NCBI GenBank assembly: GCA_003543135.1
Contig: DPJG01000023.1
Span: 186,001 to 250,000, forward strand
Reading direction: 5' to 3'
DNA length: 64,000 bases
From: Rheinheimera sp.
GTDB lineage: Bacteria > Pseudomonadota > Gammaproteobacteria > Enterobacterales > Alteromonadaceae
Shown here piece after piece: positions 1 through 64,000 of the stretch (positions are counted from its first letter, which is position 1; each line of letters starts with the position of its first letter). The notes beneath the pieces were generated by a model, which saw nothing but the letters and a program-made list of their open reading frames with translations, made no database searches and had not been told where the DNA came from. Made by a program: the position numbers and the translations under genes.

Positions 1-665
1 GTGCGAAAACTCTGTTGCAGCGGGTTGTAATGCAAGCCTGTTGCGTCCACCAGCTCAAGTCCGGCATTTTCTATCCAACGCATCAGCTGTGAAGGGCGGA
101 TAAACTTATTAAAATCATGGGTACCATCGGGGACCAGCTTTAATAATTTTTCAGCGGCCACTATGGCCAAAAGATAAGCTTTCCAGTTTTTATTTAAGGT
201 AGAGAACACCAAAGTGGCGCCTGGTGCGGCTAAATCAGCACAAGCCTGCACCACAGAAGCAGGCTCTGGCACATGCTCCAGCATTTCCATACAGGTCACC
301 AGTTCAAACGCCTCCGGGTTGGCTTTGGCAAAGTCTTCGGCAGTGCTTTGCTGGTAAGTCACCTGAGTGCCGGTTTCCAGCGCGTGCAGTTTTGCCACCG
401 ACAGCGCTTCGTTTGCCATATCAATGCCGGTCACCACAGCACCGGCTTTGGCCATAGCTTCGGCCAGAATGCCGCCACCACAGCCGACATCGACCGCTTT
501 TTTACCAAATAAACCCTGCACCTGGTCGCTGATATAACTTAACCGGGTCGGGTTAAGTTGATGCAAAGGTTTAAATTCTCCGGTCGGATCCCACCAGCGT
601 GAGGCAATCTCGTTAAACTTGGCAATTTCACTGACGTCAACATTGCTGTTGGATGACATGGACAT
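1..665 (-). CDS. ubiG: Ubiquinone biosynthesis O-methyltransferase UbiG (C-terminus beyond window)
   Basis: SAM-dependent O-methyltransferase that carries out both O-methylation steps of ubiquinone synthesis at the inner face of the membrane. The translation begins MSMSSNSNVDVSEIAKFNEI and contains the family segment RWWDPTGEFKPLH and the SAM-binding glycine motif VDVGCGGG, followed by an acidic residue in TGIDMA. It also has the LVTCMEMLEHV stretch typical of UbiG. ATG at 665 is preceded by an AAGAGAAAG ribosome site; an in-frame ATG at 659 is also possible. The reading frame is open to base 1, so the C-terminus is outside the window. It is divergent from gyrA, as in many gammaproteobacteria. 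Confidence 0.93.
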   Translation of the reverse strand, partial: MSMSSNSNVDVSEIAKFNEIASRWWDPTGEFKPLHQLNPTRLSYISDQVQGLFGKKAVDVGCGGGILAEAMAKAGAVVTGIDMANEALSVAKLHALETGTQVTYQQSTAEDFAKANPEAFELVTCMEMLEHVPEPASVVQACADLAAPGATLVFSTLNKNWKAYLLAIVAAEKLLKLVPDGTHDFNKFIRPSQLMRWIENAGLELVDATGLHYNPLQQSFR

Positions 666-875
666 AAAGCGCTTTCTCTTGCTGTAAAAATTTTGTCGTC
701 ATTATAAGGAGTTGCCATCAACATACAATGCACAGAACTTCTTCGCTTTGTGATTGGATCTTGTCTTAACCATGGCAAGGCGGCACTATTGTGTTAGAAT
801 CCCGGGTTCTCGCCGCGCGGATAATAGAACTAAACGCGAGTCATCTGTCTGATTTTAAGGGAAAAAAGCTTTATT
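666..875. promoter_or_regulatory. Divergent ubiG-gyrA intergenic region
   Basis: These 210 bases must hold the promoters of both ubiG and gyrA. Two AT-rich -10-like hexamers for gyrA are visible (TAGAAT near 794 and GATAAT near 820). Neither has a clear -35 at 16-18 bases, so I do not assign a start. An AAGGGA stretch lies somewhat far (about 13 bases) upstream of the gyrA ATG. Confidence 0.35.
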
Positions 876-3503
876 ATGACAAATCTGGCCAAAGAAATCG
901 TTCCCATTAATATTGAAGAAGAATTAAAAAATTCTTATCTCGATTACGCCATGAGCGTAATAGTTGGCCGGGCCTTACCCGATGTTCGGGACGGTTTAAA
1001 GCCAGTGCATCGCCGGGTTTTGTTTGCGATGAAAGAACTCGGCAACGAGTGGAACCGGGCTTATAAAAAATCTGCCCGTGTAGTCGGTGACGTGATTGGT
1101 AAATATCACCCGCACGGCGACACCGCTGTGTATGACACCATAGTCCGGATGGCACAGCCATTTTCACTGCGTTATATGCTGGTGGACGGTCAGGGTAACT
1201 TTGGTTCGGTTGACGGTGACTCCGCAGCAGCCATGCGTTATACCGAAGTGCGGATGGCCAAAATCACCACCGAATTATTGGCTGACTTAGATAAAGAAAC
1301 TGTCGATTTTGTGCCGAACTACGATGGCACTGAACAAATTCCGGCGGTATTGCCCACCAAAATTCCAAACTTGCTGGTCAATGGTTCCAGCGGTATTGCG
1401 GTCGGTATGGCCACCAATATTCCGCCGCATAACCTCAGCGAAGTGATTGACGCTTGTTTGGCGCTGATTGCCAATCCGGATATTACGATTCCAGAGCTGA
1501 TGGAACACCTGCCAGGCCCGGATTTCCCAACTGCCGCTATTATCAACGGCCGCCGTGGTATTGAAGAAGCTTACCGCACCGGTCGTGGCAAAGTGTATAT
1601 CCGTGCCAAAACCCATATTGAAACTGACGATAAAACCGGTCGCGAGACCATTATCGTTGATGAAATTCCGTATCAGGTGAACAAAGCCCGTTTGATTGAA
1701 AAAATCGCCGAGCTGGTGAAAGAAAAACGCATTGAAGGTATTTCAGCACTGCGCGACGAGTCTGACAAAGACGGTATGCGTATTGTCATTGAGCTTAAAC
1801 GTGGTGAATCTTCTGATGTAATGCTGAACCAGTTGTATACCCAGACTCAGATGCAAACTGTGTTTGGTATCAATATGGTGGCGCTGGATCAGGGTCAGCC
1901 AAAATTGCTTGGCTTAAAAGAAATCCTCGAATGTTTTGTGCTGCACCGCCGTGAAGTGGTCACCCGCCGTACCGTGTACGACCTGCGTAAAGCCCGTGAC
2001 CGCGCCCACATTTTGGAAGGTTTAGCCATTGCGCTGACCAATATCGACGAAATTATCGAGCTGATTAAAAACTCACCAAGCCCGGCGGAAGCCAAAGCAG
2101 GTTTAGTCGCCCGTGGCTGGTTACTCGGTAACGTCAAAGAAATGTTGGAGCGTTCAGGTGAAGGCGCCGCCCGTCCTGAGTGGCTGGAAGAGCATTTTGG
2201 TATTCGCGACGGTTATTATTACCTGACCGAACAACAGGCGCAGGCCATTCTTGATTTACGTTTGCATAAACTGACGGGCCTTGAGCACGAAAAAATCCTT
2301 GGTGAATACAAAGAGCTGTTGGATTTAATCGCTGAGCTGCTGCATATCCTGGCAAGCCCACAACGTTTGATGGAAGTGATTTGTGAAGAGTTAGAAGCGG
2401 CCAAAGCCATGTATGGTGATGCCCGTCGTACTGAGATCCAGGACAATGCTCTGGATATCAATATGGAAGACTTAATTGCTGAAGAAGACGTGGTTGTAAC
2501 TTTGTCGCACTTGGGTTATGCCAAGTATCAGCCGTTGTCTGATTATGAAGCGCAGCGCCGCGGTGGCCGTGGTAAAGCCGCCACTACAGTCAAAGACGAA
2601 GACTTTGTCGACCAGCTGTTAATCGCCAGTACCCACGACACCATTTTGTGTTTCTCTAACCGCGGTCGTCTGTACTGGATGAAGGTTTATCAATTGCCGC
2701 TGGCCTCCCGTCAGGCACGGGGTAAACCTATCGTTAACCTGCTACCGCTGGAAGAAAACGAGCGTATTACTGCCATTCTGCCGGTGCGTGAATATGAAGA
2801 AGGCAAATATGTGTTTATGGCAACCGCCAACGGCACAGTGAAGAAAACAGCGCTGACCGAATATTCGCGCCCACGCAGCAACGGTATTATTGCCGTAAAC
2901 CTGAACGAGGGCGACCAGCTGATTGGCGTGGATATCACAGACGGCAGCAGCCAGATCATGTTGTTCTCCGATGACGGCAAAGTCGTGCGCTTCCATGAAG
3001 AGCAGGTACGGCCTATGGGTCGTGGCGCCACAGGCGTGCGTGGTATCAAACTGCGTGAAAACGGCTCAGTGGTGTCATTAATAGTACCTAAGTCTGACGG
3101 CGCTATCTTAACAGTCACCGAAAACGGTTATGGTAAACGTACTTCACTGGCTGAATACCCAGAGAAGAGCCGCGCCACTCAGGGTGTGGTGTCAATTAAG
3201 GTATCCGAGCGCAACGGCTTAGTCGTTGGTGCAGTGCAGGTGAATGCGCTGGACGAAATTATGCTGATTTCTGACAAAGGTACTTTAGTGCGCACCCGCG
3301 TCAAAGAAGTGTCGCAGGTTGGCCGTAATACCGCAGGTGTGATCCTGATCCGCACCCAGGAAGGCGAAAAAGTGGTGGGCGTACAGCGCATTGACGAAAT
3401 TCAGGACCAGGAAGAGCTGGCCGCAGCAGAAGCCGAAGTGGCAGTGCTGGATCAGCAAAACAGAGTAGATGTTGAAGCTGAACCAGACGACTCAGAAGAA
3501 TAA
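876..3503 (+). CDS. gyrA: DNA gyrase subunit A
   Basis: ATP-dependent type II topoisomerase subunit that cleaves and religates DNA in the GyrA2GyrB2 complex and introduces negative supercoils. At 875 aa it is full length. The N-terminal breakage-reunion domain holds the catalytic Tyr122 (in AAMRYTE), and the C-terminal beta-pinwheel begins with the GyrA box QRRGGRGK. In the quinolone-resistance region the residue at E. coli position 83 is Thr (GDTAVYD), and position 87 is Asp. Thr83 is the normal residue in several genera, so this is a lineage feature rather than evidence of resistance. The acidic tail ends DDSEE. A terminator follows. Confidence 0.98.
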
Positions 3504-3517
3504 GCTGTAGCTTATAA

Positions 3518-3546
3518 AACGGGCGCCTCGGCGCTCGTTTTTTTTA
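3518..3546 (+). terminator. Rho-independent terminator of gyrA
   Basis: AACGGGCGCC pairs with GGCGCTCGTT (one G-U pair) and is followed by a run of T. It lies 15 bases after the gyrA stop codon. Confidence 0.85.
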
Positions 3547-3737
3547 GTGCAAAAATAACCTGCAACAGGCAGATTTTTGGTTTGCCGCTTTGCTAATTTG
3601 CGGTAGAGTGTTTATTCAAAAAAGAAGCCATCCAGATGGCAATAAACTGTTGCGGTGCTGCCATAAAAGAGCTCCAGCAATAGCGCCAGGTCCACGCCAG
3701 GCCCGTTTTTATTTTCCGTACATTCAAAGAGGACATC

Positions 3738-4817
3738 ATGACAACTTATAATTTTTGCGCAGGCCCGGCTATGTTGCCAACTGAAGTTATGTTGCAGGCG
3801 CAGGAAGAGTTTATTAACTGGCATGGTCGTGGCTGCTCCATTATGGAGATGAGCCATAGGGGCAAAGACTTTATGGCGGTGGCCGCCAAAGCAGAGCAGG
3901 ATTTAAGGGAGCTGATGCAAATCCCTGCGCATTATAAAGTGCTGTTTATGCATGGGGGTGGCCGGGGGCAGTTTGCCGCAGTGCCACTGAATTTAATGCA
4001 AGCTGGTAAAACGGCAGATTATATAGTGTCGGGCGCCTGGTCTAAGGCTGCTGCCGAAGAAGCACTAAAATTTGGTGCTGTAAAAACACAACAAATTCAG
4101 CACAAAGTGGATGGTATCCGCACTTTAACAGCGGAAAAAGACTGGCTGATTAATCCGAATGCCAGTTATGTCCATTTTTGTCCGAATGAAACCGTGGATG
4201 GCCTGGAGTTTACCGGCGTACCAGAGACAGAAGTGCCATTGGTGGCCGATTTATCGTCCACTATTTTATCAAGACCACTGGATGTCAGCCATTATGGCGT
4301 AATTTACGCCGGCGCGCAGAAAAACATCGGCCCATCCGGTCTGACGGTGGCTATAGTGCGCGAAGACTTATTACCCAAAGCCAGCAGTAATATTCCGGCC
4401 ATTCTGGATTACCGTTTAGCAGCGGAAAACGACTCTATGTTTAACACACCGCCAACTTATGCCTGGTATCTGGCAGGCCTGGTGTTTGCGTGGTTAAAAC
4501 GTCAGGGTGGCGTTGAGGCAATGGGGAAATTAAACCAGCAAAAAGCCGACACGCTGTATGGTTATATTGACCAGAGTGATTTTTACCGTAACGACGTGGC
4601 GCCTCAGTATCGCTCCTGGATGAACGTACCGTTTTTACTGGCAGATGAACGGCTGAATGATTTGTTTGTATCAGAAGCTGAAAACGCAGGTTTATTGGCG
4701 CTGAAAGGTCACCGGATGGTCGGCGGTATGCGCGCCAGTATTTATAATGCTATGCCACTTGCCGGTGTACAAACCCTGGTGACTTTTATGCAAGAGTTTG
4801 AGCGGGTACACGGCTGA
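3738..4817 (+). CDS. serC: Phosphoserine/phosphohydroxythreonine aminotransferase
   Basis: PLP enzyme of serine and pyridoxine synthesis that transaminates 3-phosphohydroxypyruvate with glutamate. It has the usual 359-360 aa length. The phosphate- and cofactor-binding motif [14 protein letters not shown] is near residue 72, and the PLP lysine is Lys195 in [11 protein letters not shown]. An AGAGGA ribosome site precedes the ATG. The stop codon overlaps the aroA start (TGATG), so the two genes are translationally coupled, as in the classical serC-aroA operon. Confidence 0.97.
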
Positions 4818-6106
4818 TGAAAAGCTTAACTTTATCCCATGTCACCAAAGCTCAGGGCACTGTGCATTTACCAGGTTCAAAAAGTATCTCGAACCGGGTG
4901 TTATTACTGGCCGCTTTAGCCAAAGGCGAGACCCGCATCAGCAACTTACTGCACAGTGAAGATGTGGAGCATATGCTCAACGCTCTAAAAAAGTTAGGTG
5001 TCAGTTACCAGCTGTCTGAAAGCAAAACAACATGTGTGGTGCAGGGCCTTGGCAACCTGTTTTCAGTGGATACACCTCTGGAGTTGTACCTTGGTAATGC
5101 CGGTACTGCAATGCGACCGCTGACTGCAGCATTGGCGGCGTCCGATGTGGATGTCACCTTAACAGGTGAACCCAGGATGTACGAGCGTCCTATCGGCCAT
5201 CTGGTGGATGCTTTGGCGCAGTGGCACTGTGATATTGAGTATCTAGGCGATAAAAATTATCCACCTTTGCATATCCGTGGCAAAAGGCTCCAGGCAGGTG
5301 CAGTAACAATTGACGGCAGTGTGTCCAGTCAGTTTTTAACTGCAGTGTTGATGGTGGCACCATTACTGAATGGTGATTCAGTGATTGAAATTGAAGGTGA
5401 GCTGGTTTCCAAACCTTATATTGATATTACGCTGGCACTGATGAGCCGTTTTGGCGTGGAAGTTCACAATGACAATTACCAGCGTTTTATGGTGAAGGGT
5501 AAGCAGCAATATCAGGCACCTGGTGATTTTCTGGTTGAAGGTGATGCGTCGTCTGCCAGTTATTTCCTGGCCGCTGCGGCTATTGCCGGCGGTACTATCA
5601 AAGTCACTGGCATAGGTAAAAATGCCGTGCAGGGTGATATTCATTTTGCCGACGCACTGGAAGCTATGGGTGCCAAAGTGGACTGGGGTTTTGATTACAT
5701 TTCGGTTACGCGAAACCAGCTTAACGGCATTTCCCGGGACTATAACGCTATTCCGGACGCAGCTATGACCATAGCGACCACCGCATTATTTGCCAAAGGG
5801 CCAACCCTTATCAGTAATGTGTATAACTGGCGTGTGAAAGAAACCGACCGTTTAGCGGCAATGGCAACTGAACTTCGTAAAGTGGGTGCCACTGTGGAAG
5901 AAGGTCAGGATTATATCCGGATTGAACCACCTACAGAAATTCAGCATGCCAGTATCGCCACTTATAACGACCATCGTATGGCCATGTGTTTTTCGCTCCT
6001 GGCATTTGCCAAAGCGGGCGTGACCATTGAAGATCCAGACTGCACCCGCAAGACCTTTCCTCAATATTTTGAAGTGTTTGCAGCATTAACTTCACAAAAC
6101 GCGTAA
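4817..6106 (+). CDS. aroA: 3-phosphoshikimate 1-carboxyvinyltransferase (EPSP synthase, class I)
   Basis: Sixth step of the shikimate pathway: transfers enolpyruvate from PEP to shikimate-3-phosphate. The 429 aa protein has the N-terminal GSKSISNR motif, the PEP-site motif [11 protein letters not shown] with the Gly and Ala of glyphosate-sensitive class I enzymes, and DHRMAM near the C-terminus. It overlaps serC by one base. Confidence 0.97.
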
Positions 6107-6160
6107 CCTAAAAAGTTACGCGGTAACACCTTGTAATTTATTGGGAAAACCGCGCTTTTT

Positions 6161-6180
6161 GTCACAATTGTCTGTATAAT
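6161..6180 (+). promoter_or_regulatory. Probable promoter of the cmk-rpsA-ihfB cluster
   Basis: A perfect TATAAT lies at 6175-6180, about 42 bases before the cmk ATG. No good TTGACA-like -35 occurs at the right distance (TTGTCA is only 10 bases away), so only the -10 is supported. Confidence 0.45.
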
Positions 6181-6221
6181 GCCGCCACTTTTATTAAAGT
6201 GGCGAATTTTATGGAGGCACT

Positions 6222-6905
6222 ATGCAGCATGCGCCGGTAATTACCATCGATGGTCCTGGTGGTTCAGGCAAAGGCACAATTTGCCGTTTAGTGGCGCAAA
6301 AGCTGGGTTGGCATCTGCTCGACAGCGGCGCTATTTACCGGGTTTTAGCGCTGGCCGCCATTCACCACAATATTGCACCTGAAGATGAAGAAGCACTGCA
6401 ACCGCTGGCAGCGCATCTGGATGTGCAGTTTAACTGCGACGAACAATGTAACGTACGCATTACGCTGGAAGGCGAAAACGTCACCAATACTATCCGCACC
6501 GAACAGGTTGGCTCAGTTGCGTCTAAAATTGCTTCTTTACCGCGGGTGCGGGAAGCGTTGTTACGCCGTCAGCGTGCTTTTCGCGAAGCACCGGGTTTAG
6601 TAGCGGATGGCAGAGATATGGGCACTGTGGTATTCCCCGGTGCTGAAGTAAAAATCTTCCTGACCGCCGCCCCTGCAGAACGCGCCAACCGGCGTTATTT
6701 AGAGTTGAAACAAAAGGGTCTTGATGTTAACATCGGCGACCTTTTGAGCGAAATTCAGGCAAGAGATGAGCGCGATATGAACCGCGCAGTTGCTCCGCTG
6801 AAACCAGCAGACGACGCCTACTTACTGGATTCGACCAGCAAAACTATTGATCAAGTGTTGGAAGAGGTTCTGAGCTTTGTTAAAAAGCAATTGAACCAGG
6901 CCTGA
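6222..6905 (+). CDS. cmk: Cytidylate kinase
   Basis: Phosphorylates CMP and dCMP with ATP in pyrimidine salvage. The 227 aa protein has the P-loop GPGGSGKGT at residues 11-19 and the [11 protein letters not shown] segment that binds the substrate. A GGAGGC ribosome site lies just before the ATG. It is upstream of rpsA, the conserved gammaproteobacterial order. Confidence 0.97.
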
Positions 6906-7007
6906 GCCTTCACTTTGGACAGCCGCTGACAAGGAATGTTAACGGTAAATTAAGCAACCCCACTTTATTTGGATGCAAAGTGGAGCAACTAACTGAAACA
7001 GTGAAAA
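6906..7007 (+). promoter_or_regulatory. rpsA leader with GGA-bearing hairpins
   Basis: The 102-base cmk-rpsA spacer contains three GGA triplets in potential loops (TTTGGACA, CAAGGAATG, TTTGGATGC). One clear hairpin has arms CCACTTT and AAAGTGG. In E. coli and relatives, S1 represses its own mRNA by binding a leader of this type. Autoregulation here is inferred from that resemblance. Confidence 0.45.
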
Positions 7008-8684
7008 ATGACTGAAAATTTTGCACAATTATTTGAGGAAAGCCTCAAGACTATCGAAACTCGCCCAGGTTCAATCGTTAAGGGCACTATCGTAGCTATT
7101 CATAAAGACGTAGTACTGGTTGACGCCGGTCTGAAATCTGAAGCTGCGATCCCGGTTGAACAATTCAAAAACCTGGCTGGCGAGATTGAAGTGAACGTTG
7201 GTGACATCATCGACGTAGCTCTGGATGCAGTTGAAGATGGTTTCGGTGAGACTCTGTTGTCTCGCGAAAAAGCCAAGCGTCACGAATCCTGGGTTCGCCT
7301 GGAAAAAGCCTGTGAAGACAAAGTTACCGTTATCGGTGTTATCACTGGCAAAGTTAAAGGCGGTTTCACTGTCGAAGTTGACGGTATCCGTGCATTCCTG
7401 CCTGGTTCATTAGTCGATGTACGTCCAGTACGCGACACTCTGCACTTAGAACACAAAGAACTTGAGTTCAAAGTTATCAAATTAGACCAGAAGCGCAACA
7501 ACGTTGTAGTTTCACGTCGTGCTGTGATCGAATCTGAAAGCAGTGCTGAGCGCGATACACTGTTACAAAACCTGGAAGAAGGCATGGAAGTTAAGGGTAT
7601 CGTTAAGAACCTGACTGACTACGGTGCATTCGTTGACTTAGGTGGCGTAGACGGCTTACTGCACATCACTGACATGGCTTGGAAACGCGTGAAGCACCCA
7701 AGCGAAATCGTCAATGTTGGCGACGAGATCCCGGTAAAAGTTCTGAAATTCGACCGTGAGAAACAACGTGTTTCTCTGGGCCTGAAGCAAATGGGTGAAG
7801 ATCCATGGGCCGCTATCGCATCTCGTTACCCAGAAGGTGCGAAGATCACTGGTCGCGTAACGAACCTGACTGACTACGGCTGCTTCGTTGAAATCGAAGA
7901 AGGCGTTGAAGGTTTAGTACACGTTTCAGAAATGGACTGGACCAACAAAAACATCCACCCATCTAAAGTTGTTAACTTAGGTGACTCAGTGGAAGTGATG
8001 GTTCTGGAAATCGACGAAGAACGTCGTCGTATTTCTTTAGGCCTGAAACAGTGTAAAGCTAACCCATGGGAAGAGTTCGCTAAGGGCTTCAACAAGGGCG
8101 ACCGCGTTTCTGGCAAAATCAAGTCAATCACTGACTTCGGTATCTTCATCGGTCTGGACGGTGGTATCGACGGTCTGGTTCACTTATCAGACATCAGCTG
8201 GAACTCTACCGGTGAAGACGCAGTTCGCGAATTCAAGAAAGGTGACGAAGTTTCTGCCGTTGTACTGCAAGTTGACCCAGAGCGCGAGCGTATCTCTTTA
8301 GGCATCAAGCAATTAGACGAAGATCCGTTCAACGGCTACCTTGCTGATAACAAAAAAGGTGCTATCGTTAAAGGCAACGTAACTGCTGTTGACGCCAAAG
8401 GCGCTACAGTAATGCTGGAAGGCGGCGTTGAAGGTTATGTTCGTGTATCAGACATCGCTCGTGAGCGTATCGAAGATGCATCAACAGTACTGAAAGTAGG
8501 TGAAGAAGTTGAAGCTCGTCTGATGGGTGTTGACCGCAAAAACCGCGTAATCAGCCTGTCAATCAAAGCCAAGTTCGAAGCTGAAGAAAAAGAAGCTATG
8601 GATTCTATCAAGAAGCAAGATGATGCTGACTTTGGTGGCAATGCAATGGCTGAAGCATTCAAAGCAGCCCAGAAAGCTGACTAA
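7008..8684 (+). CDS. rpsA: 30S ribosomal protein S1
   Basis: RNA-binding ribosomal protein that recruits mRNAs to the 30S subunit. The 558 aa protein has six S1 (OB-fold) repeats at roughly 21-87, 105-171, 192-260, 277-347, 364-434 and 451-520. The repeats are recognisable by recurring segments such as [19 protein letters not shown] and ISLGLKQ. Codon choice is strongly biased (GGT, AAC, GAA, CGT), as expected for a highly expressed gene. Confidence 0.98.
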
Positions 8685-8700
8685 TTAATGCTGAAGTAAA

Positions 8701-8727
8701 TCGGTTGGGGCGCCAAGCCCCAGCCGA
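8701..8727 (+). promoter_or_regulatory. Hairpin between rpsA and ihfB
   Basis: An 11-base stem (TCGGTTGGGGC with GCCCCAGCCGA, one G-U pair) closes a five-base loop. No T run follows, so it is more likely an mRNA processing or stability element, or a weak attenuator, than a full terminator. Confidence 0.5.
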
Positions 8728-8758
8728 ATTCTCCAGACCACATTGTAGCGGAGGGTCT

Positions 8759-9043
8759 ATGACCAAATCTGAATTGATTGAAAAGCTCGCAAGTGATTTT
8801 CCTCACGTCCAAGTCAAAGATGTTGAATCCTCAGTCAAAGAAATTCTGGAACAAATGGCCGGTTCTTTAGCTGCAAATGAACGTATTGAAATCCGTGGTT
8901 TTGGTAGTTTTTCTCTGCATTACCGTGCACCACGTGTGGGCCGTAACCCAAAAACGGGTGACAAGGTTGAACTTGACGGCAAATATGTTCCGCATTTTAA
9001 ACCAGGTAAAGAATTACGCGACCGCGTCAAAGAAAACACCTGA
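8759..9043 (+). CDS. ihfB: Integration host factor subunit beta
   Basis: DNA-bending nucleoid protein that pairs with IHF-alpha. The start at ATG 8759 (GGAGGG just upstream) gives [10 protein letters not shown] and 94 aa, the same length as the E. coli protein; a longer upstream reading lacks homology. The DNA-contacting arm carries GRNPKTG with the intercalating proline, preceded by [16 protein letters not shown]. It lies downstream of rpsA in the conserved order. Confidence 0.97.
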
Positions 9044-9092
9044 TCAAGGATGTTTTGGTACCAGCGCAAGCTGAGTACAAACGGAGTTGGGT

Positions 9093-9335
9093 TTGAGAAA
9101 ACTGATTTACATTTTATGTTTTGTTGCTTTGGTTGTAGTAGGCCTGTTTTTTGGCTCTATTAACCAGCAAGCAGCTGAACTCAACTATTTTATCGCCAAA
9201 GCTGAGTTGCGGGTTGTGGATATTGCCCTGCTGTTTCTGTTACTCGGCTTTGCCATAGGCTTAAGCTTATCCTTGTCCATTCTGATAAAACTCAAAACCA
9301 AACGCTGGTTTTCTAAAGCTATCAGCAAGACCTGA
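9093..9335 (+). CDS. lapA: LapA family inner-membrane protein
   Basis: Small partner of LapB in the control of LPS synthesis. Starting at TTG 9093, six bases after GGAG, gives MRKLIYILCFVALVVVGL and 80 aa; TTG at 9087 directly abuts the ribosome site and is less likely. There are two membrane segments (about residues 3-22 and 43-65) with the LapA-type FFGSINQQAAELNY between them. The next gene starts six bases after its stop. Confidence 0.9.
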   Translation: MRKLIYILCFVALVVVGLFFGSINQQAAELNYFIAKAELRVVDIALLFLLLGFAIGLSLSLSILIKLKTKRWFSKAISKT

Positions 9336-9340
9336 CCCCT

Positions 9341-10471
9341 ATGCTTGAATTGCTTTTCCTGTTACTGCCTGTTGCCGCCGCTTACGGTTGGTTTTATGGC
9401 AGAAACAGTCTTCGCCGGGAAGAGTTAAAAGGCAAAGCAAGTGTTGCAAAAAACCTGTCGTCCGGCCTTAATTTCCTCCTGACAGATCAAGAAGATAAAG
9501 CAATAGAACAGTTATTGCAGCTGCTGGATATTGAAGCTGCAACTATTGATACTTATCTGGCACTGGCGAATTTGTTCCGTCGCAGGGGCGACTGGGATAA
9601 AGCTATCCGCATTCATGAAAAACTGCATCAGTTAAAATTACCAAAACACCAGGCGCAACAAATTCAGCTGGAGCTGGCAAACGACTATTATTCCGCCGGT
9701 TTGTATGACAGGGCAGAGGTGTTATTAACAGCGCTGGTCGGTACTGATGCGCTGCGTGAAAAAGCGTTAAAGCAACTTTTTAGTCTGTTCATTGCAACCC
9801 ATGACTGGCACAAAGCGGCTGCTTTTGCCCATGAAGTGGATAAAACCGATTCAAAGTCACTACGTATTGCTATTAGCAATATGCGCTGCCAGGATACGAA
9901 AAAACCGCTGGATGCTTTTGCGTTGCGACTTTTAACTCAACAGTATCCGCAGTCTATCCGGCCCAAAATGCAGCTGGCGCAATTGTTATTACAACAGCAA
10001 CAACTTGATGAAGCAGCAGTGGCTTTTAAAGCTGTACTGACCCAAAAACCACAATGGTCGGCAGAAGTGTTGCCGGGCTTAATCCAATGTCAGTTACCAG
10101 CACAAGACTGGTATCAGCTTCTTAGTCAGCTTGCGCATCAGCATAAAAACATTACAGCCACTATCTATTTGGCAGACTGGTTGGTGCAAACCGGCTCGCC
10201 GGCAGCAGGGGAGCAACTGCTATTGGAAAAGCTGCAACAACAACCCAACATCCGTTTATTCCAGCGGCTACTGCAGCTTCGCCAAATCACTGAGCCGGAA
10301 CATCGGGCTGCACTGCATTCTATTGAACAAATGGTGAACGCTTATCTGGAAACTAAAATTTTGTTTAGCTGCCGCAATTGTGGTTTTAAAACGCGGCAAG
10401 CTTATTGGTTATGTCCATCATGCCAGCAATGGGAAACTGTTGAACCTTTAAGTGGCATTGATGGGCGTTAG
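9341..10471 (+). CDS. lapB: Lipopolysaccharide assembly protein LapB (YciM)
   Basis: Membrane-anchored TPR protein that steers FtsH proteolysis of LpxC and so sets LPS output. The 376 aa protein has one N-terminal membrane segment (about residues 2-17), a run of TPR helices through about residue 330, and a C-terminal rubredoxin-like zinc module with CRNCGF and CPSCQQW. It is coupled to lapA and followed by pyrF, as in E. coli. Confidence 0.94.
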   Translation: MLELLFLLLPVAAAYGWFYGRNSLRREELKGKASVAKNLSSGLNFLLTDQEDKAIEQLLQLLDIEAATIDTYLALANLFRRRGDWDKAIRIHEKLHQLKLPKHQAQQIQLELANDYYSAGLYDRAEVLLTALVGTDALREKALKQLFSLFIATHDWHKAAAFAHEVDKTDSKSLRIAISNMRCQDTKKPLDAFALRLLTQQYPQSIRPKMQLAQLLLQQQQLDEAAVAFKAVLTQKPQWSAEVLPGLIQCQLPAQDWYQLLSQLAHQHKNITATIYLADWLVQTGSPAAGEQLLLEKLQQQPNIRLFQRLLQLRQITEPEHRAALHSIEQMVNAYLETKILFSCRNCGFKTRQAYWLCPSCQQWETVEPLSGIDGR

Positions 10472-10489
10472 TAAAAGAGGAAATTGTAC

Positions 10490-11194
10490 ATGGCACAAAG
10501 CCCAATAGTTGTGGCCCTTGATTTTGAACAAAAAGCTGCAGCGCTGGACCTGGTCAGCCAACTGGATCCATCTTTATGCCGGTTAAAAGTGGGCAAAGAA
10601 ATGTTCACACATTTTGGTCCGGATTTTGTTCAGACATTACATCAGCGCGGTTTTGAAGTATTTCTGGACCTAAAATTCCACGATATACCAAACACTGTTG
10701 CCAAGGCCGTGCAAGCCGCTGCCGATCTCGGAGTTTGGATGGTGAATGTGCATGCCTGCGGTGGCACTCGTATGATGGCGGCAGCCCGTGAAACGCTGCA
10801 GCGATATGGAGCTGAGCGGCCACTGTTAATTGCCGTAACTGTGCTAACTTCAATGGAACAAACAGATCTCACTGAGTTAGGCATTAATCGCAGTGTGGCC
10901 GAACAGGTGCAGCATCTGGCAGGTTTAACAAAACAAGCAGGCCTTGATGGTGTGGTGTGTTCAGCCCAGGAAGCGCAAATGCTAAAACAACAGTTTGGTC
11001 AGGATTTTTGTTTGGTGACGCCGGGGATCAGACCATCATTTGCCACGGCTGACGATCAAAAACGGGTGATGAGTCCCAAAGAAGCGCGCTCTGCTGGTGT
11101 TGATTATATGGTAATAGGGCGCCCCATTACCAAAGCATCAAATCCACTGGCCGCATTGCAGGCCATTTATCAGGAAATTCAGACCCCGCAATAA
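10490..11194 (+). CDS. pyrF: Orotidine 5'-phosphate decarboxylase
   Basis: Last step of UMP synthesis. ATG 10490 preceded by AGAGG is preferred over an upstream TTG, giving [12 protein letters not shown] and 234 aa. The catalytic Asp-Lys-x-x-x-Asp network is visible in [11 protein letters not shown], and the phosphate loop is near MVIGRPIT. A small gap separates it from lapB and from cvrA. Confidence 0.96.
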
Positions 11195-11205
11195 AGGATG
11201 TGCTA

Positions 11206-12924
11206 TTGGATGCAGTGAACCTCAGTATTCTGATTGCCGGCGCGCTGTTTTCGCTTAGTATTATCGCTACTTTAATTTCGGCGCGCTTCGGTGCGCCGTT
11301 GTTATTAATATTTCTGGTTATTGGCATGCTGGCAGGCGAAGATGGCCTGCTTGGTATCCGTTTTTCATCTCCTGATACGGCCTTGCTGATTGGCTCAGTT
11401 GCCTTGGTGATCATTCTATTTGACGGTGGGATGCGCACACCGCCGGACAGATTTAAAGTGGTCTTAGCACCAGCAGCTGCACTGGCTAGTGTGGGTGTAT
11501 TGATCACCTGTGCCGTGCTTGGTGGAGCTGCAACCTGGTTATTTAACCTCAGTTTATTAGAAGGCTTGCTACTTGGGGCTATCCTGAGTTCCACCGATGC
11601 GGCAGCGGTATTTTCCATCTTTCAGTCGGCCGGGCTCAATATAAAAGAGCGGGTGGCTTCCACTCTTGAAATTGAGTCTGGTAGTAATGACCCCATGGCC
11701 GTAATGCTGACATTTACTCTGGTGAGTGTAGTTGCAGGTAACGCCAGTCTGGATTGGCAATTGGCGATGACGTTTTTCCAGCAAGCAGTTGTGGGCGCAA
11801 TGGCGGGTTATCTTGGTGGCAAATCCTTTATCTGGCTTTGTCGACGTTTAGCGCTTGGCGTTGCCTTTTTTCCGTTATTTGCTGTTTCTTATGCACTTTT
11901 TCTGTTTGCGGTTACCAACCAGTTCGGAGGCAGCGGATTTCTGGCTGTGTATCTGGCTGGCGTGTTGATTGGCAGTGCGCGGCTGGCTCAGTTGCAATCA
12001 ATTTTGCGTATGCACGATGGTCTGGCCTGGCTCAGTCAGATAGTGATGTTTCTGATGCTGGGTTTACTGGTCGCACCGGCAAAACTGCTGCAATACGCAG
12101 TTCCGGCTTTGTTGCTGGCTTTAGTGATGATTTTTCTGGCAAGGCCGCTGGCCGTGATTTTAAGCCTGGTGCCATTCAGATTTCCGGTTCATGATCAGAT
12201 ATTTATCAGCTGGGTTGGCCTAAGAGGGGCTGTGCCTATTATTCTTGCGCTGATCCCATGGCTGGCCGGTGTACCAAACCACGATTTATATTTTAACGTG
12301 GCATTCTTTGTGGTGATTGTTTCTTTGTTGATCCAAGGCTGGTCTATTGCGCCCGTGGCGCGCTGGTTAAAACTGCAGGTGCCGAAATCACCAGGGCCCG
12401 ATCATGTGATGCAGTTAGAGGCAGTTCCGAGCAACGATATACTGCAACTGCTTGCCTATAAAGTAGATGCCAGCTCGTCGGTGATTGATGCAGATTGGCA
12501 ACAATTGCCGGTGCCGGATACAGTGCAGTTTCTCGGTGTTATTCGTCAGGGAGAGTGGCTGCAAAGTGCAAACTGTGCACTGTTTAAAGCAGAGGACACG
12601 CTGATGGTGTTAGCCAAAGCCGCAGATAGTGCTCATTTAAGCGAAGTGTTATCCAGTTATGCCGCTGCGGCTACGCTCAACCGGCAAGATTTTTTTGGTG
12701 AATTTGTGTTAAACGGCCAGATCCTGTTATCTGAGTTGGCTGCTTTCTACACCATAGAGTTTGGCGAATTAAACCCACAACAATCTTTATCTGAGTACAT
12801 CACAGAGCGTTTTCATCGCCGGGTTGTGGTGGGCGACAGCCTGCAACTGGATCAGCTGGTACTCACAGTGCGGCAACTGAACGACAAAGACGAAATTTTG
12901 CAGGTTGGTATCAAAGCAGCCTGA
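11206..12924 (+). CDS. cvrA: K+/H+ antiporter, CvrA/NhaP2 family (CPA1)
   Basis: Inner-membrane cation/proton antiporter. TTG at 11206, eight bases after AAGGA, gives MDAVNLSILIAG, matching the MDAT start of the E. coli protein; GTG at 11200 sits too close to the ribosome site. About 12 membrane segments contain LFDGGMRTP, GSNDPMAV and WVGLRGAVPIILA. The roughly 180-residue cytosolic tail has the RCK/TrkA-C and CorC-type regulatory modules of this family (572 aa in all). It is the last recognisable housekeeping gene before the prophage region. Confidence 0.93.
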   Translation: MDAVNLSILIAGALFSLSIIATLISARFGAPLLLIFLVIGMLAGEDGLLGIRFSSPDTALLIGSVALVIILFDGGMRTPPDRFKVVLAPAAALASVGVLITCAVLGGAATWLFNLSLLEGLLLGAILSSTDAAAVFSIFQSAGLNIKERVASTLEIESGSNDPMAVMLTFTLVSVVAGNASLDWQLAMTFFQQAVVGAMAGYLGGKSFIWLCRRLALGVAFFPLFAVSYALFLFAVTNQFGGSGFLAVYLAGVLIGSARLAQLQSILRMHDGLAWLSQIVMFLMLGLLVAPAKLLQYAVPALLLALVMIFLARPLAVILSLVPFRFPVHDQIFISWVGLRGAVPIILALIPWLAGVPNHDLYFNVAFFVVIVSLLIQGWSIAPVARWLKLQVPKSPGPDHVMQLEAVPSNDILQLLAYKVDASSSVIDADWQQLPVPDTVQFLGVIRQGEWLQSANCALFKAEDTLMVLAKAADSAHLSEVLSSYAAAATLNRQDFFGEFVLNGQILLSELAAFYTIEFGELNPQQSLSEYITERFHRRVVVGDSLQLDQLVLTVRQLNDKDEILQVGIKAA

Positions 12925-13002
12925 ACGTTATTTCAGCACAGCTGGCAGAGCAGGGGCTACCGGCGAGCATCTGAGAGTGGCACTTCGAAGTCAGAGCAAC
13001 AG

Positions 13003-13509
13003 CTAAAGCCCACGCTCCTTGATATAATCCTCCATTTCCCGCCAGGTAATAAACGACTGTAGTTTTTCTTCAGATTTTTTATCCAGCGGCGGCCTTAACT
13101 CTAACAAATATCTGTTGCCTGTTTGGAGCAGTACCAGCCGGTAGGCAAACTTATAATTGGGAACACCTTTGGATCGTACCCAAAGTTGGGGCGTCATTCT
13201 GGTAAATTCAGCATCCGGCTGTGATGCTGCATACACCTTGTGATATTGCAACGGGATCCGAAGTACAGCCAAACGTTCATCATAAGCAACTGTGGTTTCA
13301 TCTGTTGTATTGTTGCTATCAAGCTCCATCCCGGTAATTCTTTTATTGAGCGTCGTGATCTCTTGTTTTAACGCATTATTTTCGTTACGTAACTTCTCAA
13401 GTTCCGCCACAAGTCTGGCATGATCATCACGTAATGTTTTTGCATTTACCAATTCAACATTACGTCTTTTACGATAATTACGCTGCCGCTCTGCATTACT
13501 AAGTGCCAT
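13003..13509 (-). CDS. Hypothetical basic-leucine-zipper-like coiled-coil protein
   Basis: I do not recognise a named family. The preferred start at 13509 gives a 168 aa protein beginning MALSNAERQRNYRKRRN. This basic N-terminus is often seen in small phage and plasmid proteins. It is followed by a heptad-rich coiled coil (about residues 20-60, with DDHARLVAELEKLRNENNAL) and a C-terminal globular part ending WREMEDYIKERGL. A longer reading to 13593 is possible but has no better ribosome site. The gene lies outside the dif-like site A, so it belongs to the left flank or to an older insertion. DNA binding is inferred only from the basic stretch. Confidence 0.6.
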   Translation of the reverse strand: MALSNAERQRNYRKRRNVELVNAKTLRDDHARLVAELEKLRNENNALKQEITTLNKRITGMELDSNNTTDETTVAYDERLAVLRIPLQYHKVYAASQPDAEFTRMTPQLWVRSKGVPNYKFAYRLVLLQTGNRYLLELRPPLDKKSEEKLQSFITWREMEDYIKERGL

Positions 13510-13697
13510 ATAAAACTCAAGTTTTTCGATTTTGCCCAAGTATAGAACATCAGTTACGTAACAAGTAGATTTTGATAAAAACGATGGATCCATTTAGAAA
13601 ATGCATAAGCCGTGCAAATAAAACAGGTAGGCCACCAATAAAGCCTAAAAAAGCGGTCTGAAACTTCAGGTTTTGTAGGTCTAAATGCAAATCAACA

Positions 13698-13727
13698 ATA
13701 TCCCATAATGAGATTATTATGTTATAT
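13698..13727 (+). other. dif-like attachment site A (left end of the inovirus)
   Basis: XerC-type arm ATATCCCATAA, then an 8-base centre TGAGATTA, then XerD-type arm TTATGTTATAT. The left arm is identical to that of site B, and the right arm differs from the canonical TTATGTTAAAT at one base. The 8-base centre (chromosomal dif has 6) and the altered right arm suggest that this half came from the phage attP. All three dif-like sites in the window point the same way. Confidence 0.75.
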
Positions 13728-13954
13728 TTCAATAGCTTAATAAAACAAAGTAACCATATCTTTTGTATCATTTCGAACTGAATCAGGCTAGTTAAGTTTG
13801 CTGGCCTGCCCCCTGATTTACACTGCACGACGAACACCGCATAAGTTGCCCGCGAGTATCAAAGAGTCTCAAAAATGAGACAAAAGAGCAGTATCACTAC
13901 ACCTTTGCCCCTTGCGGGAGAGCGTCAAAAAAAATTATCTGTTTTACGACTGGC

Positions 13955-13979
13955 ATAAAAAAGCCCCTTTTAGGGGCTG
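13955..13979 (-). terminator. Terminator of the inovirus leftward operon
   Basis: Read on the minus strand: AGCCCCT, loop, AGGGGCT, then a T run. It lies after the last inovirus gene and about 230 bases inside site A. Confidence 0.8.
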
Positions 13980-14051
13980 GTTTGGCAGAAAAGAGGCTAA
14001 CGCGCTTCGCTTGTTGGGTCATCTTAGAGAAAGGCAGCGAGCTGCCATTCC

Positions 14052-14264
14052 CTAAGCTCGACCTGAGGAACGGAGAAAGTACCAGAGTACCCAAGCAAAA
14101 AAAGCTACTGATAACAGCAAAAAATGCAACAAAGTGAAGCGAAACGGTTTTATCTCTTCAGCTGGTTCTGATAATTCCCGATGGTCTTTATCTAACGTGT
14201 GATGTTTACGAGCGCTCTTTCCCTGATGGTGGTCTTTGTACCAATCTCTATCCAGCATTCCCAT
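14052..14264 (-). CDS. Small inovirus membrane protein, unknown function
   Basis: This 70 aa protein begins MGMLDRDWYKDHHQGKSARK, is highly charged for about 40 residues, and ends with one membrane helix (about residues 45-64, LLHFLLLSVAFFAWVLWYFL). It starts three bases after the zot stop codon and is the last gene before the operon terminator. The N-terminal DRDWYKDH is a motif I associate with small phage and plasmid proteins. A role in assembly or release is only a guess from its position. Confidence 0.65.
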   Translation of the reverse strand: MGMLDRDWYKDHHQGKSARKHHTLDKDHRELSEPAEEIKPFRFTLLHFLLLSVAFFAWVLWYFLRSSGRA

Positions 14265-14267
14265 TGC

Positions 14268-15500
14268 TTATGTCTCCGACATGTCCTGTGCCGAATATGC
14301 TACCGCAATTTTTTCTGAGTGAACATAGTGCGGTCGGCACCGGATTACCTTCTGTTCATCAAGATAAGCAATTGTGGCAGCGCAGGGCGCGATATATGTC
14401 ACCCTGTAACCCAAATCAGAGGGATAAAAGGAGCCTTGCTCAGATTCAAAACAATAATCGGCATACGCTTGACCCCTAACCACCGCACAGGTGATAACCA
14501 CACCTTCAAGTGACGACATAAAGGGCGATATTTCCTGCTCAACTGGTTCAGATTGCTGGTTTTCAGCTTGTTGGGGGGCTGATGCAGTTTGTGCTGGTAC
14601 TGCTTTTGGCTTTGGTGTTTCGCCAGAGGATAGAAACCACCAACCAGCCAGACAAAACAAAAATGCTGGCAACTGCCAACCAATTTTACTTAAAGGTTTT
14701 GTCACAGGGGCTTTCGCAAGGTGAGTGACACTTTGTTCGCCTGATAGAGTCACAGATTTATTTTCAAAGTAGTTTTCAGGCAAAACTGTGTAAGAGGCGC
14801 GCATATCAACCATCTGGCCAGCGCGGTTAATCATTATGTCTTGTGTAAACGTTTGGCTGGTTTTATAGGCCGAGTGCAATTCATAACATTTGAAAAACTC
14901 AGTTTTGGCGAGGTGATGCCTGTCTTTTTTCTTGCCTGTGTAAACGTTCAGAACGTGGAACCCAAGCGGAGCCATCAGCTTAATTGCGGGATTAATTACG
15001 ATGTTCAGTATTTTGCCGAGAATGGGCGAGCTGAACAGATTCTTACCAGAACGGCAGTGCCAAATCTCTTGCAACAGCGTTTCTCGTAGTTGCTTATCTA
15101 CCGCATCAACATCTTGCGACAACAGCCACAAACGCCAGCCCAATTTGCGGCTTTGCACCATCCAAGCCACCACAGCTAAACGGTCTTTATCGTTCCAGCT
15201 CCGGCTGTTGAATGAGGTTAAAAGTTCATCAATAACGATAAGGCCGAATTTCTTTTCGTCGTAGGTGTCGGGGTTATCAGGGTCTAACTCAGGGTAAGCT
15301 TTGCCCAATAACTCAAGGTCTATACTGCGGGGGATATCAGGCAGGCGAGTAATAAAGCTTTTAGCTTTTGGTGTCAGCCTTTCAGGTTTTATGTCCAGAT
15401 TGGTAGCAACACGCAGACCAAGTTCAAGGTAAGTTCTGATTTCCCTAACCGCGATTTTTGACTTGCCGGAGCCGCGAACACCTTCAACGAAAATAGCCAT
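14268..15500 (-). CDS. zot: Zot-like assembly ATPase (pI)
   Basis: Inner-membrane morphogenesis ATPase of filamentous phages that drives extrusion of the virion. The 410 aa protein has Walker A GVRGSGKS at residues 7-14 and Walker B-like FGLIVIDEL near residue 87. A single membrane helix is near residues 275-295 (PAFLFCLAGWWFLSS), followed by a Pro/Gln-rich linker and a C-terminal domain with paired cysteines, taken to be periplasmic. The start overlaps the previous stop (TAATG). Confidence 0.92.
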   Translation of the reverse strand: MAIFVEGVRGSGKSKIAVREIRTYLELGLRVATNLDIKPERLTPKAKSFITRLPDIPRSIDLELLGKAYPELDPDNPDTYDEKKFGLIVIDELLTSFNSRSWNDKDRLAVVAWMVQSRKLGWRLWLLSQDVDAVDKQLRETLLQEIWHCRSGKNLFSSPILGKILNIVINPAIKLMAPLGFHVLNVYTGKKKDRHHLAKTEFFKCYELHSAYKTSQTFTQDIMINRAGQMVDMRASYTVLPENYFENKSVTLSGEQSVTHLAKAPVTKPLSKIGWQLPAFLFCLAGWWFLSSGETPKPKAVPAQTASAPQQAENQQSEPVEQEISPFMSSLEGVVITCAVVRGQAYADYCFESEQGSFYPSDLGYRVTYIAPCAATIAYLDEQKVIRCRPHYVHSEKIAVAYSAQDMSET

Positions 15501-15823
15501 TATTTAGTAGTCGCCTTAATTTTAAGTAAACGTTGTTTCCAGATATACAGCTGACTAGCAGCATGAGCAGCAGCAAGAGCACCGATGAAAACAGCAGATT
15601 TGGCAGGCAATAATGACAAGCCGGCAGCCAGAAAACTGTCAGAGGGTGCAGCTGAGTGAATAGTTTTAAAAAGGGTATTTATGGAGGCGGCTAACAAAAC
15701 TACAGCAGCTGTGTACAAACTCACGTAAAGAAGAACCAACGCGCCACGCTGTGTTGCTGAAACGCCCCACAACTTAAAAATCCCACCAAAAGCTTTAGTT
15801 AACCAAACAAGAAAAGCAGCCAT
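15500..15823 (-). CDS. pVI-like minor coat/membrane protein
   Basis: ATG 15823, nine bases after AGAGG, gives 107 aa; an in-frame TTG at 15832 is an alternative. There are about three hydrophobic segments (N-terminal WLTKAFGGIFKLW, VLLYVSLYTAAVVLLA, and FIGALAAAHAASQLYIW) and a basic C-terminus. Its position between the pIII and Zot genes is that of gene VI in M13-type phages, whose product caps the same end of the particle as pIII. The assignment rests on position, length and hydrophobicity. Confidence 0.75.
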   Translation of the reverse strand: MAAFLVWLTKAFGGIFKLWGVSATQRGALVLLYVSLYTAAVVLLAASINTLFKTIHSAAPSDSFLAAGLSLLPAKSAVFIGALAAAHAASQLYIWKQRLLKIKATTK

Positions 15824-15824
15824 G

Positions 15825-17447
15825 TTATGCAACCTCTAAAGTGCGTCTGAAGATATGAAAAATCTGAAAGGCGGTAGCAACAAAAAGGATCCACTCGATA
15901 AAACCGCGTCCCCAAGCGTCATAGGGCGGGCAGTGCTTATCAACAACGATTGATTTGGGTTGGCCAGCCAAAGAAACAGCCAGAGTAAAACCTGTACATC
16001 CACCACTTGGAAAAATTACCAAATCGGCAAAATCCATAACAAAAGGAGTTTCATCGGGTACTTCGTTGATGGTTTCTTTTAGCTTGGTAAATTCATCTTC
16101 TACTTTGTTTATTTCGTCTGAGATGTTGGGGGCTTGGTCAGCAGCAGATTTACCCCAAGCATTATTGGATGCTTCATATTGTGCCTTGGTTAAGCCGGGG
16201 AATTTTGACCAGTCTATTTTAGACTCTTCAGCGGGTGGCGCTTCAGGTTGCACCTGTTTGCCAGTGAAAATATCAGTAAAGGTGTTGCCTTCATGCCAGT
16301 TGTTAATCTGCACCAGCAAATTGGGCATCATATCGCGTGGAACATAGCCATCGGCATTGGGGTTATCGTGTTGGACTGTGCCATTGGCGATAGCTTCAGC
16401 GGCATCAGCAAAAGCTTTTGATACAGGGTCAAATTGCGGATCTTCAAAAGCATCAGGGCGGGGCAAGCCTGTTTCCCAGTCTACGAAATCGTCTAAACCA
16501 ACATCAGAGTTTTTAACAGGGTCTGGATTGGCGTCCATCTGGCCTTCAATCCATTCAGGGGTAACAGGAAATTCTGTGCTTGGTTTAAAGCAACGCTGTG
16601 AACTATCAACCTTATATGGGCCGATGGTGTACTTAGACAGCATTTCATTGCGGACAGGGTTATTTAAATCTTCAGGCGGACAGGAATAATAAGTCTGAGA
16701 TGTTGCAATAGAAAATATTTGGTTTCGATAAGAAGGGTTATTTGAGGTGCAAGTTTCAAGCTCGGGGTCTTGGTCTTGCTGGCAATCATAAGTATAAGTT
16801 TGGTCATAGGTCGCAGAAGAGGCACTAACAGAACGAAGTGTAATTGTGCAGGACTTACGAGTGCTGATAGATAAACAGGCAGAAGTTAAAGGGTCTTTAT
16901 ACGCAACTGCGGCTTTATTGACTGCTGTTTGTTGGTCATAACCACAACCCCAAGCAACAGAATCACCACCTAAAGGGGGCGGGGCTTTAGCACAAAAGCC
17001 TTCATCATTTTTTTTAGCATCCTGATAATCAAGAATCTGAGTTAAATCGGCGTTGGGGTCGAATTCATCGCTAACGCAAAGACTAGGGAAATTCTGAGTA
17101 ATACAGTTTGCTTCATAAGCACCATAACCAATGAGCAAAGCTTTTCCGGCAGGGGTCATATTAGCGGCTCGGCCAGCGGCATAACCCAAGGCGCGGGCAA
17201 AAGATTTTTTTGTTACTTTGGTTGGCTGGTAACGTGGGTTTTGTCCGGCACCATCGGCATAAGTAAACGGCAGATTTAAAGTTGGGACTCGTGTCCAACC
17301 TCTATCCATGAGCTGTTGATTATAAGGAACTGGGGCGTGCATGCCCTTTGAATTGAATTTTACTGGTATTACGCCGACGACTTTACCAGGCTCAGCAAAT
17401 ACAAAAAATGGAAATATCAGAAGGAATAAAAATAGAAAACGCATCAT
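15825..17447 (-). CDS. Adsorption protein pIII, TspB-type
   Basis: Receptor-binding minor coat protein at the tip of the filament. The 540 aa protein has a signal peptide MMRFLFLFLLIFPFFVFA, a cysteine-containing extracellular region (with QTYTYDCQQ and SQTYYSCPPED), and an acidic Pro/Asp-rich linker from about 310. The conserved C-terminal part has GGCTGFTL and VDKHCPPYDAWGRG, followed by one membrane anchor (EWILFVATAFQIFHIF). The second Met has the better distance from AGGGG. It overlaps the next gene by a few bases. Confidence 0.85.
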   Translation of the reverse strand: MMRFLFLFLLIFPFFVFAEPGKVVGVIPVKFNSKGMHAPVPYNQQLMDRGWTRVPTLNLPFTYADGAGQNPRYQPTKVTKKSFARALGYAAGRAANMTPAGKALLIGYGAYEANCITQNFPSLCVSDEFDPNADLTQILDYQDAKKNDEGFCAKAPPPLGGDSVAWGCGYDQQTAVNKAAVAYKDPLTSACLSISTRKSCTITLRSVSASSATYDQTYTYDCQQDQDPELETCTSNNPSYRNQIFSIATSQTYYSCPPEDLNNPVRNEMLSKYTIGPYKVDSSQRCFKPSTEFPVTPEWIEGQMDANPDPVKNSDVGLDDFVDWETGLPRPDAFEDPQFDPVSKAFADAAEAIANGTVQHDNPNADGYVPRDMMPNLLVQINNWHEGNTFTDIFTGKQVQPEAPPAEESKIDWSKFPGLTKAQYEASNNAWGKSAADQAPNISDEINKVEDEFTKLKETINEVPDETPFVMDFADLVIFPSGGCTGFTLAVSLAGQPKSIVVDKHCPPYDAWGRGFIEWILFVATAFQIFHIFRRTLEVA

Positions 17448-17451
17448 AAGC

Positions 17452-17514
17452 CCCTTGTTGGCCGCCCGTGGTCAGCCTGCGCGCACTCGGCTTGACCACA
17501 GGCAGCCACAAGGG
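17452..17514 (-). terminator. Long hairpin between the major-coat and pIII genes
   Basis: Bases 17452-17474 pair with 17493-17514 over about 22 positions with one bulge and some G-U pairs (outer CCCTTGT with ACAAGGG, inner GTGGTCA with TGACCAC). The loop can extend the stem further. M13 has its central terminator at the same place, which limits pIII relative to pVIII. There is no T run, so it may instead be a processing, packaging or replication signal. Confidence 0.6.
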
Positions 17515-17521
17515 CAGTTGA

Positions 17522-17752
17522 TTAACCGCCGTTAGCGCCTTTAGAAATGAAACGGCCTAACAGTGACATACCAACCGAAGCACCTAATACAACGGCCATA
17601 ACAGCAAAGCCTGCTGTTGTAGCTGTGCCAGCGTCAGCGATAACGCCATCTTTAACAGAAGTAACTAAAGCAGCATCTAAAGCAGCATGAGCTGATGCTG
17701 ACAGGGTGGCAGCCATAACTAAAACGGTCGAAAGTAACATTTTTGCTTTCAT
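17522..17752 (-). CDS. Major coat protein pVIII
   Basis: The start at 17752 (GGAG eight bases upstream) gives MKAKMLLSTVLVMAATLSA, a signal peptide ending AHA, and a mature coat of about 53 residues. The mature part has an acidic amphipathic N-terminal helix (ALDAALVTSVKDGVIADAG), a hydrophobic core (AGFAVMAVVLGASVGMSLLG) and a basic C-terminus (RFISKGANGG). This is the full pVIII layout. An upstream in-frame ATG has no ribosome site. Confidence 0.93.
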   Translation of the reverse strand: MKAKMLLSTVLVMAATLSASAHAALDAALVTSVKDGVIADAGTATTAGFAVMAVVLGASVGMSLLGRFISKGANGG

Positions 17753-17768
17753 GTGAAAGACTCCATTT

Positions 17769-17891
17769 TTAAGGGCGTGATGCCCGTTCAATTATCTGTT
17801 TGAACATGCGGCAGGTAACACCCGCCCCAAATCCAACCAGCCATAACGACAACAACGCACCAATCACTAAATAAGCATCGTTGATGTCCAT
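17769..17891 (-). CDS. Tiny inovirus membrane protein (pVII/pIX-like), 40 aa
   Basis: The product starts MDINDAYLVIGALLSLWLVG and ends FKQIIERASRP: a short acidic head, one membrane helix, and a basic tail. AGAGG lies six bases before the ATG. It sits directly upstream of pVIII. Size, topology and place match the minor coat proteins that start the virion, though sequence alone cannot say which of pVII or pIX. Confidence 0.72.
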   Translation of the reverse strand: MDINDAYLVIGALLSLWLVGFGAGVTCRMFKQIIERASRP

Positions 17892-17894
17892 TTT

Positions 17895-17990
17895 TTACCT
17901 CTGATAACCAGAGTTAAATCCGCTAATCACCGCAAAACATGCAGCGCAAGCAAATATGAGCAAATACAAATCACCTATGCTGGGTTCCAT
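17895..17990 (-). CDS. Tiny inovirus membrane protein (pVII/pIX-like), 31 aa
   Basis: The product is MEPSIGDLYLLIFACAACFA followed by VISGFNSGYQR: essentially a single membrane helix. Its ATG overlaps the stop codon of the ssDNA-binding gene (ATGA), and its last codons contain the AGAGG ribosome site of the next small gene. Such tight packing supports translation. By position and size it is probably a minor coat protein. Confidence 0.68.
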   Translation of the reverse strand: MEPSIGDLYLLIFACAACFAVISGFNSGYQR

Positions 17991-18349
17991 CACACGGCCT
18001 TTTGTAATTCAGGTTTGAAAGTTTGCATCTGAGCTTCCCAATCGTTCGCCAGATAGGTATTCATGGCAGCGCCATTTTTGGAGCTGTAAGCGCTGTACCA
18101 GACAGGCACCATGATGTGCTGGCCTTTGAGATTGGCGAGCTTGGCAGGGGCTCCGCTTGCAATAAGGGCTTTTGACAGCTGAACCATTTCGACGATTTCT
18201 TGCATATCGCCGAAGCTATCCTGACGAAATGAAGCTATGCCGAGTTCACAAATATTTGAGATTTCGCCAGTGGTGCGGTTAGTAATTTGGCGGCTTGAAA
18301 TACCTTTACAGACGCCAGCGATAAATTTTCCGAACAGTTGTTTTTGCAT
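17990..18349 (-). CDS. Probable phage ssDNA-binding protein (gene V analogue)
   Basis: A 119 aa soluble protein (MQKQLFGKFIAGVCKGISSR, C-terminus MQTFKPELQKAV) directly after the replication initiator. In this phage group the gene between Rep and the coat genes encodes the protein that coats new single-stranded DNA and turns off replication. I see no decisive motif, so the call rests on order, size and the beta-rich N-terminal half. Confidence 0.6.
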   Translation of the reverse strand: MQKQLFGKFIAGVCKGISSRQITNRTTGEISNICELGIASFRQDSFGDMQEIVEMVQLSKALIASGAPAKLANLKGQHIMVPVWYSAYSSKNGAAMNTYLANDWEAQMQTFKPELQKAV

Positions 18350-18363
18350 GATTGCAGCTCCGA

Positions 18364-19395
18364 TTAATGAACGATGTAACTGAGTAAATTTTGTGGGATA
18401 GCTACTGGCTTGGCTTCCAGCACCCGAACCAGAGGAACCACGTTTGAGGCGTGGTTATCCTGATTGTCAAACGGCAAAGAAATATCAATCTGAAACTCAA
18501 TCAGATCCTTTTTATGACGGTAAAAAGTGGCTTTTGATAAAACCGACCGGACATCAAAACCCTGTCGCCATAAGGCGTATGTACCCTGTACGGCGCGTGG
18601 TAATTTGCACATTGTTTCATCACGTAAACTGACATTGGCGGTCATTTCTAACCTCGATAGATAGTCGTTGAATAATTCCTGCAAACCGATTGCAAGCAGT
18701 TGTCGCGCTGTTGGGTTTTCATCGTCAGTGATTTTCTTGAGTTCTGGGGCGCGTAGTACCAGTTCAAGACGTAGTTTGTTTTCCGTAAAAGCAAGTAATG
18801 GCGAATTCAGAAGGTGAGGTGGTAAGCGGTGGCCTTTTTCACCACCCATGATTTCGTCGTACTTGGAGTAACCTTTGAATGCCCATCGCTTTGAATGCTG
18901 GCCGTAATACACAGTGCCTTTTTTGACTGTGCTTCTACCATGGCGGGTTCTGGATTTCATACCAGCGGCATCAATCCATGCACGAACATCAAACAGGCTT
19001 GGCAGCTCGAACATATAGTTAATGTCGATGCGTTTTATAAAGTAACCACCGTCCAAAACTCTGGCCTTTGTAAAAGCATCAACTTCAAAACCAGCTTCAG
19101 GCGCTAAAGCTTCCAACAGGCGCAAGGTAAGCAGATTTAAATCATCAGTACCGATGATGTTGTGGCCTTGCAGAAACTTGGTTGGGTTGCCGCTGATGTA
19201 AAGTAGCTGGCCATATTCACGGCATTCAGTAATGTCATTTGATTTGACCTGAATACTGGATTCAAAAGAGCCTTGGAAAGCTTTAGCAACAGCCATCGTC
19301 CAACGCTCAACACCATCAGAATCAAATGCAGTGACGCCACCGTTATTGATGCGTTTATGCTTGAATGGGATAACAACAGTTAGCCAATCAATCAT
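18364..19395 (-). CDS. Phage replication initiation protein (gene II / RstA family)
   Basis: Rolling-circle initiator that nicks the plus-strand origin. The 343 aa protein begins MIDWLTVVIPF and contains RIDINYMFELPSLFDVRAWI, GTVYYGQHSKRWAFKGYSKYDE and LRLELVLRAPELK, segments characteristic of the phage X/gene II replication family. Its start overlaps the stop of the preceding zinc-ribbon gene (ATGA). It is the largest early gene of element 1. Confidence 0.85.
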   Translation of the reverse strand: MIDWLTVVIPFKHKRINNGGVTAFDSDGVERWTMAVAKAFQGSFESSIQVKSNDITECREYGQLLYISGNPTKFLQGHNIIGTDDLNLLTLRLLEALAPEAGFEVDAFTKARVLDGGYFIKRIDINYMFELPSLFDVRAWIDAAGMKSRTRHGRSTVKKGTVYYGQHSKRWAFKGYSKYDEIMGGEKGHRLPPHLLNSPLLAFTENKLRLELVLRAPELKKITDDENPTARQLLAIGLQELFNDYLSRLEMTANVSLRDETMCKLPRAVQGTYALWRQGFDVRSVLSKATFYRHKKDLIEFQIDISLPFDNQDNHASNVVPLVRVLEAKPVAIPQNLLSYIVH

Positions 19396-19580
19396 AAATC
19401 AGCGCCCATAAAAGCATGGTCGATTTCAGCAAGAGGATTTTCTGCAAGACCTTTATAGGAAAATTCGATTTCAAACTGACATTCAGCGCACTGCAAACAA
19501 AGGCGAGTTAGAAAAAACTCTACCTCAAAAGAGCTAATACAATGACATTGAGGGCAACCAACTACTACAGGTAACGTCAT
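19392..19580 (-). CDS. Small zinc-ribbon-like inovirus early protein
   Basis: The start at 19580 gives 62 aa, MTLPVVVGCPQCHCISSFEV..., with CPQC near the start and CLQCAEC near the middle, a likely zinc-binding pair. Its start overlaps the previous stop codon (ATGA) and its stop overlaps the Rep start. Function unknown; an accessory to replication or regulation is possible from its place. Confidence 0.6.
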   Translation of the reverse strand: MTLPVVVGCPQCHCISSFEVEFFLTRLCLQCAECQFEIEFSYKGLAENPLAEIDHAFMGADL

Positions 19581-19858
19581 GCGACCACCCCATAAGAAAC
19601 GCCCTGAACACCAAGGCCACATTGCCAATCTGGTGAAGTGGGATTAATCGGGCTTTTGCAATCGGCGGAGTTCATAAAGCTGGTTGTGCCGCACTGATTG
19701 CAATAGGTGGTTCCAACTGCAACAACTTTTGTTTTGCACTGGCCTTTGTAAGCCTGTTCAAAGCTTTGGGCGGTATATAACGCCATGCGTTCAGTGGCGC
19801 GTGATGTCAGCGGTTGAACTGGTGAGAAGGGGCGAATTGCAAGAATGACAAAGCTCAT
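19577..19858 (-). CDS. Hypothetical cysteine-containing inovirus early protein
   Basis: 93 aa starting MSFVILAIRPFSPVQPLTSR with a CNQCGT motif and further cysteines in the C-terminal half. It is coupled on both sides by ATGA overlaps. No family recognised. Together with its neighbours it forms a run of three small cysteine-bearing proteins upstream of Rep. Confidence 0.6.
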   Translation of the reverse strand: MSFVILAIRPFSPVQPLTSRATERMALYTAQSFEQAYKGQCKTKVVAVGTTYCNQCGTTSFMNSADCKSPINPTSPDWQCGLGVQGVSYGVVA

Positions 19859-20298
19859 TTTGAGTTATCCCCAGATTTTGTGGATAACTCAAGATTGATG
19901 TTGCAGACCCAATCACCATCAGCGGGAGAAAAAACAGACGGGTTAAAGCAACCCGCCGACAAACCAAGGTCGGTTTTACCGCACAAGGAACAAGAGTGCT
20001 GGCACTGCTTAGGTTCGGGGCTGCAAAACTCCGGAGAAGTACCAGAAGCAGCACCAGCTAAAGGGGTATCAATAAACGACAGGCCAGCCATTTCAAGCTT
20101 AGTAACCAACGGATTACGATAACGGCTTGATTCAATCAGCACTTTTGCAGGAACTAATTTTTTGGTGGATAAATCAGATATTTCAAATACAGCGTATAGG
20201 TTATATTCAGTGTGAATGTTGCGGAAGTTTTCCGCAGCCAAAAGCAGCGTTATCGCGGCTCGCTGCTCCTGTAAGTGTTTGATAGTTGTAATATCCAT
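19855..20298 (-). CDS. Hypothetical first gene of the inovirus early operon
   Basis: 147 aa, MDITTIKHLQEQRAAITLLL..., with a beta-rich middle (YNLYAVFEISDLSTKKLVPA) and a C-terminal cysteine cluster including CSLCGK. It is the first gene after the divergent operator region, so it should be the first product made when the repressor is lifted. Its stop overlaps the next start. Function unknown. Confidence 0.6.
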   Translation of the reverse strand: MDITTIKHLQEQRAAITLLLAAENFRNIHTEYNLYAVFEISDLSTKKLVPAKVLIESSRYRNPLVTKLEMAGLSFIDTPLAGAASGTSPEFCSPEPKQCQHSCSLCGKTDLGLSAGCFNPSVFSPADGDWVCNINLELSTKSGDNSK

Positions 20299-20336
20299 AT
20301 GCTTGCAGCCCCTGATATACTGAAATTAAACAGTGC

Positions 20337-20398
20337 GTTGTCAATCCGACAACCTCAGGAATTGTGATCCTTTGATAATTTGTTGTCAATACGACAAC
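20337..20398. promoter_or_regulatory. Paired 17-bp operators of the inovirus switch
   Basis: Two nearly identical inverted repeats, GTTGTCAATCCGACAAC at 20337-20353 and GTTGTCAATACGACAAC at 20382-20398, are centred 45 bases apart between the leftward early operon and the rightward repressor gene. The spacing is about four helical turns, which suits cooperative repressor binding. Binding by the adjacent repressor is inferred. Confidence 0.75.
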
Positions 20399-20408
20399 AG
20401 GGGCATAT

Positions 20409-20777
20409 ATGAACTTTAGCAGCGAACTCATTGATAAATTTAAAGAAATAAAAGGCATAAAAACGGATGCAGAAGTTGCTGAATTGATACCGGAGATGAA
20501 CAAAGGGAATTTGAGCAAAATCAGAAAAGGTTCTGAAGGACGGCACTTAAACGAAATGCAAGCGCTATGGATTGCAGAACAATGCAAAATGGATGCAGCA
20601 CTGGTACTGGTAGAACTAGCGGCAGAGTGCGCCAAAACAACCACAGCACAAACTGTATGGCACGACTTAGCAAAAAAGCTACGGGCGACAGCTAAAATAT
20701 TGGTTGTCGCCACAATTCTTATGATTTCAGGCACTTCAGGGCACTATCCGCCCCAACGCATCAAATATATCCCATAA
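20409..20777 (+). CDS. Inovirus repressor-type regulator (DUF3693-like)
   Basis: 122 aa, MNFSSELIDKFKEIKGIKTD, with an N-terminal helix-turn-helix (AEVAELIPEMNKGNLSKIRK), a middle ALWIAEQCKMDAALVLVELA segment and a hydrophobic C-terminal patch. It starts 10 bases after the right operator and is divergent from the early operon, so it should be the lysogeny regulator. The overall layout is the same as the regulator of the tailed prophage at 54522. Its stop codon is formed inside dif-like site B. Confidence 0.75.
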   Translation: MNFSSELIDKFKEIKGIKTDAEVAELIPEMNKGNLSKIRKGSEGRHLNEMQALWIAEQCKMDAALVLVELAAECAKTTTAQTVWHDLAKKLRATAKILVVATILMISGTSGHYPPQRIKYIP

Positions 20778-20794
20778 TGTATATTATGTTAAAT
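20767..20794 (+). other. dif-like attachment site B (inovirus / P2-like prophage junction)
   Basis: XerC-type arm ATATCCCATAA, centre TGTATA, XerD arm TTATGTTAAAT. From the CATAA of the left arm to the right end, all 22 bases equal E. coli dif; only the outer six bases of the XerC arm differ. It is a direct repeat of sites A and C and lies exactly between the last inovirus gene and the first genes of element 2. Confidence 0.85.
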
Positions 20795-20979
20795 GAAATT
20801 ATGCTACTTCTATACCGTACCGCTCCACCTTAGTCTGACATAAATCAAACTGTTCCTCAAACAGAAATTCTATTATTTTACCCCTTACGTTTAATTTTGG
20901 CGGTTTGATGCTGATTTTAAACAGTTTTCTCGAAGCGCGGAAAATTCGTTTTTAATAACCAAATGGAATTTATAAAGTT

Positions 20980-21363
20980 ATGGCAATGCAAATAAAATCT
21001 AAAGAAGATAGCGATTTATTATTCAAAACTGGCTTTTGCAAGACCGTGATCACCAAAACTTCCATAAGGACTGTGCCCGACTTAACCAAAATAGCAGCGT
21101 TTTTTGTGGTGACTGAGCACACCGTAAGGCGCTGGTTACGTGATGGCCTGCCGCCAAAAGTTATTCATCAGCTTAGCATGCTCAGCAACGGCCATCTGTT
21201 GCCACCACCATGGCAACGCGCCCGGTTAACCATTTGCGCTGAAGGCATCATTTTACAAAATGGCCGTATTCTTGACCTGGCATGCATTCAGTTCTGGCCT
21301 TTTATTGCGCCTTACGTTGACTGGGGCCGCGTGCCGGAACTCGTCAGGCAGCGGATAAATTAG
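20980..21363 (+). CDS. Small putative DNA-binding phage protein next to attL, DUF3653/XafT-like
   Basis: 127 aa. A helix-turn-helix-like segment (DLTKIAAFFVVTEHTVRRWL, residues about 34-53) is followed by RDGLPPKVIHQL and a conserved-looking C-terminal half (PPPWQRARLTICAEGIIL, ending VPELVRQRIN). From memory this layout matches DUF3653, a family that I believe includes XafT, the XerD-activating protein of the V. cholerae satellite TLC phage. The gene lies 186 bases inside the dif-like attL and is read away from it. Role as a Xer activator is an inference. Confidence 0.6.
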   Translation: MAMQIKSKEDSDLLFKTGFCKTVITKTSIRTVPDLTKIAAFFVVTEHTVRRWLRDGLPPKVIHQLSMLSNGHLLPPPWQRARLTICAEGIILQNGRILDLACIQFWPFIAPYVDWGRVPELVRQRIN

Positions 21364-21936
21364 CAAACCGCCTGCGATGGCCTTGGCCAAAGCACCCGTT
21401 TTTTATTTCATTTTTAAAATGGGCTATCTCTCTGTTTTATATATCTTTTTTAAATTCTGCTTTTACCGGCCTTGCGTAAAAAAAGCCACGAAATCCACGG
21501 AAAACATAATGGATTGAATGGCTTAGCTTTTTCTGTGCCCTGCCCAAACGCCCTGCAAAACTGAAAAACACTGAAATAAATCTCGATCTTTTCAGATCCT
21601 CGATCCTTGCAAACCTTTAGGAATGGCGCGGTCCAGAGATATGAAATGTAGCGCCAAAAAACTGAAAAAAAAGTCCAAAACACAGCGCGCAGGAGGGTGT
21701 GGAAGAGTCCGGTTTTCGTGGCGGGGTTTTTGCGTGGGCGCTTTTTCCGTGATGCTGCCTGTTTATGTTGTTATCGCGCATAGAATGGCCGTAGCAGGGC
21801 GATCAGCACCCTACTTTGGCCGCATTTCATTTTTTTGGATTGGTGTTGGCGTGTTGGCGTGGTGGCGTACAGTGAGCGTTTTATTTTGATGGCGTACAGC
21901 CACCAGTTTGGTGGCTGCCGTATACAGGTTGGTAAG
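21364..21936. other. Mostly unassigned 570-base stretch
   Basis: It holds no recognised gene. One rightward frame (21623-21889) could encode an 88-residue basic protein with two hydrophobic segments, described separately. A short inverted repeat (AGCCACC with GGTGGCT) lies at about 21899-21917, just past the end of the BRCT gene, without a T run. No further dif-like site is visible here. Confidence 0.4.
21623..21889 (+). CDS. Possible small membrane protein (uncertain)
   Basis: An open frame of 88 codons starting MARSRDMKCSAKKLKKKSKT, with a very basic N-terminus and two hydrophobic stretches (GAFSVMLPVYVVIAH and ISFFWIGVGVLAWW). The ribosome site (AGG two bases before ATG) is poor; ATG at 21641 after AGAG is an alternative. 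It could be a lysogeny-expressed membrane protein or chance. No family recognised. Confidence 0.3.
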   Translation: MARSRDMKCSAKKLKKKSKTQRAGGCGRVRFSWRGFCVGAFSVMLPVYVVIAHRMAVAGRSAPYFGRISFFWIGVGVLAWWRTVSVLF

Positions 21937-22809
21937 TTAACCGGCGTCGATGGCCGCGTGCAGATCTATTTCGTGAATTATCTGGATTGGATGGCCGTTC
22001 TTCTTCAGTTTGATGGCTGCATCAATTTTGCCGCCGTAACTGCCGAACTTCCATTTAGGCTGGCCCTTGTTGCCAATGACCAGGTAGTTGAGTCTGGTGG
22101 TGATATCTTCAGTGACTATGCCGCCAAGGCCGGTGATAACTTTTTTAAATTCCGAACGGCTGTACCTGGATGAAGCGCCGGTAAAACAGAACACGCCAGT
22201 TAAATCTATGTGCGGATTTTTTTCGCACAGGCTGTTGTCGTTCACTGTTGGGTTGGTAATGGTTTTGTCGTCCTGCATTGCAACAAACTCACCAAACAGG
22301 CGCAGCAGTTCTTTTTGTTCCTGTTGGTCGATATGATTGTCTTTCAGCACTTTGGCTATTTTGTTGCTGACTTCATCGTATGGGTAAGAGTTCTCAAGGT
22401 GGCTGTGCTCGGCCAGCCATGCCTCAAGGCCGGATAACTCGGCTTTTGATACAACTGCATCAGCGGCGATACCGGCCAGCATTGTGTGCAGCCTTTGAAT
22501 ATCGGCGGTAATGGTGTTGAAGTATTCGTGTGCCGCCAACGAATTGCAGGTTACTTTAATTAACCGCATCTCGTCTTTTGTAAGCACGCCATCTGAAATC
22601 ACTTCGGCTACCAGTGGAATTAATTTGTCGTAAGGCGGGTTCAATTCGTTGATGCGGTGTTCTTGCATCCAGTTCTCTAAAAACTGAATTTCCTGATCGT
22701 TAATTTCACCATCTATGGTGATGCCTTCAATAAGGCCTAACAGGGAGTTCAGCGATTTTTCAAAATCTGCCTTTCTTTCATAGCGGGAATTGTCTTGCGG
22801 CGAGCTCAT
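21937..22809 (-). CDS. TerB-like / BRCT-domain protein, probable prophage cargo gene
   Basis: 290 aa. The N-terminal about 190 residues consist of repeated acidic helical units (IEGITIDGEINDQEIQFLEN, VISDGVLTKDEMRLI, IAADAVVSKAELSGLE, KDNHIDQQEQKEL) resembling TerB/EF-hand-like modules. The C-terminal about 90 residues form a BRCT domain (VFCFTGASSRYSRSEFKKVI, DITTRLNYLVIGNKG) like that of NAD-dependent DNA ligase. It sits at the end of the late operon, separated by about 100 bases and so probably on its own promoter. This is the usual place for lysogenic-conversion genes. Function unknown. Confidence 0.75.
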   Translation of the reverse strand: MSSPQDNSRYERKADFEKSLNSLLGLIEGITIDGEINDQEIQFLENWMQEHRINELNPPYDKLIPLVAEVISDGVLTKDEMRLIKVTCNSLAAHEYFNTITADIQRLHTMLAGIAADAVVSKAELSGLEAWLAEHSHLENSYPYDEVSNKIAKVLKDNHIDQQEQKELLRLFGEFVAMQDDKTITNPTVNDNSLCEKNPHIDLTGVFCFTGASSRYSRSEFKKVITGLGGIVTEDITTRLNYLVIGNKGQPKWKFGSYGGKIDAAIKLKKNGHPIQIIHEIDLHAAIDAG

Positions 22810-22913
22810 TTGATTGTCCTTATCTGTAGTTATTTTTAATTTCCGTTATCAATAGCGGAACATAACTACACTGCAGCAGAGCTTGCCTTTGTTCAATACT
22901 GGTTATTTTTACA

Positions 22914-23975
22914 CTAAAGCCTTGGCTTGGTGGCGCTGAAAGTAATGTCGCCGTTGAGCGGATAAAATGTTCTGTCTGCCAAGTCTTTGGCCACGCACTG
23001 GTGGTTGTAGTTGCCTGACAGTTCGGCGGTGTCGGTGTCGGTGAGCTGAATTTCTATTTTACCGGCGTTAAAGGCGATACCACTGCCTAACTCTTTTGTG
23101 ATCAGTACCTGGCCGGTGCGGCCGTAAAGCTCATATTTTGCGGCGTTGATGCCTGCCACCTGCTCGTTGTCTATCTGGTGGTCAATCACCAACAATGCAC
23201 TGGCGCCCTGCTTAAAGTTAATTTCCTGCATATAAACCCCGCCGCTTTGTGTGGTTAGTTCAATTTTATGGTTGCTGCGGCTTTGAATGTGGTAGCTGTG
23301 CCGCGTTGATGTTTGGTAATGCTTTTTGGATATGGACCGCGTTTTTATTTGCTGGGTATAAGCAGCGATTTGCAAAACGGTATTTACCCAGCTGCTGCTG
23401 GCAGCGAACGTGGTTGCCGCAGATACCTGGCCCCCACTTTGCCGGTGTTGTTTGTTGGTTTTTGTTACGTGGGCTTGTGCACTAAATACCTGCGCTGCAC
23501 TTGCCGATGTTTGCCGGTGTTGCACATTGCCAAGGTTTACCGTATTTACCCAGCTGGTACTGGCAATAAACCCTGCAACAGATACCACCTGCCCTGTGCT
23601 TTGCCGGTTCTGGCTGTTGCTGGCCGTGGTTTGTGTTGCTTCGGTATAGGCCTGCGCTGCGGTGGCGGTTGTTTGATGCTGTTGGTTGTTGATTAATACG
23701 CTGTTTGCTATAGCCGAAAACGTCTGTAGTGCACCGCCTGCGGTTTGTTGACTCTGGCTGTTAACCGGATCCGATGTAGCTGCGGCACTAAATACCTGGG
23801 CAGCACCGGTGCCGGTGTTTTGTTGCTGGCTGTTGAGTGTTGATGTTGAGGCTACTGCACTGGAAATATTTAATAGACTTGTGCTGCTACTTTTGTTCTG
23901 AACTGCGCTGGCAGATGTGTTATCAGCAACAAACGATGAATAAGGAACCAGCGCAAATGGTTGCAGGCCATACAT
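22914..23975 (-). CDS. Repeat-rich tail-fibre/decoration-type protein
   Basis: 353 aa with a short N-terminal segment (MYGLQPFALVPYSSF), then six or seven degenerate repeats of about 24-34 residues rich in Gln, Ser, Thr and Ala. The repeats recur as NSQQQNTGTGAAQVFSA, NSQSQQTAGGALQTFSA and NNQQHQTTATAAQAY. The C-terminal about 110 residues (from MQEINFKQGASALLVIDHQI) form a globular domain that looks like a small beta-sandwich. As the last gene of the tail operon it probably makes part of the fibre or baseplate surface. No exact family recognised. Confidence 0.6.
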   Translation of the reverse strand: MYGLQPFALVPYSSFVADNTSASAVQNKSSSTSLLNISSAVASTSTLNSQQQNTGTGAAQVFSAAATSDPVNSQSQQTAGGALQTFSAIANSVLINNQQHQTTATAAQAYTEATQTTASNSQNRQSTGQVVSVAGFIASTSWVNTVNLGNVQHRQTSASAAQVFSAQAHVTKTNKQHRQSGGQVSAATTFAASSSWVNTVLQIAAYTQQIKTRSISKKHYQTSTRHSYHIQSRSNHKIELTTQSGGVYMQEINFKQGASALLVIDHQIDNEQVAGINAAKYELYGRTGQVLITKELGSGIAFNAGKIEIQLTDTDTAELSGNYNHQCVAKDLADRTFYPLNGDITFSATKPRL

Positions 23976-23977
23976 GA

Positions 23978-24484
23978 TCAGCCACCAAACTTAATGTCGA
24001 ACAGTTCAGCCAGTCGCTGATAATCTCCAGCATCAGGCAAAGCCTGCACCAATTGCCTTGCCTTATGTCGCAGCCCGACAAAATTCGCGCTTGCGGCCGT
24101 AAATGCGTCGGCATCACGAATTACGCGCTGCGCCAGTTCTGGAACTGTTAGGCCGCGAGTAGCTGCGATAGTGGACAGCATCGGCGTTGGCGCATCAGGT
24201 TTTGCTACTAAGGCTCTGGCCTCTGCCTCCTGTTTGTTCCATGTCTGAATTTCATGCTGCGGCCAGCCAGCGGTAAGGCTGGACACTGCCGATTCAAACG
24301 CTTGATCAATCTCTGCGAACTTGGTTGCTTTTTCTGGCGGCCAAGGATTGTAGTCCGCTATCAGCTGGTTGACTTGATCATCTGGTGCGTTAGCTATCCA
24401 AACACCGTCAACATTTCGCAATTCAATACCTTGCGCTGCCAACATTTGATGCAGGCCATAGCCCTTTTCTATGTACTGAATCAC
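23978..24484 (-). CDS. Tail fibre assembly-type protein
   Basis: 168 aa, MIQYIEKGYGLHQMLAAQGI. It has the segment YNPWPPEKATKFAEIDQAFE followed by a helical C-terminal half (LRHKARQLVQALPDAGDYQR). Short helical proteins with this arrangement accompany receptor-binding fibres in many myophages. Its start overlaps the stop of the preceding fibre gene (ATGA), which links it to that protein as a chaperone or partner. Confidence 0.55.
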   Translation of the reverse strand: MIQYIEKGYGLHQMLAAQGIELRNVDGVWIANAPDDQVNQLIADYNPWPPEKATKFAEIDQAFESAVSSLTAGWPQHEIQTWNKQEAEARALVAKPDAPTPMLSTIAATRGLTVPELAQRVIRDADAFTAASANFVGLRHKARQLVQALPDAGDYQRLAELFDIKFGG

Positions 24485-25344
24485 AGAAATGCTCCTGTAA
24501 ATAAAATTCTTGGGGCTGCGTTGTTGGCGTTCGCGTCACCATTAACAAAGTTAACGCTTGACGGCAGACCATCAACCGCAGTTGTCAGCCCCGTTTTATA
24601 AAACCCCTGAACAGGTATTGCTTGGTTGCTGGACAGCCCCGCAAAAGCGAAATCAAAACCGACGTTCTGTCCACGAATGGATGGGGTTCCGTTACAAACA
24701 AAAGCTGTGAAATATAATCCTGCCCCCAACTTCAAACTCGCAGTTAACTGCTTTTCCCCTGTTGTTGATGTGTCTATCTCGCCAAAATCTTGCATAAGGT
24801 TGGCTGTGTGCGTGGTGTCCACTTGTGTGATTTGATATATCCCAAGACGCGCTTTGCTTGATGCTGCCGCGGTGTTCACGTTCAATAACACTGATTCTGT
24901 TAAAAACGGGCGTTTTGACAAAAATGGGATTAAAACAAGCCTGTTAGCAACAGATGTATGGGCAACGCTATTATTGAAAAAGAACCCACTACCTGCATAC
25001 CCACCTCCAGTTCTAAGCTTTGGCAGTATTTCCGAACCAGCATCGGTTGGAACCATCACCAGTTTTTCACCGGCCGGAAAGTTGATCAGCGCTGTTGTGC
25101 CTAATGAGTTATCAGTTACAAGCTCCCTTACCAATGCAGCAGCGCCGGACAAATAACCGACGCCCTTTTCCCAATTTCCAAGCTTGTCTTGGATCATGTA
25201 AGGAAAGCGGTGGTTTAGTCCGTAAAAGCTGTTGAACGTCCTATTGCCAGTAATGAAACTATCCGGCACAGACCATGCGCCAGCCAGCGTTAAATCACCA
25301 GCACCAGCAGTGGTACTGGTTTCTGCGATTTTATTAGCACTCAT
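24481..25344 (-). CDS. Tail fibre / receptor-binding protein
   Basis: 287 aa, N-terminus MSANKIAETSTTAGAGDLTL, a segment WSVPDSFITGNRTFNSFYGL, and a long beta-rich C-terminal region with many Gly, Asn and Thr. NKIAETSTT-type N-termini are common in fibre and structural proteins of tailed phages. The position downstream of the baseplate genes supports a host-recognition role. Confidence 0.6.
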   Translation of the reverse strand: MSANKIAETSTTAGAGDLTLAGAWSVPDSFITGNRTFNSFYGLNHRFPYMIQDKLGNWEKGVGYLSGAAALVRELVTDNSLGTTALINFPAGEKLVMVPTDAGSEILPKLRTGGGYAGSGFFFNNSVAHTSVANRLVLIPFLSKRPFLTESVLLNVNTAAASSKARLGIYQITQVDTTHTANLMQDFGEIDTSTTGEKQLTASLKLGAGLYFTAFVCNGTPSIRGQNVGFDFAFAGLSSNQAIPVQGFYKTGLTTAVDGLPSSVNFVNGDANANNAAPRILFTGAFL

Positions 25345-25367
25345 GAAGCTACCTTAACCTGTTGGCT

Positions 25368-25739
25368 TTACGGATTATCCCGGATCAGTTTTGTGGTGGC
25401 GGCATTCACGGTAAAGCTGCGCTCGGTGGCAACGCCGGTGAAGTTAAACGGCTCGTCCGGCACGATATAACCCAGATAAGTGGCGTTTTCCCAAAGCCCG
25501 ATAAATTGCACGTTTTGATTGATGGACAGATGCAGTGGAAATACAACATCGGCGTTTAGTGCAGATTCTGCTGCTGTGCCGTTTGCTGTTGGTGCATTAA
25601 ATACGCAGTCTTGTCTGGCGTATGGTGCGTCAGCCAATTCACCAGCGGCCGGATTTGCTCCGGTGCCCGGGTTGGTTGCGTGCAGCGACATTTTGTTTGC
25701 TGCGTTAATTGCTTTGCTGTTGCCTGCAAAATTAAACAT
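25368..25739 (-). CDS. Small phage tail-fibre-associated structural protein
   Basis: 123 aa, MFNFAGNSKAINAANKMSLH, with the segments MSLHATNPGT, YARQDCVFNAP and IGLWENATYLG. Their order matches a family of small fibre-tip proteins in tailed phages (substrate or host contact suspected). It lies between the hub and the receptor-binding gene, with gaps of about 25 bases on each side. Confidence 0.6.
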   Translation of the reverse strand: MFNFAGNSKAINAANKMSLHATNPGTGANPAAGELADAPYARQDCVFNAPTANGTAAESALNADVVFPLHLSINQNVQFIGLWENATYLGYIVPDEPFNFTGVATERSFTVNAATTKLIRDNP

Positions 25740-25767
25740 GGTGGTACCCTCTTGTTCGGTCTGATGT

Positions 25768-27393
25768 TTAGGTAGCGACTATCGGCTGCAGCGTATTGTG
25801 CAGGTTGGTTGCATCCGTTTTTCGGCTTGTCATGTCTGCGGCAATGTCCGGCGCGTTTGACATGGTTGAACCGACTAAATGTTTGTGTTTGGCGCAGTGG
25901 TCGGCCAGCTGTGATACGCACTGCATTAGCTGGTCCAGCAGGTTGTAGATGTTGACGGTATCGGTGCCTGCCCAGTGCGTTTCTGCTTCAAACCGCTGCA
26001 GCTCTTCGGCCACTGAGTGGCGTAATTTGCCTATGGTTTCTGTTAACTCGCCTGCTATTGCAAGCCGCGTGTTACCCAACGCACCCAGTGTCAAATCGTC
26101 ACCGGCCAGCACATCAACTGCGCCCAGGGCTTCGATTACCTTTTTGCCGGCAACCTCTTCAATGGAATGCTGCTGCACTTTGGTATGCATAGAACCGGCT
26201 TCTATGTCGTACTGGTCGGCATTTGTGATTTTGTGGTAAGCGCTGTGCTGTTGCTGCTGATCTGTGCTGCTGTTTTGATTGCCTGCGGTGTCGGTGCGCT
26301 GATAAACCCCGGCGCGTTGTTGCTGTAGCTGCTCGCCTGGCTCTATGGCCGGTAGCGTAAAACCTGTGCCCAACACTGTGCGGATAAATGGCTTGTCGGC
26401 GCGGCCATAAGCAAAACCAATTTCTACAATGGCGCCCTCTAACGGGTATTGCAGCAAGCCCTGCTCTGTGCCTGCAAACATTACCGGCAACGAAATGGCT
26501 TTATAAACCGGCACTGCGGTATCTGGCTGGCTGTTTTCGTCCAGCAACTGCACATCCACTGCGTAACGTGGCCGGAACGTGTTGTTAATGTCGCCTGCTG
26601 CAGCACTGTCAGATATGGCTACAACACAGCCAAAGCGTGGCAAGTGATACCCGCCGGCCAGCTCCGGAAAAGCGGCTTTTACCTGGCGTTCCAGCTGGTT
26701 GTTGTCGGCTGCATTGGTTGCCCATGTAATGGTCATGGTGTCGCCTGCCAGCTCCACCTGATTGATGCGATTTTTGTTCACCAGCGCACCCGGGCGCATG
26801 GCTGGCATGGCCAGTAACTTCCAGTTGTTGTTGCTTTGCTGCTGGCTTAATTCGTGCGGAATTTCTACCGGCCGTGTTGCCCAGCGGCATTGCTGATAGC
26901 CGCCTACATAAATTTGGCCGTCTTGTTGCTGATACCAAACGCCGTCTGGCACCGCAAAGGCGCGAAACAGGTTATTCAGTAGCTGATAACCGGTGCCTTG
27001 TGAGGTGAAATTGGCAATCGGGGTGTCTGTGTATGCTTGCCCCTCTGGAATAACAAAACTCAGGCCGGTGTCTTCAGCAAGTTTGGTGATGACCTGGCGC
27101 ATAGTGGCGTGACGGATTGACACGGGGTAACGCTCGGCCAGTATTCCGGCAAGTTCCCGCACCATAATTTTGTTGGTGCCCTTGCCTGCTGGCGTTACTT
27201 TGGCAACATAACCTGTGAAGTAGCGCACCAGCTGATTGTTGTAGCCGATATCGAGGCTTATCAGTTGCCCTTTGCTGACGTCGCCTTTAACGGTAAGAAT
27301 GCCCCGACCGCCGGCTGACAGTTCCAGCACAATATGGTGTGCCACTAATTCGGTTTGCTGGCTGCCAATGGTCAGGCGTTTGGTTAACTTCAT
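25768..27393 (-). CDS. Baseplate hub and spike protein (gpD/VgrG-like with gpV-type region)
   Basis: 541 aa. The N-terminal about 250 residues resemble the gpD/gp27 hub (LISLDIGYNNQLVRYFTGYV, VRELAGILAERYP, RQVITKLAEDTGLSF). An OB-fold-like region follows (LLQYPLEGAIVEIGFAYGR, KPFIRTVLGTG), then a Gln-rich stretch and a region like the stalk of gp5/VgrG spikes. It appears to combine the D (hub) and V (spike) functions that P2 keeps in two genes. The C-terminal helices end in KHKHLVGST and TLQPIVAT. It overlaps the preceding gene (ATGA). Confidence 0.75.
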   Translation of the reverse strand: MKLTKRLTIGSQQTELVAHHIVLELSAGGRGILTVKGDVSKGQLISLDIGYNNQLVRYFTGYVAKVTPAGKGTNKIMVRELAGILAERYPVSIRHATMRQVITKLAEDTGLSFVIPEGQAYTDTPIANFTSQGTGYQLLNNLFRAFAVPDGVWYQQQDGQIYVGGYQQCRWATRPVEIPHELSQQQSNNNWKLLAMPAMRPGALVNKNRINQVELAGDTMTITWATNAADNNQLERQVKAAFPELAGGYHLPRFGCVVAISDSAAAGDINNTFRPRYAVDVQLLDENSQPDTAVPVYKAISLPVMFAGTEQGLLQYPLEGAIVEIGFAYGRADKPFIRTVLGTGFTLPAIEPGEQLQQQRAGVYQRTDTAGNQNSSTDQQQQHSAYHKITNADQYDIEAGSMHTKVQQHSIEEVAGKKVIEALGAVDVLAGDDLTLGALGNTRLAIAGELTETIGKLRHSVAEELQRFEAETHWAGTDTVNIYNLLDQLMQCVSQLADHCAKHKHLVGSTMSNAPDIAADMTSRKTDATNLHNTLQPIVAT

Positions 27394-27959
27394 GCCTGCA
27401 CCTGCTCTGCCGGTGCTCCTATGGCGTTGTCGATGTTTTTCAGGAATTTTTCAATCGACGACATTTCCACCTGTGGCGGTGCCTGTTCGCTGATGGCGGC
27501 TGTTGGGATCACACTGGCTGTTTGATCACTGGTTTGGGCTGTACTGGCGGCTGCTTTTGGCTGGCGCTGCTCGGTTACTTCCGGCACGCTTAAATGTTCG
27601 CGCAGTGAAAAACTGACCTGCCAAGCCATCAGTGTTTGATGTTCTGGCGCCGATACCGTGCCGTGAAACTTTACCTGCCTGATTTTTACGGTGCGGCCAA
27701 TGGTGGCACCCAGGCGGCGCACTACTCTGTTGCCGCTGCTATCTTTGGCGCTTGCCAGTTCAAACAACCGGGCTAACTGGGCGGCGTCGGTAAATGGAAT
27801 AAGTCCAGTAATGCGCAGCTCTTTTGCCTTGTCGCCCTGCTCGCTGCTGCCGGTGGCTGATGTTTGGCCGGACATATCCTGATCGGCAAGCTGCATGCTC
27901 AGTTCCATTTTGCAGCTTTTTAAGTTAATCAATTCACCGTCTAAGGCTATTTGGCTCAT
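27390..27959 (-). CDS. Baseplate-complex protein
   Basis: 189 aa, MSQIALDGELINLKSCKMEL; the conserved-looking core is ELRITGLIPFTDAAQLARLF and VKIRQVKFHGTVSAPEHQ. A Pro/Thr/Ala-rich linker and a short helical C-terminus (SIEKFLKNIDNAIG) follow. Coupled by ATGA overlaps to both neighbours in the hub cluster. It takes the place of gpU-type tail completion proteins but does not look like P2 U. Confidence 0.5.
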   Translation of the reverse strand: MSQIALDGELINLKSCKMELSMQLADQDMSGQTSATGSSEQGDKAKELRITGLIPFTDAAQLARLFELASAKDSSGNRVVRRLGATIGRTVKIRQVKFHGTVSAPEHQTLMAWQVSFSLREHLSVPEVTEQRQPKAAASTAQTSDQTASVIPTAAISEQAPPQVEMSSIEKFLKNIDNAIGAPAEQVQA

Positions 27960-28846
27960 GTCAGTACTTCCTGAAACAACTCCTGAAAGAACGTCAGCGG
28001 CTGCTGGCTGCTGATCACCAGGGCCACGCTTACCGGCTGTTTTACCGGCGCTGCGGTGTTTTTTAATTCGGTGGCAAGGGCTGCGGCGCTGCCGCTAAAG
28101 GCAAAACGCCAGATACTGCCGCTGACTGTGGCCAGTGCAGTTAAATCTGTCTGTAACTGGGTAAGTAATGCGGTGCGTTTGTTGGCAAGTGCAGTTAGTT
28201 TGGCCAGTGGCGTTGCTGCATCGTTGCTCAGGCTTTCCAGCTGGGCGATTTGACCACCCAGTAAACCGGCTGCGTTTCTCAGCGGCTGTAAATTGAGGGC
28301 GCTTTTTTGTGCCCAGCGTGGTGTTAATGCCGGTTTGTTTTGCTGCATTTTGTCGGCGGCTAAACTGGCTGTTTTTTGCAACTGGCGCTGGTATGCCAGC
28401 AAGGCCGGTACGGCCAGCAGATTACAAATTGGCGTGAGCTGATTTAACAGCTGTGCTGGTGATGCAGCACTTAGCAGCAACACCAAAGCGTGGTTTTGGT
28501 TGGCCGGTGTGTGTTTGTCGGCGTTATCGGTGAGTTTCAAAGCTAAGGCGTTAATGGCCTGCTGGGTTGATAAAAAGCCATCGTCGCCCAAACCATACAC
28601 GGCCGGCGTCACGGTCAGCGTTTTGGCCTGTACCAGCAGGTCGTTCAGGTTGCTGCGCAGGCTTAACAGTGCTTCGGCATCGGCGCTTAAGTCGTGCAGG
28701 TTCAGGCTTACTTTTGCCTGCGTGGCGGCAACTCTTCCCAGTGCATCCGATAGCACACCGCCGACCTGGCTTAATACCCCGTCTGCGCTGTCTTGTATGG
28801 CCTGTGCGCTTGCTGGCCAGCTGGCGTTTGCATTTACCCACGCCAT
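27956..28846 (-). CDS. Helical tail protein of unknown function
   Basis: 296 aa, about half Ala and Leu, predicted almost wholly helical: MAWVNANASWPASAQAIQDS, with DALGRVAATQAKVSLNLHDL and LTALANKRTALLTQLQTDLT. It lies between the peptidase-like gene and the baseplate-complex gene and overlaps both (TAATG and ATGA). The composition suggests a coiled structural or scaffolding protein. No family recognised. Confidence 0.5.
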   Translation of the reverse strand: MAWVNANASWPASAQAIQDSADGVLSQVGGVLSDALGRVAATQAKVSLNLHDLSADAEALLSLRSNLNDLLVQAKTLTVTPAVYGLGDDGFLSTQQAINALALKLTDNADKHTPANQNHALVLLLSAASPAQLLNQLTPICNLLAVPALLAYQRQLQKTASLAADKMQQNKPALTPRWAQKSALNLQPLRNAAGLLGGQIAQLESLSNDAATPLAKLTALANKRTALLTQLQTDLTALATVSGSIWRFAFSGSAAALATELKNTAAPVKQPVSVALVISSQQPLTFFQELFQEVLT

Positions 28847-29268
28847 TAAGCGGCGTACCTTTGCAGGGTTTTAAACAAGCCGTTGGGGTGGTTTGACTCT
28901 TCCAGACCCAGCATTTCTGATACGGCTTCGCTGCAGTATTTCTTTTTGCGCTGTTCTCTTAAAAACGGCACACGGTAGCTCATTGCCCCGGTGTAGTCGT
29001 ATTTATAACCGCTGTGCAGATAGAACCATTGCCATGCTCTGTCTACGGTTGCCCCCGTTTTCGCGGTAACAACAACCCAATCAGCAGTTCCGATGTTGAT
29101 CAGCTTCACCCGCACCCCGCCGTCCATCATGCTGGCCGACACACACAGTGCCCAACCATTTGGGTACATTTCCAGCACCGCTTCCACATGCGAAAACGGT
29201 CCGCCGGTCAGGTCGGCAATCACGCGGTTGGCCAGCCGTTTACGGCCCTTGTAAAACGCTACCTGCAT
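28846..29268 (-). CDS. Permuted NlpC/P60 (papain-like) hydrolase in the tail operon
   Basis: 140 aa. The N-terminal MQVAFYKGRKRLANRVIADL leads to GGPFSHVEAVLE (candidate catalytic His) and the C-terminal KKKYCSEAVSEMLGL (candidate catalytic Cys). This His-first, Cys-last order is that of the circularly permuted NlpC/P60 (YiiX-like) group. Encoded next to the hub, it may open peptidoglycan cross-bridges or thioester-type bonds during DNA entry. Activity is inferred. Confidence 0.6.
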   Translation of the reverse strand: MQVAFYKGRKRLANRVIADLTGGPFSHVEAVLEMYPNGWALCVSASMMDGGVRVKLINIGTADWVVVTAKTGATVDRAWQWFYLHSGYKYDYTGAMSYRVPFLREQRKKKYCSEAVSEMLGLEESNHPNGLFKTLQRYAA

Positions 29269-29277
29269 GGTGACCCC

Positions 29278-29739
29278 CTACGCTAAGAACGTGATGTCTT
29301 CGTGCTGCAACTTCCAATTAGCCCCGATGCGCTGGATGGCTTCGTTGTTGCGCTCGATAATGATTTTCCAGTCCCCAGACCACGGAATAGTGCCGGTTGC
29401 CGTTAACACCCCGTTTTGCAGTGTGACGTTCAGATAAATTTCGTCTTGTGTAGGTCTGCCGTTGGCGTGGCGAATCAACGGCATTTTCAGCGCGACCGGA
29501 ATGGTGATACTTTCAACGGTCTGGCTGTTTTCGTCGGTGATGTTCCCGACCATCTGGATCACTTGCCCCGGCTCGCAGTAGTAATTACCGGCAAAGAATG
29601 TCACCGGCTGGCCGTCAGCGGTGATTTGCTGATTGCTGATGGTGAATGCAGGCCTTGTATCTGCCGGCAACTGACCGCTGATCACAGCGCCAGCTGGTGC
29701 TGTGACTGTGAGGCCATTGATATGTCCTGTGCTTTCCAC
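29278..29739 (-). CDS. Hypothetical phage tail protein
   Basis: 153 aa from GTG 29739 with AGGGG seven bases upstream. Beta-rich: PVTFFAGNYYCEPGQVIQMV, PVALKMPLIRHANGRPTQDE, GTIPWSGDWKIIIERNNEAI. It lies in the leftward tail operon between the fibre genes and the peptidase-like gene. No family recognised. Confidence 0.55.
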   Translation of the reverse strand: MESTGHINGLTVTAPAGAVISGQLPADTRPAFTISNQQITADGQPVTFFAGNYYCEPGQVIQMVGNITDENSQTVESITIPVALKMPLIRHANGRPTQDEIYLNVTLQNGVLTATGTIPWSGDWKIIIERNNEAIQRIGANWKLQHEDITFLA

Positions 29740-29742
29740 GTT

Positions 29743-30207
29743 CTAGCCCCTTTTTAGTTTCACGTAAGTAATTGTCACGCTCGCAGCTGTTGCAGGTGAT
29801 TTGTTAGCTCTTATTTTCATGTTTGATTTAACAATAATGTCCTGCAAAACGTTGGTTACTTCAGGTTGTGTGCCGGTCTGCGAGCAGCCAATTGCTGTTA
29901 CGCCTGTTTCAGCCGTTGCTGTAATAACCCCCGTAGCTACCACGACTCCATCTATTTCTATTTCTACAGATAGATCCGCAGCGGTAGTTGTGAGGTTGCC
30001 GAAACTTAGTTTCCGTAACATCATCACCTCGCCGACTGGTATGTCCACGCTCATCATTTGAGTCATTCCGGCGCTTATATTCACACCGCTGACGCTCACG
30101 ACATTAGCTGACTGACCGAGCGCAGGCGATGAACCCATTTTTATTAGGTTACCTGCAGCTAATTCGAGTCCAACACCACAGCTACCTCCCAACAGGCTTA
30201 AATCCAT
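29743..30207 (-). CDS. Hypothetical phage fibre-region protein
   Basis: The start at 30207 (GGGGGA eight bases upstream) gives 154 aa, MDLSLLGGSCGVGLELAAGN; a longer frame to 30252 has no ribosome site and overlaps the fibre gene. The rest is a run of beta strands (MMLRKLSFGNLTTTAADLSV, VEIEIDGVVVATGVITATAE). It may be a surface or fibre-tip protein by position. Confidence 0.55.
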   Translation of the reverse strand: MDLSLLGGSCGVGLELAAGNLIKMGSSPALGQSANVVSVSGVNISAGMTQMMSVDIPVGEVMMLRKLSFGNLTTTAADLSVEIEIDGVVVATGVITATAETGVTAIGCSQTGTQPEVTNVLQDIIVKSNMKIRANKSPATAASVTITYVKLKRG

Positions 30208-30209
30208 AA

Positions 30210-31025
30210 TTAAAATCCCCCTGCATACCGCAGCTGATTTGCTGCGACGCATTCAAAAATCAAGGTTCCTGTCTTTCCGGCTGGCAGCCAGTGATTCAGC
30301 TCGCTGACTCCATTTGGCAGTACAATATTCACGGTGCCCACAATGTCGATACGGCCGGCTTTGGCCAGTTTTTGCACTTCAATAACGTCACCTGTTATCA
30401 GGTTTGCTGCGTCTAAAGTGACTGTTTTGGATTGGCCCTGATCAAACACAATGATTTCGCGCTGGGCAGCGCCTAAGGCTGTGTAACCATCAGGGTTGTG
30501 CACAAGTTTGTGTTTGACCCGATCTTTTAAGGTGTTTAGCTCTGCAGAAAGCGCGGCAATTTCAGCGCTAAAATCGTACATCCAGCTTTCGGCCGGTACG
30601 ACTATCGGCGTGGCGTTGGCTATGCCAAGGTGCTCTATCACCATGTTGCGCACGATCACGTTGCCAACTGATGCGCCGGCTGTTTTCACTTTTTGGGTGA
30701 GTGGCACATAAGCAAACATCACCAGCTGATCACCGTCCACCGGATGGGTGTACACCAGGCCAATCCAGTTAAAACTAAAATCGCCGATTTCCGTGGTCAG
30801 CATCTTGGCGTAAGTAACCCGGTTGTCATCAATAATGCCCTTCGCCGTTGGCGCTGTTTCAAGCACAACGTGCGCTGGATCCGGCAGTGGTTCGTTGGCC
30901 GGTTCTGGGTCTGTGTGAACCAATCCTGGGATATTGGCAAAAACAAACTTGGTAATTTCAAGCTCTGGGCCTGCGCCTACAGCGTTGGCTACCAAGATTT
31001 CGCCGGTAGTGGTTAAACGCGCCAT
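30210..31025 (-). CDS. Tail-collar fibre protein (gpH-type N-terminus)
   Basis: 271 aa. The N-terminal about 150 residues match the conserved baseplate-attachment part of P2-type fibres: MARLTTTGEILVANAVGAG, GLVYTHPVDGDQLVMFAYVP, VKTAGASVGNVIVRNMVIEH. A short coiled segment (SAEIAALSAELNTLKDRVKH) and a beta-rich tail follow. It directly follows gpI (one-base overlap), the P2 order I-H. The C-terminal receptor part is short; the separate genes downstream may supply the tip. Confidence 0.75.
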   Translation of the reverse strand: MARLTTTGEILVANAVGAGPELEITKFVFANIPGLVHTDPEPANEPLPDPAHVVLETAPTAKGIIDDNRVTYAKMLTTEIGDFSFNWIGLVYTHPVDGDQLVMFAYVPLTQKVKTAGASVGNVIVRNMVIEHLGIANATPIVVPAESWMYDFSAEIAALSAELNTLKDRVKHKLVHNPDGYTALGAAQREIIVFDQGQSKTVTLDAANLITGDVIEVQKLAKAGRIDIVGTVNIVLPNGVSELNHWLPAGKTGTLIFECVAANQLRYAGGF

Positions 31026-31609
31026 TAACTGGACCTCGCGGTTAGTGTCTGATAATCAGCATTTACTTCGCTACCCGCCAAGATGGCAGCAGCTGCTTTG
31101 TTTGAAACGTATTCGTAACGCCGACAGGTGCGGCCGTAGTCCTGAATGATGGTTGCCATCAGTGCAGCGCTGGATACAGTGGTGTCGTCAATTTCAATCG
31201 AAATTACGTCCCAGTCTTTGTCTGGCTGGCGTTCGGCAATGCTCAGCACCGGGACACCAAGCCGGTTAAAAATATTGATAAACCCCTGAGTGCTACCGGC
31301 GTCTTTGGCGTTTACAAAAGCAAAAGCCACCCGCTTGCGATACAGCCACAAGGGTTCATCACGAAAACGGATGATGCGCCGCTCCCATGCCAGCAAATGC
31401 AGCATGTCCACAGAACAGGTCAGCGGATCTCTTTGGGTCAGCGGCCATAACATCCAACCCTGAACCCTTTGCCAAAAACTCTGCATGCCGGTTCTTAACA
31501 TGGCAGGCTCTTGCGGCTGTGGGCTCTCGGTTAATGTTTGACCGTCCATCCAGAACGGCAGATTAAGCACCGGCAGTTTCGGGCTTTCGTCGTTGTGGTT
31601 TATGCTCAC
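31025..31609 (-). CDS. Baseplate wedge protein gpI
   Basis: 194 aa P2 tail protein I family: LHLLAWERRIIRFRDEPLWL near residues 70-90, AGSTQGFINIFNRLG and the C-terminal CRRYEYVSNKAAA. The GTG start overlaps the stop of gpJ (GTGA), the usual coupling in P2 phages. Confidence 0.85.
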   Translation of the reverse strand: MSINHNDESPKLPVLNLPFWMDGQTLTESPQPQEPAMLRTGMQSFWQRVQGWMLWPLTQRDPLTCSVDMLHLLAWERRIIRFRDEPLWLYRKRVAFAFVNAKDAGSTQGFINIFNRLGVPVLSIAERQPDKDWDVISIEIDDTTVSSAALMATIIQDYGRTCRRYEYVSNKAAAAILAGSEVNADYQTLTARSS

Positions 31610-32793
31610 TGTGCCACCCCGTTGTTGGTGATGGTTAAGCTGTTAATGCGGGGCAGTACCAAGGCACTTTCGATATCAGGCGTTGCAAAGCGGATGCTTT
31701 TTAAACCCGGCAGTGCACTGTGCAGCTCCTTAACTAACTGTGAAAACGCAAACACGCTTTGCGGCAAGGTGCGGGTGATTTCCTGATATAAATCTGACTC
31801 CCGAAAAGCAGCCCTTACCCGCGCTTCAATGCCAGCTTCAAGTGCGGCAACTTCTTCAACACTCAGGTTTTCGCGGTGCCAGAACTCCAGTTCTATATCA
31901 GCGGGCGCTGCAGGTATGGCAATAGCCAACAAATCGTCACCATGGCCGTGGTAACCCTGATTGGTGATGTAGTCGTTAATGCTGTCTATCAGGCTTGATG
32001 GTGTTTCACCTACCGGCATCATTACAAAACAGTTTGCTGTGCCTGGCCCACGCGGTGCGTTGTGCTCAAAAAACAGTAAGTCACTTTGAATACCTGCAAA
32101 ACTGGCAATGGCCGCCCTGTACACTGAGTCAATGTGATAATTGCCCACACTGGCAAACTGGTCACGAATTCGCAGCGCTAACGCTTCGTCCTGCTCTTCG
32201 TCAGCACCAGATCGCGTTATCCAGTCTGAGGCGTTGGTTACTGAGTCAATGCCGGGTACTACATCCTGCATCACATTAAAAAAACCAGCTGGCAGGTTGT
32301 ACCCTGCGCCCGTCTCTAACGCTTCACACAATACTGGCGTACTTAAAGTGCCTGCAGGTATCAGGGTGTTATTCAGCACAGTTACTTTGTACACGGCACC
32401 CAGGGTGCTGTCGGTCTGAATGATGGTGCCTGCTTCAACCACTACTGGCGCGTTAATATCCAGCTTGGTAAATATGATATTGCCCTGGGTTTTTACTGCA
32501 GCTTTGCGGCTCAGGCCTACGTCCCACGCTTTAAGTTCTAAATACTTTTTGGTGGCCGTTGCGGCAAACATGGCTGGCAGCACATGGTTTGCCAATAGCG
32601 TTTTTATCAGCCACAAAACCGGCGTAACCACACAAGCAGAAAACAGCCGCCAAAATGGGCTCATGGCGCTGTTGTTGGAAATAATCGAATTGGCCGCGGT
32701 TACATCAGCTTCTAACAGTTCAACCACGCCTTCTTTGCTGGTTGGCATGCCCTGTTCTGATAGCAGCTTTTCAAAATTAACTGTTGGCCGCAT
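31606..32793 (-). CDS. Baseplate protein gpJ
   Basis: 395 aa member of the baseplate J family. Recognisable parts are KKYLELKAWDVGLSRKAAVK, a beta-rich middle (GNIIFTKLDINAPVVVEAGT), SVGNYHIDSVYRAAIASFAG and a C-terminal SIRFATPDIESALVLPRINS. It overlaps both gpW and gpI in the W-J-I order of P2. It is longer than P2 gpJ (about 302 aa). Confidence 0.85.
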   Translation of the reverse strand: MRPTVNFEKLLSEQGMPTSKEGVVELLEADVTAANSIISNNSAMSPFWRLFSACVVTPVLWLIKTLLANHVLPAMFAATATKKYLELKAWDVGLSRKAAVKTQGNIIFTKLDINAPVVVEAGTIIQTDSTLGAVYKVTVLNNTLIPAGTLSTPVLCEALETGAGYNLPAGFFNVMQDVVPGIDSVTNASDWITRSGADEEQDEALALRIRDQFASVGNYHIDSVYRAAIASFAGIQSDLLFFEHNAPRGPGTANCFVMMPVGETPSSLIDSINDYITNQGYHGHGDDLLAIAIPAAPADIELEFWHRENLSVEEVAALEAGIEARVRAAFRESDLYQEITRTLPQSVFAFSQLVKELHSALPGLKSIRFATPDIESALVLPRINSLTITNNGVAQ

Positions 32794-33121
32794 TTAACTG
32801 TACCTCTGCTGTGATGTTGCCAAATTCGTAAGTGATGGCTGTGATCAGGATTTGCTGCTCATTTCTGGCATCAATCTCAATTGTGCCTGGCTTTAAACGT
32901 GTATCTGTCTCTATTAACAACTCCATTTCGGTATACACGTCATTGCGCAGTGCCGGGCTGCGCTGTGCCAGTAGCTTGGTGACCAGGCCGGATTCCAGCA
33001 GCATGTGTTTTACGTCCTGCGCTATGCTGGCGCGGGTGTTGATCAGCTCAGGCTGTGGCAGTGCATCCAGTGCCAAAGCGCCTTGGTCTATAAATAAATC
33101 GCTGTATTTTTGCAGTGTCAT
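32777..33121 (-). CDS. Baseplate wedge protein gpW (gp25-like)
   Basis: 114 aa. Contains SIAQDVKHMLLESGLVTKLL near residues 32-51 and MELLIETDTRLKPGTIEIDA in the C-terminal half, the gp25/gpW lysozyme-like fold signature. Its start overlaps the tape-measure stop (ATGA). Confidence 0.8.
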   Translation of the reverse strand: MTLQKYSDLFIDQGALALDALPQPELINTRASIAQDVKHMLLESGLVTKLLAQRSPALRNDVYTEMELLIETDTRLKPGTIEIDARNEQQILITAITYEFGNITAEVQLNAANS

Positions 33122-35382
33122 GCGGTGCGTAACTCCTGCTGATCGGCAAGCTCTGACAGGCTCCAGTTTTTCGGCGGGTTCTGTACTATCACGTCGCCAA
33201 AGCTGATTGTTTTGCCGGTGTTCACTGACTGCGTTGCCTTTCTGTTGGCCTGTGCCGAAGCTGCCGCTTGCTGGTTAAATTTGGGTGTGATAGTGCTGGC
33301 CAGTGTAGTATTGGCAACAGGCTGTATTTCAATCGGTGACTTCGCCATGACAGGACCAAAACCGGCTGCATCATTTGCAGCCTGGCGCTGCATCCACGCT
33401 GGCATAGCCTGCTGGTGTGGCAGATTCGCGGTTAACTTGGTGGCTGTCATTACCGGTTCAACCGCAATGTTGATACCAGGCAGATTGTTCAGTTTGCCAA
33501 CGACCCAGCCCCACATTTCTGCAAAACTGGTTTTAATCCCTTCCCACAGCTGGCCCATAAATTCGCCAATACCGCTGGCCGCAGATAGCAGGTTATTGAT
33601 CCATTCAACATTGCTTACATACGAAACTAACGACTGCCAACCGTTGGAGATAAAACTAAACATGCCGGAAAACACGTTAAAAATTGCGCCGGCCAACCAT
33701 GTAAGCAGATTGGCAACGCCGCCGATGGCATAGGTGATCACCCCAAAAGCTACACCGGCAACCACGCCTACCACTTTTAAAGAAAACACCAGTACATTCA
33801 GCAGGAAAGATGCAAGCGGCTGCAGTGCTTGCCATACCTTTTGCACAATACTGATAAAGCCAGAAAATACCGCCACGGCGATACTGCCCAGCATTTTTAG
33901 CAGGTCTGCAATGGCATCAACGGCAAACAGAATTGGCTCGCCCCAGGCGGTGCCTTTGAGCATGTTTCTCAGATCATCAAAGAAATAGATAGCAACGCCA
34001 ATAACAGCGATTAGTGCAGCAACACCGGCAACGATAAAACCGACCGGGTTGGCGTACATGGCGAGGTTTACGGCTAAAGTCCACGCTCTCATCGTCTTCA
34101 TTACAGCTGTAAATTTTGTACCGGCCCATGCCGCTGCATCTGCGCCCAACTTCCATGTTGTAAGCGCCATTTTTCCAGCGCCCAGCATCAGGGTCAGCAG
34201 ACCACCAGCAGCTACAGCCAGCATCAGGCCTATGCCGAAGTAACCCAGCCAGCGGGTAATGTTGGGAAATTTACCGGCGAACTGCATGACAGCCCCGCCC
34301 ATATCGGCCAGTTTGCCAACAAATTCGTTAAAGGCCGGCAGCACTGCAGTACCAAATGCAGCACGGATCACAAACCAGCTTTGGGAAAGTCTTTGGCTTT
34401 GGTCAGTCATGGCTGCAGCCATTTTTTCGGCCTGTTCCATGCCGTTCACTTTACCCAGCTGGTTGATGGACCCCGCTAAACCGTCAACATCGTTTAGCAG
34501 CAACTTCACCAGTGATACCGCCTCTTGTGAACCAAAGGCAGTTGCCAGTTGATCGCCTTCAGCAACGCTGATGGTGTCACCGTACTTACCTTTAATTTTG
34601 TTAAGGATGTCTATCATTGGCAGCATGTTGCCGTTAGCGTCGGCAAACTGCAGGTTCAGCGATTTTTGTGCTTTACCCACACCGGCTAAAAATGCTTTGT
34701 ATTTGGTGGCCGATTCACTGCCTTCCATGGTGGCCTGCAGTGTGCCCATGATGGCCATTTGCTCTTCAAGCGGTGCCAAACCTGCCGACGCGCCCAGTGC
34801 GGCAAAAGCATCGGACATTTTTTTACCGTCGGTTTTAAAGGCCACAACTGCGCTTGCAGTCATACCTGTGACTCGCTCTATCCAGGCACCCTCACCCATG
34901 TTTTTGGCATCGTTTTTAAAAATGCCGTACATAGTACCCATGTAGTTTGTCACGGTGGCCGCATCGGCTTTGGTGGCTTTTGCCAGTACGTTTGAAGCCA
35001 TGGTAAAGCGGCTTAAATCAGCGTCATTTAGCCCGCCGATGGCAGACTGAATATCGTAGCTGGACCGCACAAAATCGACTGCTGATGCACCGTATTTCAG
35101 CGCGTAGTCGTAGGAGTTTTGAGCCAGCATTTTAAGGGCGCTATCACGCACACCTAATGACGTAACTTCACCCAGGGCCCTGTCCATTTCAATGGCTGGC
35201 ATCAGGGCGTTTTGCAGCGCATAGCCGCTGGCCACAACACCACCAACACCTGACGCCATTTGCATGGTGCCAGCCTGATAGTTTTCAGCTAAACCATTTA
35301 ACTTATTGCTGATTTTGGCAATCGGCTTGGTTATCTGGTCAATCAAGCCAACGGTAAACATCAGCGGTGCTGGTAAGCTCAT
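33118..35382 (-). CDS. Tail tape measure protein (TP901 type)
   Basis: 754 aa. The N-terminal TP901 core has MASGVGGVVASGYALQNALM, MDRALGEVTSLGVRDSALKM and AQNSYDYALKYGASAVDFV. The central part has several hydrophobic helices (WLGYFGIGLMLAVAAGGLL, VAALIAVIGVAIYFFDDL). The length sets the tail length; about 750 residues suits a P2-size tail. It starts 13 bases after the E' stop codon, the usual order of chaperone then tape measure. Confidence 0.9.
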   Translation of the reverse strand: MSLPAPLMFTVGLIDQITKPIAKISNKLNGLAENYQAGTMQMASGVGGVVASGYALQNALMPAIEMDRALGEVTSLGVRDSALKMLAQNSYDYALKYGASAVDFVRSSYDIQSAIGGLNDADLSRFTMASNVLAKATKADAATVTNYMGTMYGIFKNDAKNMGEGAWIERVTGMTASAVVAFKTDGKKMSDAFAALGASAGLAPLEEQMAIMGTLQATMEGSESATKYKAFLAGVGKAQKSLNLQFADANGNMLPMIDILNKIKGKYGDTISVAEGDQLATAFGSQEAVSLVKLLLNDVDGLAGSINQLGKVNGMEQAEKMAAAMTDQSQRLSQSWFVIRAAFGTAVLPAFNEFVGKLADMGGAVMQFAGKFPNITRWLGYFGIGLMLAVAAGGLLTLMLGAGKMALTTWKLGADAAAWAGTKFTAVMKTMRAWTLAVNLAMYANPVGFIVAGVAALIAVIGVAIYFFDDLRNMLKGTAWGEPILFAVDAIADLLKMLGSIAVAVFSGFISIVQKVWQALQPLASFLLNVLVFSLKVVGVVAGVAFGVITYAIGGVANLLTWLAGAIFNVFSGMFSFISNGWQSLVSYVSNVEWINNLLSAASGIGEFMGQLWEGIKTSFAEMWGWVVGKLNNLPGINIAVEPVMTATKLTANLPHQQAMPAWMQRQAANDAAGFGPVMAKSPIEIQPVANTTLASTITPKFNQQAAASAQANRKATQSVNTGKTISFGDVIVQNPPKNWSLSELADQQELRTA

Positions 35383-35394
35383 ATTTGCCTCTAT

Positions 35395-35849
35395 TTACTT
35401 GCCGGCAAAGGCGCGGTTTACGCCGTTGGCGGTGATGGCTTCTAACGATTCAAAGTGGTTTTTATGCAACCACAGGGCGCGGGCTATGGACATTTCACTG
35501 TCGTCTTCGCCTGGCAACCAATGCCGGCGCAGCGCCAGCATTTGTTCCAACTGGTTGTTTTCCAGCGCTGCAACCAGCTCCGTTATTTTTTTACGGTGAT
35601 TTCCAGTACCGGCGAGAACTCAGCGCCCAGTTCTGACGCAATTTGCACTGCTGCACCTGGGGAATTTTCCAGCAGCGCTTTCAGGTCTTCTTTTTGTTCC
35701 GGGTTAATGGTCCGCATCACAAAGTTGTGTGCTGATGCTGTAATTGATTCACGCCGTGCCGCCGAATCCACAAAAGTGTTGTGGTCTTGTGCTGTCACGT
35801 TAAAAGTAAAATCTGTATCGGCGATGGCTAAAATGATTGCTTGTTTCAT
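35395..35849 (-). CDS. Tail assembly chaperone E-E' made by -1 frameshift
   Basis: Gene E alone (35583-35849) encodes 88 aa ending PVLEITVKK and stops at TAA just after a run of seven A (GTA AAA AAA TAA on the coding strand). In the -1 frame the reading continues from 35586 to a stop at 35395, adding 63 residues (ITELVAALENNQLEQMLALR ... GVNRAFAGK). The E' part has no start codon of its own. P2-like phages make such an E/E' pair as chaperones of the tape measure, and lambda G/GT is the analogue. The slippery site A AAA AAA is visible; frameshifting itself is inferred. Confidence 0.82.
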
Positions 35850-36109
35850 GCTGCGTCCTTATTTTTTCTGTTACTTAAAAGCTCTTTGAGGTTGTCAAAA
35901 CCATCTTTCATTTGCCGTTCGATGCGGTATCCCAGTTTTTCTACCTCAATTTTTGTTGAGTAGTTTTCGGCAATATGGGTTTGATGCTTGCTTAACTCGT
36001 TACTGGTGTTGTGCACAACGCTGTAAAGGTGCGCAATCAGCGGCACTATTACAGCCATGGCCACCCCCATTAAACTCACAACAATTCCTACCCAGCTTGC
36101 TATTTCCAT
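35846..36109 (-). CDS. Small membrane protein in the lysis/tail region
   Basis: 87 aa with one N-terminal membrane segment (about residues 5-30, VGIVVSLMGVAMAVIVPLIA) followed by a charged helical tail (ENYSTKIEVEKLGYRIERQM). Its stop overlaps the start of E (ATGA). The topology resembles inner-membrane spanins or holin accessories, and the gene follows the holin-like gene, so a lysis role is possible. Confidence 0.55.
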   Translation of the reverse strand: MEIASWVGIVVSLMGVAMAVIVPLIAHLYSVVHNTSNELSKHQTHIAENYSTKIEVEKLGYRIERQMKDGFDNLKELLSNRKNKDAA

Positions 36110-36119
36110 GGCTGCATCC

Positions 36120-36677
36120 TTACTTGTGCTGGCCTGTTGCCGTCTGCGCTGTGGTGCTCATGCTCAACTTTCTTTCGCGCTCGCTGGCGTCTTTGGTTGA
36201 ACTCACCCAGTAGTAAACAGCAGCCGATACAAATGGCAGGAAGTTGCCCGACAGGTACACCAGCAAATCGCGGTTCCCTTCCGGAATTGGCATAAAAAAC
36301 AGCACCGCCATTTGTGCAGCCAGCATCACCAGCAAAAAAATGGTGATTGCTGATGGCATCCAGTGGTCTTTGTGGGCAATGCGCGCCTGCTGCCTGTCCT
36401 GCAGCTCTGTTTTGTACTCTTCAAGTGCAATTTTCTGCAGCTCTAAGTGGCTTTGCCGGATTTGCTCACGCTCAAGCGCGGCCCACTCCTGCAGTTTTAA
36501 TGCGGCGTTCGGGTCGCTGCGAAGTGCTGCGGCCACAGCTGCAGGGCTATTGTCTGTCCCCAATGCTCCGGCAATCTGGCTGCCAATACTAACGGCAAGG
36601 CCAACAGGGCCACCCAGTAACGGGGCGACAGAACCGGCAATGGTTCCAACAGTGCTTGCGATATCTTTCCAGTTCAT
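36120..36677 (-). CDS. Holin-like protein
   Basis: 185 aa. A glycine-rich N-terminus (TVGTIAGSVAPLLGGPVGLA) leads to a charged helical stretch (LEREQIRQSHLELQKIALEE) and two C-terminal membrane segments (ITIFLLVMLAAQMAVLFFM; LSGNFLPFVSAAVYYWVSS). This layout is that of the three-segment holin superfamily found beside endolysins. It overlaps the endolysin stop (ATGA). Confidence 0.65.
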   Translation of the reverse strand: MNWKDIASTVGTIAGSVAPLLGGPVGLAVSIGSQIAGALGTDNSPAAVAAALRSDPNAALKLQEWAALEREQIRQSHLELQKIALEEYKTELQDRQQARIAHKDHWMPSAITIFLLVMLAAQMAVLFFMPIPEGNRDLLVYLSGNFLPFVSAAVYYWVSSTKDASERERKLSMSTTAQTATGQHK

Positions 36678-37237
36678 GCGATCCCCGCTTTGCAGAATTT
36701 TTGTAAGTAGTTGGCTTCACGCTGACGGCGGGTTATGTACCTGTCGCCAAAGTTTTTCAGCTCCCGGATCATGGCAATCGCATCACCAGCAACTGCCGCA
36801 CGCCAGAACCTGGGGCAGCGTTTGGCTAAATCGCCATATTGAAACGCCACCGAGGCAATCACCGTTTGCATGGCCGCCGGTAACAGAGCAAAGCCTGTTT
36901 CTGCGGCACTGTCGTAACGCTGCTGCAGCTGATTCAGCAGCTGCTGCTTTACCGCGCTATCAATCAGCTTGGCTTCAGCTTCTGTGATGTGCAGCGGGCA
37001 GTTTTCCAGCACGGTAACCGCCGTACTGCGTTTATGGCCGCAATAACGCGCCAGCTTGTCTACCAGTTCGCCATGCTCTGGCAGCAGCGCCACTAAATCG
37101 CTGTCGCTGCGACAGCCAAGGTCAAAGCCGGTAGCAACGGTCACACCTGAATTTGATTGTTCAGGATCCGGCACATAACCACAGAGCGCAGGGCCGCCTT
37201 CTAATGACGAAATAAAACCAAAATCTACTGCTGCCAT
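36674..37237 (-). CDS. Endolysin, lysozyme/pesticin type
   Basis: 187 aa. The N-terminal DFGFISSLEGGPALCGYVPD carries the candidate catalytic Glu (SSLEGG). SGVTVATGFDLGCRSDSD follows in the position of the T4-lysozyme-like Thr/Gly-rich motif, and the C-terminal half is helical (QTVIASVAFQYGDL, FWRAAVAGDAIAMI). These features suit the phage muramidase group related to pesticin and HP1-type lysins. No signal peptide is visible, so it should rely on the holin. Confidence 0.75.
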   Translation of the reverse strand: MAAVDFGFISSLEGGPALCGYVPDPEQSNSGVTVATGFDLGCRSDSDLVALLPEHGELVDKLARYCGHKRSTAVTVLENCPLHITEAEAKLIDSAVKQQLLNQLQQRYDSAAETGFALLPAAMQTVIASVAFQYGDLAKRCPRFWRAAVAGDAIAMIRELKNFGDRYITRRQREANYLQKFCKAGIA

Positions 37238-37307
37238 GGCTATTGCCTTCTCTGTTGCTGAACATACACAGCTGCAGTGCAGTTACGGATAACTGCACTG
37301 GCCAGCG

Positions 37308-37757
37308 TTATTGCTTAATGTTTTCGATTTCTTCCGGGCGCAGGTATGGCACACCGTCGATGTGCACAAAGTCCGGGCTGGTAACGTCGAACGGGATTTT
37401 AAACAGGCTGGCTTGACCGCCTTTTTTATCCACATCCAGAATGTCGCTCAGTTTGATGCGGCAGCCGAACGCTTCAACTTTCATTTCGTCTTTGGCGGTT
37501 TTGCCATAAAACATAATGTCGAAGGTTTCCATGGCGCGCCATGCACCGGCTTTTTTGGCGGCCGCTGAGATCAAGGCAAACTGGCTGGCGTTTACATTCA
37601 ATTCGCCGTTTGCTGATACATCACCGTCCACATAGCCATCTGGTACACCGCTGGTTTGGCTTACTGCGCTGTTGTCGGTAATCGACAAAGTGGCGGTATC
37701 TACATGGATCATGATATCGCCAAGATTTACGTTAAAATTCATGCCTGATAAACGCAT
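37308..37757 (-). CDS. Tail tube protein (DUF2597 type)
   Basis: 149 aa: NFNVNLGDIMIHVDTATLSI, VDGDVSANGELNVNASQFAL and SPDFVHIDGVPYLRPEEIEN. This is the HP1/K139-type tube protein, equivalent in place to P2 FII. It follows the sheath gene with a gap of about 40 bases. Confidence 0.8.
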   Translation of the reverse strand: MRLSGMNFNVNLGDIMIHVDTATLSITDNSAVSQTSGVPDGYVDGDVSANGELNVNASQFALISAAAKKAGAWRAMETFDIMFYGKTAKDEMKVEAFGCRIKLSDILDVDKKGGQASLFKIPFDVTSPDFVHIDGVPYLRPEEIENIKQ

Positions 37758-37800
37758 TTTATTGCTCCTACACGCTGCTCAATCTGAAGCTGGCTAAAAG

Positions 37801-38907
37801 TTAAACGCTGCTTAAATCAAGCAGAATGTTCACGGTAATTTCTTTGGGTGAGTTGTACGGACGCACCACCATGTAAATGGTTACTGCCTTGTTTGTGGTC
37901 CAGACAATTTTGATATCCCCTTCACGCGGTGGCTGAATTTCACCTGGGAACTGGGTACCCAAAATCACGCTGCTTTTGCTCATGTTGCGCAGCGGTTTCA
38001 TAAAGTAGGATTTGTTCAGCTCGATGCTGGCCGGTGTAGAGTTCAGCGCCCGATCCGCAATACGGCGAATGGCTAAAATGCGCACTTCGCGGCTGGCTTT
38101 GTGCACTGGCCGTAAATGCTCGATGTATTGATAGTCGCCGCCTGCTGCATCCAACGTGGTGCCGTCGCCCCAGTAAATGCCGGCTAAGTCCGGATACCAC
38201 TGCGGTACGCTAAAACGTGCGTTGGCTAATGTTTCCAGTGTGGCCAGTGTCAACGGTTTATCGGCACTGTCTACCGGCGAAACACCCAGACCCATCACTG
38301 CGCCTGTTGCAACACGCATTGGGCTGTCGGCAATGCTGACGCCACGGTTACACAAGCGCCCTGCCAGCACACCGGCGTTGTTACCGTGCAGCTGTGGCAC
38401 CGGCACAATTAAATGCGCAGCAACACCCGCTTGCAAAGCGACTAATGCAGCTTCAAAGGCGGCCCATGTTTGGGTGGCTTCGTTTATACCGGCAACGGCG
38501 GCAATACCTGACACAAAACGGCCGTGTGAGGCCTGCAGGCCGAATAAATAATCATGCTTTGCAGTGATTTCAGCAGCTGTGGCGCTGATATCGCAAAACA
38601 CCACCATTTCAAAGCTTTGTACTTCATTTGCTGCGGTAATAGCGTCAAATACGTCTTCGCCTGCTGCCAGCGGGTACACTGCTGCTGTCCAGTTTTGGCC
38701 GGCGTTAAGCTGAGCGGCAATAAGCTGTTTGCGTAATGGGCTATCAGCAAAAGTTGCTTCCAAGTCGGTTTGAGCTCCAATACTGAACAGTTGGCTTTCT
38801 TCCGATTCTGCGCCTGCCAGACCAACAAATAAGAAGTGCCGTTCAATGGCCGCAATATCACCCTGGCCCTGATTTAAATTGTTTACCTGTACTTTACCTA
38901 GTGACAT
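37801..38907 (-). CDS. Contractile tail sheath protein (DUF2586 type)
   Basis: 368 aa: MSLGKVQVNNLNQGQGDIAA, ERHFLFVGLAG, a segment GVSIADSPMRVATGAVMGLG, and NKSYFMKPLRNMSKSSVILG near the C-terminus. The order S, sheath, tube matches the HP1/K139 group. It plays the part of P2 FI. Confidence 0.85.
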   Translation of the reverse strand: MSLGKVQVNNLNQGQGDIAAIERHFLFVGLAGAESEESQLFSIGAQTDLEATFADSPLRKQLIAAQLNAGQNWTAAVYPLAAGEDVFDAITAANEVQSFEMVVFCDISATAAEITAKHDYLFGLQASHGRFVSGIAAVAGINEATQTWAAFEAALVALQAGVAAHLIVPVPQLHGNNAGVLAGRLCNRGVSIADSPMRVATGAVMGLGVSPVDSADKPLTLATLETLANARFSVPQWYPDLAGIYWGDGTTLDAAGGDYQYIEHLRPVHKASREVRILAIRRIADRALNSTPASIELNKSYFMKPLRNMSKSSVILGTQFPGEIQPPREGDIKIVWTTNKAVTIYMVVRPYNSPKEITVNILLDLSSV

Positions 38908-38919
38908 TTTCAGCCCCTC

Positions 38920-39573
38920 TTATCGTTTATTAATTTGTTCAATGATGCTGACTAACTGCCGCTGTACGTTGTCGGTCGTATCACCAAGGAACGGGCGCGC
39001 CGCTACCGGAATGTCCCAGCGCTGTTTTTGTGGTTTGTCGCGCAATTTGCGTAAGATCAGCATGGCCTTACCCTGACTTAAGGTGTCCATGATTTCGCGC
39101 AGGCTGGCACGGCGGTAACCGTTTCCCTTCGCCTTTTTTACTTTGTACCCTTCGGCGGCCAATGCTTTTGCCTGCGAACGGGTGCACGGCGCTTTGTAGT
39201 CAGGCTGGCCATGGATGCGTGCCATTCTGTTGGCTGTCATTTTTTCGCGGCCACCTTCCTGATGCAGTGCCGCAATACGGCCAGTCAGCGCCGCTTTATG
39301 CTTCAGCTCTAAGCGGTTGGCACTTTTTACATAAGGCTCTAATGTTTTACCCAGCCGCTTTAACATCCGGTCTTTTTTGCCGTCGCTTCGTGGTTCAAAA
39401 GCGCTGCCTTCGGTTGTTGTTTGGCTGCTTATGCGCTTACGGGCCTGTGTGCGCTCATAGCGCCCCAGCGTTTTTAAAATGCGGGTGCGCTTTGCCGCCG
39501 GCAGCTTTAACAACTGCAGTTGCATGCTGGCGCTTAATGCCTGTTCTTTGTTTGGCGTGATGATCAGGCTCAT
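38920..39573 (-). CDS. Tail completion / virion morphogenesis protein gpS
   Basis: 217 aa, very basic: LPAAKRTRILKTLGRYERTQ, ARKRISSQTTTEGSAFEPRS, REIMDTLSQGKAMLILRKL, RPFLGDTTDNVQRQLVSII. These are features of the phage tail S / morphogenesis family. Its start overlaps the gpR stop (ATGA). Confidence 0.85.
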   Translation of the reverse strand: MSLIITPNKEQALSASMQLQLLKLPAAKRTRILKTLGRYERTQARKRISSQTTTEGSAFEPRSDGKKDRMLKRLGKTLEPYVKSANRLELKHKAALTGRIAALHQEGGREKMTANRMARIHGQPDYKAPCTRSQAKALAAEGYKVKKAKGNGYRRASLREIMDTLSQGKAMLILRKLRDKPQKQRWDIPVAARPFLGDTTDNVQRQLVSIIEQINKR

Positions 39574-40058
39574 TCGTCACCGCCTGGCATTACCTGCACG
39601 TCAATTTCTTCTGCCACATAAACCGGCACCATCGCCACGCTGTATCTGCTGCCGTTAAACAGCACAGGGCCGTTTGCATCTGGTATCAGGTCGATGTTAT
39701 CCAGCAGTTCCACTTCAATGATCACTGTGGCGTTGTCATTGCTGACCACATCAATATCCAGCGTCGGGTCTTCAAGGCCTAATTCATCACGCGGCCAGTT
39801 ACTATCCAGTAAAAACGCTGCCAGCATCGCAAGCAGGTTGTATGGCGAAACTTTCAGGTGTGGGAAGTTTTCAATGATGATCACTGCTTTGTGCTTCCAC
39901 TTCGCCACCTGATAGCCGCCAGTGCCTAAATCTTCACTGCTTAAAATAAGGGTGCCGCCCTCTTGCCAGGCATCAATACTGTTGGCTTTTACATAAGGCT
40001 TTAAGCTGCCAAGCAAAAACTCGGTCAGTTGCTGCAGTTGGGTTTTTGGTGCGCTCAT
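39570..40058 (-). CDS. Tail completion protein gpR
   Basis: 162 aa: QLTEFLLGSLKPYVKANSID, GGYQVAKWKHKAVIIIENFP, YNLLAMLAAFLLDSNWPRDE, and an acidic C-terminus. The segment pattern and the R-S order fit P2 gpR, which helps complete the tail. Overlaps both neighbours by ATGA. Confidence 0.8.
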   Translation of the reverse strand: MSAPKTQLQQLTEFLLGSLKPYVKANSIDAWQEGGTLILSSEDLGTGGYQVAKWKHKAVIIIENFPHLKVSPYNLLAMLAAFLLDSNWPRDELGLEDPTLDIDVVSNDNATVIIEVELLDNIDLIPDANGPVLFNGSRYSVAMVPVYVAEEIDVQVMPGGDE

Positions 40059-40516
40059 AGTGAATGCACTCCGGCACGTCCAAGACCAAGCAGCAAGCGC
40101 ACAGAACGGTTTGATTGCGCCAAAATTGCATCTTGCTGCGCTGTATCTGTGGCTTTGTTGTTACCGGCTTCTTTTTGGTCTACGGCAGAAAAATAACCCA
40201 GCAAATCGGCATGCGAACGGGCATACACTGCGCCGCGGTAAATGCTAATTTGCTGTTCACTGAAATCAGGAACTAAGCCAATGCTCAGGGTAAAAGTGAC
40301 ATCCTTGTCTTCGCTGTTGCCCGTAACGTACTTGATCAGTTGCTGCTGTATTTCAGCCACGCTGCGGTTGATGGCGTCGGCTATTACCGCTTCTTCAAAA
40401 AATTCCGGAATGCGGCGGTGCTGGCGAAATTCACCGGTTGACAGTTCCGGCCAGCCGCTTGCGGCATCAATAATGATGCTTTCTTGTGCCGGTGACTGAA
40501 AACCAAATCCGCTCAT
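40055..40516 (-). CDS. Head completion protein gpL
   Basis: 153 aa: WPELSTGEFRQHRRIPEFFE followed by EEAVIADAINRSVAEIQQQL and IYRGAVYARSHADLLGYFSA. This is the family of P2 L, which closes the packaged head. It is separated from the small terminase gene by about 105 bases that contain nothing recognisable. Confidence 0.85.
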   Translation of the reverse strand: MSGFGFQSPAQESIIIDAASGWPELSTGEFRQHRRIPEFFEEAVIADAINRSVAEIQQQLIKYVTGNSEDKDVTFTLSIGLVPDFSEQQISIYRGAVYARSHADLLGYFSAVDQKEAGNNKATDTAQQDAILAQSNRSVRLLLGLGRAGVHSL

Positions 40517-40621
40517 GTGCTGCCCTTGCAGTTGAATAGGTTCAGTGCGGTTAACGTCAACGTGATTTTTAACAGTCGCCCGTTAAACACTCGGTTAGCG
40601 CACTGGAGGGTTGGAGCCTTT

Positions 40622-41383
40622 TTAATCCGGCTGGCTATCGCCCTGCCGGTTTAACTCTTCAATTGCCCGCAGTCGCATGGCAATTTTGTTTCTTACCGTT
40701 TTTACCTGGGCGTGCTTATGCAAGTCCGCCGCTTTTTCTAAAAGCTGATCGGCACGTTTAAGCCGGTCCACATCGCCAATGTGGCTTGGGGCAATGTCGC
40801 CGTTTTTAGCCCGGAGTAAGGCAAGGCCTGCAAATTTGTAGAACTTGGCGGTAACTTGCTCTGGGAGCTTCCACTCACCAACCACACGGTTAAACACGGT
40901 GCCAAAGTAGGGTTCGATGCTGTGGCCATGTTCGGCTTGCAGCTCTGCCCAATCAAAAACGGTGTCGGCAATAAAACCAGGCCATTTACGGCGGATGCTT
41001 CCTGCCATTGGCTGGCCAAGCTCGATTGCAGCAAAGGCAAATTCGAGGGCTCTGCCGAGATTGCCCACGTCGAACAGCCAAACGGTGACATAAGCAAAAA
41101 TAGGATGATCACTAACAGTTTTCTCATGGCCTTTTTCCTTGCGCTCGTTTAGGTATGCCTCGACGATTGGCAACCACTTTGGCAATAACACGTCTCGTTT
41201 ATGGGCGATTTTGTCCGCCCGCCGTTCAAATGCTTTTAACCGCTTTAGGTCTGCATCCAGTTCAATCAGCTGTAAATGCAGGCTTGGCGCATACTGCGCG
41301 TTACCGGTTAACCTTACTTGTTCGAGCTGTTTTTCTGCGTTGCGGCTTTCCCGCCACGCGAGGATTTTTGCTCCGCCGACGGC
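40622..41383 (-). CDS. Small terminase subunit gpM, reached by -1 frameshift or an ATC start
   Basis: Homology to P2 M is clear around RDVLLPKWLPIVEAYLNERK and WLFDVGNLGRALEFAFAAIE. The first ATG/GTG/TTG in frame is GTG 41191, which would remove about 60 residues of expected N-terminus; that region is open and coding-like (RESRNAEKQLEQVRLTGNAQ, LHLQLIELDADLKRLKAFER). Upstream the frame opens at 41392. Two explanations are visible. One is a -1 slip at A AAA AAG (41389-41383) from the upstream gene, fusing 167 + 253 residues. The other is initiation at ATC 41365, five bases after GGAG. The end given is the first -1 frame base after the slip. Confidence 0.75.
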   Translation of the reverse strand, partial: AVGGAKILAWRESRNAEKQLEQVRLTGNAQYAPSLHLQLIELDADLKRLKAFERRADKIAHKRDVLLPKWLPIVEAYLNERKEKGHEKTVSDHPIFAYVTVWLFDVGNLGRALEFAFAAIELGQPMAGSIRRKWPGFIADTVFDWAELQAEHGHSIEPYFGTVFNRVVGEWKLPEQVTAKFYKFAGLALLRAKNGDIAPSHIGDVDRLKRADQLLEKAADLHKHAQVKTVRNKIAMRLRAIEELNRQGDSQPD

Positions 41384-41883
41384 TTTTTTAATTCAGCAGT
41401 CGCCTCTTTTAAATCAGCAGTTACCTGGCCGATATCTCCAGCGCTGTACGCCAGTTGGTTGGCTGTTTCTTCCAGCCCACCCGCTGCGCTGCTGATTTGC
41501 TCGGCTGCATCGTTAACCGTTTCCGCTGCACCTTCGAGGGTGCCGGCGCTAGATTCAATTTCTGTGGCTGCGCGTTCCAGATCCGCTTTTACTGTGTCGT
41601 TTTGCGGTTCTTTTTTTTCTTCTTTGTCATCAGCTGCCGCTTGCTCTTCCACTGCTGCTAACTGCTCTTCAGTCAAACCAGCAATGTAAGCGCCTTGCTC
41701 AAGCAGTTTTTTGGCCAGCTCAATAGCACCATCCACATCACAACCCAGCAATGCGGCCAGTAACGACAACGCTTCATTTTCGGGCGCTGGTGCGGCTTTT
41801 TCGGCCGTGGCATATCCGGCGTTGTTGTTTTGCAATGCGCGCTGCGCTTCACGGCGTTTTTTGAAATTGGCAATGGCACTCAT
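41314..41883 (-). CDS. Helical protein between capsid and small terminase, unknown function
   Basis: 189 aa: N-terminus MSAIANFKKRREAQRALQNN, an alpha-helical Ala/Glu-rich body (LLAALLGCDVDGAIELAKKL, LEGAAETVNDAAEQISSAAG) with apolar-polar repeats, and a basic tail (SSRGGKAATQKNSSNK). It starts 86 bases after the major capsid gene. Near codon 165 it reads TTA AAA AAG, a dnaX-type slippery heptamer in frame, beyond which the -1 frame is the small terminase. It may be made both alone and as an N-terminal extension of gpM. No family recognised. Confidence 0.65.
   Translation of the reverse strand: MSAIANFKKRREAQRALQNNNAGYATAEKAAPAPENEALSLLAALLGCDVDGAIELAKKLLEQGAYIAGLTEEQLAAVEEQAAADDKEEKKEPQNDTVKADLERAATEIESSAGTLEGAAETVNDAAEQISSAAGGLEETANQLAYSAGDIGQVTADLKEATAELKKPSAEQKSSRGGKAATQKNSSNK
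41383..41389 (-). promoter_or_regulatory. Candidate programmed -1 frameshift site (A AAA AAG)
   Basis: On the coding strand the upstream gene reads GAA TTA AAA AAG CCG. This is the heptamer used by E. coli dnaX. The -1 frame from its last G is the gpM frame without interruption, and gpM has no standard start at its expected N-terminus. A potential GC-rich structure (GCCGTCGGCGG) follows directly. Confidence 0.6.
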
Positions 41884-41969
41884 GGCGGTTCCTGCTGGTT
41901 TTAGCTGTTAAACATTGGTGGTTGAATTGCCAGGCACTGTTACGCGCCTGGCATCGTTACTGCTGCCGG

Positions 41970-42989
41970 TTAAGGCGCTGGGCCGATGTTTACGGCTGAT
42001 TCATCCACAGCGCCGTAGGCCAGATATTCGTCCACCGCGTAACCTTCAAAGCGCCAGTACTTGTCTTCCCAGCGTTTGCGGTCTTCCACGTTCTCTGATT
42101 TGCGTGACCGGGTGCCTTTTTGGGTGTAGCAGTGCAGGTTTTGCAGCATGGTGACCACGATGCGTTTGCCTGGGAAAAATGGCGGTGTGTAAGCACGCAG
42201 GCCACCAATTGATTTGTCCATCATCTGGGCGGCAACTCGCTCAGTTGGCTTGTCAGCCTGATTCATCAGCTTGATTTGTGCAGCGGCAATTAAGTCGCTA
42301 CCCACCAGCACCACCAGGCGCGGGTCATTGCGGAACTGTTCAGGAATAAGCGTTAATTTAATTTCGGTAACAATGGCATCCAGCGTTTTATATTCGCCGT
42401 CGGCCAGCACGCCTGTTGCGTCCGGGTTAAAGTAAATGGCATCGGTCATCACCTGATCCGGTGCTTTTTCTTTTACCAGCTGGTGCCATCCTTTGTTCAC
42501 GTCCTGGCCTAACGGGTTAGCCACCGGATCCGTAACTGCAGCAGCTGATGTGCCGTTAAAGCCAACACGCAGAATGTCCAGAGCAAAACGCATGGTGGCG
42601 TTTTCGCTCATTAACCGCATAAATTCACGTTCTGAACCTGCGTTCGCCCACGCTGCCAGCGTCGCCCATGGCACATAGGCGCATGAGTCTGTTTCTTTTA
42701 ATTCGTATTCGTTGCCGTCTACGTCCTGGCCTGTGGTGAAACGCCCTGCTGCGCGACCAGTGGCAATGCCGGTATTACCTACACTCACCACCTGACCTTT
42801 GATCTGGTCAACGTCCATACAGGTGATAAGTTTTAAAAATTCAACTGAGTCCAGAATGGCGGCACGTAATTTGGTTTCCATCGGGCTGGTAACAGCAAAT
42901 TGTTTGCTGACGTCTGTGGTGTTGTAGGCCTTTGCTAAGTTGCTGCTGTAAGCTGCAATGCAGGCCAATGCGATAGTGGTTAAATTCAT
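41970..42989 (-). CDS. Major capsid protein gpN
   Basis: 339 aa P2-type HK97-fold capsid protein: MNLTTIALACIAAYSSNLAK, ETDSCAYVPWATLAAWANAG, LDILRVGFNGTSAAAVTDP, VLVGSDLIAAAQIKLMNQAD and the C-terminal RWEDKYWRFEGYAVDEYLAY. It follows the scaffold-protease gene and is probably trimmed at the N-terminus by it, as in P2. Confidence 0.92.
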   Translation of the reverse strand: MNLTTIALACIAAYSSNLAKAYNTTDVSKQFAVTSPMETKLRAAILDSVEFLKLITCMDVDQIKGQVVSVGNTGIATGRAAGRFTTGQDVDGNEYELKETDSCAYVPWATLAAWANAGSEREFMRLMSENATMRFALDILRVGFNGTSAAAVTDPVANPLGQDVNKGWHQLVKEKAPDQVMTDAIYFNPDATGVLADGEYKTLDAIVTEIKLTLIPEQFRNDPRLVVLVGSDLIAAAQIKLMNQADKPTERVAAQMMDKSIGGLRAYTPPFFPGKRIVVTMLQNLHCYTQKGTRSRKSENVEDRKRWEDKYWRFEGYAVDEYLAYGAVDESAVNIGPAP

Positions 42990-43052
42990 CTGTTTCTCTC
43001 GCTGCTAATTTTTACTAAGGTTTAAGTGCTGAGCGTTTTTTAATGTCAGCGA

Positions 43053-43979
43053 TTAAACAACCGTGAATGTTTCACCACCACCCGCTGGGTCTGGCTTTTG
43101 GTCTGGCACTTCTTTGCTCATTTCATTGAACTTGTTTTCCAGCCCTTCAACTTTTGCCACCAGTCCTGTCAGACTGGTATTCAGTTGGTTGAACTGCTCA
43201 GCGGTAATTCCTGTGTCTGCTGGTTTTTCAGCTGGCTTGTCTTCAACTTTTTCAGCTGGCTTGTCGGCCGGTTTTTCAGCTTCCGGCGCTTTGCTGAATT
43301 TGGTTTCCAGCTCGGTCACTTTCGTTTCAATGCCGCCGACTTTATTCATCAGCGCGTCAAATTGTTCTTTGGTCATCTCTTCTTCCTCGGTGGTGGCTGT
43401 TGCCGGATCAGGCATATGGAACTTTTTAATGGCTTCGCCAATGGCGGTGCTTATTGCGGCAAACAGGCCCTTTTCCGTGGCCGGATTTTGTTGGTTTTGT
43501 TCTTTGATGAAATCGGTGCTTAACAGCTCTTCCAGTTGGCTGACTTCGTGATCAAAGTCACTTTCGCCTACTGAAAATTTAAGCCGGGTGGTGCCGGTAG
43601 ATGCTGGTGAGTCAGTGACCGCGATACCTTGCAGGTACGCTTTGCCGGTGCCTTTGTAGTCGATATTTGGCTCAATCGACATAAACAGCTTTTGGCCGTC
43701 TGCGTTGGCAGCCAGCAGATAATCATTGGCGGTTAATTTGACGTATAAACGCAGTTTGCCGCCTTTGGTGGCCGCTTTAACTTCGTCTACCGTGCCCCAG
43801 TTTTTACCGTCGAACGGTGCCCAGGACGAACGGAAATGCTCTGGCCAAATCATTGCGGTGTATTCATCTGTGGAATAGGATTCCGCCATTTGCTGGATCC
43901 ACTCTTTGGTGATTATGCGGCCGTCGACTGTTGCGCCTTCGGTTGCTGCGATTACCCACCCAGTTTGTTTTCCTGCCAT
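43053..43979 (-). CDS. Capsid scaffold and maturation protease gpO
   Basis: 308 aa. The N-terminal serine-protease domain shows the P2 O triad positions: Asp19 (ATVDGR), His48 (WPEHFRS) and Ser101 (FMSIEPN). The C-terminal scaffold part is charged and helical with a repeated Lys-Pro-Ala linker (EKPADKPAEKVEDKPAEKP) and ends with a helical NKFNEMSKE segment. First gene of the leftward late operon and divergent from terminase gpP, as in P2. Confidence 0.92.
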   Translation of the reverse strand: MAGKQTGWVIAATEGATVDGRIITKEWIQQMAESYSTDEYTAMIWPEHFRSSWAPFDGKNWGTVDEVKAATKGGKLRLYVKLTANDYLLAANADGQKLFMSIEPNIDYKGTGKAYLQGIAVTDSPASTGTTRLKFSVGESDFDHEVSQLEELLSTDFIKEQNQQNPATEKGLFAAISTAIGEAIKKFHMPDPATATTEEEEMTKEQFDALMNKVGGIETKVTELETKFSKAPEAEKPADKPAEKVEDKPAEKPADTGITAEQFNQLNTSLTGLVAKVEGLENKFNEMSKEVPDQKPDPAGGGETFTVV

Positions 43980-44108
43980 TTGCCTGCTCTTCTAACGGAT
44001 AAATACCTTTGTGGCCTTAAGCTTAAGGCGTTGTAAATGGTTAATCACGGGGCATTATTCTTGGTGGTTCCGATTTTTGATTTATCAGAATATGCAGGAA
44101 AATTAGTT

Positions 44109-44161
44109 AGTTAACCCAACCTTTGCAGACAATACACTAACTGTATTGTGTCAGTTAACCC
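44109..44161. promoter_or_regulatory. Inverted and direct repeats in the O/P divergent promoter region
   Basis: An inverted repeat ACAATAC, seven-base spacer, GTATTGT (44129-44149) is flanked by two copies of AGTTAACCC (44109-44117 and 44153-44161). It lies between the divergent late genes O and P. A binding site for the phage zinc-finger late activator is plausible; P2 Ogr sites are also imperfect dyads about 55 bases upstream of late starts. Confidence 0.5.
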
Positions 44162-44178
44162 GGCAATTTTCCGCATTT

Positions 44179-45996
44179 ATGGCCTACTCTCCCGAAATCC
44201 GCGAAGCAGCAAAACGGCTTTATTTAAAGCGCTGGACGCCCGACGAAATCCGCGACGACCTGGGGTTACCAAACAACCGCATTGTGTATTTTTGGGCTGA
44301 AAAATACGGCTGGCGCGATTTGCTGCGCGAAGAAGAAGTGGATGAAGCCATAGCGCGTCGCATTGTCCTGCTAACTGACATCCCAGATAAAACCGGCAAC
44401 CAGATCAAAGAACTGGAAATGCTGATTAACCAGCATGTGCGCCTGAAGAAGCAGCGGATTGATGCTGAACGCAAAACACAGGCTGAAGACTCTGGCCAGC
44501 ACCAGAGCGACAAGCGCAGCAATACTGGCGGAAACACCCGCAGTGGTGACAGTTCAGAAAAATCTGATACTAATTCCGGCACCAAACGCAAAGGCCGTAA
44601 AAAGAAAAATGATGTTAGTGAATTAACCGCTGAAGATTTTGCCTGCTGGCATGACACGTTGTTTGAATACCAAAAAACGATGCACCAGAACCTGTGCCAG
44701 CGTATTCGCAACATTTTAAAAAGCCGGCAGATTGGTGCCACTTACTATTTTGCCGGTGAAGCCTTTGAACAGGCCACACTGACCGGCGAGCCACAGATAT
44801 TCCTTTCGGCGTCGCGCAGCCAGGCAGAAGTGTTCCGCAGTTACATTATTGCCATTGCCCAGCAGTTCTTTGAAATTGAACTAACCGGCAACCCGATTGT
44901 GTTGCACACCGCGCACGGTGATGCTGAACTACGCTTTTTAAGCACCAACAGCAAAACCGCGCAGAGTTACCACGGCCATGTGTACATTGATGAATACTTT
45001 TGGATTGGCAAATTTGATGTACTGAACAAACTGGCTTCGGCCATGGCCACGCACAAAAACTGGCGTAAAACCTACTTTTCCACGCCATCGACCAAAGCCC
45101 ACCCTGCATACCCATTCTGGACCGGCGACCACTGGCGTCAAGGCAAACCAGAACGTGAGGAAATTCAGTTCCCCGGCTTTGATGAACTGCGCGACGGTGG
45201 CCGGTTGTGCCCGGATAAGCAATGGCGTTTTGCGGTTACCATTGAAGACGCCGTTAACGGTGGTTGTGAGCTGTTTGACATTGACGAACTGCGCGACGAA
45301 TACAACGGCGACGACTTTGCCAACCTGTTTATGTGTGTGTTTGTTGACGATGCCGACAGTGTATTTAAGTTTGCAGACCTCGAAAAATGCATGGTGGATT
45401 CTGCCCGCTGGCAAGACTACAAACCGGCAGCGCCCCGGCCATTTGGTAACCGCGAAGTGTGGCTGGGTTACGACCCATCCCGAACCCGCGACAATGCCAC
45501 TTTGGCAGTGATTGCACCAGGTGAAACCAAAGGCGAAAAATTCAGGTTGCTGGAAAAGCACTACTGGCGCGGTTTGAACTTTTCCCACCACGTTGCCGAA
45601 ATTCAAAAGGTGTATGCAAAGTATCGCGTTACCTACATTGGCGTTGATACCACCGGCATTGGCTCCGGTGTGTTTGACTCTATCAGCACGCTTTACCCAC
45701 GCGAAGCAACTGCCATTCACTACAGCGTAAGCAGTAAAACACGGCTGGTGCTGAAGATGATTGATGTGATTGAAGGCGGCCGCATTGAGTGGGATGCCTC
45801 ACACAAAGACGTTGCCATGAGCTGCCTTGCTATTCGCCGCACTGTCACCGACAGCGGCGGTGCCATTACCTTTAAGGCCAGCAGGGACAACGCCACCGGC
45901 CACGCCGACATATTTTTTGCCATTGCCCACGCGGTGATTAACGAGCCACTTAACCACGAACATCAAAGGAAATCCTCATGGTCGATACCCAACTAA
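44179..45996 (+). CDS. Terminase large subunit, ATPase gpP
   Basis: The start at ATG 44179 gives [20 protein letters not shown], matching the helix-turn-helix N-terminus of P2 P; a TTG at 44146 would extend it. About 605 aa. Walker A variant [13 protein letters not shown] is near residue 178, followed by [13 protein letters not shown] (Walker B-like). The RNase H-like nuclease motif [19 protein letters not shown] is near residue 430. It packages DNA into heads through the gpQ portal and overlaps the portal gene. Confidence 0.92.
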
Positions 45997-47015
45997 CTGC
46001 CCCTGATCAGCAAATTGCTGAAGAGGATAAAAAGCCCGGCACCGTGGTTTTTTCTATGCCTGAAACCGTGATGCCAAAAATGTGGCTGACTGACTACGAT
46101 TCGCTGTATTACAACCAGCAGGACGACTATTGGGAACCACCGATAGACCGGCATTTGCTGGCGAACCTGCCAAGACGCAACGCCCAGCATGGCGGCATAC
46201 TGCAAAGCCGCGCCAATATGGCCGCAGCACGTTATAAATCTGGTGGCATGAGTGCGCAGGAAATTGGCTCGGCATTTTTAAACCTGATCCAGTTTGGTGA
46301 TGTTCCACTGCTGAAAATCCGCAACGGCTTTGGCAAAGTGCTTGGGCTTTATCCGCTGCCCAGTTATCGGTCTCGCGTTACCGAAGATGGTGGTTGTGCT
46401 GTGCTGGAACGTGACCGGCAAATTAAGCGCTACAAACCCAAAGATATAATCTGGTGCCGGATTTACGACACTGTGCAGCAAATTTATGGCTGCCCTGATT
46501 ACCTGGGCGGTTTGCAGTCGGCCATGCTCAGCGAAGATGCAACGATGTTCCGGCGCAAGTACTACATTAACGGCGCCCACATGGGCTTTATTCTGTATGC
46601 CACTGATCCCAACCTGGACCCGGCAGTGGAAAAAGAGCTGAAACAAAAAATTCATGACTCAAAGGGCGTTGGCAATTTTAATTCTCTGTTTGTAAACATC
46701 CCGAACGGCAAAGAAAAAGGCATTCAAATTATCCCGGTGGGTAACTTTGAAAGTAAGGACGAATTTAGCCAGGTGAAGTCTGTCAGTGCGCAGGATGTGT
46801 TTAATGCTCACCGTTTCCCTGCTGGCCTTGGCGGTATGATCCCCACCAACACAGCTGGCCTTGGTGACCCGACCAAATACAACGAAGTGTATTTTGAAAG
46901 TGAAACCAAACCGCTGATTAATATTCTGGTGGATGCCGTGGCGCGTGACCCTGAAGTGCCGGCTAATTTGCGACTGGTGTTTGATATGCAGCCAAAGGCA
47001 GCGCCGTCGGTTTGA
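45978..47015 (+). CDS. Portal protein gpQ
   Basis: 345 aa P2/PBSX portal family: [60 protein letters not shown] and [20 protein letters not shown]. Its ATG, preceded by AAAGGAAA, lies inside the end of gpP. Followed at once by a strong terminator. Confidence 0.93.
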
Positions 47016-47025
47016 TTTATGGCCA

Positions 47026-47053
47026 CAAAAAAGCCGCTTAGTGCGGCTTTTTT
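47026..47053. terminator. Bidirectional terminator after gpQ
   Basis: AAAAAAGCCGC, loop TTAGT, GCGGCTTTTTTT: a stem with A run and T run that works on both strands. It separates the rightward P-Q operon from the leftward toxin-antitoxin genes. Confidence 0.88.
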
Positions 47054-47072
47054 TACTTCGGTTACTACTTAC

Positions 47073-47378
47073 TTATAAGGCGTGACCATCTTGCACAATT
47101 GCCAGCTTTAAGCCGATAGCATGCACAACTCTATTTATAGTATCAAAACGTGGTGAAGCATCAGGGCGAAGCGCTCTATACAAAGCCTCCCTGCCAATAC
47201 CTGCATCTCTTGCAATTTGTGTCATGCCTTTTGCTCTGGCAATAACACCCAGTGCATGGGCCAGTTCAGCTGGATCATTTTCTTCAAGCACCAGATTTAA
47301 ATAGTCCATGATATCTTGCTCACTTTGCAGGGCTTCAGCCATGTCAAATGTGGATAACTCAGCTACCTTAACCATCAT
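47073..47378 (-). CDS. Antitoxin, HTH addiction-module type
   Basis: The start at 47378 (GAGG upstream) gives 101 aa: MMVKVAELSTFDMAEALQSE, then EDIMDYL-type N-terminal helices, and a helix-turn-helix in the second half (GMTQIARDAGIGREALYRAL, RFDTINRVVHAIGLKL). This is the TIGR02684-type antidote. It lies directly after the toxin gene, the reversed toxin-first order of this family. Confidence 0.85.
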   Translation of the reverse strand: MMVKVAELSTFDMAEALQSEQDIMDYLNLVLEENDPAELAHALGVIARAKGMTQIARDAGIGREALYRALRPDASPRFDTINRVVHAIGLKLAIVQDGHAL

Positions 47379-47385
47379 TAAATCC

Positions 47386-47682
47386 TCAATCTTCCAGTGT
47401 TTTAGATATCGCAATTGCGTTTTCGATATCTTGCTGTTGTGTTGATTTATCGCCACCGCCCAGCATAACTATCATCGTGTCGCCGCGCTGAATGTAATAC
47501 ATACGCCAGCCTGGGCCAAAAAATTCACGAAACTCATAAACGCCGTCACCAACTGGGGCTACGTCCCCCAACAAACCACGAGCTGCTTTATCCAGTCTTT
47601 TGCTTAACCTTATACGGGTCATGTTGTCTTTCAGACCCTTCAGCCACGCTTCAAACTCTTCTGTTTGTTTAATTGTGTACAT
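47386..47682 (-). CDS. Toxin, RelE/HigB-type addiction-module killer
   Basis: 98 aa: MYTIKQTEEFEAWLKGLKDN, RIRLSKRLDKAARGLLGDVA, VYEFREFFGPGWRMYYIQRG and MIVMLGGGDKSTQQQDIENA. These are the hallmarks of the Gp49-like killer group of RelE-fold mRNA interferases. The gene sits between the portal and the late activator in the prophage, where it may stabilise the lysogen or act against other phages. Confidence 0.88.
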   Translation of the reverse strand: MYTIKQTEEFEAWLKGLKDNMTRIRLSKRLDKAARGLLGDVAPVGDGVYEFREFFGPGWRMYYIQRGDTMIVMLGGGDKSTQQQDIENAIAISKTLED

Positions 47683-47692
47683 ACGGAGCCCT

Positions 47693-47737
47693 ATAACTAC
47701 CTAGTTATAATTGTAGCCGAACGACTACACCTGTCAA
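47693..47737 (-). promoter_or_regulatory. Promoter and operator of the toxin-antitoxin operon
   Basis: On the minus strand TTGACA (47737-47732) and TACAAT (47715-47710) are 16 bases apart. A perfect 16-base palindrome ATAACTACCTAGTTAT lies at 47693-47708 between the promoter and the toxin start. The antitoxin probably binds this palindrome to repress the operon. Confidence 0.75.
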
Positions 47738-47801
47738 CTATAGTTTTAGCATCCGCGAGTTATGTGACAACCTGTCAGCAGCAAATTATTTGCTTTTATT
47801 C

Positions 47802-48050
47802 TTAGAATGCCAGCTCCTGCTGCAAGGCTTTGCGCTGCTCTGGTGAAAGCGCCCTGGCTAGTGCCGACACAACTTCGGTGGCGGTTTTTGCCGATGGGCT
47901 GAGTGTGTGGCTAAACGATACGTTGGTAACGAATGTGTGGCCGCACTCCGGATCCGTGCATGAGCAATACAGGTTTGTAAGGGCTACGCTGAGCCGGTCA
48001 GTTTTCCCGATCACCGCTTTTTTCCCGCACACTGTGCACAATATCCGCAT
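47802..48050 (-). CDS. Ogr/Delta-like zinc-finger late transcription activator
   Basis: 82 aa. CTVCGKK near the N-terminus pairs with CSCTDPECGHTFVTNVSFSH, the Cys-x2-Cys ... Cys-x4-Cys arrangement of P2 Ogr and P4 Delta. These proteins activate the late promoters through the RNA polymerase alpha subunit. It follows the replication gene, separated by 15 bases. Its targets here should be the O and P promoters and others in the late region. Confidence 0.85.
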   Translation of the reverse strand: MRILCTVCGKKAVIGKTDRLSVALTNLYCSCTDPECGHTFVTNVSFSHTLSPSAKTATEVVSALARALSPEQRKALQQELAF

Positions 48051-48065
48051 GAGTACCTCTCTTAA

Positions 48066-50102
48066 TCAGCGACTGGCTACCATCGCCGCAATAATGGCTT
48101 TCACTTCACTTGATAGCTTGTTGTTTGGCCTGTTGGTGTCAGCACCTGGGGCCACCAAATCAGGCTTTGTCTTCCGTCGACGCACTACAAAATTTACCCT
48201 TTGGCTTGGGTGCTGCGGTTCTGGTACTTGTTGCAGGCTGCCGTAGCGCATTTTCCAGCGCTGGCCGTCGATGTTGACCGTATAGCCCCGCTTCAACAGG
48301 GCTATTGCTTCCGGCCCAATCCCGTGAAGATGGGATTTTGGCGGCAGGCTTGGCGTTTGGTCGTGATTTCCGGCCTCATGGGACCCCGTACAGTTAACGC
48401 CACTAGTCCAAGATTGTCTGGCTGCGCCAGACTTAAGAGCGTTACGCCGCATTTCCCATTTGTGCGGACGGGTTAGCGCGAAGCCTTTTCCGGCTTCAAT
48501 GCCGGTTATTCGTTTGACTGCCTCGCCATATTCATTGCCGTATGGCGTAACCTCGTATTTTATTTCTGTGGTCATGGTTCGCAGCGCTCTGATGAAGTTT
48601 ACAAAGTCATTGCTGTCTGCTGCCAAGCGCAATTGTTCCAACTCGTTTTGATGCTCTTCAGTAAAAGCTTCACGCACCCGGCGGATTTCTCGGTATGACG
48701 TAATTGGGTCACAACCTTGGAATTGAAATTGGCGGATGTTCCAGACACTGGCCCACGTTTTAACATTCATCACGCCATCGCCCAGCGTTTTACCGGTTTC
48801 GCTGTCAATCAGATCAGCAACTTCAAAACCGTTGATGTTTTTAGAAATGTATTTGGCAATGTAAGCAGCTGCGCTGCCTTTGCTTGGGTCGATGTATTCA
48901 GCGTCAAACCGCGGCTGAAATGGGTAGTGGAATTTGCGCGGTGCGCTTACTTTTTTGCCTTGTGATTTTTCGTAACCCCATAACTGGCGCGCTTTACGGT
49001 AAGCCTTTCGCAGTGATTTACGCTTTTTAAAACGCGCCATTAATTCGCCAATTTCCTCCTGGCAAAAATACCAGCGGATGCAGCGGCAAATGGCTTTTAA
49101 ATCTTTCGCTGGTGCGAACAGCATCATGTGCCAGTGTGGCGTGCCGTCCTGGTGTGGCTCTGATACCCGTACACCAAAATACTTGGCATCCATCCGTTTC
49201 AGCTTTGCCCTTGCCTTCGCCCATGTATCCACCATGTAAGCGTTGGTTTCTTTTGGGCTGCTGCCATTCCAGTTGGCACTGTTTGCGTGAAACTTTGACG
49301 GCGCAGTAACGGTAATAAACACCGCTGCAAAGCCGATTTCTTCCGCGTACTCTTCAATGCCGCGAATTCGTTTCATCAGCTCAGCCCGGGCGTTTTCTGG
49401 GTTTGCGGTACTGGCTTCAATGGCGTTGATCAGCGCTAATTCGTCGCCGCACTCATTAATCAGGGTTAACGATTCTGCCCAGCGGCGCTGCGCTGCTTTG
49501 TCACGGACAAATTCCGCAACGGCGCGTTTGCTGGCATAGGCGCTAACGCCTTTACCCACATTGCCCTGAATAATTTCTAAAATTTCCAAATGCTGCTGGC
49601 GCAGCCTGAGCAACTTTCGGCGCCACCACTTAGGGCACTGCAAACGCAGCAAAGCGCACTCTTTGGCTAATGTGTCTGTTTCCATGCCCCACAGTGGCGG
49701 CGTTACGTGCGGCAGCCGGTTTAAACTCTGGTTGCAAACAATGTCGTAAACCGCGTGCACTCTGGTTTCGTGGTCTTCATCACCGGTTAAACCTTCTGCT
49801 GCGGTAATCATGTCCTGAAAACATTGCAGGGCTAAATCGTCAGCCAGTTTTTTGGTGCGGTCTTTTTGGTTAATAACCTTGGCCGGAATTTTAAACTGCT
49901 GCAAATAAGTCATTTTGCGCCCGTACTGCTGGCGCTTTTTGCTGGCTGCTTTGCGAAAAGCACGGTTATTTTCTGGCGTTGGGTTGTCTTTTGCGGCCTG
50001 CGCTAATGGCCACAGGCTGGCTGCCATTGGTTTTGGCAGGCCGCGCAGCATCTTGGTTACAAAGCGGTTTTGGTCACGGTTCAGGGCTGGGTTTAAATAC
50101 AT
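48066..50102 (-). CDS. Replication endonuclease gpA (HUH, rolling circle)
   Basis: 678 aa P2 A family. The HUH metal motif is GTPHWHMMLFAP (His323, His325) and the twin active tyrosines are in AAAYIAKYISKN (Tyr414 and Tyr418, four apart). The N-terminal 200 residues are helical and basic. It nicks the phage origin, which in P2 lies inside gene A. It is the last gene of the leftward early operon before the activator. Confidence 0.92.
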   Translation of the reverse strand: MYLNPALNRDQNRFVTKMLRGLPKPMAASLWPLAQAAKDNPTPENNRAFRKAASKKRQQYGRKMTYLQQFKIPAKVINQKDRTKKLADDLALQCFQDMITAAEGLTGDEDHETRVHAVYDIVCNQSLNRLPHVTPPLWGMETDTLAKECALLRLQCPKWWRRKLLRLRQQHLEILEIIQGNVGKGVSAYASKRAVAEFVRDKAAQRRWAESLTLINECGDELALINAIEASTANPENARAELMKRIRGIEEYAEEIGFAAVFITVTAPSKFHANSANWNGSSPKETNAYMVDTWAKARAKLKRMDAKYFGVRVSEPHQDGTPHWHMMLFAPAKDLKAICRCIRWYFCQEEIGELMARFKKRKSLRKAYRKARQLWGYEKSQGKKVSAPRKFHYPFQPRFDAEYIDPSKGSAAAYIAKYISKNINGFEVADLIDSETGKTLGDGVMNVKTWASVWNIRQFQFQGCDPITSYREIRRVREAFTEEHQNELEQLRLAADSNDFVNFIRALRTMTTEIKYEVTPYGNEYGEAVKRITGIEAGKGFALTRPHKWEMRRNALKSGAARQSWTSGVNCTGSHEAGNHDQTPSLPPKSHLHGIGPEAIALLKRGYTVNIDGQRWKMRYGSLQQVPEPQHPSQRVNFVVRRRKTKPDLVAPGADTNRPNNKLSSEVKAIIAAMVASR

Positions 50103-50239
50103 GGACAGATCACCGACTTAATCAAACTACCTAATACAAAAACAGAAATACTGGCGCAAACGCATAAAACCACGACAGTGATCAAAGCTCTGGTCAGTTT
50201 CAGACCCGGGCATCGACCAGTGGCGTGGCCTCTGTTCAT
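50093..50239 (-). CDS. Small membrane protein upstream of gpA
   Basis: 48 aa: a basic N-terminus MNRGHATGRCPGLKLTRALI and one membrane helix (TVVVLCVCASISVFVLGSLI). Its ATG overlaps the stop codon of the preceding gene (ATGA), and its end overlaps the start of gpA by 10 bases. Such coupling on both sides supports translation. Function unknown. Confidence 0.55.
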   Translation of the reverse strand: MNRGHATGRCPGLKLTRALITVVVLCVCASISVFVLGSLIKSVICPCI

Positions 50240-50634
50240 TGCGGAATATCCTCGTCGTACTGCTCTTGGCGTTGCATTTGGCTCATTTTGGCCAGCTCAA
50301 TATTGATCAGCGCCTGAATAGCCACTGCGGCAACCTGTGTTATTTCAGATTCAACTGAGTTCCGGCCTGTGCTGTTTTTCATCCAGCCGTCGATTGCTTC
50401 TTTGAGTTCCGATTGCAGGACAAGTAAATGCCCTTCAACTGACTGCTGACGGATATGTTGTTCGCCCCATTTGCAGCTCTGGTAATTCATTTCACAGACT
50501 ACGCGCCCTATGACCTGGCCAATCACTAGATTTCCTGTCTCACTCTGCAAACCAACAACAACCGCTGACGGTTGATTTCCCTTTGCAAAGATACTGCTTT
50601 CATAAGGCGGTATTGGGAGGCTATTTCTTGTCAT
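50236..50634 (-). CDS. Hypothetical early phage protein
   Basis: The start at 50634, overlapping the methylase stop (ATGA), gives 132 aa: MTRNSLPIPPYESSIFAKGN, a core VVGLQSETGNLVIGQVIGRV, and a helical C-terminal half (EITQVAAVAIQALINIELAK). No family recognised. Part of the early operon between the methylase and gpA. Confidence 0.6.
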   Translation of the reverse strand: MTRNSLPIPPYESSIFAKGNQPSAVVVGLQSETGNLVIGQVIGRVVCEMNYQSCKWGEQHIRQQSVEGHLLVLQSELKEAIDGWMKNSTGRNSVESEITQVAAVAIQALINIELAKMSQMQRQEQYDEDIPQ

Positions 50635-52271
50635 GCCGCACGCTCCTGCTGGTCTTTGCAAAGCTCCGGCAAGTTGGCGCGAACCAATGCTTCTGCCAGT
50701 GGTGGTGGAACTGAGTTTCCACAGCGTCCGACCTGTGCCGTTTTAGTCATGGCCTTGCCTGATGCGTCCCGGTCGATGATGTAGTCATCCGGAAAGCCTT
50801 GAGCTTTGAACAGCTCATGTGGCTGCAGCATCCGCATGCCGATGTCTACAATCACATGGTCAACGCCGTTAACCGTTACCAGGCCAAATCTGTCTCGGCC
50901 AGTGATGGTGTGCAGCGGGTCTTGCAGTTCGCATCCGTCCTGCTCGTTGCCGTAATACCTCAGCAAAAATGCCCGAACCTCGCCGACATGATTGCCGCCT
51001 GCGGTTACCGTTGGCATCGGCTCAGTCACTGGCTGACCGTCTTGGCAGGTACCGCGCAGCTTTACCAGGTGACTGGTAACCAGTGCGTTATGATCAACAG
51101 AGGTGACTGTGGGCAGTGGGTCCGTAACATCTGCGCCCGGGCCGGAGTAATTTCCGCCGTAGTGCTTCGCCAGAAACGCAGCCACCAGCTGAGACTTTCC
51201 GCCACCGCCTGCGGTAATTGTTGCGCTCGGCTCGTCTGCGCGATGGCCAATGGATTTGCCGAACTGCCGAGCAATGACTGGCGCGACTACAGCAAAGTGG
51301 CCGCCTTTCACCTGAGCGCAGATGGTACGCAGAGGTTCATCCGCTGGCATGTTGCGTTGATTACTGGCGTTGGCGTGCTCTGTGATGAATGGAGTGAACT
51401 GCCCTTCTACAATGAACGGTTTTTCTGCCTCAATGACATAACGCACCAGGCCTTTTGCTATCCGCTTCATGGTGGCATCAGCCAGCGGCTTTTTGCGGCC
51501 GAAAATGCTTTGGCATGGAATAGACCAGTCAATGCATTCCGCAGCTGTGCGGTATGGTTTCAACAGGCCGGCTTTGACCTCTTTGCTATCCGGCTTTCCG
51601 TGTGTTGGTGCTGGCCAAACAATCGGCCGGCCGTCACAACGCGCAACCATAAATAGACGCTTGCGGATAGTCGGTGCGCCATAGTCACAGGCCCGCAGTT
51701 CCCGCCATTCTACTTTGTAGCCCAGCCCTTTAATCAGCGGCGCCGGGTCTGTAATGCCCAGCACTTCGCAGCACTCGGCCAAAGCAGGGTGATCTGCGGC
51801 AATGCCGGTGCTCAGGATTGCCACGAATGCTTTGAAGGTTTCGCCTTTGCGGTCAGGACATGGAAAGTGATTGCCTTCTTCATCTGCAACCAGAGGCCCC
51901 CACGTTTGGTACTCTTCGACGTTTTCCAACATCAGCGCTTTCGGTTTGGTCATTAATACCCAGCGCACAGCAATCCAGCCAAGGCCACGGATAAACTTGC
52001 TTACCGGCTTTGCGCCTTTGGCTTTGCTAAAATGAGTGCAGTCCGGTGACAGCCAACAAAGGTCAACTGCCCGTCCAGCTGTGGCTTGCAATGGGTCCAC
52101 GTCAAACACTGATTCGCAATAGTGAAAGGTGTCCGGGTGATTGGCTTTATGCATGGCAATTGCGCTTGGGTCATGGTTGATGGCTATATCAACTGATCTG
52201 CCAATTGCCATTTCAATACCAGTGGATGCGCCGCCACCGCCGGCGAAATTATCAATTATCAAGCCTCTCAT
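50631..52271 (-). CDS. DNA (cytosine-5) methyltransferase, phage type
   Basis: 546 aa. SAM motif FAGGGGASTG at residues 9-18, motif IV SPDCTHFSKAKG with the catalytic Cys78 (Pro-Asp-Cys instead of the usual Pro-Pro-Cys), motif VI LENVEEYQ near 115, and C-terminal motifs GRCGNSVPPPLAEALVRANL. No restriction gene is adjacent, so it is an orphan methylase. It probably protects phage DNA from host restriction or marks it for regulation. The long middle holds the target-recognition region. Confidence 0.88.
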   Translation of the reverse strand: MRGLIIDNFAGGGGASTGIEMAIGRSVDIAINHDPSAIAMHKANHPDTFHYCESVFDVDPLQATAGRAVDLCWLSPDCTHFSKAKGAKPVSKFIRGLGWIAVRWVLMTKPKALMLENVEEYQTWGPLVADEEGNHFPCPDRKGETFKAFVAILSTGIAADHPALAECCEVLGITDPAPLIKGLGYKVEWRELRACDYGAPTIRKRLFMVARCDGRPIVWPAPTHGKPDSKEVKAGLLKPYRTAAECIDWSIPCQSIFGRKKPLADATMKRIAKGLVRYVIEAEKPFIVEGQFTPFITEHANASNQRNMPADEPLRTICAQVKGGHFAVVAPVIARQFGKSIGHRADEPSATITAGGGGKSQLVAAFLAKHYGGNYSGPGADVTDPLPTVTSVDHNALVTSHLVKLRGTCQDGQPVTEPMPTVTAGGNHVGEVRAFLLRYYGNEQDGCELQDPLHTITGRDRFGLVTVNGVDHVIVDIGMRMLQPHELFKAQGFPDDYIIDRDASGKAMTKTAQVGRCGNSVPPPLAEALVRANLPELCKDQQERAA

Positions 52272-52849
52272 ACTGCACCGCCTTGCACTTCAGCAAATTC
52301 ACGCGACCAATAGCCGACTTCTAATACCTGGGTCTTTTTCTTGCGTGCGGCCAGTTCGGCCAGTGTTTTTTGCAGCTTTTTACCGTCGTTGTGGCGGCAA
52401 AACTTTGTGGCACCAGCAAGGCACCATGCTGTGTGAACCCGGCCATTTTCAATGCCGATAAAATAGCGGTCTTTGATTTTGATAACGTGACCGGCCACAT
52501 TAAGAGCGCCTGGGTACGTTTCCTCTAAAACTGCATCGCCACGCTGAATAACAGTGTCGTTGGCTGTCACGTTCTGGGCTTCAAACTTCGCGCGTGGCCA
52601 GTGAATTGCAACATCTGGCCACCTGATCATTTCGATAAAATCACCAGGGAATACCTGATAGGCTAAAAACTCAATGTTCCGAATAAACTTTACGGAACCC
52701 TTGTCCGTTTTTAAAACGCCAAATCTTTCGTCGTCACAATCAATTATCTGATCAGACTCTTTTACCTCGTAGGCCACACGGGTTTTGTGCTTTGGCGTAT
52801 ACGGCTTAAAAGTGCTTAAAAATTCGTTTACCTGATCACAAGTTCTCAT
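52268..52849 (-). CDS. Hypothetical early phage protein
   Basis: ATG 52849 overlaps the exonuclease stop (ATGA) and gives 193 aa: MRTCDQVNEFLSTFKPYTPK, AYQVFPGDFIEMIRWPDVAI, VAGHVIKIKDRYFIGIENGR and TAWCLAGATKFCRHNDGKKL. Beta-rich. The C-terminus overlaps the methylase start. No family recognised. Confidence 0.6.
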   Translation of the reverse strand: MRTCDQVNEFLSTFKPYTPKHKTRVAYEVKESDQIIDCDDERFGVLKTDKGSVKFIRNIEFLAYQVFPGDFIEMIRWPDVAIHWPRAKFEAQNVTANDTVIQRGDAVLEETYPGALNVAGHVIKIKDRYFIGIENGRVHTAWCLAGATKFCRHNDGKKLQKTLAELAARKKKTQVLEVGYWSREFAEVQGGAV

Positions 52850-53421
52850 GCTGCACCACCACATTTTGCGGCCAGTGCCTGATAGATATGGCTTACATAC
52901 GTCGCCTGATGCTTTGCATCGGCTAAAGCGTTGTGTGCAGTGCCAACAAATGGAAAGTCATATTTCGGGTCTATTTGAAGTAACTCACGACCCAGCGCAA
53001 CAATGGTTCTTACATCGCGCTCGTTGGCATAACGCCACGGCAGATTGATGGCGCAGCGCCGGTAGGCGTTGTCTACAATTGCGCAGTCGAAACTTGAGCC
53101 ATTACCCCAAATTTCAACGTGTTTGGTGGCTGTGGTGTTTTCTTTAATCCACAGGTAAAAATCGTTCAGCGCTAAAGCAATATGCGTTGCATTAGGGCAA
53201 TTCAGCACGGCGCGTGCTTCTTCGCTTTGTTCGCTCCACCATTTCAGCGTGCTTGCATCAACTTCAAGGCCAATGGTTTCACAGCTATCCTGCCGAATGG
53301 TTTTATAAAATTCGTTACCCAGCTCACCTGTTGCCGGGTTAAAAAACACAGCACCAATGCTGATGATTGCGGCGTTTTTGCTGGTGCCCAGCGTTTCAAT
53401 ATCAAGCATTACATTGTTCAT
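52846..53421 (-). CDS. 3'-5' exonuclease, DnaQ-like (Rv2179c type)
   Basis: 191 aa: MLDIETLGTSKNAAIISIGA (first Asp-x-Glu metal site), TLKWWSEQSEEARAVLN, WGNGSSFDCAIVDNAYRRC and TAHNALADAKHQATYVSHI (third metal site). This is the DEDDh-type group common in phages as exonuclease VIII-like or 3'-5' exoribonuclease genes. Likely role in phage DNA or RNA metabolism. Confidence 0.85.
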   Translation of the reverse strand: MNNVMLDIETLGTSKNAAIISIGAVFFNPATGELGNEFYKTIRQDSCETIGLEVDASTLKWWSEQSEEARAVLNCPNATHIALALNDFYLWIKENTTATKHVEIWGNGSSFDCAIVDNAYRRCAINLPWRYANERDVRTIVALGRELLQIDPKYDFPFVGTAHNALADAKHQATYVSHIYQALAAKCGGAA

Positions 53422-53720
53422 ACCATCACCCCTTCTGCAGCAACATCAGCAACCATATTCAGCAAAACTATTTGTTCATCGGCGGCAATGCCGGTTACAT
53501 ACCAGTCATCTACCGCGTGGTACTCCACAAAAAATACTGAGTCGTCCGGTTCGTCTATTACGCAATCTGCTGGGTCAACAATAACGCCGTAAACCAGATC
53601 AACAGAGCCGTCACCCAGTACGCAGCTGGTGGCTACACACTGGCAGCCATGTAGTTTTTCTATGCCGAATTTTTCAATGGCCTGACGGCCGGTAATTGGT
53701 AAACCTGAAATCATGCTCAT
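53418..53720 (-). CDS. Hypothetical early phage protein
   Basis: 100 aa, acidic: MSMISGLPITGRQAIEKFGI, LHGCQCVATSCVLGDGSVDL, DEPDDSVFFVEYHAVDDWYV. Overlaps both neighbours by ATGA. No family recognised. The acidic character would suit a DNA-mimic or inhibitor, but nothing else supports that. Confidence 0.55.
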   Translation of the reverse strand: MSMISGLPITGRQAIEKFGIEKLHGCQCVATSCVLGDGSVDLVYGVIVDPADCVIDEPDDSVFFVEYHAVDDWYVTGIAADEQIVLLNMVADVAAEGVMV

Positions 53721-53956
53721 GCTGGCAGCCTCCGTCCGTGGCGGTTTCTTACAAAACGCTCAATGCGAGCGTTACTAATTCTTGTGGCAACTTCCTGCAC
53801 GTTCTCGCTGGCGTAGTGCAACATTAGAATTGGCGTTTTAGCGGCATGCAGCCATTTTGCCTCGTCGGCTTTTGGCATGCGGCTGGCCTGAATAAGCAAC
53901 AGGTCTTGTGTCCACAGCAGCGCAACGGCCGCCCTATTTGTGTGCATTGTTTTCAT
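53717..53956 (-). CDS. Hypothetical early phage protein
   Basis: 79 aa: MKTMHTNRAAVALLWTQDLL, a central HAAKTPILMLHYASENVQ and a basic C-terminus RIERFVRNRHGRRLPA. ATGA overlaps on both sides. No family recognised. Confidence 0.55.
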   Translation of the reverse strand: MKTMHTNRAAVALLWTQDLLLIQASRMPKADEAKWLHAAKTPILMLHYASENVQEVATRISNARIERFVRNRHGRRLPA

Positions 53957-54243
53957 AATTGCGGCAGCCCCATCAGTCGGTTTGCATAGACAGGACGCGC
54001 AGTGGCGGGTGCTTTTGGCTTGGTTAATTTGGCGCGGATTTTGTCGAGGTGGGTAGCGTTAAGCTGCGCTTGCTGCTGGTCTATCACGCTGAGTTTTGCG
54101 GACGACTTCAGCCAGGCAATGTCTGTTTGAATGCTTTTTAAAGCTACGGGGTCTTTGGTGGCGTTTTCGGCCATTGTTTCTAAAAGAGCTAATTGCGCTT
54201 TCAGATGAGGTTCATTTTCGGAAAGTACTGTATGTATATCCAT
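53953..54243 (-). CDS. First gene of the leftward early operon, unknown function
   Basis: 96 aa, mostly helical: MDIHTVLSENEPHLKAQLAL, LKSIQTDIAWLKSSAKLSVI and a basic Pro-rich tail (KAPATARPVYANR). AGGAG precedes the ATG. Its position matches cox in P2-like phages, but no helix-turn-helix or Cox-like sequence is visible. Confidence 0.55.
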   Translation of the reverse strand: MDIHTVLSENEPHLKAQLALLETMAENATKDPVALKSIQTDIAWLKSSAKLSVIDQQQAQLNATHLDKIRAKLTKPKAPATARPVYANRLMGLPQL

Positions 54244-54291
54244 GTATGGATACTCCTGTGCAATTTTGTTTTACCGCCCTATCTCCGACCC

Positions 54292-54343
54292 CTACAGTCG
54301 GTGGCCGCCATCAAACCGGAGAAATCTGATGGCGGCCGTAGGG
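54292..54343. promoter_or_regulatory. Large inverted repeat in the lysogeny control region
   Basis: GGCCGCCATCA at 54303-54313 pairs perfectly with TGATGGCGGCC at 54327-54337. Outer arms CCCTAC and GTAGGG continue the pairing after a seven-base bulge on one side. It lies in the leader between the early operon and the repressor. No T run follows, so it may be an attenuator, an antisense or leader RNA fold, or a protein site. Confidence 0.6.
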
Positions 54344-54368
54344 AGTTGTGCACCAGTTTTCGGAAAGG

Positions 54369-54517
54369 TTTTGTTCTTGGGGGAACGCCAATCGGTAGAA
54401 CCAGAGCACGGAATGAAGGCTAACTTGATGCGTCGAGCTAAGCAAATGCACCGTGTTAGTTGAGTGCGTTTGGTTAATTGCCTAAACTTCACGGTGAATT
54501 TTGTTCTTGGGGGAACG
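54369..54517. repeat. Two 19-bp direct repeats, candidate repressor operators
   Basis: TTTTGTTCTTGGGGGAACG occurs at 54369-54387 and again at 54499-54517. Each contains an inverted GTTC...GAAC core. The second copy covers the ribosome-binding site (GGGGGAA) of the repressor gene, so binding there could couple repression to autoregulation. Confidence 0.7.
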
Positions 54518-54521
54518 TAAA

Positions 54522-54830
54522 TTGAAAACTGTTGATTACATCGACGCGCTCAAAGCTGCGTATTCATTAGCTTCTGACTATGCTGTTGCCAAAAAACTTG
54601 GCGAAAGCACCTCTAGACTTAGCACTTACCGTTCAGGCACCTGTGTGATGAATGATGAAATGGCTATAAAAATTGCCTATCTACTCGACCTAAATCCTTT
54701 ACAGGTGCTGGCTGACGCCCACATTGAGTACGAAATGAAGCGTGGCAGCAATTCCATGGTAATTTTCTGGGAAGAGGTAAAGAAGTCGGGGAAAATGGAC
54801 GTCAAAGTGCTGACAAAGATGGTGGCATGA
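54522..54830 (+). CDS. Phage repressor-type regulator (DUF3693-like)
   Basis: TTG 54522, after GGGGGAA, gives 102 aa; an upstream TTG at 54501 lies inside the operator repeat. The N-terminal helix-turn-helix is YAVAKKLGESTSRLSTYRSG, followed by AIKIAYLLDLNPLQVLADAH and WEEVKKSGKMDVKVLTKMVA. It is divergent from the early operon and is the only repressor-like gene in element 2. The layout is the same as the inovirus regulator at 20409, although the two phages are unrelated. Confidence 0.75.
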   Translation: MKTVDYIDALKAAYSLASDYAVAKKLGESTSRLSTYRSGTCVMNDEMAIKIAYLLDLNPLQVLADAHIEYEMKRGSNSMVIFWEEVKKSGKMDVKVLTKMVA

Positions 54831-55095
54831 TGGCTATTTTTTGTGCTGCTTTTAAATGGGCAAAATGTACGTTTTGCCCTCCCCTAAAATCAGCTACAAG
54901 CCTGATTATTAAAGGGTTTTAATATAATCTACATTTCCTAAACTGTATATTATGTTAAATATGATATTTTAATATTTAGAAACGTTATACACATTACCTA
55001 TCGTCTCGTCTTTCAATAATTCGCTGCCACTGCGGCCAACTACGCTGCTGCTTGCTTTTAAATACTGTTTGCTGCAGTTGGCTGATTTTATTCTG
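54831..55095. other. attR end of the P2-like prophage and host junction
   Basis: No gene is seen. A hairpin (GGGCAAAA at 54858-54865 with TTTTGCCC at 54872-54879) is the likely end of the repressor transcript. An AT-rich stretch then leads into site C. HP1- and P2-like phages usually carry their integrase between repressor and att; here only about 100 bases separate them. After site C comes host DNA up to the DUF1543 gene. Confidence 0.6.
54933..54960 (+). other. dif-like attachment site C (right end of the P2-like prophage)
   Basis: XerC-side arm ATTTCCTAAAC (poor match), centre TGTATA and XerD arm TTATGTTAAAT (both perfect). If crossover is within the site, the left arm came from the phage attP and the right arm from host dif. 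It is in the same orientation as sites A and B and marks the return to chromosomal genes. Confidence 0.8.
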
Positions 55096-55587
55096 TTACA
55101 GCAAAATATAATCATTTTGCTGTTGGATACCCTGGTGTGGTTCTACTGTCAGTTTGATATAACGCCCGGCAATATTGTCGATTGCAATACAATCGTCTAA
55201 ATCCCACAGATTGTCTGTATGTGGCTTTTCCCAATGTGCCGCCAGCATGGTTTTGCCTTTTTGTTTGGCGCTGACTTTGTCTTTGGCAACCACCAGTAAA
55301 TAACGATGTTCTTCACCAAAATGGCTATACTGATACCCCCCCAGATTAATAAAAAATAATCTGAGTTCGCCTGCTGCGGGTGCTGTGTTGCTGAAACCGA
55401 CTTTATACTGTTCTACACCGTCTACCGCCATCCAGGAATCTATATGTAAACCTTCGGCGCTACCAAACCACTGCTCACGCAATTGTGGATAAATCTGTTG
55501 CAGATTATCACCACAAGCAAAAACAACATCATGCACTTCAATTTTTGCCGCCGCGTGACGGCCACCTAACATCACTATATAAAGCAC
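55096..55587 (-). CDS. DUF1543-family protein
   Basis: 163 aa from GTG 55587, six bases after AAGGAAG: MLYIVMLGGRHAAAKIEVHD, VVFACGDNLQQIYPQLREQW, LRLFFINLGGYQYSHFGEEH and KQKGKTMLAAHWEKPHTDNL. The LGG / EDHDV-like N-terminus and the NLGGY and E-H-Y segments are those of DUF1543, a small cytosolic family of unknown function. First chromosomal gene right of the prophages. Confidence 0.8.
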   Translation of the reverse strand: MLYIVMLGGRHAAAKIEVHDVVFACGDNLQQIYPQLREQWFGSAEGLHIDSWMAVDGVEQYKVGFSNTAPAAGELRLFFINLGGYQYSHFGEEHRYLLVVAKDKVSAKQKGKTMLAAHWEKPHTDNLWDLDDCIAIDNIAGRYIKLTVEPHQGIQQQNDYILL

Positions 55588-55908
55588 TTTTTCTTCCTTT
55601 TTTGCTACCGCATTGTATTACCGCGATTAACGCGCTCCGCCTGTGCCAATTTTTCTGCGGTGCAGACAGCAACCGGAACACATGACAGCAAAAGCCGGTA
55701 GTTGCTGGTTTTGCAATTTTGTTTCCGTAATCGCATTAATTTGCCTATTTCAGGTGCTTTTATAACCAAATGAAGTAAAAACACCGATCAGGTCAAACTA
55801 AATAAACCAAGTTGAATATATTGTATACAATATATATTGTGTTAACTTATTCCCACCTGCGCAGGTAACACAATTATAACGATCACTCATCGGAAGGAAC
55901 ATGCCTTT
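55588..55908. promoter_or_regulatory. Divergent region upstream of the collagenase with two palindromes
   Basis: About 320 bases without a gene. A 16-base palindrome ATATTGTATACAATAT lies at about 55817-55832, a sequence type often bound by GntR-family regulators. A 12-base palindrome ACCTGCGCAGGT lies at 55855-55866, about 40 bases before the collagenase ATG. The AT-rich track between them (TATATATTGTGTTAACTT) is where the promoter should be. It resembles dif weakly, but see the rejected list. Confidence 0.5.
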
Positions 55909-58293
55909 ATGAAAACCCATTTGAAGCTGCTGCCGCTTTTGCTCAGCAGCGGTTTGGTTATGGCGCAGGAGCAGGTGCAATTAACACACCCTGGTCAAAT
56001 CAGCGTCGATTTACAACGCCAGCATCTGTCTGAACTTGCTGCAAAACAGCAGCACACACCAAACAAGACAGTTGCACCACCCCGTTTAATGTCGCCAGCT
56101 GAATTTGAAAAAGTTCAGGCCAAAATTTACGCGGAAAAACACGGGCTCGAACTTAGCAATCGTTGGCGTCCTGCGGCCGATCAGGAGTTTTTCCGGCAAA
56201 ACCTGCCAAGCACAGCGCAACGCAAAATTGCCCAAAACGACAATGCGACAACAGCTGCGATCGGTTGTAGCAGCCCTGCCGATCTGCTGAATTTATATGG
56301 CAACAATTTGGTTGCCGCTGTCAGCAATGCCAGTTTAACCGGTTGTTTATACAAACTTTATGATGTTGGTCTTGTAGGCACTGCCCATTTTTCTGACAGC
56401 AAAATTTTGACGATTGCCAATGCAATTAACGAGCAACTGCAGGGCTTTGATGGATCGGACGCTTCAGGTGCTGTGATACTGGAAAAACTGGTGACTTATT
56501 TAAGGGCCATGCACTGGGCCGAATCCTCCACCGGCCGAAGTTTTGCCAGCAATTATAAAGCGGCCATGCAACAAGCCCTTAGCCAATATTTTGCCGGCGA
56601 CCATTTTGTGCAGTTTAACGGCACCAGTTCGCGTAATTATTTCCTGCGTTATGAAATGCTGATATTGGTGCGAAGTTCAGGCACTGAAGCTTTACAGTTT
56701 TTACCACGGATCAGCGAAGCGCTGCAGGGATATGCTCAGACCATCAGCCGCAGTAATGACTGGGGTGTGGCCTATGAAGAAAACGGCATGACCCAAATTC
56801 TGACGTATTATTTTAACGCGGTGAATATTGGTGGCCCTGAGCTGGACCAAACTCTGGCCGCCCATCCGCAAATTGTCACCAGGCTTCGCGATTTTGTATT
56901 AAACGATGGCTTGTGGCTGGTGGGTCATACCCGCGAGTATCAATTTAATGATGCGGTGTCTGAGCTTGGCCGCATGCTCAAACTTGGTGGTGCTGTTGCC
57001 GACACAGTGCGTCCGGCGCTGCAGCATGTGCTGTCAACCTACAGCTATGGCGGCACCGGCTCGCAAGCCTGGGTTAATGCGCAAGGTATGGTAAAAGCCT
57101 ACGACAGTGCCAATTGCAGTATGTACGGCAATGCCTGTCAGTTTGATCTGGAATCGACAGTGTTATCCGGCAGCCATGCTTGTGGCCCTACCCTCAAACT
57201 CAGGTACCAGGGGCAAATCAGCAATGAAAATCTGGCCGGTATCTGTAGCAAACTGGCAGCAGAAGAAAATCTGTTCCACCAAACCTTTAACACCAATGCC
57301 AACAGTCCTGTGGCCAATGACAATAACACAGCGCTTGAGATGGTCATTTTTAAATCCTCCACCGATTATCAGAATTATGCCGGTCAGTTTTTTGGCATAG
57401 ACACCAACAATGGCGGTATGTATTTAGAAGGAACACCGTCAGATCCAGCGAATCAGGCGCGTTTTATCGCTTATCAGGCCACCTGGCTGGCGCCTGCTTT
57501 TGTGGTGTGGAATTTAGAGCACGAATATATCCATTATCTGGACGGCCGCTTTAACCAGTGGGGCAGCTTTAGTGACCAACCACAGAACTCAGTCTGGTGG
57601 GGCGAAGGTTTAGCTGAATATTTGTCACAACCGGCCACCAATCCTAAAGCGCTGGCCGTTGCGCCTAATAAAACCTATCAGCTCAGTGAGTTATTTCAAA
57701 CCACTTATGCCAATAGCAATACAGCCCGCACCTATCACTGGGGTTATCTGGCCGTGCGTTTTATGTTTGAAAAACATCGTGCTGATATCGACCAGCCGCT
57801 ACTGCCTACTTTGCGAGCCGCCAAATACGCCATTTCCAGCGAAGCCTGCAGTTTTGACTGGGGTTGGCGTTACAAACCTGATGCCATTGCCAATAACTGG
57901 AGCTGGTTATATGACGACAGCGCCTGGGGCTCAGGCAACTGGGTCTGGACCTGTGGCCAGCAAAAAGTTGATTTACCTGAACTACCGCCTTACACACCCT
58001 ATCAGGATATTCTGAAAACCTGGGGCACCAACTTTGACCTTGAGTTTCATCAATGGCTGGACTGTGTCGTTGCGGGTCAGGGCATTTGTCAGAGTGTTTC
58101 GTTCCGCACTGCCGATCTGGATAAAAACGGCGCCGTTGATAAACGCGATATTGAACTGTTTAACAAGCGGCTTCGCAGCAAAACCAATTTAACCAACGAG
58201 CTTGATTTTAACCTCGACAAGGTTGTGGACCGGCGTGATGTGCCGGCCATGAGCAAACTGTGTGATTTACCGCGCTGCGCTATTGCAGTGTGA
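55909..58293 (+). CDS. Secreted M9 collagenase with C-terminal dockerin-like module
   Basis: 794 aa. Signal peptide MKTHLKLLPLLLSSGLVMA, an M9 N-terminal helical domain (CSSPADLLNLYGNNLVAAVS, about residue 120 on), and a gluzincin catalytic domain with HEYIHYLDGRF. Zinc ligands are His538 and His542, with catalytic Glu539 and third ligand Glu570 (EGLAEY). This matches Vibrio and Clostridium collagenases. Residues about 735-785 contain two Ca-binding loops, DLDKNGAVDKRD and DFNLDKVVDRRD, the paired pattern of a type I dockerin, instead of the usual PPC or collagen-binding domains. It hydrolyses collagen or gelatin outside the cell. The next gene encodes a cohesin-like protein. Confidence 0.88.
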   Translation: MKTHLKLLPLLLSSGLVMAQEQVQLTHPGQISVDLQRQHLSELAAKQQHTPNKTVAPPRLMSPAEFEKVQAKIYAEKHGLELSNRWRPAADQEFFRQNLPSTAQRKIAQNDNATTAAIGCSSPADLLNLYGNNLVAAVSNASLTGCLYKLYDVGLVGTAHFSDSKILTIANAINEQLQGFDGSDASGAVILEKLVTYLRAMHWAESSTGRSFASNYKAAMQQALSQYFAGDHFVQFNGTSSRNYFLRYEMLILVRSSGTEALQFLPRISEALQGYAQTISRSNDWGVAYEENGMTQILTYYFNAVNIGGPELDQTLAAHPQIVTRLRDFVLNDGLWLVGHTREYQFNDAVSELGRMLKLGGAVADTVRPALQHVLSTYSYGGTGSQAWVNAQGMVKAYDSANCSMYGNACQFDLESTVLSGSHACGPTLKLRYQGQISNENLAGICSKLAAEENLFHQTFNTNANSPVANDNNTALEMVIFKSSTDYQNYAGQFFGIDTNNGGMYLEGTPSDPANQARFIAYQATWLAPAFVVWNLEHEYIHYLDGRFNQWGSFSDQPQNSVWWGEGLAEYLSQPATNPKALAVAPNKTYQLSELFQTTYANSNTARTYHWGYLAVRFMFEKHRADIDQPLLPTLRAAKYAISSEACSFDWGWRYKPDAIANNWSWLYDDSAWGSGNWVWTCGQQKVDLPELPPYTPYQDILKTWGTNFDLEFHQWLDCVVAGQGICQSVSFRTADLDKNGAVDKRDIELFNKRLRSKTNLTNELDFNLDKVVDRRDVPAMSKLCDLPRCAIAV

Positions 58294-58317
58294 AAAACTT
58301 AGAACAGGAACTTAAAA

Positions 58318-58938
58318 ATGAATTTATTTAAAACCGCATTTTGTCAGCTCATCACGGCTTGCTTGCTGCTGCTCAGCACCTCGTCCAACGCAGCGCTGAT
58401 TCGTATTGAAACCGATCAACAGCAATATCAAACCGGCGACACTGTGACCGCCTGGCTCAGGGTTGAAAATGCCACTGAAACCCTGACCGGCTTTTTCCTG
58501 GCGCTGCAATATCAGCCAGCACAGCTTTGGTTAGAAAGCTGGACTTTTGGCACTGGTTTTGACGACGGTTTTGGCTCTTATGCGTATTCAGCCCATGATT
58601 TAATCAACGGCAAACTGTCACTGGAAGAATATGCTGACTGGGCGGCCGATCTGGACCTGTTAATGGCGCAGCAGCAACAAGGTTTTGTGCTGGCCGCCTT
58701 TAAATTTACCGTAAAAAAAGCGGGCAACTTTGTCCTGGAACTTGATAACAGCTATCTGGGCTTCCTTGGCTCAAGCGCCAATATGCTCAGCCCTATCTGG
58801 GCGGGTGTCAGTATTCAGGTGACCGACCCTACAGCTGTCCCTGCACCGCCATCAGCACTTTTGATGTTGTGCCCGCTGTTATGGCTGAGTCTGCGTCGTA
58901 CTTTGTCTGTAAAACGCACAAAAGCAATGCTGTCATAA
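58318..58938 (+). CDS. Cohesin-like exported protein with PEP-CTERM-type tail
   Basis: 206 aa. Signal peptide to about residue 25 (LLLLSTSSNAA). A beta-sandwich with cohesin-like spacing follows (YQTGDTVTAWLRVENATETL, TGFFLALQYQPAQLWLESW, GFVLAAFKFTVKKAGNFVLE). The C-terminus is VPAPPSALLM, a hydrophobic stretch and a basic LRR end, the layout of a PEP-CTERM sorting signal recognised by exosortase. It begins 24 bases after the dockerin-bearing collagenase, so it is probably its partner and surface anchor. Cohesin identity is by pattern only. Confidence 0.7.
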   Translation: MNLFKTAFCQLITACLLLLSTSSNAALIRIETDQQQYQTGDTVTAWLRVENATETLTGFFLALQYQPAQLWLESWTFGTGFDDGFGSYAYSAHDLINGKLSLEEYADWAADLDLLMAQQQQGFVLAAFKFTVKKAGNFVLELDNSYLGFLGSSANMLSPIWAGVSIQVTDPTAVPAPPSALLMLCPLLWLSLRRTLSVKRTKAMLS

Positions 58939-58955
58939 CCACAGTACTGGTTATT

Positions 58956-58983
58956 GCAGAGCCTGCTGATCAGCAGGCTCTGC
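58956..58983. terminator. 28-bp perfect palindrome, bidirectional hairpin
   Basis: GCAGAGCCTGCTGA followed by its exact reverse complement. It lies between the convergent cohesin-like gene and the lipoprotein gene. There is no immediate T run (TTTTT appears about 10 bases later), so termination is likely but not certain. Confidence 0.6.
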
Positions 58984-59049
58984 AACTTCGCTTTTTCCAA
59001 CAACTCCTTTTGAGGCTCAGGCTAAAACACCAGCAAACGACAGGTGCTT

Positions 59050-59670
59050 TTAGCGTGACGCTGAAAAAAACATACCCTGCTGACAATCTGTGGGTGCTTT
59101 GTCACCTTGTGGGAATAACCTGATTTGGTCATAACTGCCTTTGTCGAACGGTTTGATCACCAGCTGTTCAAATTCGGTGGCCACTGTTGCAATGTACTGG
59201 CCTTGTGAGCTCAGAGCGTCGATGTCGGCCTGATGACTGTCCACCACGGCGCTTATTTTGTTGCTGAATTCGGCCTGTTGCGCTAACAGTTGTGGGTCCG
59301 GTCCCTTGCGCTGCCCGACCTGCTGTTCTATCTGACTGGTCAGATGCTCAAGCGCTTTGCTCTGCGTTGCCAGTTCCAGTTCCATTTGTTTGAGTGGTGC
59401 TTCGAGCTGTTTCATTCGCTGCTCTGCAAGCTGTAATTCCTGATATAACTTCAGCTCCTGTGCATTCAGAGGGCGCTCTGACAGCACTTTACAGTCTTTC
59501 AGTACCTGCAACTGATAGCCGCTACCGCCAGAGTTTTGTGACTGAGTTCCGGCATTGGCAAGCGCTGAGCTGTCCGCGGCAGCACCAGCGTTGCTACAGG
59601 CACCAAGCTGCAGTGCGGTTAAAACCAACACAGGGGCAATAAATTTCAGATGTTTGGGTAAATGGATCAT
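59050..59670 (-). CDS. Putative coiled-coil lipoprotein
   Basis: The start at 59670 (GGAG upstream) gives 206 aa: MIHLPKHLKFIAPVLVLTAL with lipobox LGAC, so probably lipid-anchored. A Ser/Gly/Ala-rich spacer follows, then a long coiled coil (LKLYQELQLAEQRMKQLEAP and onward) and a C-terminal domain with one more Cys (DCQQGMFFSASR). No named family recognised. It is convergent with the cohesin-like gene. Confidence 0.65.
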   Translation of the reverse strand: MIHLPKHLKFIAPVLVLTALQLGACSNAGAAADSSALANAGTQSQNSGGSGYQLQVLKDCKVLSERPLNAQELKLYQELQLAEQRMKQLEAPLKQMELELATQSKALEHLTSQIEQQVGQRKGPDPQLLAQQAEFSNKISAVVDSHQADIDALSSQGQYIATVATEFEQLVIKPFDKGSYDQIRLFPQGDKAPTDCQQGMFFSASR

Positions 59671-59844
59671 AACAGGCTCCGCATTCAGGTAAAAATCTGC
59701 AAATAGTTTGCATAACGACATAGTCGGACCCAGTCGCCGAAAAGTTTGGTTTTTTCTTTATGGACTGACAAAACCACTTTGTGATCAGCAAATGAAACAA
59801 TGCCAAAGTCAGCTGAAAAGGCTTTGTTTAGAAGCCTTTATTTT

Positions 59845-59879
59845 AAAAAAAGAGCCGGGCTGACCCCGGCTCTTTTTAG
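59845..59879. terminator. Terminator downstream of the malic enzyme gene
   Basis: AGAGCCGGG, loop, CCCGGCTCT with an A run on one side and TTTTT on the other; it can act on both strands. It lies 36 bases beyond the leftward malic enzyme stop codon. Confidence 0.88.
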
Positions 59880-59914
59880 CATTGATGGTAACGGCGGCTT
59901 ATCACCGCATATGC

Positions 59915-61609
59915 TTAACTGCTCACCCTTTTATACTGACGGTATTCAGGTTTCCAGAAATTGGCGTTTATTTTTTTCTGCAGACTTTCGTCATCCAGCT
60001 CCAGCGCATGGCCTTGTTGCATCGCAACCTTGGCTACTTCAAAAGCGATTTTTTTCGACAGTTCAGCAAGTTGGGTCAGTGGTGGCAATAAACCACCCTC
60101 GCCTGTGTTGGCAAGCGGCGACGCTGCCGCCAGGGTTTCACTGGCAGTTCTGAGCATCTCATCGCTGATGCGTTTGGCTTTAACCGCCAGCACACCGAGG
60201 CCAATACCCGGGAAGATGTAGCTGTTATTGCACTGGGCTATCGGATAAAATTTACCTTGATATTCAATAGGTTTAAACGGGCTGCCGGTTGCGATAATCA
60301 CCTTGCCTTCTGTCCATTCAATAATTTTTTCCGGTCTGGCTTCAATCTGCTTAATTGGGTTACTGAGCGGCATAATGATCGGCAGCTCACAGTGTTTTTT
60401 CATCGCCTTGACCACAGCTTCGGTAAACAAACCAGCCACACCGGATACGCCAATTAAAATATCGGGTTTGGCGCAGTTCATCACATCACGCAATGACGCA
60501 TAATCACCACTAAAAGACCAATCGGCAATAGCGTCTTTTTGCTGTACCAATGCCTGCTGGAAGTCACGTAAATCGCTCATACCTTCGGTCAATAAACCAA
60601 AACGGTCGACCATATACACCTGACTGCGCGCTTTGGCATCCGTTAAACCTTCTGACACCATTTGGCTGATGACTTGCTCGGCAATACCACAACCGGCAGA
60701 ACCAGCGCCGACAAACACCACTTTCTGGCTGGACAATTTCTGGCCTTTGGAGCGACAGGCCGCCAGTAAAGTGCCGACTGTCACAGCAGCTGTGCCCTGA
60801 ATATCATCGTTAAAACAGCAGATCTGGTCGCGGTAGCGTTTTAACAACGGCATGGCATTGGGCTGGGCAAAATCTTCAAACTGCACCATAGCCTCAGGCC
60901 AGCGGCGTTTGACGGCTTTGATAAATTTATCAACAAATTCGTAGTATTCATCGCCAGTAATACGGCGGTGACGGTTGCCCATGTAATAAGGATCGTTCAG
61001 CAGCTTTTCGTTGTTGGTGCCTACATCCAGGCACACCGGCAAGGTATAAGCCGGGCTGATCCCACCACAAGCTGTGTATAACGACAACTTGCCAATAGAA
61101 ATGCCCATACCGCCAATGCCCTGGTCACCAAGACCCAGCACCCGCTCACCATCTGTGACCACTATAACTTTCACTTTTTTCTTGGTGGCGCTTCTGAGCA
61201 CATCATCGAGTTGGTCGCGGTCGCTGTACGAAATAAACAAACCACGGGCGCTGCGGTAAATATCAGAAAACCGCTCACAGGCATCACCCACTGTTGGCGT
61301 ATAGATGATGGGCAGCATTTCTTCTAAGTGGTTTTGCAACAAACGGTGAAACAAAGTTTCGTTGTTATCCTGCACCACCCGCAGATAAATGTGTTTGTTA
61401 ATCGGCTCTTCAAAAGATGAATATTGCATGTAGGCGCGAGCCGCCTGTTCTTCAATAGTTTCATAACGCGGTGGCAATAAACCTGTCAGGTTAAAAGCAG
61501 CACGCTCTTCGCGGCTAAATGCACTGCCTTTATTTAATAAAGGGGTTTCCAATAAAGCCGGTCCGGCGTAATGAATATACAAAGGGGTATTTTGCTCTGA
61601 CTGACGCAT
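59915..61609 (-). CDS. maeA: NAD-dependent malic enzyme (malate to pyruvate)
   Basis: 564 aa, the E. coli MaeA (SfcA) length. Oxidatively decarboxylates malate to pyruvate. Substrate and metal motifs are [33 protein letters not shown] ([14 protein letters not shown] here) and [12 protein letters not shown]; the Rossmann motif is [15 protein letters not shown]. The start [20 protein letters not shown] is typical. Monocistronic, with its own terminator. Confidence 0.95.
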
Positions 61610-61750
61610 AAAAATCCTGATCTGGTGGCCATCTGGCGGAAAATTGTAGAGAGTTTACCTGTTGTAGCGCCTCGTAGTAAAATTTCACTGAACTGGTCGG
61701 ACTTTTGCCTGAAAGCGCTACAATTGCTTCACATTGTTGTTTTATTACGT

Positions 61751-62179
61751 CTAACGCTTAAATTTGGTTTCCAACACCACCGCGGAATTGGTCCGCTCCA
61801 CCCCATCCAGATTACCAATATCATCCAGTAGGTGACTCAGCTGCTCTGTGCTTTGCGCCTGCACCACAGCAATGAGATCGTATTCACCACTAATGGCATA
61901 AAGCTCTGATATTTGTGGAATTTGTTTAAGCTCCACATTGGTTTTAGTGGTGAGTTTTTGTTTAACCTTAATAGACACATGGGCTGACACCAGGCTACTG
62001 ACAAACTTGTCGCCATATTCCACCACATAACCTTTAATCACGCCGGTTTGTTCCAGCCTGGCAATGCGGGTTTGCACTGTAGAACGCGACAAATTTAACA
62101 ATCTGGCTAAATCCGACACGCTGGTTCTGGCGTTGGTGCGCAGAATAGAAAGTAACCGCTCGTCTTCTTTGCTTAGCAT
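61751..62179 (-). CDS. Lrp/AsnC-family transcriptional regulator
   Basis: The start at ATG 62179 gives 142 aa: MLSKEDERLLSILRTNARTS, helix-turn-helix SDLARLLNLSRSTVQTRIAR, and a RAM ligand-binding domain (ISELYAISGEYDLIAVVQAQ, LDDIGNLDGVERTNSAVVLE). It is divergent from astC, so it probably responds to an amino acid and regulates the arginine succinyltransferase genes; that target is inferred from position only. Confidence 0.88.
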   Translation of the reverse strand: MLSKEDERLLSILRTNARTSVSDLARLLNLSRSTVQTRIARLEQTGVIKGYVVEYGDKFVSSLVSAHVSIKVKQKLTTKTNVELKQIPQISELYAISGEYDLIAVVQAQSTEQLSHLLDDIGNLDGVERTNSAVVLETKFKR

Positions 62180-62311
62180 TTTGATTACCACCACCGTTAA
62201 ATTGACTAAATAAACATGAAATATGTCAATAATGCTACTGCATTTTGGTGGTTCTGCTCAATATAATAAGGGATACCCCAAAGAATACCGGCACAACCGG
62301 TTTACAACTGA

Positions 62312-63544
<1,233 letters not shown>

Positions 63545-63568
63545 TCCGCAAAAAGAACTGACGCAGAA

Positions 63569-63598
63569 TAAAAGCCACGGTCTGATCCGTGGCTTTTA
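63569..63598 (+). terminator. Hairpin between astC and astA
   Basis: TAAAAGCCACGG, loop TCTGAT, CCGTGGCTTTTA. A strong stem ending in TTTTA, about 25 bases after astC. Read-through to astA must occur or astA has its own promoter; the hairpin may lower downstream expression. Confidence 0.75.
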
Positions 63599-63689
63599 TC
63601 CTCGCGGCACCACGGGTTCTTACTGACGGTTTACCTTAGTTTTAAACCTTTGTAATGAGCAACACAGGCTCTGTTGAGGACAACATAAG

Positions 63690-64000
63690 ATGTTATTGAT
63701 CCGCCCGATCCAACAATCGGACTACCCGGCACTGATGCAAATTGCCATTGAATCAGGCGCTGGCTTTACATCGCTGCCGGTGAATGAGCAGAAACTCAAA
63801 CAAAAAATCGCTCACTCAGAACATAGTTTTGCCATCGACACCGATAAACCCGGCAATCAGGGTTATTTGTTTGTGCTGGAAGACACCACCACAGGGGAGA
63901 TCCTGGGCACCTCAGGCATTGAAGCTTCTGTCGGTTTAACCAATCCGCTGTACCATTTTCATAAAAGTACCGTTATCCACCACTCGAATGAACTGAATGT
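63690..64000 (+). CDS. astA: Arginine N-succinyltransferase subunit, partial
   Basis: First step of the AST pathway of arginine catabolism. The ATG at 63690 (TTGAGGA upstream) gives MLLIRPIQQSDYPALMQIAI, then ESGAGFTSLPVNEQKLKQKI and LFVLEDTTTGEILGTSGIEA, the AstA N-terminal acyltransferase signature. The reading frame is open at base 64000, so the C-terminal two-thirds are outside the window. Confidence 0.93.
   Translation, partial: MLLIRPIQQSDYPALMQIAIESGAGFTSLPVNEQKLKQKIAHSEHSFAIDTDKPGNQGYLFVLEDTTTGEILGTSGIEASVGLTNPLYHFHKSTVIHHSNELN

Follow-up and report, generated by a model that had tools for sequence, protein, structure and literature searches.

The 64,000-nucleotide stretch of Rheinheimera sp. 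DNA analyzed in this study (hereafter the window) contained a P2/HP1-type tailed prophage at positions 20767-54960, as identified by a Pfam profile search of its ORFs (Table 1). The Pfam matches included gpO, gpN (Phage_cap_P2), terminase, gpL, gpR, gpS, the sheath (DUF2586) and the HP1 Orf24 tube, as well as tape measure, gpJ, tail fibre, HP1_ORF34, Ogr and gpA; those of portal, gpI and a Gp49-like toxin were under their cut-offs. On gene content the element falls in Peduoviridae, as its capsid, scaffold and terminase genes, its tail genes and gpA are all of P2 type. It also has a sheath gene, from which a contractile-tailed virion is predicted. A separate inovirus prophage lies between attL and a third, imperfect dif-like site (13698-13727).

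Table 1. Features of the prophage and its left neighbor (window coordinates)
Feature	Position	Strand	Remark
Separate inovirus prophage	13698..20777		Zot-family, G5P, G2P, DUF3693 regulator
Left att site (attL)	20767..20794	+	ATATCCCATAA/TGTATA/TTATGTTAAAT (XerC arm/centre/XerD arm)
P0002, 127-aa HTH protein	20980..21363	+	adjoins XerD side of attP
BRCT-domain protein (phrog_3989)	21937..22809	-	conserved; near this end in G148, G179 and G181 too
Baseplate, fibre and tail genes, several ORFs without assignment	22914..35382	-	profile matches
HP1_ORF34	27390-27959	-	within baseplate/tail block
Tail fibre	30210-31025	-	within baseplate/tail block
gpI-like	31025-31609	-	within baseplate/tail block
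gpJ	31606-32793	-	within baseplate/tail block
Tape measure	33118-35382	-	within baseplate/tail block
Pesticin-type lysozyme, HP1-type tube, sheath, gpS, gpR, gpL, small terminase, gpN capsid, gpO scaffold	36120..43979	-	
Terminase ATPase gpP and portal gpQ	44146..47015	+	
Toxin-antitoxin-like pair	47073..47682	-	Gp49-like (under cut-off), HI1420-type antidote
Ogr/Delta late activator and gpA rolling-circle replication protein	47802..50102	-	
Early genes	50236..54492	-	C5 cytosine methylase, exonuclease, small unknown proteins
HTH_R, 109-aa regulator (phrog_4441/638)	54501..54830	+	adjoins XerC side of attP
Right att site (attR)	54933..54960	+	ATTTCCTAAAC/TGTATA/TTATGTTAAAT (XerC arm/centre/XerD arm)

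The attL site is a full dif, with a host-type XerC arm, the TGTATA centre and an XerD arm that is the phage-derived half, and the XerC arm of attR is degenerate and of phage type. The sequence TGTATATTATGTTAAAT is present at both prophage ends and absent elsewhere on the contig, and the 17-base core plus XerD arm occurs in two copies on the 387,235-base contig, both at the prophage ends. We rejected chance as the source of the two ends, since on the contig the 17-base core is confined to them. The 11-base XerD arm alone had four copies in the 3.99-Mb genome vs. five for a reversed-pattern control and is thus uninformative; at two of its four genomic places, which are the two prophage ends, the 17-mer was matched within two mismatches. 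A loose dif pattern with up to three mismatches was found in the window only at these two sites (0.18 expected), and two sites were reached in 2 of 100 shuffles. Moreover, GC skew and KOPS polarity both flip at the att sites, the KOPS motif GGGNAGGG being found 8 times forward and 0 times reverse on the left and 0 times forward and 3 times reverse on the right. Thus, the prophage ends are the chromosomal dif, at which the prophage is integrated exactly, and both junctions together give a dif-like attP whose XerD arm is perfect and whose XerC arm is degenerate.

No integrase, resolvase or transposase family was matched above cut-off among the 44 ORFs scanned (one more ORF, of 88 aa, was scanned against NCBIfam only), and no site-specific recombinase of a recognized family was found in the element. 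An antitoxin-like ORF (47073-47456) had sub-threshold matches to a resolvase-type HTH (E 0.067) and to DDE_Tnp_1_assoc (E 0.015). The stretch with the early genes, HTH_R and attR (50236..54960) also held no recognizable integrase. A tyrosine integrase of its own, usual in Peduoviridae though not formally defining, was not among the recognized genes of the element. The 12 Phage_integrase (PF00589) matches of the host are all on other contigs, and both XerD and XerC are encoded by the host, above the NCBIfam cut-offs. The original prediction of a complete-looking P2/HP1-like prophage that lacks an integrase and is bounded by direct-repeat, dif-like ends with a TGTATA centre and an XerD arm is confirmed by these results, completeness here referring to gene content. 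We consider it very probable that the element is a temperate tailed phage of P2/HP1 type that lacks an integrase and enters dif via the XerC and XerD of the host, which would make it an IMEX with a tailed virion, and from the sequence its lysogeny is inferred to be Xer-dependent.

An own, unrecognized recombinase that is encoded among the unknown proteins and happens to target dif would be a different explanation. Several early and end genes are without a family, and integrases are reported to be regular cargo of the tailless prophages found at dif in Vibrio (PMC11630473). In addition, an exact-core scan of viral contigs yielded, among the matches listed (80 of 120 loci), three contigs of at least 30 kb. 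Two of these, L302 and L308, are from tailed phages that adjoin a dif core and match PF00589 weakly; the third, L307, is from a tailed phage that by eye seems unrelated and has the core within one of its ORFs. PF00589 was matched in 3 of 17 contigs tested from these 80 listed loci. As queries, L302, L308 and P0002 found nothing among named phages. Against such a recombinase, however, stand the lack of catalytic families among the 44 ORFs and the nature of the proteins flanking the att sites, HTH proteins that at 109-170 aa fall short of the usual size of a tyrosine recombinase. Moreover, the att centres of these phages match the host dif across three variants (TGTATA, TGATTA and TTATTA), as expected for XerC/XerD. 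This explanation is thus regarded as improbable.

The host genus also offers an unoccupied site. In the congeneric genome G019, an empty dif of the same form as attL joins the same flanks at ~90% identity. Relatives of the phage were gathered by portal; 80 were found, of which the 48 of at least 20 kb were used, some of the contigs being fragments. PF00589 was present in 34 of the 48, none of which has the exact XerD arm, and absent in 14, six of which have it (one-sided 3003/12271512 = 2.4e-4, calculated by hand with kinship ignored). As seven of the 48 have neither PF00589 nor the XerD arm, the absence of PF00589 alone proves little. The dif core was found in each of seven relatives without a Phage_integrase match, namely the six with the arm and that of Rheinheimera mesophila, for which the PF00589 scan covered its 21.6-kb record (G180) only. 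Two other genomes have whole dif-to-dif copies with the arm order of the window, that of G181 measuring 33.8 kb and that of G178 33.1 kb. In R. mesophila, the dif polarity is opposite and the phage is inverted likewise; this copy spans two contigs from dif to dif and has the centre TTATTA at both junctions.

In the portal tree, which was built with a quick method, eight dif phages including this one formed one clade (SH-aLRT 95) nested among integrase-bearing phages; the capsid tree requires two changes. Both the anticipated empty dif in a related genome, which joins the two flanks in G019, and the proposal that this phage has given up int are supported by these comparisons, the latter by the portal tree. 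That integrase-bearing relatives surround the clade would also be consistent with a defective prophage, whose integrase was deleted after integration and whose dif ends are incidental. The dif core in all seven further relatives without PF00589 (a partial record for R. mesophila) and the copies extending exactly from dif to dif in the window, G178, G181 and, over two contigs, R. mesophila make a defective prophage highly unlikely.

The inovirus directly to the left of the element, the inovirus genes that adjoin the copies in G147 and G178 and the element with a DUF3693-type gene that adjoins the copy in G182 would fit a passive trapping of the phage between dif-like repeats, whether through homologous recombination or as a passenger of a neighboring Xer element. 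However, host genes lie beside the dif junctions of the copies in G181, G179 and R. mesophila, and the sequence shared by the junctions amounts to 17-21 bases (window and G009), which is too little for ordinary homologous recombination. Passive trapping is the least likely of the explanations considered, and integration by the host XerC and XerD remains our preferred reading.

Small HTH proteins are encoded on both sides of attP. P0002 is a candidate Xer activation or directionality factor that is distantly DUF3653-like. Its assignment as a Pfam-defined DUF3653 protein was rejected, since PF12375 was not matched even at E 10; P0004, P0005 and P0008-P0010 were also without a PF12375 match over cut-off. 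P0002 is tied to DUF3653 by profile comparison (hhalign) and BLAST chains only, which suggest a distant kinship: BLASTP connects P0010 with P0008 (2e-10) and P0008 with P0011, a PF12375 protein (4e-11), and P0002 touches phrog_23834 (E 0.0033), the family that P0008 matches at 3.8e-33. The AlphaFold model of P0002 was weak (pLDDT 67), and its comparison with the PDB gave nothing at E ≤ 0.001. DUF3653 turned up in a single genome among the 98 from the family and in three among the 369 from the class, too few for statistics, and a scan of genome contigs for the P0002 family found R. mesophila only. HTH_R, which is divergent from the early genes and resembles RstR at E 0.094 only, is a candidate lysogeny repressor.

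Similar small regulators are found at the dif-like sites of PM2/NO16-like tailless phages (Corticoviridae and 'Asemoviridae'), where a related regulator also flanks the site. For instance, the regulator of a PM2-like element at dif (G008) is 76% identical to HTH_R, and this element has the att XerC arm in common with the tailed phage of R. mesophila. In the tailless elements of G056 and fNo16, a P0008-related or DUF3653-like gene flanks the dif-like site. These tailless phages are small, and the coat protein that marks Corticoviridae/PM2, a double-jelly-roll protein of P2 type, is present in the elements of G008 and G056 and was not found among the 44 ORFs of the tailed element. The tailless record PQ189348 shares only the regulator, a relative of HTH_R; at its left end, both the XerD arm and a DUF3653-like gene are missing. 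In fNo16, the best-described of these phages, the site between the two cassette genes keeps the XerC and not the XerD side (by eye), and no XerD arm with one mismatch was found there. The presumptive dif of PM2, as printed in PMC9966536, has an intact XerD arm. The related genes at the dif sites of tailed and PM2-like phages suggest a common lysogeny cassette, though the att type of fNo16 differs. It is conceivable, if somewhat doubtful, that tailed phages can switch to Xer by taking a cassette of regulator, dif-like attP and XerD-activating, HTH-DUF3653-like gene from PM2-like phages of another realm, thereby founding a clade with Xer lysogeny and perhaps bypassing FtsK; this reading was given less weight because the att site of fNo16 is of the other arm type.

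In the mechanism that we propose, the circular genome would carry one attP, in which the degenerate XerC arm and the perfect XerD arm enclose a centre that equals that of the host dif. A scan of viral contigs for this junction of the excised circle gave no match to the exact attP pattern, which fits near-identical phages only. At the left junction, recombination of attP with dif, probably catalyzed by XerC and XerD of the host, would rebuild a complete dif out of the host XerC arm and the XerD arm of the phage; the right junction would be left with a degenerate site. XerD may be the first to cut, since the intact arm belongs to it. The reaction may be activated or directed by the HTH protein that adjoins attP (P0002 in this phage, the P0008 type in other members), and the regulator across attP from it may be the repressor. 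PM2-like tailless phages that use the same site may have exchanged this cassette with the tailed ones.

Several kinds of phage (filamentous, satellite, tailless and ssDNA), as well as genomic islands, have been described as exploiting Xer. If a clade of dsDNA tailed phages also uses Xer, the strategy reaches the largest phage group, and prophage searches that rely on integrases may misjudge elements of this type. No description of a Xer-using tailed phage was found in the open-licence literature; subscription journals or preprints may hold one. Such phages would also allow tests of how an element of 34 kb next to dif avoids being resolved by FtsK-driven XerCD, whether an intact XerD arm paired with a degenerate XerC arm implies an XerD-first reaction, and whether lysogeny modules move between virus realms.

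The nearest named Peduoviridae are the Pseudoalteromonas phages C5a (Catalunyavirus) and vB_Psp_PY3 and the Vibrio phage ZF14_PE001. These relatives have the head, tail and replication gene set in common with the element, the capsid and terminase of C5a being 66 and 78% identical to those of the element, respectively. Different from the clade described here, for which none was recognized and which sits at dif, all three encode an integrase. By analogy, XafT of TLC, which we take to be a DUF3653 member, may be the functional counterpart of P0002, an HTH, distantly DUF3653-like protein beside attP; P0002 itself is without a PF12375 match. XafT activates XerD, as stated in PMC9765430. In the TLC and GGI sites the XerC side is kept and the XerD side is divergent, and CTX resembles the XerC side, according to the review PMC5357621. 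The attP arms of the element are opposite to those of TLC and GGI, its XerD arm being perfect and its XerC arm divergent, and the label of a TLC/GGI-type attP was dropped for this reason. Similar to the element, the IMEX CTX, VGJ, TLC and GGI of Vibrio and Neisseria have a dif-like attP and use XerC/XerD at dif without a recombinase of their own; unlike the element, none of them is a tailed phage.

The element carried head, tail, lysis and replication genes of the P2/HP1 type, and a Pfam search of its 44 ORFs gave no recombinase or transposase above cut-off, bearing out the original prediction of a prophage with a P2-type gene set that lacks such an enzyme. The dif-like sites with a TGTATA centre and the same XerD arm that had been proposed to bound both ends were likewise found, and nowhere else on the 387-kb contig did their 17-base core occur. 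Taken alone, the 11-base XerD arm is no evidence, because it occurred 4 times in the genome vs. 5 times for the reversed control. The host genome contained 12 Phage_integrase (PF00589) matches, none of which was on the element's contig. Four of them were scanned with NCBIfam; by the respective cut-offs, one qualified as XerD, one as XerC and two as integron integrases, the last two being encoded at L010 (G000:C2) and L011 (G000:C34). In addition, several clade members have a conserved gene for a BRCT-domain protein, always close to the same att end.

Positions of the junctions and associated features
Feature	Location	Sequence or family
Left end site (attL)	window 20767-20794	ATATCCCATAA TGTATA TTATGTTAAAT
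Right end site (attR)	window 54933-54960	ATTTCCTAAAC TGTATA TTATGTTAAAT
P0002, 127-aa HTH protein	window 20980-21363
HTH_R, 109-aa regulator	window 54501-54830	PHROG 4441/638
BRCT-domain protein	window 21937-22809	phrog_3989
Inovirus prophage	window 13698-20777	Zot-family, G2P, G5P, DUF3693 regulator
Inovirus beside G178 tailed phage (L200/L201)	G178:C1:33893 and 43026
PM2-like prophage (L054/L055)	G056:C7:30307-43153
fNo16 gene annotated S-adenosylhomocysteine hydrolase	L351 959-1390; MH730557.1 3558-3989

The integration site is the real chromosomal dif. On the contig, GC skew was positive in 10 of 10 20-kb blocks to the left and negative in 8 of 8 to the right. To the left of the elements, the polarity motif KOPS, GGGNAGGG, was found 8 times forward and 0 times reverse; to the right, it was found 0 and 3 times, respectively. 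The counts of the looser GGNAGGG were 31/6 and 2/23. Moreover, the exact XerD arm lay within 1.5 kb downstream of a potassium/proton antiporter orthologue in 12 of 18 genus loci; within that distance, the window's own locus had the arm with a mismatch and the other five had none. A dif was likewise present downstream of the antiporter in G012. An empty dif joining the flanks, which would be expected in a related genome under the original prediction, was found in the congeneric G019, whose antiporter is 95% identical to that of the window and whose DNA matched the left flank at 90% as far as 13742 and the right flank at 89% starting with 54933, the two stretches being joined at dif. Among these loci (L071-L088), dif polarity relative to the antiporter gene was opposite in different species, one orientation having the centre TGTATA and the other TGATTA or TTATTA.

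The phage recurred at dif in relatives. In Rheinheimera mesophila (G009), the same host genes were on either side and both phage and dif were inverted; this copy, whose ends are split over two contigs, had the centre TTATTA at both junctions and kept the order of host XerC arm, P0002-type gene, regulator and phage XerC arm. Whole dif-to-dif copies were found in the IMG/VR records G181 (33.8 kb) and G178 (33.1 kb). G179 and G147 had one host-arm junction each, G148 started exactly at the core and G182 contained the regulator-side junction. The centres agreed within each copy with both junctions in hand (window, G009, G181 and G178).

The deduced attP, with an intact XerD arm, a matching centre and a poor XerC arm, is compatible with Xer-mediated integration. 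The simplest scheme would be XerD-first recombination with an activator, by which a full dif would be restored at the left. Dependence on XerC/XerD, the strand order and the activator and repressor roles are all inferred. A single search with the exact attP sequence found no excised circle. We rate the element as an integrative mobile element exploiting Xer (IMEX), a strategy that is itself already known; a tailed phage using it was not found in the searchable literature.

Other elements were also present at such sites. The inovirus prophage of the window is bounded by attL on one side and by a third dif-like site, which is imperfect, on the other; with the tailed phage, it makes up a tandem pair of Xer-type elements. 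The phage copies of G147 and G178 likewise adjoined inovirus genes, and the direct repeat bounding the G178 inovirus runs at least 19 bases past the XerD arm. Among the matches listed, the tailed phages at L302 (11171) and L308 (1496) adjoined a perfect dif core and had weak PF00589 matches; L302 lysis and baseplate genes were common to prophages in 3 of 5426 E. coli genomes.

Of 80 portal relatives, 48 contigs of at least 20 kb were tested. PF00589 was found in 34, the exact XerD arm in 6 (its reversed-pattern control matched 2 of the 48 records), both in none and neither in 7; the remaining one was G180, a record of the R. mesophila phage (portal 89%, 21.6 kb) that does not include the dif end. 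PF00589 was absent from the seven records with the nearest portals (99 to 81% identity) but present in G183, also at 81%. In the portal tree, which was built by a quick method with SH-aLRT only (51 rows, without the duplicate G180), the 8 dif phages formed one clade (SH-aLRT 95) inside integrase-bearing phages, with 1 change vs. a shuffled mean of 7.7. A different placement of the R. mesophila capsid raises the number of changes to 2 in the capsid tree (50 rows). The portal tree thus supports the proposal that the phage gave up int. Different from the named relatives C5a, ZF14_PE001 and PY3, in which integrases are present, the window element has no recognised one.

In the copies of the window, G009, G178, G179, G181 and G182, the XerC side of attP was occupied by HTH_R; the G147 and G148 records stop short of its position. 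On the XerD side, the window, G147, G148, G009 and G181 had P0002, and G178 and G179 had a 170-aa protein (P0008/P0009) in its place. The G182 record is without this phage end, and in the element adjoining its phage, a P0008 relative (47%) was encoded next to the following XerD arm. By BLASTP, P0008 matched a true DUF3653 (PF12375) protein of G026, whose gene is ~100 bases from a perfect dif, at 4e-11, and P0010 of the P0002 family matched P0008 at 2e-10. The hhalign probabilities, which are single comparisons and partly HTH signal, were 95.6% for the P0002 family to P0008/9, 96.5% for P0008/9 to the DUF3653 set and 90.7% for the P0002 family to that set.

Similar genes lie beside the dif sites of PM2-like tailless phages. 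The dif elements of G008, which is cut by a contig end, and G056 were PM2-like by coat protein, with gpA-type replication proteins. The G008 regulator was 76% identical to HTH_R, which makes it as close as the regulators of the other tailed members (69–74%; G181, 46%), and the att XerC arms of the G008 element and the tailed R. mesophila phage were identical. The G056 prophage runs exactly from one perfect dif core to another over 12.8 kb; one of its ends has an HTH regulator, and the other has a protein of phrog_18872, a family that P0008 also matches. Among named phages, P0008 retrieved 11 records, all NO16-like (E 3e-4 to 1e-3), and HTH_R retrieved 14, all of Vibrio. The circular corticovirus fNo16 has the order HTH regulator, dif-like site and DUF3653-like gene; when the reverse strand was read by eye, this site had retained the XerC side but not the XerD arm. 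An fNo16 gene adjoining the site, which carries the annotation S-adenosylhomocysteine hydrolase, resembles by eye a protein of HTH/DUF3653 type. The lysogeny cassette may therefore have been exchanged, in either direction, between tailed and tailless phage types. The att type differs among tailless phages: the XerD arm is kept in the presumptive dif of PM2 as printed in PMC9966536. The tailless PQ189348 has only the regulator in common.
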